Shown here: positions 1 to 21,660 of the stretch, piece after piece
How the letters are laid out: each line of letters opens with the position of its first letter
Numbering within the stretch: position 1 is the first letter of the stretch
Source: a virus
Reading direction: 5' to 3' (one strand)
Length of the DNA stretch: 21,660 bases
IMG/VR virus record: IMGVR_UViG_3300012920_006141
Location: 1-21,660 of that record
Position numbers and translations under genes: made by a program
The notes under the pieces: generated by a model
Told to the model about the DNA's origin: nothing
Databases searched by the model: none
What the model saw: only the letters and a program-made list of their open reading frames with translations

Positions 1-2
1 CA

Positions 3-185
3 GCAGCTGAAATGCAGAATGCTCAAAGAGAATATTCTTCAATGACAGGTGCAGGAGCAATGCCAACCGTTGTTAATAATATTGTAGATAATAGTTCAAG
101 ACAGACTTCTAATATGCAAAACCGGAGCAGCTTTACAGCTCCTCCGGTTACTGTTGACGCTAGTATGCCAGTTGGATTGGTTTAA
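3..185 (+). CDS. C-terminal end of a probable phage structural protein (partial)
   Basis: An open frame enters from the left edge and ends at TAA 183-185, giving about 60 residues. The segment is rich in Asn, Ser and Gln, contains VNNIVDNSSRQ, and ends in PPVTVDASMPVGLV. Asn/Ser-rich low-complexity tails of this kind occur at the ends of phage tail and tape-measure-like proteins, so a structural role is likely but not proven. The gene converges on the ssDNA-binding protein gene: the two stop codons share the palindrome TTAA at 182-185. Its last codons also contain a strong hairpin at 120-149. Confidence 0.55.
   Translation, partial: AAEMQNAQREYSSMTGAGAMPTVVNNIVDNSSRQTSNMQNRSSFTAPPVTVDASMPVGLV
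120..149 (-). terminator. Hairpin, probable terminator of the gp32 transcript inside the convergent gene
   Basis: Arms AACCGGAG-C-AGCT (120-132) and AGCT-C-CTCCGGTT (137-149) pair as a 12-bp stem with one C-C or G-G mismatch and a 4-nt loop. Read leftward the stem ends in a TTTT run (121-118). It begins 33 nt past the gp32 stop. On the plus strand no T-run follows, so it fits better as a leftward terminator. It lies within codons of the rightward gene. Confidence 0.5.
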
Positions 186-1102
186 TCGTCAGCAGCTAGT
201 TTAGCAAAGTAGCTCATAGTATCATCATCCTCTGACGCTGCTTCCGCCGTAGCTACCGCAGGTGCTGGTGCACTTGCTGGTGCCGAAGCTGCCGCTTTTG
301 GAAAGTCAGGGATCTCATCATCTAGTTCTAATGAGGCTTCTTGCTTCTGAGTACGTGGTGCACTCTCTCCAAGAACCAAAGCCAAACGAGCTTTCAACTC
401 ATCATAGGTCTTATAGTTAGTTGGATCAGTCCACTCAGTTAGATCGTACTGCTTGTTGTACAATGCTTCTAGTTCTTCATCACTACCAGGCAATGCTGCT
501 GGTGACTTGAAGCTGGATGCATCATAATTAGGATAGCCTTCGACCTTACGAATCTTTACAGTAAAGTCTGCACCTTCCCACATATCGAATGGGTTGACAG
601 GAGTCTCATCAGGGAACTGAGGCTGCATGCTATCCATAATCTTATCGAAGATCTTTTTACCAAACCGATATAGTTTGACTTGACCTTCGTTCTCTGGGTT
701 AGATGGATCAGATACAACAAGTACGTTTGCAACATAACGTAGGTTACGTTTACGCTGACGCACAATACCTTTGTCTGATTCAATACCAGAGTTCCACATC
801 TTAGAGTTCAACTCAGATAGTGGATCCTGTTGACCAATAGAAGTCAAAGACTTCTCAATATACCATTGCCCTGTTGGTCCTTTGAAAGCATGGTCCCAAT
901 AACGAATCCAAGGTGTAGCAGCTTTGGCATCACCAGGTAGGAATCGAATCACAGCATAACCATTGCCAGCCTTGTCTCTTGTAGGCTGCCAGAAGCGAGG
1001 GTCATCTGATTGTCGGGTTTGAGTAGCACCTGTTGTTTCTTTTGCTTGCTCAACGAGCTTTGAAAGATCGGTACGGTTCTTCTTTAGTTCTGCGAATGAC
1101 AT
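182..1102 (-). CDS. gp32: T4 gp32-like single-stranded DNA-binding protein
   Basis: This is the phage replication and recombination ssDNA-binding protein (306 aa). The N-terminus MSFAELKKNRTDLSKL is the basic cooperative-binding segment. The core has the family block NVLVVSDPSNPENEGQVKLY followed by RFGKKIFDKI, matching T4 gp32 ANILVVKDPAAPENEGKV and RFGKKIWDKI. The Ala/Pro-rich linker and acidic end (EDDDTMSYFAKLAADD) match the tail that recruits replication partners. There is no cysteine at all, so the T4 zinc ligands are missing; the segment SELNSKMWNSG occupies that place. The start is set by AAGGAG 6 nt before ATG. The gene has its own promoter and a repeated leader. Confidence 0.96.
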   Translation of the reverse strand: MSFAELKKNRTDLSKLVEQAKETTGATQTRQSDDPRFWQPTRDKAGNGYAVIRFLPGDAKAATPWIRYWDHAFKGPTGQWYIEKSLTSIGQQDPLSELNSKMWNSGIESDKGIVRQRKRNLRYVANVLVVSDPSNPENEGQVKLYRFGKKIFDKIMDSMQPQFPDETPVNPFDMWEGADFTVKIRKVEGYPNYDASSFKSPAALPGSDEELEALYNKQYDLTEWTDPTNYKTYDELKARLALVLGESAPRTQKQEASLELDDEIPDFPKAAASAPASAPAPAVATAEAASEDDDTMSYFAKLAADD

Positions 1103-1129
1103 ATATGTCTCCTTGTATAAAATATGTAT

Positions 1130-1150
1130 CGTATGTTCGTATGTTCGTAT
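1130..1150 (-). repeat. Tandem 8-bp repeats in the gp32 leader
   Basis: CGTATGTT occurs twice head-to-tail (1130-1145), followed by a partial CGTAT (1146-1150). In the gp32 mRNA this reads as ACG-AACAT units in an A-rich leader with little pairing potential. In T4, gp32 represses its own translation by binding an unstructured leader, so this is a candidate operator. The position is seen; the function is inferred. Confidence 0.6.
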
Positions 1151-1177
1151 TATAGCACTATTTATCGTACTAGTCTA
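1149..1177 (-). promoter_or_regulatory. Sigma70-like promoter for gp32
   Basis: The leftward strand has TAGACT (1172-1177), a 17-nt spacer and a perfect TATAAT (1149-1154). Transcription would start near 1142, giving a leader of about 40 nt before the gp32 ATG. The -35 overlaps the end of the gp33-like gene. A GATAAATA octamer lies inside the spacer. Confidence 0.55.
1159..1166 (-). promoter_or_regulatory. GATAAATA late-promoter-like octamer upstream of gp32
   Basis: GATAAATA on the leftward strand matches NATAAATA, the T4-type late promoter core (T4 consensus TATAAATA). It lies about 57 nt before the gp32 start codon and within the spacer of the sigma70-like promoter, so gp32 may be read at two stages. 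The single mismatch at the first base lowers certainty. Confidence 0.4.
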
Positions 1178-1403
1178 CAGGCAGAACATTGCCTCTAGGT
1201 AAATAATTGAGACGTCTAGCTTCGGCCTCAATTTTGTCTTCTATCACAGGCGATATGAATTTCTTTACATCGCCTGGATCCATTTGCATTCCTTCACAAA
1301 GATCGATCACTGCATCAATGTATGAGTGTTTCTTTTCCATTACATTCTTTTCGATCATCTTTGCAAACTTTGATTTAGTCAAGAATTCGTCTTCTGCTAA
1401 CAA
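1170..1403 (-). CDS. gp33: gp33-like late-transcription coactivator
   Basis: In T4, gp33 bridges RNA polymerase and the sliding clamp to activate late promoters. This 77-aa protein aligns along its body with T4 gp33: the segment SYIDAVIDLCE corresponds to SYLEATTAFLE, and FISPVIEDKIEAEARRLNYL to FIPSGIIEKIQSEAIDENLL. It is shorter than T4 gp33 (112 aa), lacking mainly N-terminal residues. The start appears to be TTG at 1403, because an in-frame stop sits just upstream and the residues FLTKSKF before the first ATG look conserved; purine-rich GGAAG precedes it. It overlaps the previous gene by 7 nt and lies next to gp32. Confidence 0.82.
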   Translation of the reverse strand: MLAEDEFLTKSKFAKMIEKNVMEKKHSYIDAVIDLCEGMQMDPGDVKKFISPVIEDKIEAEARRLNYLPRGNVLPVD

Positions 1404-1975
1404 CTTTCTTCCATTTCCTTAGTCCAGATACCCACATCAGGATACAACCAACCAACAGTACGCTTAGGTGTACCATCAGGATAGTAAGCCATGTGAGTGA
1501 CTTTGTATTGTATTTTATTCTGTCCTTGCGAACCATAACGATTGTCAAGGTACACGCCATTGCGAAGATAGGCTTCTAGGTTCTGAACATAAGTCTGTAC
1601 TTGAAGATACTTACTACGCTCCTTAGAGTCTTTAGAATCTTTCATAGACTTAATCGCAGTGAGTAGTTCTTTGTTCTCTTTAATCCAAGAGCGAACATTC
1701 TTTAGCGATAGAGGGTTATCATCAGGTAGATTACGAACATTCTCAGCAATTAGTTTATTCTGAGACGGTCCTCGATTCTCCCTTGCCTTGGCAAGACGAG
1801 CGATAGCAGCAGCTTTTTGCTCTTCAGTCATCTTGCGTTTCTTACGAACCTTTTTTATCTTAGTAGGAACATATCCTACTGCTTCCATTGCAGCTTGTTT
1901 TTTAGCTTCACGTGTAGCCTTTGCTTTTGCAACGCGGGCTGCTATTTGTTCTTTAGTCAATGGTTTGCGTGGCAT
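1397..1975 (-). CDS. Basic hypothetical protein with Lys/Arg/Ala-rich N-terminal repeats
   Basis: 192 aa, function not recognised. The first 95 residues hold two similar charged segments, LTKEQIAARVAKAKATREAKK and MTEEQKAAAIARLAKAREN, separated by KIKKVRKKRK. They look like short helical, possibly nucleic-acid-binding elements. The C-terminal half is a more ordinary globular sequence ending near GWLYPDVGIWTKEME. The start is set by AAGGAG 7 nt before ATG. It is the first gene after the sigma70-like promoter at 2004-2032 and overlaps the gp33-like gene, so the two are probably co-expressed. Confidence 0.75.
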   Translation of the reverse strand: MPRKPLTKEQIAARVAKAKATREAKKQAAMEAVGYVPTKIKKVRKKRKMTEEQKAAAIARLAKARENRGPSQNKLIAENVRNLPDDNPLSLKNVRSWIKENKELLTAIKSMKDSKDSKERSKYLQVQTYVQNLEAYLRNGVYLDNRYGSQGQNKIQYKVTHMAYYPDGTPKRTVGWLYPDVGIWTKEMEESC

Positions 1976-2003
1976 AGAGTCACTCCTTCATAATGTATAA
2001 ACT

Positions 2004-2032
2004 ATTATCGCACCTTTTTAAAATAAAGTCAA
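2004..2032 (-). promoter_or_regulatory. Sigma70-like promoter, copy A of the TAACTGTTGACTTTA family
   Basis: TTGACT (2027-2032), a 17-nt spacer and GATAAT (2004-2009) preceded by TGC (extended -10). The conserved block TAACTGTTGACTTTA also occurs at the promoters near 4201 and 13225. The TAA at its upstream end is the stop codon of the 66-aa gene. It drives 1975 leftward. Confidence 0.8.
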
Positions 2033-2035
2033 CAG

Positions 2036-2236
2036 TTAATTTTCATCAAGTGGAATTATTTCTATCTCGCCATCGATTTTTCTCGACCGAACAAAGTTAT
2101 TTTCAACAAGATATGTAATTGTGTCTTCAATCACAATATCTCTATCTCTCATTGTCCAAAACTTTCCAATCATAAAAGCAGCGCCAGAGGCTGCAGCAAA
2201 CAAAAGCCATTGAACTATCCATGTTTCAATATACAT
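2036..2236 (-). CDS. Small single-pass membrane protein, unknown function
   Basis: 66 aa. Residues about 5-27 (WIVQWLLFAAASGAAFMIGKFW) form one hydrophobic helix, followed by a charged cytoplasmic-type tail ending in EIEIIPLDEN. AAGGGAGG lies 4 nt before ATG, which supports the start. A GATAAATA octamer 25-32 nt upstream suggests late expression. No family recognised. Confidence 0.7.
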   Translation of the reverse strand: MYIETWIVQWLLFAAASGAAFMIGKFWTMRDRDIVIEDTITYLVENNFVRSRKIDGEIEIIPLDEN

Positions 2237-2260
2237 GCAGCCTCCCTTGTTACATAGGTG

Positions 2261-2268
2261 TATTTATC
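2261..2268 (-). promoter_or_regulatory. GATAAATA late-promoter-like octamer
   Basis: GATAAATA on the leftward strand, overlapping the stop codon of the WYL_2-like gene and 25 nt before the ATG of the small membrane protein gene. It is identical to the octamer upstream of gp32. It fits NATAAATA with one departure from the T4 consensus. Confidence 0.4.
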
Positions 2269-2506
2269 ACGAAAAAGAAATGACGTTTTCGACACGGAAA
2301 GATCTAAACTCTCCTTTCAATGTATCAAAAGCTCGAATCACTTCTTGATTCTTTTGACGCTCAGTTCCTTTCATAGGAGGTAGTACTTTCTCGATCAGCG
2401 TACATTGCATGTCACGCTCTTCACCATTTACCTTTTTAAAGATAACACGGCAAACACGTTTCTGTAGTTCGCCAATCATATAATCACGAGTCAGTTCTTC
2501 AGTCAT
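2267..2506 (-). CDS. WYL_2/SH3-barrel-like phage protein (formerly DUF2693 type)
   Basis: 79 aa from the chosen ATG. The pattern VCRVIFKKVNGEERDMQCTL, then VLPP, then EVIRAFDTLKGEFRSFRVENV matches a small beta-barrel family common in T4-like marine phages (WYL_2), in which a two-strand hairpin is followed by W/F-R-S-F-R. Its biochemical role is unknown. AGGTGATG lies about 9 nt before the ATG at 2506, favouring it over the GTG at 2518. The start overlaps the upstream gene by 8 nt. Confidence 0.72.
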   Translation of the reverse strand: MTEELTRDYMIGELQKRVCRVIFKKVNGEERDMQCTLIEKVLPPMKGTERQKNQEVIRAFDTLKGEFRSFRVENVISFS

Positions 2507-2795
2507 TTTTATCATCACCTGTTAAATTTAAAGTTGTTAGAGTAATGTTCTCTTTGTTAAGAATAGTATGATCAGACATACTTTCAATATCGAAGAGAGA
2601 TGGATCAGTAGTAATTGTTACATCAGTCATAGCATCTGTATCAATCATAGTACCAGCTTCCATCGTCACGCCTTCAGGTAATTCTAAACCATGCATAGGA
2701 TCGTTTAGAATCATTTCAATCTCAGATAGACGATCCATAATCTGGTTAATACCAGCCATGAGATCGTCCATAGTAGTTACTTTAGTCTCAGCCAT
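2499..2795 (-). CDS. Acidic hypothetical protein with N-terminal helix
   Basis: 98 aa, not recognised. The N-terminal part, DDLMAGINQIMDRLSEIEMIL, is a likely coiled coil. The rest is Met/Thr/Asp-rich and probably extended (MIDTDAMTDVTITTDPS). A strong GAGGAG 5 nt before ATG 2795 decides this start. An ATG at 2864 would add 23 residues but has a weak ribosome site and overlaps the previous gene by 14 nt. Confidence 0.6.
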   Translation of the reverse strand: MAETKVTTMDDLMAGINQIMDRLSEIEMILNDPMHGLELPEGVTMEAGTMIDTDAMTDVTITTDPSLFDIESMSDHTILNKENITLTTLNLTGDDKND

Positions 2796-2850
2796 AGGAG
2801 CTCCTCTATTGACAGCTTCCCAACATGGGTAGCCTTTTTCAAATACTGGT

Positions 2851-3051
2851 TCAATCCCAGTCATTATCAAACCTAGTTGTTTCTCTATAGGTCTCACCAT
2901 AATACTTATCAGCGTACTTAGATGCATCAGTATAGAAGAAATCCTCATTACGTAGAGGTGAGTTCTCCGTCCGACGAGCAACACGTTGCTTATGTTGCTT
3001 CTTCATGAACTTATCATGTTCTTTTTTCAATTCAGTTACGAATGTATTCAT
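2851..3051 (-). CDS. Small basic hypothetical protein
   Basis: 66 aa, not recognised. It has a highly charged N-terminal helix (ELKKEHDKFMKKQHKQRVARR) followed by a Tyr/Asp-rich C-terminal half (FFYTDASKYADKYYGETYRE). The start overlaps the preceding gene by 20 nt. It belongs to the run of small genes behind the promoter at 4201-4229. Confidence 0.6.
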   Translation of the reverse strand: MNTFVTELKKEHDKFMKKQHKQRVARRTENSPLRNEDFFYTDASKYADKYYGETYRETTRFDNDWD

Positions 3052-3223
3052 ACCAACCGTTCTCCTTCAATTTCTTTTCAAACATTATCTTCTCTTCTAA
3101 CGATAATGTCAACTCTGTTTTTTTACAACCATTGTTGAATTCACGAATTGTGAATCCAGATCCCCAACTACTACACAAACTATATGTTTTACTATCACCA
3201 AACTTTTCGTGACGGTATATCAT
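3032..3223 (-). CDS. Small hypothetical protein
   Basis: 63 aa, not recognised. The body alternates beta-like stretches (YSLCSSWGSGFTIREF) with a C-terminal helix (SLEEKIMFEKKLKENGW). The ATG overlaps the stop of the previous gene as TAATG, and AAGGAG lies 5 nt upstream, so this start is preferred to the GTG two codons earlier. Confidence 0.62.
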   Translation of the reverse strand: MIYRHEKFGDSKTYSLCSSWGSGFTIREFNNGCKKTELTLSLEEKIMFEKKLKENGWYEYIRN

Positions 3224-3438
3224 TACCACTCCTTTCGATCAGTTTCATTATTGTAACCATACGTGTATTCTGTAATTTGGTCAACAGTCATGTCAACTTT
3301 CTCAACTCTTTTACCAATATAGGTACCTTCTGGCCAATAATGAGGATCAAATGGACGACCGTAGTAACGATCAGAGGAGCCCCTATCCATAGGACCTCCA
3401 TGTTTAGCATCATATATCTTATCATAGAAATCTGGCAT
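3223..3438 (-). CDS. Conserved small phage protein (GGPMDRGSSDRYYGRPFDPH motif)
   Basis: 71 aa. The central motif GGPMDRGSSDRYYGRPFDPH followed by a Tyr/Gly-rich C-terminus resembles short proteins I remember from many T4-like marine phages, where the RGSADxYY-type motif recurs. No function is established. GGAGG 7 nt before ATG supports the start, which overlaps the previous stop as TAATG. Confidence 0.68.
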   Translation of the reverse strand: MPDFYDKIYDAKHGGPMDRGSSDRYYGRPFDPHYWPEGTYIGKRVEKVDMTVDQITEYTYGYNNETDRKEW

Positions 3439-3845
3439 TACGCAGCCTCCATTTCTTCAAACTCAACTATGTCCATAAGCTCTTTTGTAAGAGCTTTGCC
3501 ATATTCGTAAGCGAAAGAGCTTAGAAGTCCTTGCTCCCAAACAAAATGCTCAACACTCTGTTCGTGATAAAACTTCTCATTAGCAGTAATCCAACGAAGA
3601 GCTGTCTTACGATCACCAGCACCAATCTTGATCACATCCTCGACACGATCTTCCCATCTGATGATTGCTTCTTTAGCAAGCTGACGAGCATCAGCTTCCT
3701 GTTGATCTAGATAGTCCACTAGATCATCCCAGATCTTTTGCTTCTCATCATCAGAAGCTTCATAGTATCTGTGATAACGAGGACGGAAACCATATGCGTC
3801 CTTGTGTAGATCAGAAAAAAGGTTATCTTCAAATGTATAAGTCAT
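3438..3845 (-). CDS. Conserved hypothetical phage protein
   Basis: 135 aa. The N-terminal block TFEDNLFSDLHKDAYGFRPR is recurrent in tailed-phage proteins of unknown role. The remainder is helical and acidic, with a conserved-looking end FAYEYGKALTKELMDIVEF. There is no membrane segment or catalytic motif. The start overlaps the previous stop as TAATG and has GAGG 7 nt upstream. Confidence 0.72.
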   Translation of the reverse strand: MTYTFEDNLFSDLHKDAYGFRPRYHRYYEASDDEKQKIWDDLVDYLDQQEADARQLAKEAIIRWEDRVEDVIKIGAGDRKTALRWITANEKFYHEQSVEHFVWEQGLLSSFAYEYGKALTKELMDIVEFEEMEAA

Positions 3846-4174
3846 TATGCTTCCTCTCTTGCAGGTACTTCTTCAAAACCAATCATTGCGCAATCATAAA
3901 CAGAACCACTGTTGATGTAAAAACGATCACCCATCATTGAAGATCTAAGACCAAAAGTTTTTCCACCACGTACTGGAAGCTCACCAACAATTACAACATT
4001 TTCGTTCTTGTCAGCAACACCTTCAGGATGGCTCCAGCTATCAGCAATGTTCTGAGTCCAACGGTAAGCATACTCACATGCTTCTTTCTCATCAGTAATA
4101 CCTTCAGCAAAAACTTCAGCAACTCTTGTGTAACCGTTTCCTTCAAAATCTTTATGATAAACTGTAACTTTCAT
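3845..4174 (-). CDS. Conserved hypothetical phage protein, first gene after promoter B
   Basis: 109 aa, function unknown. It opens with a beta strand (MKVTVYHKDFEGNGYTRVAEV), then a helix (DEKEACEYAYRWTQNI). A short segment, ENVVIVGELPVRGGKTFGLR, ends in GGKT but does not look like a real P-loop. AAGGAG 7 nt before ATG supports the start. It is the first gene of the leftward run that starts at the promoter at 4201-4229. Confidence 0.7.
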   Translation of the reverse strand: MKVTVYHKDFEGNGYTRVAEVFAEGITDEKEACEYAYRWTQNIADSWSHPEGVADKNENVVIVGELPVRGGKTFGLRSSMMGDRFYINSGSVYDCAMIGFEEVPAREEA

Positions 4175-4200
4175 TTCTGATCTCCTTCATTTGATACCCC

Positions 4201-4229
4201 CTTATCGCATATAAATAACTTAAAGTCAA
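4201..4229 (-). promoter_or_regulatory. Sigma70-like promoter, copy B of the TAACTGTTGACTTTA family
   Basis: TTGACT (4224-4229), a 17-nt spacer and GATAAG (4201-4206) preceded by TGC, sharing TAACTGTTGACTTTA with copies A and C. It would drive the small genes 4174 to 2267 leftward. Its spacer contains the rightward TATAAATA late element. Confidence 0.75.
4210..4217 (+). promoter_or_regulatory. Perfect T4-type late promoter TATAAATA
   Basis: TATAAATA on the plus strand matches the T4 late consensus exactly. It lies 29 nt before the ATG of the lipoprotein hydrolase gene, giving a predicted start near 4223 and a leader of about 24 nt. It sits inside the spacer of the divergent leftward promoter. 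Confidence 0.6.
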
Positions 4230-4246
4230 CAGTTAATTTGCAAAAA

Positions 4247-4702
4247 ATGAAAAAAATATTAATTATTTTTATCTTATTATCTGGGTGTTCACCTACTGTG
4301 AATCCTACAGCTCAGCAATATTTAGGTTTGCATGAGAAGAAAAACAACGAATCGTTGTATGAGATACTTGGTGTTGACCCACTAAAGACAGAGTGGTGTG
4401 CAGCATTTGTATCTCATGTACTCAAACAAGATGGAATACCAACTGCAGAGCATCCGTTATGGTCTAGGAGTTATTTGGAGTGGGGAAAGAAAGTGAAAGA
4501 AGGTAGGAAGGGCGATCTTGTTATCTTTAAAAGAGATGGATCAGATTGGCAAGGACATGTAGGATTCTTTGTTAGTGAGACTCATTCATTCATTTTGGTT
4601 CTAGGTGGAAATCAAAACAACAAAGTTGGATACAAACTTTATCCTAAAAAGAATCTACTTGGGATTCGACGCTTTGATGGCGTCAATAGCTTGATACCGT
4701 AA
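4247..4702 (+). CDS. Lipoprotein-type CHAP/NlpC-P60-like peptidoglycan hydrolase (TIGR02594-like)
   Basis: 151 aa. A Lys-Lys then hydrophobic N-terminus ends in the lipobox LLSGC (Cys14), so it is probably exported and lipid-anchored. The rest matches the TIGR02594-type cysteine peptidase/amidase family: catalytic Cys51 in EWCAAFVSHVL, His104 in GHVGFFV, polar residue Asn122 in LVLGGNQNN, and GDLVIFKRDG between. A role in cell-wall cleavage at lysis or entry is inferred. It is the only complete rightward gene here and has its own TATAAATA late promoter. No clear ribosome site precedes the ATG. A TTG at 4238 would add three residues. The 3' end overlaps the convergent gene by 48 nt. Confidence 0.82.
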   Translation: MKKILIIFILLSGCSPTVNPTAQQYLGLHEKKNNESLYEILGVDPLKTEWCAAFVSHVLKQDGIPTAEHPLWSRSYLEWGKKVKEGRKGDLVIFKRDGSDWQGHVGFFVSETHSFILVLGGNQNNKVGYKLYPKKNLLGIRRFDGVNSLIP

Positions 4703-5725
4703 CTTACCAACCTCTTCTGCAATACTACCATTTCCAATATTTGCATCTGACTTCATGTCATTAACTTTTTGCTGATCAGCAATAGTTTTAGCTGCCATGT
4801 GATCACTATGATCTGGAGTCTGATATTCATAAAACTTTTTGTACCAATTGTCCCAAAAGTCTTCGCCTGTTTCGAGAGCTATTTCCATAGCTTTGATAAT
4901 ATGTCTTGGCTGCTTGGTATCCATTGTAGTTGTAACCGTACCATTACAAACAACACCATTTCTTGATATGATATGTTGATTAGGATGTGTTCCAACATGA
5001 TGAAAGATATTAGTTTTAAAGTACCAATTATCCATTCCAACTTCTTGAATATAATCAGCAGATGGTTGACCCATACCAATTGTAGGAACGCGAGCAAGAG
5101 CAGACATAAAGTATGATGCACCACTATATGAAAAGTGCATTCGAGCACCTAACATTGTTCGATACATCTGTTCATATGGCATTGCATATGATACTTCTTT
5201 TACTTTCAATCCGTGATGCTTTGCTTCTTTGTATACTTTTTCCATACATCGAGATAACTTATCTGTACTCCATGTAGATACTTTTAGTGGCTCAAACACT
5301 TGAAGTGATACATAATCACTTTCGATTGGTTTCCATGTTTCTTTGGTCTCCCACATATATCTGCTATACCAACCACTGTTACGAAACACTGCCATATTTG
5401 TATTTTGATATATCGAGAACTTAATTCCAGCATCAGGTTTACGCATGGTGTTGATAAACCATTCAACTCTTTCCATTGAAGTCTCTGGATCAGCGTCTTT
5501 GTATTTGTGATCGTGAGGAAAGATTATACAAACTTCATATGGATCTTTTATACTAAACTCATCATAGTTCATTTGAGCTGTACAAAAAGCATGGCTAAGT
5601 TTATCAATAACAGGTAACATAAAGTACCTTGTGTGAGCACACAATCTAATAATTAATGACTTGGAAGGATTAACAGCACGTCCATCATCTTCACAATTGA
5701 TACAAATATTTTTTATATGTCTCAT
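4655..5725 (-). CDS. Putative glycosyltransferase (GT-B-like), low certainty
   Basis: 356 aa. The middle contains YRTMLGARMHFSYSGASYF then ALARVPTIGMGQP, which resembles the C-terminal nucleotide-sugar side of heptosyltransferase/GT-B enzymes, where a sensed Ser/Gly loop precedes a hydrophobic strand ending in G-x-P. An N-terminal strand-helix pattern is also present. No decisive catalytic residue can be named. It shares an ATGA overlap with the 2OG oxygenase upstream and is the last gene of the leftward glycan-chemistry block. Its 3' 48 nt overlap the hydrolase gene on the other strand. Confidence 0.5.
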   Translation of the reverse strand: MRHIKNICINCEDDGRAVNPSKSLIIRLCAHTRYFMLPVIDKLSHAFCTAQMNYDEFSIKDPYEVCIIFPHDHKYKDADPETSMERVEWFINTMRKPDAGIKFSIYQNTNMAVFRNSGWYSRYMWETKETWKPIESDYVSLQVFEPLKVSTWSTDKLSRCMEKVYKEAKHHGLKVKEVSYAMPYEQMYRTMLGARMHFSYSGASYFMSALARVPTIGMGQPSADYIQEVGMDNWYFKTNIFHHVGTHPNQHIISRNGVVCNGTVTTTMDTKQPRHIIKAMEIALETGEDFWDNWYKKFYEYQTPDHSDHMAAKTIADQQKVNDMKSDANIGNGSIAEEVGKLRYQAIDAIKASNPK

Positions 5726-6249
5726 ATAGCTTTGTTTTTATATTCAGGATTTTCAACTTGAGTTGGATCTATTAAGAAATAGTTGTATGTGTATCTAGTG
5801 CCAGTAGATCTATAGTCGTGCCATGTCACATCATCTTTACCACAGAAGACAAACATTCTATTTGGTTTCCATTCAACATCTATAAGAGGTTCACCATCAC
5901 GATCTTTGTATACTCTTGTCCCAAGGTTAGTTTCTGGATGAAGGTATAGTACTGCTGACATAATTTTAAATGGTGCATCAACATGTATAGGATGAACTGC
6001 ATCACCTTTAGTAACAGCATAATGAATAAATTTCTTTAGAGTTCTATATCCTCTTTTCTCATAAAAGTAATTCAACAAATTTGCAACTTGTGGTGTTGGA
6101 TCTTTATCAAAGAAGTGTCGCTGTACCAAATCTTCTTTAGGTTGAGGAACACATTTACCTATCTTACATAATTGATCGAATTCCTCTTGTGGTAAGAAAT
6201 CATCTATGATAAGATATTCCCATGGATCTGTTTCATGTTGTATTTTCAT
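5722..6249 (-). CDS. 2-oxoglutarate/Fe(II)-dependent oxygenase-like protein
   Basis: 175 aa. The iron-binding triad is visible: His89-x-Asp91 in HPIHVDAPFK and distal His144 in TWHDYRSTG, with Arg152 placed to bind 2-oxoglutarate, all on a double-stranded beta-helix pattern (MSAVLYLHPE, RMFVFCGK, YTYNYFLID). Such enzymes hydroxylate proteins, sugars or small molecules; the substrate is unknown. It is coupled by ATGA overlaps to the radical SAM gene before it and the putative glycosyltransferase after it, which suggests a shared pathway. It is not closely similar to the other 2OG protein at 18873. Confidence 0.8.
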   Translation of the reverse strand: MKIQHETDPWEYLIIDDFLPQEEFDQLCKIGKCVPQPKEDLVQRHFFDKDPTPQVANLLNYFYEKRGYRTLKKFIHYAVTKGDAVHPIHVDAPFKIMSAVLYLHPETNLGTRVYKDRDGEPLIDVEWKPNRMFVFCGKDDVTWHDYRSTGTRYTYNYFLIDPTQVENPEYKNKAI

Positions 6250-7220
6250 TTTCTATAATCTCTCATATCAAAGGCTCCACCTGTTAGTGAATTGTAGTTT
6301 GCTTCCCAATTAGACCACACAAGAGCTTCTGGAGTTTCATATAGCATATCACAATTCTTACAATAGTCAATACTATCAAACTCATGCATCTCATGTGCTT
6401 TTCTTAGTTTGTTGTATTCTTCACCATACCATATATCTTCAATAGTTTGATGAGATAGATGACCCAACACAGCTTTGCTATCTTGACCCAGGACCATACA
6501 GCAAGGAACTACTGCACCCTCCATACCATCAATGCCACCTGCACGTACAATCAGATCAGGTGAGAACGGTCGTCCACAACTTCTTTTCTTTCTTCCAACT
6601 CTCCAATCTACTCCATCGAGCTGACCGGACCAGTTATGCATTTTCCATATTGATGCTTGAATTCCAGGAACATGATCAATCCAATTTGTTCGATACTGTT
6701 CTACTTCATAATCAATATTATCATTATCAAGTATTAGTGAATACGAACCTATCTTAGCTTTAGAACCTACCTCTTCAATATATTCAATAGTCTCTAATGC
6801 GTTATGCATAACAAGATAGAAGTTGTCTTCACTCATTTGTTCATGATATTTTTGTTTGTTATATCCTGTTACTGAAACTCGAGCAAAATGTAAACCAGCA
6901 TCAACAACCTTTTTCATTGCATCGCCAGTCATTTTAGATCCGTTTGTAATGAAGCTCATTTTAAAACCACGATCTGTTCCAGCTTGAATGAAATCATGTA
7001 GCTTCTTATTCATAAACGGTTCACCAGATCCTTCGAGATAGATTTCTTCAACTTCACTATCCATAAGTTGATCTAATGTGTTACAGAACATTTGATAGTT
7101 CATCATCTTTCTAAATGTACGTTCACGACCACCTTCAAAAGAATGAGGACAAAACACACACTTATAGTTACAAGCGCCGCACACTTCAATTACGGCTTTT
7201 TTAATTGGCAAAGTAGTCAT
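6246..7220 (-). CDS. Radical SAM enzyme with C-terminal SPASM domain
   Basis: 324 aa. The radical SAM [4Fe-4S] motif is C17-NYK-C21-VF-C24, followed by EGSGEPFMN (GGEP-type SAM contact, residues 63-71) and ITNGS (91-95). The C-terminus has SPASM-type cysteines Cys215, Cys240-Cys241 in VVPCCMV, and Cys287/Cys290 in YCKNC, which would hold auxiliary clusters. SPASM enzymes modify peptides or small molecules including sugars; the target here is unknown. The start overlaps the sulfotransferase-like gene by 20 nt and the stop overlaps the 2OG oxygenase start (ATGA). Confidence 0.9.
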   Translation of the reverse strand: MTTLPIKKAVIEVCGACNYKCVFCPHSFEGGRERTFRKMMNYQMFCNTLDQLMDSEVEEIYLEGSGEPFMNKKLHDFIQAGTDRGFKMSFITNGSKMTGDAMKKVVDAGLHFARVSVTGYNKQKYHEQMSEDNFYLVMHNALETIEYIEEVGSKAKIGSYSLILDNDNIDYEVEQYRTNWIDHVPGIQASIWKMHNWSGQLDGVDWRVGRKKRSCGRPFSPDLIVRAGGIDGMEGAVVPCCMVLGQDSKAVLGHLSHQTIEDIWYGEEYNKLRKAHEMHEFDSIDYCKNCDMLYETPEALVWSNWEANYNSLTGGAFDMRDYRK

Positions 7221-7920
7221 TGTAAAAACGAGTCCTGTTTAGCTTAGCTTGTAGTTTTTCTTCATAGATTTCATTTTCTACCAAGTGATATAAATGATTG
7301 GTTCCTTGTGCCCACAGATCAGGGACATAGTTTATAACATCCTGGGTTTCGTATATTTGTATTCTCTCTGTATCAGTTCTACGAGCCTTGCTATAAACTT
7401 TATCCATATTTATTAATGAACTTTCTAGCTGCTCATAACACTGCTTGACTACAGCATCGAGATCTTGTACCTTATTTATTTTTTCAATCATCCTATCTTC
7501 TGATATTTTTGAAAAAGGATTCCAAGTATTAGTAATCACAGAAAAGACAAAAGATCTCAATTGTTCTTTAGCATCTTGTCTAAACAAAAATATATTTCTA
7601 TACCCTGCTGCACACGAATCAGATATCAATTCTTTTAACATATGCATACCATTACTCTTGATGTCATCAGGGTGTTTTTCATATGTAAATGGTATACTAC
7701 ACATTACTTTGAATGAATAGTTTGACCATATAGTTTCCAGAGCAATCTTACCAAATGGTGTAGCTATAGCTGGTACAATTCCATGATTCGATAATGGTTC
7801 CCAATGTTTGGGTATTGCGTTTAAGTCATTCTTAATAACGAGCTCTTTTATTAATGCAGAGCTTGCTGTCCGAGGCATCGTCCATACAATTGTTTTTCTT
7901 TGTACATCTTTAATCGTCAT
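7201..7920 (-). CDS. Sulfotransferase-like protein (P-loop PAPS-binding fold)
   Basis: 239 aa from ATG 7920. The N-terminal strand-loop TIVWTMPRTASSALIKEL (residues 10-27) matches the 5'-phosphosulfate loop (PRTGSSxL type), and NIFLFRQDAKEQLRSF (109-124) fits the 3'-phosphate site with Arg114 and Ser123. Such enzymes move sulfate from PAPS to sugars or other hydroxyls. The longer frame starting at 7995 would overlap the SPASM gene by 86 nt. The chosen start overlaps it by 11 nt. It sits between two radical SAM genes. Confidence 0.7.
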   Translation of the reverse strand: MTIKDVQRKTIVWTMPRTASSALIKELVIKNDLNAIPKHWEPLSNHGIVPAIATPFGKIALETIWSNYSFKVMCSIPFTYEKHPDDIKSNGMHMLKELISDSCAAGYRNIFLFRQDAKEQLRSFVFSVITNTWNPFSKISEDRMIEKINKVQDLDAVVKQCYEQLESSLINMDKVYSKARRTDTERIQIYETQDVINYVPDLWAQGTNHLYHLVENEIYEEKLQAKLNRTRFYNDYFAN

Positions 7921-8245
7921 TATCAAACACACTACACATTCGTTCACAGGGTTGAGGAACAGTTTCATCTGATTCCCAACTGTCTGGGAGGTCAATGTTA
8001 AACCAATCGGATGACATAATTTCTTGTAGAGTGTGATTCTTTATATTGTAGTCTTCTTTATTATCATTGTACTTCTTTAATACTTCATTCTCTGAGTATT
8101 GTTTTGTTAACCATGGGTTAGGATCATTCATAAATGCATAGTGTAGATTACCCAAGTAACAACATGGGTATACTTGCCCATCTGGATTGATGAGAACTCT
8201 ATCAGCCTTTGCCCACATACACTCAATACAAATTTTATTACTCAT
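7910..8245 (-). CDS. Stand-alone SPASM-domain protein, partner of the radical SAM gene upstream
   Basis: 111 aa. It carries only the auxiliary-cluster half of a SPASM enzyme: C6-IE-C9, then GQVYPCC (Cys28-Cys29) and C100-x3-C104. The same Cys plan occurs in the C-terminus of the 324-aa radical SAM protein (GAVVPCC, CKNC). It starts inside the last codons of the 254-aa radical SAM gene through an 8-nt ATGAGTAA overlap with no good ribosome site, so it is probably made by coupled re-initiation. Together the two genes equal one ordinary radical SAM/SPASM enzyme. Confidence 0.75.
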   Translation of the reverse strand: MSNKICIECMWAKADRVLINPDGQVYPCCYLGNLHYAFMNDPNPWLTKQYSENEVLKKYNDNKEDYNIKNHTLQEIMSSDWFNIDLPDSWESDETVPQPCERMCSVFDNDD

Positions 8246-9002
8246 AAATTTTCTGTTCTTTATCATATTCCTGAGATGAAGCTATCCATGGATTCTGGAT
8301 GATGTGGTTCATATCACGATCTATCTCCTCCAAGTATTCTTCTTGGCCATCCTCAGTTACGTAATGAAATTTGTTACTCTTTATGAATCTATCTGATCTG
8401 ATCACATAATGAAACTTAGATCCATACATTCTAGTCATTTTTATAATATCATGTACATGTTCTTGGTTATGTTTAAATAGAACAATGAAGGTTTTAGTTA
8501 TCCCACCACCTTCTGAAAACGCTTCCATATTGTCTAGAACTTTTTGTAGTTCTACCTTCTTACGATACTTAGCATGCATTTCTTGATTAATGCCATCAAC
8601 ATCAAAGTAACAAGTTACTCGACTCTTACCTTTGTTTCCTAACTCATACCACCAATCAGTAGATCTGGTACCACCATTAGTGTTGATGTGTATTGTTGAT
8701 TCACTATTATCTATAATGTAGTTACAAATTTTTACTAAGTCTTTGTTCATTGCAGGATCACCCCATGTTCCGCAAAACTCAAAGTCTCGAATATGTTTTA
8801 CTGACTCATAAGGAAATCGTTCTACAAAGTTTTCAAATGTCCATTGCTGTAAAGGTAACCACTTAGCTTTACCTAGACCGTTGACATCCGTTCTATGACA
8901 CTGTGGACAAGAGGCATTACAATATGTCGTTAGATCAACCCACACTTTAAGCACAGGCTGGTCTTGTTCAACCATTTTTTTGAAGAGGCCTCTTTGACTC
9001 AT
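8238..9002 (-). CDS. Radical SAM core enzyme lacking a fused SPASM domain
   Basis: 254 aa. The cluster motif is C28-NAS-C32-PQ-C35, followed by FEFCGTWGDP (SAM-contact region) and HINTNGG, then YFDVDGIN. The chain ends soon after the core barrel, where a SPASM domain would normally follow; that domain is encoded by the next gene in another frame. The ATG overlaps the stop of the 33-aa micro-ORF as ATGA. The substrate is unknown. The neighbours suggest sugar or surface modification. Confidence 0.88.
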   Translation of the reverse strand: MSQRGLFKKMVEQDQPVLKVWVDLTTYCNASCPQCHRTDVNGLGKAKWLPLQQWTFENFVERFPYESVKHIRDFEFCGTWGDPAMNKDLVKICNYIIDNSESTIHINTNGGTRSTDWWYELGNKGKSRVTCYFDVDGINQEMHAKYRKKVELQKVLDNMEAFSEGGGITKTFIVLFKHNQEHVHDIIKMTRMYGSKFHYVIRSDRFIKSNKFHYVTEDGQEEYLEEIDRDMNHIIQNPWIASSQEYDKEQKIYE

Positions 9003-9100
9003 TCATCTTCCTCATAGATAAAACTATGGTCATCATCTTGTTTTTTTCTACTGAACAATCCTATAAAGAAATATTTTATTTTAAGAATTAGCATGGACAT
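8999..9100 (-). CDS. Micro-ORF, 33 aa, ending FIYEEDE
   Basis: MSMLILKIKYFFIGLFSRKK followed by an acidic tail. A short hydrophobic/basic N-terminal helix precedes DDDHSFIYEEDE. The stop overlaps the next ATG as ATGA, and the start overlaps the end of the SGNH gene, which fits a translated gene in a coupled chain. A second ATG lies two codons in (9094). The plan resembles the 35-aa micro-ORF at 14107-14214. Confidence 0.6.
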   Translation of the reverse strand: MSMLILKIKYFFIGLFSRKKQDDDHSFIYEEDE

Positions 9101-10049
9101 TATTATAAACCTCTATAAACTTATCTGCAATATACTTATGGGCAGTAGTGTTTGGATGAGTATCATCTGGCCAAGCAATAGATGTTGCCTCTCCACCTAA
9201 TTCTACTTTGTATTGGCCAGCTATAGATTGACCTCCATAACGCATAACAAATGGCCAATTGATAAAATGTTTTTTTATCTTTTCTAACTCCCAAAAGTAT
9301 ACAGTGTCAGTCATTGCTTTCATCATCCACTGTTCGTCATAATCTCTTGCTTCGTCATAAATGTATTGATAGTCATTAGTTTCATCATAATCATCCATCG
9401 TAGCCTTTGCAAACATTTTTCTATTACCAACATCTCTAACATATCTTTTAAAAAAGTTCAATGAAGGTCCCATGATCTGACCAAATATAAACTTGGCATT
9501 AATTGATTGTGCTAAAAGATAGCAAGTAAAAATTTGATTCATGGCACTGTCAACATGAGATTGAACCCATCGATCACTACTAATTATGTTATGAGCATTT
9601 GGATTTTTTAACCAATCATTTGCACCAATTGATTTCATATCTTTTGAAATCTTACCTGGCCAATCACCAGCTTCCCAGTAACGTCTTAGTTTACCGTTAA
9701 TTGTAAAAACAAGATCGTTAGCATGAACAATTGGAAATCTACACCACTCAGTTCCACCAACTAGTACATACTTTATTCTATCACCATATCGAGCAATAGC
9801 TTTAGTTAATGTGTGAGTCATATATTCAAATGATTTACCAGGGTTAGCAACATTCAACAACTCATACTCTTGCCCATCAGTTTCTGATATATGATCACGT
9901 ACGTACCATGGCCATGCATGTTCTGCTGTTTTAAAGTTAAACGAAGATTTATATTGTTCTGTTGTGAAAGAACAACCTGTTGCAAATACTACTGGAAGAT
10001 GTTTAGTTTTAAGTTTCCATTTAGGTCGAGGGGTCAGAATTTGTGTCAT
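9081..10049 (-). CDS. SGNH/GDSL-hydrolase-like protein
   Basis: 322 aa. VVFATGCSFTTEQ (Ser27) matches block I with GDS changed to GCS, and NVANPGKS resembles block II. WPDDTHPNTTAHKYIADKF gives the C-terminal Asp295/His298 pair of block V. SGNH enzymes usually remove or transfer acyl groups on sugars or lipids. The extra Trp/Tyr-rich middle (about residues 110-250) is long for the family. The start overlaps the small exported protein gene by 29 nt, with GGA about 7 nt before ATG. Confidence 0.78.
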   Translation of the reverse strand: MTQILTPRPKWKLKTKHLPVVFATGCSFTTEQYKSSFNFKTAEHAWPWYVRDHISETDGQEYELLNVANPGKSFEYMTHTLTKAIARYGDRIKYVLVGGTEWCRFPIVHANDLVFTINGKLRRYWEAGDWPGKISKDMKSIGANDWLKNPNAHNIISSDRWVQSHVDSAMNQIFTCYLLAQSINAKFIFGQIMGPSLNFFKRYVRDVGNRKMFAKATMDDYDETNDYQYIYDEARDYDEQWMMKAMTDTVYFWELEKIKKHFINWPFVMRYGGQSIAGQYKVELGGEATSIAWPDDTHPNTTAHKYIADKFIEVYNNVHANS

Positions 10050-10239
10050 CTTTAGTCCAATGTATACAGCGGTATCCTATTAGCTTACCTCCTCTGTTTT
10101 CAACAACTTGTATTCCGCCAGCTAAAGTATTGTAACATTGTTCTTCTGATGTCAACACTTTTGGCCAAACTGTGTGATAGCAAGTGGGCAGACCATTCTC
10201 TGCAAAGCATGCAAAAAGTATCGCTGTAAAAAATTCCAT
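10021..10239 (-). CDS. Small Cys-containing exported or membrane protein
   Basis: 72 aa. Residues 1-14 (MEFFTAILFACFAE) form a short signal-like or membrane segment, followed by a mature part with Cys20, Cys35 and Cys58 around TVWPKVLTSEEQCYNTL and IGYRCIHW. Similar short periplasmic-type proteins occur in marine phages as far as I remember, without known function. AAGG lies 8 nt before ATG. It overlaps the SGNH gene. Confidence 0.6.
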   Translation of the reverse strand: MEFFTAILFACFAENGLPTCYHTVWPKVLTSEEQCYNTLAGGIQVVENRGGKLIGYRCIHWTKDDTNSDPST

Positions 10240-10243
10240 ATTA

Positions 10244-10504
10244 TTATCCTTTATAAATTTTCAATAGGTGTGTTTCAAACTCCTCTACCTTTTCTAGTCT
10301 TTTGGGCCATAGGATATAATCCTTTTCAGGATTCTGTTTTAAGTTTGTTAAGAGAGGTACAATGGCATTGTATAGATTATTTAGTCTCTCTTCTAATTGT
10401 GTTGCTGTTTCATTAACTTCACTTGCAACACTAGCAGCTTTTTGTACTGCTTCTAATTCGTCCTCATCGACGGCTGTAAAGCCAAAATCAAATATGTCAG
10501 ACAT
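10244..10504 (-). CDS. Conserved marine-phage hypothetical protein (FDFGFTAVDEDEL)
   Basis: 86 aa. The N-terminus MSDIFDFGFTAVDEDELEAV, a central coiled-coil (TATQLEERLNNLYNAIVPLLTNL) and the end NPEKDYILWPKRLEKVEEFE match a small protein I remember as recurrent in T4-like cyanophages. No function known. AAAGGAG 6 nt before ATG 10504 decides the start over an ATG eight codons upstream. It follows the structured non-coding stretch 10529-10645. Confidence 0.72.
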   Translation of the reverse strand: MSDIFDFGFTAVDEDELEAVQKAASVASEVNETATQLEERLNNLYNAIVPLLTNLKQNPEKDYILWPKRLEKVEEFETHLLKIYKG

Positions 10505-10528
10505 TCTGCTCTCCTTTAAGTACGTCAA

Positions 10529-10645
10529 GGGGAAGGCTTACTGCAGAGCCTCCCCCTCTATCTGCATTTAACGTATGCAGCAACCGACTGGGTTTATCGG
10601 TACCAGTGCGTTTACCGACCTAGTGAAGCGGTACCACTAACTAGG
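10529..10645 (-). ncRNA. Structured non-coding RNA candidate with four hairpins
   Basis: Read leftward there are four stems. P1 is CCTAGT/ACTAGG (640-645 with 619-624 of the 10 kb block). P2 is TCGGTA/TACCGA (10613-10618 with 10597-10602). P3 is CTGCAT/ATGCAG (10575-10580 with 10562-10567). P4 is a 10-bp GC-rich stem (10547-10556 with 10529-10538, 8-nt loop). One pair in P4 and one extending P2 are G-U only in the leftward RNA; on the plus strand they would be A-C. No T-run follows P4, so a simple terminator is not clear. No tRNA or open frame explains the stretch. P1 overlaps the stop codon of the 67-aa gene. Confidence 0.45.
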
Positions 10646-10844
10646 GATTTAGGCTATCTATTTGTTCCTGCATTGCTCTTAAGCGATCGTCAGTTTCAAC
10701 AACAAAGTCAAACATATCTTCACCCATAGCTTGCATTTTACTATTAACTTCAATCATAGCATTTTGTGTTGCTACAAGTTCTTGTTTTGTATTATCAATC
10801 TCAGTTCCAAGAGCAACTGTGATTACGAAAAGAATTAATTCCAT
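10641..10844 (-). CDS. Small membrane-anchored coiled-coil protein
   Basis: 67 aa. A hydrophobic N-terminus (MELILFVITVALG) is followed by a continuous helix with heptad character (DNTKQELVATQNAMIEVNSK ... DDRLRAMQEQIDSL). It may be an anchored coiled coil; function unknown. The ATG is only 14 nt past the CCA end of the tRNA-Pro gene, with AGG between, so the mRNA leader is created by tRNA processing or read-through. Confidence 0.6.
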   Translation of the reverse strand: MELILFVITVALGTEIDNTKQELVATQNAMIEVNSKMQAMGEDMFDFVVETDDRLRAMQEQIDSLNP

Positions 10845-10858
10845 TTTATCCTCATTTT

Positions 10859-10935
<77 letters not shown>

Positions 10936-10943
10936 TTAGTTGA

Positions 10944-10964
10944 TTCAGCGATCAGATCGCTGAA
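10944..10964 (-). repeat. 21-nt near-perfect palindrome next to the tRNA gene
   Basis: TTCAGCGATC and GATCGCTGAA are perfect 10-nt arms around one base. As RNA it makes an 8-bp stem with a UCUGA loop. It covers the last codons and stop of the glycine-zipper gene and ends 8 nt before the tRNA 5' end. It may protect the mRNA end after tRNA processing, or bind a protein. Confidence 0.6.
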
Positions 10965-11421
10965 AGTTAACCACATAACGATAACCATTTACAGTAAATC
11001 GTATAGTAGAATGACTATATACTTCTTGTGTTTGATTCTGATAAGTCACATTTTCAAAACACTGACGCTCTTGTTTGTATCCAACAATAGCTTGACTTTG
11101 TTTAGGTTTGCTAGCTTTATCTCCACCAACAATAGCACCAAACACTGCTCCAGCATTACGTGCGTTCTTATCACCACCTAATGCCTGACCTAGAATACCA
11201 CCAATGATAGCACCACCAATAGCTCCTTCAACAGCATTACCTTTTTGTTGTACTTGTCCATAGATAGGAACTTGTACGTTCTGACATTCCGTAGTTCTTA
11301 TAGGAACACTAGAGGTTACAGTTTTTACATGATCAAAAACACGCACATCAGTAGCAGCTTCATTAGCTAATACAGATGTACCCATTAGCGCAATCGCTGT
11401 TGCAGTTATTAGAGTCTTCAT
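10945..11421 (-). CDS. Exported glycine-zipper (2TM) envelope protein
   Basis: 158 aa. A Sec signal peptide (MKTLITATAIALMGTSVLA, cleavage after Ala19) is followed by a mature region containing GNAVEGAIGGAIIGGILGQA and AGAVFGAIVGG, a glycine-zipper 2TM module like that of Rickettsia 17-kDa antigen/SlyB-type outer-membrane proteins. It lacks a lipobox Cys after the signal. Two Cys (46 and 120) flank the zipper. It would insert in or coat the host envelope, perhaps altering permeability or excluding other phages; that role is inference. The start overlaps the previous stop as ATGA. Confidence 0.75.
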   Translation of the reverse strand: MKTLITATAIALMGTSVLANEAATDVRVFDHVKTVTSSVPIRTTECQNVQVPIYGQVQQKGNAVEGAIGGAIIGGILGQALGGDKNARNAGAVFGAIVGGDKASKPKQSQAIVGYKQERQCFENVTYQNQTQEVYSHSTIRFTVNGYRYVVNFQRSDR

Positions 11422-11651
11422 TTCAATTTCCCTTCTTTAAAGTCGTCTAATAGATAATCCACCATTTCACAAACAATGTCAACATCTTTTTCACATAAAG
11501 GTGGAAGTTTTCCAGATAATATTCCCACCGTTATTCTTTCTTCAATCATATCTCGATTACACTTACCATTGACAAGTGGTCTATGATAATTGTTTCGAAG
11601 AATTTCCAAAACCATCATTCCAAGTTCTTTATCGCTTGCTGACAGAGTCAT
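11418..11651 (-). CDS. Small hypothetical protein
   Basis: 77 aa, not recognised. Mostly helical and charged: LSASDKELGMMVLEILRNNY, then ERITVGILSGKLPPL, then VDIVCEMVDYLLDDFKEG. GAGG lies close before ATG 11651; a TTG three codons earlier is an alternative. It overlaps the 42-aa gene upstream by 23 nt and the glycine-zipper gene downstream as ATGA. Confidence 0.6.
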   Translation of the reverse strand: MTLSASDKELGMMVLEILRNNYHRPLVNGKCNRDMIEERITVGILSGKLPPLCEKDVDIVCEMVDYLLDDFKEGKLK

Positions 11652-11757
11652 CTTCCTCAACCCAAAGTCTAACTGATACTAGATTTTTATTTTCTTTCTT
11701 AATAAAGAATTCAATATTATGATCTATCAATAACTTCTTCACTTCATCTAATGTCAT
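11629..11757 (-). CDS. Micro-ORF, 42 aa
   Basis: MTLDEVKKLLIDHNIEFFIK followed by a Lys/Asn turn and LVSVRLWVEEDDSVSKR. The pattern is helix then two strands. It fills the only gap between KdsA and the next gene and overlaps that gene by 23 nt. The ribosome site is weak (GGGG). No family recognised. Confidence 0.5.
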   Translation of the reverse strand: MTLDEVKKLLIDHNIEFFIKKENKNLVSVRLWVEEDDSVSKR

Positions 11758-11770
11758 TACAAAACCCCAT

Positions 11771-12550
11771 TCATGTATTTATGTAGTTAAATCTAAAGAT
11801 ATCTTCTACGACCTCTTCGAAGTCTTCAAGTCGTAGCATATTAGGTCCATCACTTGGTGCGTTATCTGGATCAGGATGTACTTCTATGAAAAAATTTGAA
11901 ATCCCAAGAGCACTGCTTGCCCGAGCCAAACCAGGAATGTAAGACCTGTCGCCACCACTAGAAGTTTTATTATCTCCCGGTCGTTGAACGCTGTGGCTAA
12001 TATCATACACAATTGGACAGTTATAAGCCATAAGCATATACTGCAAACCAGTAAAGTCAACGACAAGATTATTGTAACCAAAACTAGTACCTCTCTCTGT
12101 TATCCATACTTCTTTTGCATCTTTTGTCTTACTCAAAATACCAGCCACATCCCAAGGTGCCAGGAACTGACCTTTCTTAATATTAACTATTTTATCTGTA
12201 CGACAAGCCTCTCTTATCAGATCTGTTTGTCTACACAAGAATGCTAGAATCTGTAATACATCAAAACAAGAATTAAACGTATCTCTAATTGTTCTTACTT
12301 GCTCAACACTATGAACATCTGTTAGAGTTTTTAGACCAGGGATCTCTTCCTTAATGTCTATAAAACCATGAGCTGTTGGATACAGTCCTAACCCTCGTTC
12401 ACCACCAATAGATGTTCTATTTGCTTTATCGAAGCTCGCTTTGAATATATATTCAATTTCATACTTATCACATATGTCTTTACAATGCTTGGCAATCTCC
12501 ATTGATTGTTCTAGCGATTCGTATTGACATGGTCCAGCAATTATTCTCAT
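11771..12550 (-). CDS. kdsA: KdsA, 3-deoxy-8-phosphooctulonate (KDO-8-P) synthase, metal-dependent type
   Basis: 259 aa. It condenses phosphoenolpyruvate with arabinose-5-phosphate to KDO-8-phosphate, the first committed step to the inner-core LPS sugar KDO. Family blocks are clear: FKASFDKANRTS (37-48), AFLCRQTDL (103-111), VNIKKGQFLAPWD (122-134), TERGTSFGYNNLVVDF (151-166) and FIEVHPDP (221-228). Cys8 in AGPCQYES, His186, Glu223 and Asp234 match the metal ligands of the Aquifex type (Cys11, His185, Glu222, Asp233); E. coli KdsA has Asn instead of the Cys. Length is close to normal. The start overlaps the upstream stop as ATGA. A bacterial gene acquired by the phage is likely. Confidence 0.95.
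   Translation of the reverse strand: MRIIAGPCQYESLEQSMEIAKHCKDICDKYEIEYIFKASFDKANRTSIGGERGLGLYPTAHGFIDIKEEIPGLKTLTDVHSVEQVRTIRDTFNSCFDVLQILAFLCRQTDLIREACRTDKIVNIKKGQFLAPWDVAGILSKTKDAKEVWITERGTSFGYNNLVVDFTGLQYMLMAYNCPIVYDISHSVQRPGDNKTSSGGDRSYIPGLARASSALGISNFFIEVHPDPDNAPSDGPNMLRLEDFEEVVEDIFRFNYINT
11776..11783 (-). promoter_or_regulatory. CATAAATA octamer, weak late-promoter candidate
   Basis: CATAAATA on the leftward strand lies over the last codons and just before the stop of kdsA, 18 nt before the ATG of the 42-aa gene. It matches NATAAATA, but the leader it would leave is very short, so it may be chance coding sequence. Confidence 0.2.
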
Positions 12551-12852
12551 TTTGATAAATCTTTCCTCACCGATTCAGTTGCACCTTTTATCATACTTGG
12601 ATAATCTCCAATAAACGTACCAGCTTCTAACATATCTTTAGTTAGTACGTCTTTGTGTCTGTGTTCTATTTCGTCCCAATGTTCCAATATCTTCTTTGCA
12701 AGTAGATCAAATGTTCTATCTGATAATATTGGATCGTCTTGTTCATAATAGGCATAAGCTGCCATTAAGTACCATGGAACGTACATATTGATAGATTGTT
12801 CACACACTTCAGCGCATGCCTTCTCTATCTCAATTATACGACTGTCCATCAT
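12547..12852 (-). CDS. Stand-alone protein resembling the Ia domain of NAD-dependent DNA ligase
   Basis: 101 aa. The stretch MAAYAYYEQDDPILSDRTFD followed by LAKKILEHWDEIEHRH resembles the N-terminal NAD-recognition helices of bacterial LigA, where a Tyr-rich YY-x-x-DDP-x-(I/L)SD-x-x(Y/F)D motif is diagnostic. The adenylation domain with its lysine is absent, so it cannot ligate on its own. Similar isolated domains occur in phages with unknown role. GGGAG precedes two adjacent ATGs; either could start. It overlaps the metalloprotease-like gene by 23 nt and kdsA by ATGA. Confidence 0.65.
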   Translation of the reverse strand: MMDSRIIEIEKACAEVCEQSINMYVPWYLMAAYAYYEQDDPILSDRTFDLLAKKILEHWDEIEHRHKDVLTKDMLEAGTFIGDYPSMIKGATESVRKDLSK

Positions 12853-13204
12853 ACAACTCCCTTAATTGTTTCTCCATTGTATGAGCTTCAACCTCTTGCC
12901 AACGTTCCTCATAAGGACTTTCAGTGTCCATAACCATGCACTCAAGGAACTGCTTAACGTGCACAAGTTCGTGCAACACAGTCGTAATCAAATCTGAAAG
13001 GGAAAGAGATCTGCTTAGACGAAGGCTAAATTCGTTTTCGTCTTCATACAGTACATCGCCACAAACTCCTTTTTTGGTAGTAGCACTAATATTTATATAA
13101 ACATCATCTTCATGGGGGAAAAGTTTATTAGATCCAAATGCAATAACATCACAGATTAGATCTTCTTTGACTTTTGAGAAATTACTTTCAAATTCTACAA
13201 TCAT
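12830..13204 (-). CDS. Phage zinc-metalloprotease-like protein (HExxH)
   Basis: 124 aa. TTVLHELVHVKQF carries HExxH, and ERWQEVEAHTMEKQL downstream supplies a Glu in the position expected of a third zinc ligand. The N-terminal half is beta-rich. Similar small SprT/gluzincin-like proteins are frequent in T4-like marine phages; the substrate is unknown. It is the first gene after promoter C and has the strongest ribosome site in the window, AGGAGG 5 nt before ATG, so high early expression is likely. Confidence 0.75.
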   Translation of the reverse strand: MIVEFESNFSKVKEDLICDVIAFGSNKLFPHEDDVYINISATTKKGVCGDVLYEDENEFSLRLSRSLSLSDLITTVLHELVHVKQFLECMVMDTESPYEERWQEVEAHTMEKQLRELYDGQSYN

Positions 13205-13224
13205 GTTGTCCTCCTGTTACGAAT

Positions 13225-13253
13225 AACATACAGGAAAGTAAATATAAAGTCAA
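13225..13253 (-). promoter_or_regulatory. Sigma70-like promoter, copy C of the TAACTGTTGACTTTA family
   Basis: TTGACT (13248-13253), a 17-nt spacer and TATGTT (13225-13230). It shares TAACTGTTGACTTTA with copies A and B; the leading TAA is the stop codon of the SGNH gene. A small GTTA-TTCG-TAAC hairpin overlaps the predicted start. It drives 13204 leftward. Confidence 0.72.
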
Positions 13254-13256
13254 CAG

Positions 13257-14117
13257 TTATTTGTAAATATTTTCTACAAAACCTTCTTCGAGATCTAGTG
13301 GAAGATTGTATGCGATAGTATCATATAACTTATTAGCCAGGATACTATGATTTTCTACAGAAAGATGGCAAGGACGAGCATCAACACCAGTATCCCAAAC
13401 ACTGTTGAAATAGCGTTCTCTTACTTTTAATCTTTGTTTTATATCATCGCCTTTAAACTCATTTAGTGATACGAAGTTAAGATATCCATTAACACTCCAA
13501 ACATCTTTATTAGGATCAGGAATAAAATTCATTAAATGTTTCTGTAACTCTGTATCCTCTACCCAATAACAAGACGGTTCAAAACCTGGCAGAACTAATA
13601 TATTTGAACCAAAGGTTTTTCTAATATAATCGATCGCAGTGAACAAACTACACTGTTCTGTGTATTGCAACTGACCACTTTCATGATGGTTGTGAATTCT
13701 CCAATTGTATGCCACATCCATTTGTTTAGCAATCTTGGGTCTCTCAGAATGTTGAAGTTCTGAGAGTATTCCTTCTCTAAAAGATTTTCTACCTAAGTTA
13801 GTTAAATGCGAGCAACCTGGATGATCTGGGACTAACCATTTTCGGTTCCAATCACTTGTGATAACAATATGAATATCACCTTCATTGACTTGATCGTGCA
13901 TGTGTAATGCAAGCAATTGAGTAACAATGTAATCATTTCCTACACCATCACGAGCGGCACCTTCAGAAATTTCCATGTCCAGTTTATCTGATAACAACTT
14001 CTGCCATGACTGATCCAAACCAAACTGCAGTTTGTATTTGTTACCGTGATACTTATTTGAATTCATTCCATGGATAGAAGCAAAGCTATCACCATGCATA
14101 ACAATATTATTCTTCAT
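13257..14117 (-). CDS. Second SGNH/GDSL-hydrolase-like protein
   Basis: 286 aa. NIVMHGDSFASIHG (Ser11) is block I with intact GDS. The C-terminal segment VDARPCHLSVENHSILANKLYD places Asp246 and His251 where block V is expected, though the spacing (D-x4-H) is longer than the usual DxxH. The segment VVITSDWNRKW resembles the strand before block III. It probably acts on acyl groups of sugars or lipids; unproven. It is preceded by an 11-nt overlap with the 35-aa micro-ORF and followed by promoter C, so it ends the 19.4-13.2 kb chain. Confidence 0.72.
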   Translation of the reverse strand: MKNNIVMHGDSFASIHGMNSNKYHGNKYKLQFGLDQSWQKLLSDKLDMEISEGAARDGVGNDYIVTQLLALHMHDQVNEGDIHIVITSDWNRKWLVPDHPGCSHLTNLGRKSFREGILSELQHSERPKIAKQMDVAYNWRIHNHHESGQLQYTEQCSLFTAIDYIRKTFGSNILVLPGFEPSCYWVEDTELQKHLMNFIPDPNKDVWSVNGYLNFVSLNEFKGDDIKQRLKVRERYFNSVWDTGVDARPCHLSVENHSILANKLYDTIAYNLPLDLEEGFVENIYK

Positions 14118-14214
14118 AAATGTAAGGATCCTTTAGACGAGATTCCTTATCAAGCTTCCTTTGCTTTCTTTTAGTTTCCAGCCAATATTTAAATTTATAC
14201 CACAGTGCTATCAT
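14107..14214 (-). CDS. Micro-ORF, 35 aa, ending DPYIYEE
   Basis: A basic, aromatic N-terminal helix (MIALWYKFKYWLETKRKQRK) is followed by LDKESRLKDPYIYEE. The ATG overlaps the previous stop as ATGA, and its stop lies 11 nt inside the SGNH gene, so it is part of the coupled chain. I remember similar very short K/Y/W-rich proteins ending in DP(F/Y)IY from marine T4-like phages. Function unknown. Confidence 0.65.
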   Translation of the reverse strand: MIALWYKFKYWLETKRKQRKLDKESRLKDPYIYEE

Positions 14215-14816
14215 GTCAGTTTACCTGTTCTTACTTCTACGTTTTCTGGCAAACTAACTTTTGCCTGTCCATGTTTATGATACACAACAAATTGTGTGTT
14301 TGGAAATTCTCTGAACAATCCTTCCCAGATTGGTCTCCAATTGTTTGCAAGACGATGAGTATTCATTGCATCTCTATCTGATTGTAAAACAAAGTCAGTT
14401 GTACTAACTAAGTTGAAATCAAATATAGAATCAAATCCGTACATGTGGATCTCATCACATCTTAATTTGTTGGCAGTGTAATGAGTACACATATGTCCAC
14501 AATTAAAGTCAGTATAGTTACGAACATACTTTGGTAATACAGTATAGAACTCTTTTATTTTTGGAGCATACTTCATATAGAATCCAGGTTGCATTTCTGT
14601 ATACTTTTTAGGTCTTGCTCCACAAACCCAATCATAAGCATTCATATTAACACTGCCTTCGTGAATTGCTTTAACCATTTTAAAGTCAACGATTGCAGTT
14701 GCATAGACATCAGTAATTAATGTAGGTGGTAAGTTACATGTCATCTTTATTCCAGGAGAAGGGTTATAAAATCTCCATGAGTCACCATTACCAATAATAT
14801 GAGCGACTTTACTCAT
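14211..14816 (-). CDS. Rossmann-type protein, possibly glycosyltransferase or nucleotide-sugar related
   Basis: 201 aa. It opens with AHIIGNGDSWRFYNPSPGIK (G-N-G-D-S), a nucleotide-binding-type loop seen in sialyltransferase-like (GT42) and MptE-like proteins. Later CDEIHMYGFDSIFDFN resembles the second nucleotide-binding strand of that fold. No catalytic His can be assigned with confidence. It overlaps the GT8-like gene by 8 nt (ATGAGTAA) and the 35-aa micro-ORF by ATGA. Placement within glycosyltransferase genes supports sugar-related activity. Confidence 0.5.
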   Translation of the reverse strand: MSKVAHIIGNGDSWRFYNPSPGIKMTCNLPPTLITDVYATAIVDFKMVKAIHEGSVNMNAYDWVCGARPKKYTEMQPGFYMKYAPKIKEFYTVLPKYVRNYTDFNCGHMCTHYTANKLRCDEIHMYGFDSIFDFNLVSTTDFVLQSDRDAMNTHRLANNWRPIWEGLFREFPNTQFVVYHKHGQAKVSLPENVEVRTGKLT

Positions 14817-15453
14817 CCATCAAACTCCGAATATGTTTATTACCTTTTGTCCCTGTCCAGTGATTAATTAATATATCTTTTGGAGCAGTACCATCTAAGT
14901 GATCTAACCTTAGTGTATTATATTTATGTGGTATTTCATTAATAAAAACCATCCGTTGTAGATCATCAAGCAATGCATGCAATCCTTCTTGATCACCTCT
15001 ATGTAAAGAAGGATTCAAACCAGAGCTCCATTTTGCTAGTACACTAGGTGTTGAAGCAAATCCAACTACACCGCTATTGTACATTGTAGTGTTAAATCTT
15101 TTTGACCAAGGTCTATCAACAACCATGTTTAACTTTTCTGGAACAATCAAATCAAACATATGATCGATATTTCCTAATACTTCACAATCTAGATCTAACC
15201 AGAATGTTTTCTTGAATGGAGAGTTCATCATACAGATTGGTTTTGCAAACCATCCCTTGCCTTTTGTTGATGTTAGATCAGCAAGTGTATCTGCATGCTT
15301 ACTAGCGTACGATGCCATTTCTTTTGACATGCCTAAGTCAACAACTAAGAGATGTGTACTGTTATATTGTTTGAAGTTTTTTATGAACCAGGGTAACATC
15401 CATTCCGTTTTGGAATCTGAACCTGTCATAAATCCGTTATAATCAAGCCTCAA
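14809..15453 (-). CDS. GT8-like glycosyltransferase (GT-A fold, DxD)
   Basis: 214 aa. KTFWLDLDCEVLGNIDHMF contains the metal and nucleotide-sugar DxD (Asp87-Leu-Asp89). It is followed by MYNSGVVGF, GDQEGLHALL and a C-terminal INHWTGTKGN, the order expected for GT8-type enzymes (the final HxxGxxKP-like block binds the nucleotide phosphate). Retaining transfer of a hexose to a surface glycan is likely. It overlaps the GT25-like gene by 11 nt. Confidence 0.78.
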   Translation of the reverse strand: MRLDYNGFMTGSDSKTEWMLPWFIKNFKQYNSTHLLVVDLGMSKEMASYASKHADTLADLTSTKGKGWFAKPICMMNSPFKKTFWLDLDCEVLGNIDHMFDLIVPEKLNMVVDRPWSKRFNTTMYNSGVVGFASTPSVLAKWSSGLNPSLHRGDQEGLHALLDDLQRMVFINEIPHKYNTLRLDHLDGTAPKDILINHWTGTKGNKHIRSLMDE

Positions 15454-16090
15454 TGATCTCTACCTTGTTGTGTTTTGCTCTACAACCATTTTCGTTTTGG
15501 ATTGTTGTAAATGTATCATGAGCTTCAACAGGCCAAGGATACTTTTCTTCTAAGAAAGGAAATGTTCGGACATCTAAGAAAACATCAGTTGGTTTAGCTC
15601 CAACCAAACGACAATGATCTATCAACACTTGTGCTGTCTTTGGTTTGATTCGATAAGCATGAGCACCAGGAAAGTATTGTTTAGATTTTAGTTGCTGAAC
15701 ACCTAAAAGATTGGGAGTGTTAAATTTACCATATGATGGCTTTCCAAAGCTAACACATCCTCGATATAGTAATATGTTTGGAATACTGTCTACACATACA
15801 GCGTCATGTTCAAAGATTGTGAATTCCATGTTACGATGTATACACTCTTTCCACAAAAAGTAATGAGATAAGAATGCTGCTCGAGCGTTATCTGATCTTG
15901 ACCAAACCTCATCAAAGTCAGTCATAATAATCTTTTCTTCAGCAATGAGCTTGTCTAGATCGTCTCGAGGTGTTATAGCTTTCCATTTCTCAATATCTAA
16001 TCCACCAGTAGTTTGACCAGACTTGATACATCTCTTTGCAGCTTCTTCAGATTTTTCATTTCCAAAAATAGTAATTACATAATGTTTCAT
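15443..16090 (-). CDS. GT25-like (LOS-type) glycosyltransferase, copy 1
   Basis: 215 aa. AAFLSHYFLWKECI, then FTIFEHDAVCVD (EHDAV 94-98), then FPGAHAYRIKPKTAQVLID and PTDVFLD follow the block order of GT25, a family that adds galactose or other hexoses to lipooligosaccharide. The adjacent gene has the same blocks, so the pair probably arose by duplication followed by strong divergence. Joined to its neighbour by an ATGA overlap. Confidence 0.78.
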   Translation of the reverse strand: MKHYVITIFGNEKSEEAAKRCIKSGQTTGGLDIEKWKAITPRDDLDKLIAEEKIIMTDFDEVWSRSDNARAAFLSHYFLWKECIHRNMEFTIFEHDAVCVDSIPNILLYRGCVSFGKPSYGKFNTPNLLGVQQLKSKQYFPGAHAYRIKPKTAQVLIDHCRLVGAKPTDVFLDVRTFPFLEEKYPWPVEAHDTFTTIQNENGCRAKHNKVEIIEA

Positions 16091-16779
16091 AATGTTGTTG
16101 TCGAGGGTAATCCCTGTACCTGTGTATAATATTGTTTTGAGACACCCATCTTCTTAATATTCTGATAACACATCAGAGCATCATTTGGCCAAGCTCCAAT
16201 CTCATTTACTTTATCAATTAGATCTTTAGCACCTTGTGGGTTAATTATATAGGCTGAGTTTCCAGCCAAGCCTTGAGGTATGTTCCATCCATCAATCATA
16301 GGAACATTTTGTACAGCATCTTCTCTGTGAATAATACTGTTGTGAAACTCACGTGACTTACGAGTTGCACCAATTGGATTATTAATACCTACAATGTTGA
16401 ACCCTTGCATGTTAAAATCACTCGGTAGCTTTTCTGTAAATATTGCATCATGTTCTAGTACGAGTATTGTCTCATCATTTTCTACAGCAGTCAACCATAA
16501 TCTATAGTGAGACATAAAACAAGCAACACGTTTGTTTGGATCTTCTGTTTGATATGCAGACATTTGTAAACCAGTCTTGAAACATAATTGTGTTCCAATC
16601 CATGGCCATGTCCAATCAACTTTCAATAGTTTAAACTGTTGGATAACATTCTTTGCATGAGTAGCATCAAATCGTTCTATCTCAAATTCATTCTTAACTC
16701 TATGACTTGAATCAACAAGTGTGCTAAATCCTTTTTCGGATGTAACATCATTCTTTAATACTATTGAATATACTTTCAT
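16087..16779 (-). CDS. GT25-like (LOS-type) glycosyltransferase, copy 2
   Basis: 230 aa. ACFMSHYRLWLTAV, ILVLEHDAIFTEKL (EHDAI 109-113), LAGNSAYIINPQGAKDLID and WPNDALMC follow the GT25 block order. The N-terminus MKVYSIVLKNDVTSEKGFS fits the first strand of the family. It is a diverged tandem partner of the next gene. ATGA overlaps on both sides place it in a tightly coupled set with the methyltransferase. Confidence 0.8.
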   Translation of the reverse strand: MKVYSIVLKNDVTSEKGFSTLVDSSHRVKNEFEIERFDATHAKNVIQQFKLLKVDWTWPWIGTQLCFKTGLQMSAYQTEDPNKRVACFMSHYRLWLTAVENDETILVLEHDAIFTEKLPSDFNMQGFNIVGINNPIGATRKSREFHNSIIHREDAVQNVPMIDGWNIPQGLAGNSAYIINPQGAKDLIDKVNEIGAWPNDALMCYQNIKKMGVSKQYYTQVQGLPSTTTL

Positions 16780-17399
16780 GTTAACTCTATAATATAGCTA
16801 TCTGGTTCTCCACTTGTCTTACGAAGATCATGTCTTGTTATTTTCATACCAGACTTTTCTAACGCTAACAAGAAGTTGTTATTATCTAATTGTCCATATA
16901 TATCACTATGTAACTTTAACCAAGGATGTTTTAGTTCTTCTACAGTCATTCGTTCCAGTGGCCAGACATCTTCAATTATATACGATCCACCTTGTTTGAG
17001 CAACGGATTTAAATTAATAAATGTTTCTTTATTTGCTTTGGGTGTATGCATACCATCATCAATAATAAAGTCAAATTCAATACCAGGAAATGCTTTAGCT
17101 ATCTGACTTCTAATAGCAGGATTCATACTATCACCTTTGAACCAATGAACTCTTTCATCCTTGAGGACTTCAAGCTCTTCTGGCTTTACACGAACAAATA
17201 AATCTAGTGCATATAAGTTTGCATTGGGAAAGTAATCGAGGAATGCTGAAGTAGATGCACCTTTGAATATACCTACTTCTAAGATATTAAGAGGTTGGTC
17301 TTTTACAGACTCAAAGATCTTTTCATAAATGCGATCGTATGAATGTTTATGACCTTTGTCACAGTCGTACTTATCAAATAATGCCTTGAGCTTCTTCAT
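16776..17399 (-). CDS. Class I SAM-dependent methyltransferase (TylF/macrocin-type or Methyltransf_24-like)
   Basis: 207 aa. LNILEVGIFKGASTSAFLDY (38-57) is SAM motif I, LYALDLFV (62-69) the acidic strand after it, and FDFIIDDGMHTPKANKETF (109-127) the metal/acceptor motif typical of sugar O-methyltransferases. The N-terminal YDCDKGHKHSYDRIYEKIF also recurs in that group. O-methylation of a sugar is the best inference. ATG 17399 is preferred because the longer frame would overlap the sulfotransferase gene by 116 nt. Confidence 0.82.
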   Translation of the reverse strand: MKKLKALFDKYDCDKGHKHSYDRIYEKIFESVKDQPLNILEVGIFKGASTSAFLDYFPNANLYALDLFVRVKPEELEVLKDERVHWFKGDSMNPAIRSQIAKAFPGIEFDFIIDDGMHTPKANKETFINLNPLLKQGGSYIIEDVWPLERMTVEELKHPWLKLHSDIYGQLDNNNFLLALEKSGMKITRHDLRKTSGEPDSYIIELT

Positions 17400-18090
17400 A
17401 ACTAAGTTCCTTGTAGTATGTATTTTTTGTCGCGCCGGTTCCAAATTCATAACCCCAATACTCAACATCTTTCTTATACCAATCACCAATGATTTGTCTT
17501 GTCTTCTTTGTATACAAATCTAGATAGTTACCTGGATTAAGAGCTGTAACATTTCTCGCTCGAGTCATTTGTGGTATGTTGAAATATTTACACAAGTCCT
17601 GATTAAGATGTTCAAATCTAATTATATCACATCGAACCACGCCAGCGTTATCAGTAACATGATCAAAAGCCGGATACCATCCACGGACAGCGCGATGCCA
17701 CATATAATCTTCAGCACCCCACTTATGTCTTTCCTCGATAAACGCTTCAAACGATGAAACATCCGCATAACTCGGTTTTACCTTTTTCTCTACTTCTATC
17801 ACCTTCTTCGCAAAAAAGTAACGAGAAACAACACGATCCCAAGGATTCCTAATAACCGCAAAAGCGGTATGACTGTCTCTGTAATTAGTATCCAAGTCTC
17901 TCCATCGTGCATGCTCGGCACCATGATGATCTCCTGTTGCATGCATCTTGTCATACAACTTTGATGTGTACTGTTGATTAATATGTCTACTAGGATTATT
18001 TATTAAAATTTTACCTCGTAGCTTATCGCTATGTCGGATTGTCATTCCAGCATTCTTTGGAATGTGGATAAAGATCTTTTGATCAGACAT
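17374..18090 (-). CDS. Sulfotransferase (Sulfotransfer_2 family type)
   Basis: 238 aa. KIFIHIPKNAGMTIR (5-19) is the PAPS 5'-phosphosulfate loop (consensus HIPKTAGTT). TAFAVIRNPWDRVVSRYFF (76-93) is the 3'-phosphate site with Arg81 and Ser89. These motifs are characteristic of carbohydrate sulfotransferases. Length is normal for short bacterial members. It lies between a glycosyltransferase and a methyltransferase with overlaps of 8 and 26 nt, so the acceptor is probably a sugar chain made by the neighbours. Confidence 0.9.
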   Translation of the reverse strand: MSDQKIFIHIPKNAGMTIRHSDKLRGKILINNPSRHINQQYTSKLYDKMHATGDHHGAEHARWRDLDTNYRDSHTAFAVIRNPWDRVVSRYFFAKKVIEVEKKVKPSYADVSSFEAFIEERHKWGAEDYMWHRAVRGWYPAFDHVTDNAGVVRCDIIRFEHLNQDLCKYFNIPQMTRARNVTALNPGNYLDLYTKKTRQIIGDWYKKDVEYWGYEFGTGATKNTYYKELSYEEAQGII

Positions 18091-18871
18091 GTCTCATTAG
18101 TTCCTCTACATTCTCTCCACGATTAGGAAGTTTATCTTTCAAGAAGAAGTGAACAAAGTTACACTCCTTGATTCGGTTCATACCAATTCCAGTAAACAAA
18201 CCATTCCAATGAAATGTCAGATTTTTTACTTTCATCTTCTCTTTCTTTACCCAATAGTTTAGTAGGGTCTGATCTGTAGACCATTTCCATGGACCTACTC
18301 CATCAACAAAGTTTTTAAACTCAGCACGTTCAATAAATTGTTTTGGTGTTTGTCCTCTTAGATACTTTTCGATACCTTTATTGACAACCATCATACCCAT
18401 GTTATAGAAATTTGCACCACCAGGATGATTCCAATCGAATAAATGACTCATACCTTGCATACTATATTGCATACGAGTATAGTTAGCAATCTTATGTTGA
18501 TACTCTATCGTACAAGGCATCTCACGCTCAATGACACCGCCAAAGTCGTACTCCATGGGTACTTTATCAAAGACACTTGTACTACATGTATCTCTAATCC
18601 ATATATCTGAATCAATGATAGCTATTTGGTCATAGTGATCGAAGTAACCAAATGCATTCTCTTTTTCATATATAGGAAGATATCCTAATCGAGCAGTAGC
18701 TTCTTTACTTCGATTGGTATTGAAAGGATCAGGTTTGATTCTTAGGAGAGGTTGAGTTTGAATAACATAGTCTGCATTAATACGATCTGCATATGCTTTT
18801 ACACTAGCTGTACAATGATCATATAACTTTGACTTATTTCCAACGTATACCTGATAGATTAGAGTTTTCAT
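18083..18871 (-). CDS. GT-A glycosyltransferase with DxD motif (GT8-like)
   Basis: 262 aa. LIYQVYVGNKSKLYDHC begins a GT-A Rossmann strand; DQIAIIDSDIWIRDT carries Asp87-Ser-Asp89; FYNMGMMVVNKG, STDQTLLNYW and a final CNFVHFFLKDK follow in GT8-like order. ATG 18871 lies one base beyond the upstream stop; the longer TTG start at 18901 would overlap the 2OG gene by 29 nt and is less likely. The product probably adds a hexose to a cell-surface or virion glycan. Confidence 0.75.
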   Translation of the reverse strand: MKTLIYQVYVGNKSKLYDHCTASVKAYADRINADYVIQTQPLLRIKPDPFNTNRSKEATARLGYLPIYEKENAFGYFDHYDQIAIIDSDIWIRDTCSTSVFDKVPMEYDFGGVIEREMPCTIEYQHKIANYTRMQYSMQGMSHLFDWNHPGGANFYNMGMMVVNKGIEKYLRGQTPKQFIERAEFKNFVDGVGPWKWSTDQTLLNYWVKKEKMKVKNLTFHWNGLFTGIGMNRIKECNFVHFFLKDKLPNRGENVEELMRHV

Positions 18872-18872
18872 T

Positions 18873-19475
18873 TTAGTCTCGAAATAATTTAGATCTGTCA
18901 ATTATCATATTAAAGGCTAGGCTCATTCTATAGTCATCTGTATTGTTAACTTCTACACTATGATCTAACCAGCCAGGGAAAAGAACAAGAGTTCCTACTT
19001 CAGGCTGAACTCCAGCCATCATTGATTTCATCCAAACTTTACTAGCTTCAAAACCTAAGTTAGGATTATGAAATCTAATCGCTCCATCTTTACCATTTGT
19101 TTTATAATAATATACACCAGATATATCAAACTGTCCATGAGCGTGAACAGCACCTACTCCTCCTCTACCACTTCTAGTCATCCATGATTGATGAATAGTG
19201 CATGGTAATGGTTGATGAGATACACCGTGTGTATATTCATCTGTACAAGTGTTGATATACTCATGTAGCTTAGTGAGGTTATATTTTTTTATGATATTTG
19301 AATTACCTGACGAATCACTAGTCTGTAAATGATCTTCACCCCACTGATGTTGCAACGCACCGGATGAAAAAACTAGTTCTTCTTCTATTGCTTTAATTTC
19401 TTTTTGAATTGGTGCAAGAGTTTCAGGATCAGCATTCGTAATGTATATCGGGGTGGGGTATATTGCTTCTATCAT
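18873..19475 (-). CDS. 2OG-Fe(II) oxygenase (TIGR02466-type)
   Basis: 200 aa. The family order is clear: IYPTPIYI at the start, SWMTRSGRGGVGAVHAHGQF (metal region His111/His113), ISGVYYYKT, then GTLVLFPGWLDHSVEVNN (distal His172) and DYRMSLAFN (Arg183 for 2-oxoglutarate). This group is very common in marine T4-like phages; substrates are not established. It overlaps the 79-aa gene upstream by 47 nt, the longest same-strand overlap in the window. Confidence 0.88.
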   Translation of the reverse strand: MIEAIYPTPIYITNADPETLAPIQKEIKAIEEELVFSSGALQHQWGEDHLQTSDSSGNSNIIKKYNLTKLHEYINTCTDEYTHGVSHQPLPCTIHQSWMTRSGRGGVGAVHAHGQFDISGVYYYKTNGKDGAIRFHNPNLGFEASKVWMKSMMAGVQPEVGTLVLFPGWLDHSVEVNNTDDYRMSLAFNMIIDRSKLFRD

Positions 19476-19668
19476 ATGAGTCTGCCATTTGAATTATGCA
19501 AGCTGCTAAATCGCGAGCTTCTTTGAATCGTCGACGTAAACGATTAGATTGATGACCATGATCTACAAACCATCTTAGATTATCTATAGTACCATTATGA
19601 TCCGGGATATTGTATCGTCTAACAATATCTTCCCAATTGGATCTTTTAACAAGTATGCGTTCAATCAT
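19429..19668 (-). CDS. Small basic hypothetical protein
   Basis: 79 aa, not recognised. MIERILVKRSNWEDIVRRYN is helical. A middle block NLRWFVDHGHQSNRLRRRFK is strongly basic, and the protein ends in HPDIHYEC. ATG 19668 overlaps the previous stop by 8 nt and is preferred to starts that would read further into that gene. Nucleic-acid binding is possible but unproven. Confidence 0.6.
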   Translation of the reverse strand: MIERILVKRSNWEDIVRRYNIPDHNGTIDNLRWFVDHGHQSNRLRRRFKEARDLAACIIQMADSYDRSNIPHPDIHYEC

Positions 19669-19843
19669 TGAGATATTCAGGTCCAGGATTCTTTTCATGC
19701 ATAACCTCACGAAGCATTTTTTTCACTTTCGTTTCATCTTCATTAGATTCAACATTGTGAATTTTAGTCTCATTTGTTTGAGATTGTGTCTTATGTTTAC
19801 CAGCATTTTTATTACGAGGATCGTTACGAGTAAATTTAGCCAT
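19661..19843 (-). CDS. Small charged, probably disordered protein
   Basis: 60 aa. MAKFTRNDPRNKNAGKHKTQ then a Gln/Asn/Thr/Glu-rich middle and a short helix VKKMLREVMHEK. The composition suggests disorder. AAGG upstream supports ATG 19843, 10 nt after the phoH stop. Function unknown. Confidence 0.6.
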   Translation of the reverse strand: MAKFTRNDPRNKNAGKHKTQSQTNETKIHNVESNEDETKVKKMLREVMHEKNPGPEYLND

Positions 19844-19853
19844 TTGCCTTTCC

Positions 19854-20564
19854 TTATTCAAAGCCTAACATTTCCTTTGTCATAATATAATCGCGAACAA
19901 AGTCTGAACGTACAATGTCTTGCCAACCAAAGTTGACAGTTGTAAAGTTCTTCAGTTGCTCAACGATCGTTAAGAACTTCATGATGCCATCTCTCTCTTC
20001 TCTTTGTTTGAAATCAGTAAAGTCTGATTGTAGATAGTCACCACAGAAGATCACACGTGCATGTTTACCTACACGAGTAATTACTGAATCGAGTTCATGA
20101 AAGCTCAAGTTCTGCATTTCATCAACTAATATTACACAATTATCTAAAGTAAGTCCACGGATAAATGATGTAGATTGAAACTCAACTACTTTTGCAGTTA
20201 CTGCTTTGTTCCAACTATATCTATCTCCAAACAACTCATCTGCTATGTTTTTATATGGTGATAGAAACACATCTTCCTTTGTTTCTTTATCACCTGGAAG
20301 GAATCCCATCTCTCTTGTTGGAACCATTGATCTAACTATAATTAATCTATCTGCTATCGTGTCAGGATCAAGGACGTGTTCCATTGCTAAGTACATTCCC
20401 ATAAATGTCTTACCGGTACCAGCAGAACCAGCTAGTACTAAGTTGAAGTCATCGTCCCATGCTTCAAATGCTATTTCTTGATTTTTTGTTAGTGGGTGGT
20501 ATTCAAGTAGATCATCGATCCTAACTGTCATTGAGCGGTTAGGACTCTTAGTTCGCTTCGCCAT
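19854..20564 (-). CDS. phoH: PhoH-like P-loop ATPase
   Basis: 236 aa. Walker A GSAGTGKT (46-53), Walker B VILVDEMQN (144-152), and FIRGLTLDNC and VIFCGDYLQSD give the PhoH/RNA-helicase-like core. PhoH homologues are among the most frequent auxiliary genes of marine T4-like phages. The biochemical role is unsettled (RNA or stress related). Length is typical of phage PhoH. It is flanked by small conserved genes in the arrangement I associate with cyanophage-type genomes. Confidence 0.96.
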   Translation of the reverse strand: MAKRTKSPNRSMTVRIDDLLEYHPLTKNQEIAFEAWDDDFNLVLAGSAGTGKTFMGMYLAMEHVLDPDTIADRLIIVRSMVPTREMGFLPGDKETKEDVFLSPYKNIADELFGDRYSWNKAVTAKVVEFQSTSFIRGLTLDNCVILVDEMQNLSFHELDSVITRVGKHARVIFCGDYLQSDFTDFKQREERDGIMKFLTIVEQLKNFTTVNFGWQDIVRSDFVRDYIMTKEMLGFE

Positions 20565-20567
20565 ATA

Positions 20568-20798
20568 TTAAACCTTGATAGTGTTGCCTCGACCAGAATT
20601 CTGTTTAATTCTAGATAAATGATTTTCCCAATCACTACCGGCACGTCTCGTTACAGACTGTGTGTCTCCGACAAAGTTGGGAGTGGAAAGAGTTTGTTCC
20701 CACTCACCATTATCTAACATTTCTTGTCTCTCTGACAACGATAAAACCATTTCTTTGATTTCACCCGTCACTTTATTCTTCATAATATATGTTGGCAT
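20568..20798 (-). CDS. Conserved small protein next to phoH
   Basis: 76 aa. MPTYIMKNKVTGEIKEMVLS opens like the FmdB-type small proteins but lacks the zinc-ribbon cysteines. The C-terminus (SDWENHLSRIKQNSGRGNTIKV) fits a short family I remember next to phoH in T4-like marine phages. Function unknown. It ends 4 nt before the phoH start codon, so the two are probably co-expressed. Confidence 0.72.
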   Translation of the reverse strand: MPTYIMKNKVTGEIKEMVLSLSERQEMLDNGEWEQTLSTPNFVGDTQSVTRRAGSDWENHLSRIKQNSGRGNTIKV

Positions 20799-20801
20799 GT
20801 A

Positions 20802-20960
20802 CTATGCGACCTTAGCTTCTTCTATACACTTATCCAGATATTCTTGTTTCTTTAAAATCTTCATTGCTATTTCGTCCTTACCTTTCTTCAATAGTTTCTC
20901 CGCATACAATCCTAATTCGTCTGAATCTTTTTTTAGGTTTTGTAATTGATATGAACTCAT
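20802..20960 (-). CDS. Small coiled-coil protein, 52 aa
   Basis: MSSYQLQNLKKDSDELGLYA followed by EKLLKKGKDEIAMKILKKQEYLDKC, an almost wholly helical, charged sequence resembling a short coiled coil. GGGAG 6 nt before ATG strongly supports translation. It fills the gap between the DUF6433-like gene and the next, ending 4 nt before the ATG of the conserved small protein. Confidence 0.65.
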   Translation of the reverse strand: MSSYQLQNLKKDSDELGLYAEKLLKKGKDEIAMKILKKQEYLDKCIEEAKVA

Positions 20961-21005
20961 GAATAACTCCCATATTGTTATCTTGTTGTGAATAAGGGAT
21001 GGTGA

Positions 21006-21425
21006 TTATAACAGTCCTGGATAAGCCTCCTCAACAATTTTTCTAGTGAGACCTTTGACTGGCATTTTCTTTTCAACCATCTTTAATACTAATTCTGCAT
21101 CCTCTGGATGAATTGATTCTAATATACCAAGAAAGACTTGCTCCCGCTTGTATGCAGGCATCTCGTCTCCTTTACCACCTTTGACAATATAAGTAAATTT
21201 TTGATTCTCCCTAAGCAGACTGCTTGGAGTGCTTTGTTCTAAATTTGCTGTATAAGGTGGACGTCCTTTAGGTAGGTTCCACTCGATAGCAGGATTCAAA
21301 GCACCAGCTATGATATCCTTTACTGCCCAGTGATTATTTTGTTTGAGAATCTCTATCTTCTCTTCTCTAGTTTTGGCTTTACCAACGGCTTCAAAAACTT
21401 CATAAACTTCTAATCTACGTGCCAT
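21006..21425 (-). CDS. DUF6433-like conserved T4-type phage protein
   Basis: 139 aa. ARRLEVYEVFEAVGKAKTRE, IEWNLPKGRPPYT, KFTYIVKGGKG, LGILESIHPEDAELVLKM and KGLTRKIVEEAYPGLL make the full-length pattern of this family, widespread in T4-like marine phages near phoH and replication genes. No function is established; it is usually annotated only by domain number. The start lies 2 nt after the stop of the partial gene upstream, with AGGAG about 13 nt away, so coupling is likely. Confidence 0.82.
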   Translation of the reverse strand: MARRLEVYEVFEAVGKAKTREEKIEILKQNNHWAVKDIIAGALNPAIEWNLPKGRPPYTANLEQSTPSSLLRENQKFTYIVKGGKGDEMPAYKREQVFLGILESIHPEDAELVLKMVEKKMPVKGLTRKIVEEAYPGLL

Positions 21426-21427
21426 AA

Positions 21428-21660
21428 TTATACAAAATCTCCTACACTTTCAATTAAGAGTCTACAGCGTTTGCTAACCAGATAATTCAGGACGTTTTGC
21501 TTAGCTGGTTTCTGACTCTCATAGTTATATATAATTTCTTCTTTGACGGATTCGGGTGTCTCACTAAGATCTATTAATTTTTTATTGCGCAGATAGTTAC
21601 GATATATCTCTTCACCCTGCGACTTGGGATCTTTTATTAGCTCATCAAGAATATTTTTTC
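21428..21660 (-). CDS. C-terminal part of an unidentified phage protein (partial)
   Basis: An open frame enters from the right edge and ends at TAA 21428-21430, giving 76 visible residues. It is helical and charged (ILDELIKDPKSQGEEIYRNY) and ends in NVLNYLVSKRCRLLIESVGDFV. Its position beside the DUF6433-like gene suggests a replication-region gene, but no family can be named from this fragment. Confidence 0.6.
   Translation of the reverse strand, partial: KNILDELIKDPKSQGEEIYRNYLRNKKLIDLSETPESVKEEIIYNYESQKPAKQNVLNYLVSKRCRLLIESVGDFV

What the first reader, a model, noticed from the sequence alone, without database searches (positions are those of the whole stretch)
4655..19475. A large phage locus for sulfated, methylated, KDO-related glycan chemistry
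In under 15 kb there are up to six glycosyltransferase-like genes, two sulfotransferase-like genes, one sugar-type methyltransferase, KdsA, two SGNH proteins, two 2OG oxygenases and two radical SAM systems, mostly linked by 1-20 nt overlaps. KdsA makes KDO-8-phosphate, which implies action on LPS-type sugars. The set looks like a pathway to remodel the host surface (for example to block superinfection) or to coat the virion. Families are from motifs; the pathway is inference.
Basis: partly seen in the sequence, partly recalled or inferred. Interest (0 to 1): 0.62.

Follow-up and report, generated by a model that had tools for sequence, protein, structure and literature searches.

The report
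Marine T4-like phage's variable sugar-building cassette
This fragment of a T4-like marine phage carries an ordered set of sugar-transferring and sugar-decorating genes of a kind already known in ocean phages; its less usual points are a KDO-precursor enzyme without its usual partner gene and a transferase folded like those that use CMP-linked sugars.

Summary
The gene list is largely right. Tools confirm a KDO-8-phosphate synthase, two GT25 and two GT8-like transferases, one clear sulfotransferase and one by fold, a methyltransferase, two 2OG oxygenases and two radical SAM systems. The sixth transferase (4655) and both SGNH calls rest on motifs only. Gene 14211, without a family hit, is modelled with a fold closest to CstII sialyltransferases (Z 10.3). 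Five transferases form a conserved operon: all five, in order, in 18 of 27 loci fetched with only one of them; GT25a-to-14211 spacing is constant (~1.25 kb in 17 of 18), while the slot after the GT8-like gene varies (0.6-4.7 kb). The rest is not one unit. KdsA lies behind its own promoter in a SprT unit, is in 0 of those 27 loci, and belongs to a marine-phage KdsA clade that normally has kdsB close by (43 of 44 records); three kdsA phages here lack it. Genes 4655-10049 are variable. No membrane or export genes are present, so any surface product needs host machinery; target and activity are untested. Hypervariable glycan islands are published for pelagimyophages and cyanophages, and kdsA/kdsB are reported viral genes. 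New variant of a known kind.

The parts
19854..20564 (-). PhoH-like; T4-like gene that flanks the glycan operon on its upstream side
   Evidence: PF02562 1.7e-38, phrog_170; upstream of the GT8-like gene in relatives
18873..19475 (-). 2OG-Fe(II) oxygenase, PF13759 type
   Evidence: PF13759 6.5e-19, phrog_81 3.8e-36; not found downstream of GT8 in the 27 operon loci
18083..18901 (-). GT8-like glycosyltransferase, first gene of the conserved backbone
   Evidence: PF01501 5.8e-4, below cut-off; over 590 relatives in viral contigs; conserved DxD in A3
17374..18090 (-). PAPS sulfotransferase (variable slot)
   Evidence: PF03567 1.3e-6 over cut-off; phrog_3347; conserved HIPKNAG and RNPWDR..S loops in A4; PDB SULT1C2 E 0.0014
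16776..17489 (-). class I O-methyltransferase (variable slot); the listed TTG start is probably too early
   Evidence: PF13578 2.9e-7; weak rhamnosyl O-methyltransferase match
16087..16779 (-). GT25 glycosyltransferase a (backbone)
   Evidence: PF01755 1.2e-13; 27 of 27 loci
15443..16090 (-). GT25 glycosyltransferase b (backbone)
   Evidence: PF01755 2.3e-9; 24 of 27 loci
14809..15453 (-). GT-A, glycogenin-like (backbone)
   Evidence: invariant DxD in A2; glycogenin-1 E 0.03; 19 of 27 loci
14211..14816 (-). GT42/GT29-like transferase, last gene of the backbone; a CMP-sugar donor is inferred
   Evidence: AF2 pLDDT 91; CstII Z 10.3 over 171 of 200 residues; invariant G8-N9-G10 and C26-N27; 20 of 27 loci
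13257..14117 (-). SGNH-like esterase or acyltransferase, window-specific end of the operon
   Evidence: GDS and late D..H motif seen in the sequence; no Pfam hit; only a 25% relative in L010
13225..13258 (-). sigma70-like promoter between the glycan operon and the SprT-12547-KdsA unit
   Evidence: AACTGTTGACTT with TATGTT, 17-nt spacer; sites of similar form before SprT in most relatives printed, judged by eye
12830..13204 (-). SprT-like metalloprotease, first gene of the kdsA unit
   Evidence: PF10263 4e-4, below cut-off
12547..12852 (-). 101-aa conserved phage gene between SprT and KdsA
   Evidence: found after SprT in many relatives without KdsA
11771..12550 (-). KDO-8-phosphate synthase (KdsA), metal-dependent type, phage clade
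   Evidence: NF003543 318.6 bits, cut-off 242; PDB 3fs2, 1fwn; phage clade support 1.0
9081..10049 (-). SGNH-like protein, accessory block
   Evidence: GCSFT and D..HPN motifs seen in the sequence; no family hit
8238..9002 (-). radical SAM core enzyme, first half of a split pair
   Evidence: PF04055 2.1e-14; invariant CxxxCxxC in A6
7910..8266 (-). stand-alone SPASM partner; an ATG at 8245 overlaps the stop of the radical SAM gene by 8 nt
   Evidence: PF13186 8.6e-6; overlap seen; pairs in other phages
7201..7995 (-). second sulfotransferase by fold and motif; true start probably near 7929
   Evidence: VIA top rows 3-OST-1, Stf0 and others, Z 8.7; PRTASSAL and R.D....R..S loops in A7; model pLDDT only 71
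6246..7220 (-). radical SAM-SPASM enzyme, fused form
   Evidence: PF13186 1.8e-10, PF04055 2.4e-10
5722..6249 (-). second 2OG-Fe(II) oxygenase
   Evidence: phrog_274 7.6e-9; homologous to S-SCSM2R 2OG proteins, PF13640 1.5e-6; HxD...H...R seen in the sequence
4655..5725 (-). possible GT-B glycosyltransferase; orphan
   Evidence: no family hit and no relative in viral contigs
182..1102 (-). gp32 single-strand DNA-binding protein, T4-like flank
   Evidence: phrog_224 2.9e-112; best named match Phage C48C1, 54%

Best explanation
The window is part of a T4-like marine phage genome that holds a glycan-assembly operon (14211-18901, with 13257-14117 at its end) between PhoH and gp32. Shown: five transferases with conserved order form the backbone, and one slot in it varies between phages and holds tailoring enzymes (here a sulfotransferase and a methyltransferase). 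Inferred: the backbone enzymes build a short oligosaccharide in the cytosol of the infected cell, with 14211 adding a sugar from a CMP donor, and the slot enzymes give each phage its own decoration, much as serotype loci do. Inferred: the product most likely alters a surface glycan of the host through the host's own export machinery, which would shut out competing phages. KdsA (11771-12550) is a separate accessory; it would raise the supply of KDO-8-phosphate and rely on host KdsC and KdsB to reach CMP-KDO. That KDO is the sugar 14211 uses is possible, not shown. Rough confidence: glycan operon 0.85; CMP-sugar donor for 14211 0.6; host surface rather than virion as target 0.45; KDO as the 14211 substrate 0.25.
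For: All five backbone genes, same order and strand, in 18 of 18 loci that have all five, among 27 loci fetched with the GT8-like gene alone and long enough to tell; GT25a-to-14211 distance 1.22-1.30 kb in 17 of 18, GT8-to-GT25a insert 0.6-4.7 kb. Slot families in relatives are typical glycan genes. 14211: pLDDT 91, top matches CstII, Z 10.3, and mammalian sialyltransferases. KdsA family, aligned active-site stretches and phage-clade origin. Separate transcription unit. kdsB close to kdsA in 43 of 44 other records, absent from the window, L010 and G051. Published parallel: glycosyltransferases in hypervariable regions of pelagimyophages and cyanophages, with the same proposed role (PMC7029224; PMC7824862).
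Against: No protein of the block has a clear membrane segment, and no initiating transferase, flippase, polymerase or ligase was found, so a surface product depends wholly on the host. No acceptor, donor or product was shown. Fold likeness does not show donor specificity; thiamin pyrophosphokinases and HPPK score Z 8-9 too. Foldseek alone gave no significant match for 14211 (best E 0.065). The record is a 21.7-kb fragment, so kdsB or membrane genes may lie elsewhere.
Confidence: 0.5

Rival explanations
1. The operon glycosylates a virion protein such as a capsid decoration or tail fibre; sulfation and methylation decorate the virion.
For: All enzymes look soluble and cytosolic, which suits protein acceptors and needs no export; in the relative C48C1 the matching region lies soon after large hypothetical genes and a baseplate gene.
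Against: No acceptor protein is linked to the operon in the window; slot diversity resembles surface-antigen loci; no published virion glycan for these phages was found in the searches made.
Confidence: 0.25
2. KdsA and 14211 form one pathway: KdsA feeds CMP-KDO (through host KdsC and KdsB) and 14211 transfers KDO onto the product.
For: 14211 has the fold of CMP-sialic acid transferases; CMP-KDO is the one CMP-ulosonate that most Gram-negative hosts make (general knowledge); KdsA lies next to the operon in the window and in L010.
Against: KdsA is absent from 27 of 27 loci with the operon and from 48 of 50 operon-type records searched; it is in another transcription unit; most phages with kdsA have kdsAB elsewhere, near DNA polymerase or UvsW-like genes.
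Confidence: 0.2
3. The enzymes hypermodify phage DNA or make a small secondary metabolite.
For: T4-like phages glucosylate DNA (general knowledge); kdsAB in some relatives sits next to thymidylate-synthase-like and dCMP-deaminase-like genes (by inspection); a secondary-metabolite reading is published for some cyanophage clusters (PMC7824862).
Against: GT25 and GT8 are LPS and protein glycosylation families; no dNMP hydroxymethylase-like gene was identified in the window; slot genes are polysaccharide-type.
Confidence: 0.1
4. The 4655-19475 block is only a chance pile-up of unrelated cargo genes.
For: Genes 4655-10049, KdsA and 13257 are absent or replaced in close relatives.
Against: The backbone is conserved in order and spacing in many contigs.
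Confidence: 0.05

Closest known systems
Host recognition cluster / glycosyltransferase islands of pelagimyophages and T4-like cyanophages (PMC7029224, PMC7824862)
   Same: T4-like marine phage, hypervariable set of GT8 and other transferases with sugar-tailoring genes, same proposed role of surface change against co-infection
   Different: Here a fixed five-gene backbone with a GT42-like last gene is defined; the window shows no tail-fibre genes; the accessories include split radical SAM/SPASM and a lone kdsA
kdsA/kdsB viral auxiliary genes of surface waters (PMC10653327) and KdsA/KdsB of Synechococcus phage S-SCSM2R
   Same: phage-encoded KDO-8-P synthase
   Different: those carry kdsB nearby (43 of 44 records here; S-SCSM2R); the window, L010 and the 121-kb record G051 have kdsA alone
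Pelagibacter phage HTVC008M glycan cassette
   Same: a relative of GT14809 (32%) sits in a run of glycosyltransferase, methyltransferase, carbamoyltransferase, UDP-glucose dehydrogenase and 2OG genes
   Different: 14211 and the GT8-like gene have no match in it by tblastn; different tailoring genes
CstII-type sialyltransferases (GT42) and GT29
   Same: predicted fold of 14211, N-terminal GNG and CN motifs
   Different: no significant sequence or Pfam match; donor and acceptor unknown

Membership tests
Hypervariable glycan island of T4-like marine phages | T4-like core genes flanking | tested here: met
   PhoH and gp32
Hypervariable glycan island of T4-like marine phages | several glycosyltransferases plus sugar-tailoring genes that vary between relatives | tested here: met
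Hypervariable glycan island of T4-like marine phages | tail-fibre genes in the same region | tested here: inconclusive
   no fibre-like gene recognised in the window, but it is a fragment
KDO-8-phosphate synthase | family score over curated cut-off | tested here: met
   NF003543 318.6 bits over 242; TIGR01362 309.7 just under 314
KDO-8-phosphate synthase | active-site and metal residues of the metal-dependent type | tested here: met
   AGPC, KASFDKANR, LCRQTD, NIKKGQFLAPWD, HSVQ and EVHPDPDNAPSDG aligned with 1fwn and 3fs2
KDO-8-phosphate synthase | enzyme activity on PEP and arabinose-5-phosphate | not testable with these tools
   needs an assay
Complete CMP-KDO pathway | CMP-KDO synthetase (PF02348) | tested here: not met
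   none in the window, L010 contig or G051; all three are or may be incomplete genomes
GT42/GT29 CMP-sugar transferase | fold | tested here: met
   pLDDT 91; CstII Z 10.3, rmsd 3.8, 171 of 200 residues
GT42/GT29 CMP-sugar transferase | sequence-level family match | tested here: inconclusive
   only weak MptE-like PF01973; no PDB profile match
GT42/GT29 CMP-sugar transferase | use of a CMP-sugar donor | not testable with these tools
   needs an assay
Radical SAM/SPASM enzyme (8238 + 7910) | CxxxCxxC and SPASM cysteines | tested here: met
   A5 and A6
Radical SAM/SPASM enzyme (8238 + 7910) | both parts in one chain | tested here: not met
   split in the window and in the 11 other pairs aligned; fused relatives exist in the MAG G094
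Self-contained surface polysaccharide pathway (Wzx/Wzy or ABC type) | membrane initiating transferase, flippase/transporter, polymerase | tested here: not met
   no family hit and no hydrophobic segment in the glycan proteins; the window is a fragment

The most novel reading that the evidence does not exclude
Marine T4-like phages share a five-transferase glycan backbone that ends in a phage-specific CMP-ulosonate transferase, and some of them carry a stand-alone KdsA to raise the host's CMP-KDO supply for it, so that infected cells or virions bear a sulfated, methylated, KDO-containing glycan not made by the host alone.
Probability: 0.15. Interest if true: 0.6.

Novelty: new variant of a known kind. 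Interest (0 to 1): 0.36.

Why it matters
Glycan islands in ocean T4-like phages are usually described as hypervariable. Here one part is fixed (five transferases, constant spacing) and one slot varies, which gives a testable model: backbone enzymes set the scaffold, slot enzymes set the type. The GT42-like fold of a widespread unannotated phage gene gives a concrete biochemical test (CMP-sugar use). The distinction between kdsAB and lone kdsA shows that kdsA in a phage should not be read as proof of a complete KDO pathway.

Tried and rejected
Near-identity search of phage records found only tRNA-Pro matches. Idea that the split radical SAM/SPASM pair was an assembly error: rejected, since pairs of diverged sequence are split in many contigs; idea that the split is a hallmark: rejected, since fused relatives exist. 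Frameshift reading of the split: the second frame is +1 to the first and no slippery site was seen, so restart of translation is likelier (inspection). Recent capture of kdsA from a bacterium: rejected, the bacterial KdsA found reach at most 52% identity against 66-82% for the phage ones, and the phage set is a supported clade. Genome collection scan for 14211: only five MAG contigs, of unknown status, possibly phage. Scans with 7201 and 4655 found no relatives. Foldseek alone was not significant for 14211 or 7201; the VIA second look was informative. Pfam, NCBIfam and PHROGs gave nothing usable for 13257, 9081 and 4655. Papers on marine phages with this gene combination, on phage sialyltransferase clusters and on C48C1: none found in the library held. 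Consensus promoter counts overall are no more than chance (71 found, 73 expected), so only the 12-mer found three times exactly is used.
Full report
What the window is. The window is a whole virus record of 21,660 bases, a fragment. gp32 (182-1102) and PhoH (19854-20564) mark a T4-like phage; the best named gp32 match is Phage C48C1 (Kyanoviridae) at 54%, then Methylophilales phages and cyanophages. The host is unknown. Nearly all genes lie on the minus strand. Searches are notebook entries.

Check of the gene list. Pfam, PHROGs and NCBIfam confirm GT25 twice, Sulfotransfer_2, a methyltransferase, the PF13759 oxygenase, KdsA, and radical SAM and SPASM domains. 18083 is only a sub-threshold GT8 match, but it has more than 590 relatives and a conserved DxD. 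14809 matches glycogenin weakly. 5722 has a PHROG match and is homologous to S-SCSM2R oxygenases that match PF13640. 7201 has no family hit; its model (pLDDT 71) has sulfotransferases in nearly all top VIA rows, best Z 8.7, with adenylate kinases at 7.4. 13257 and 9081 are SGNH by motif only, and 4655 is an orphan.

The conserved operon. Of 79 loci fetched with the GT8-like gene alone, 27 have at least 8.5 kb downstream. GT25a follows in 27, GT25b in 24, GT14809 in 19 and 14211 in 20. All five are present in 18, and in all 18 they are in the same order and on the same strand. The GT25a-to-14211 distance is 1.22-1.30 kb in 17 of the 18, whereas the GT8-to-GT25a insert ranges from 0.6 to 4.7 kb. 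Some loci may come from closely related contigs, so these are counts of loci, not of independent events. In the window the insert holds a sulfotransferase and a methyltransferase; in relatives the representatives include epimerases, GDP-mannose dehydratase, DegT aminotransferase, UDP-galactopyranose mutase, FkbM methyltransferase and Sulfotransfer_4 (that scan also includes neighbouring genes outside the slot).

14211. It has no clear family match. From 29 relatives AlphaFold2 gives pLDDT 91. VIA-align puts CstII sialyltransferases first (Z 10.3, rmsd 3.8, 171 of 200 residues) and mammalian sialyltransferases at about 8; HPPK and thiamin pyrophosphokinases score 8-9. Foldseek alone ranks a mammalian sialyltransferase first but without significance (E 0.065). 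The conserved GNG and CN motifs fit nucleotide binding. That it uses a CMP-sugar is an inference from the fold.

KdsA. It is a KDO-8-P synthase of the metal-dependent type by family score and by aligned stretches. 196 relatives were found in viral contigs by this scan. In a tree with 26 bacterial sequences the 55 marine phage sequences form a split with support 1.0; cyanophage S-SCSM2R and an Acinetobacter-labelled record fall outside. The bacterial sequences found reach at most 52% identity. In 43 of 44 records PF02348 (KdsB family) is present, close to kdsA in those examined; the exception is L010, the close relative of the window. A further record, G051 (121 kb), has the backbone, a KdsA about 100 kb away and no PF02348; its KdsA follows a PEP-carboxykinase-like ORF (by inspection). 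Window and L010 pair together (0.96) near kdsB-bearing L002, L003 and L005 (0.94), and G051 pairs with kdsB-bearing L029 (0.83), so loss of kdsB, or capture of kdsA alone, probably happened twice.

Separate units. A 52-nt gap at 13205-13256 holds AACTGTTGACTT with a -10-like element at 17 nt. The same 12-mer occurs exactly at 2026, 4223 and 13247, each at a short gap before a gene. It recurs before SprT in L010, and most of the relatives printed show promoter-like sequence just before SprT (by eye). KdsA therefore most likely belongs to a SprT-12547-KdsA unit, not to the glycan operon. Genes 4655-10049 are replaced or missing in L010 and other relatives.

Mechanism. The most likely reading is a cytosolic glycan-assembly operon with a fixed scaffold and a variable decoration step. 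None of the glycan proteins has a clear membrane segment and no export gene was found, so a surface glycan would need host machinery. The same proposal (surface change against co-infection) is published for pelagimyophages (PMC7029224) and cyanophages (PMC7824862), and kdsA and kdsB are reported among viral auxiliary genes of surface water (PMC10653327). In the passages read, none of these shows the product. Virion glycosylation remains an open rival.

Verdict. Real, and mostly of a known kind. The additions are the fixed backbone, the GT42-like fold of 14211, the lone kdsA with its phage-clade origin, and the split radical SAM/SPASM pairs.

Noticed in passing
window 4238-4702 (+): A plus-strand ORF, opposite to its neighbours, that looks like a lipoprotein with a CHAP or NlpC/P60-like domain (by inspection); relatives at 80% in L010 and 35-39% in L091 and L165.
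   Followed up: partly
window 2026-2037, 4223-4234, 13247-13258 (-): An exact 12-mer AACTGTTGACTT three times, each at a short gap before a gene: a likely shared promoter motif of this lineage.
   Followed up: partly
L187:6264-7562: A PEP-carboxykinase-like ORF (by inspection) directly upstream of, and overlapping, a lone kdsA in the 121-kb record G051; PEP is a KdsA substrate.
   Followed up: no
L004:9998-13258 and L187:7531-10121: kdsA (with or without kdsB) followed by cupin, cytidylyltransferase-like, thymidylate-synthase-like and dCMP-deaminase-like ORFs (by inspection).
   Followed up: no
L187:10118-12304, L010:15578-16523, L145:498-1405, L030:14023-15080: Further split radical SAM + small SPASM ORF pairs of a second subfamily; fused relatives exist in contigs of the MAG G094 (L228, L231, L232).
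   Followed up: partly
one member of alignment A8: A RuBisCO large-chain-like match (PF00016, 1.2e-21) among ORFs near the glycan operon of a relative.
   Followed up: no
L196 (Campylobacter phage CP220): Four annotated radical SAM domain genes, and a fifth by family name, with an amidinotransferase and sugar-transferase-like genes in one block: a parallel in an unrelated phage.
   Followed up: no
window 10945-11421 (-): Glycine-zipper protein with a signal-like N-terminus, conserved beside the operon in relatives.
   Followed up: no
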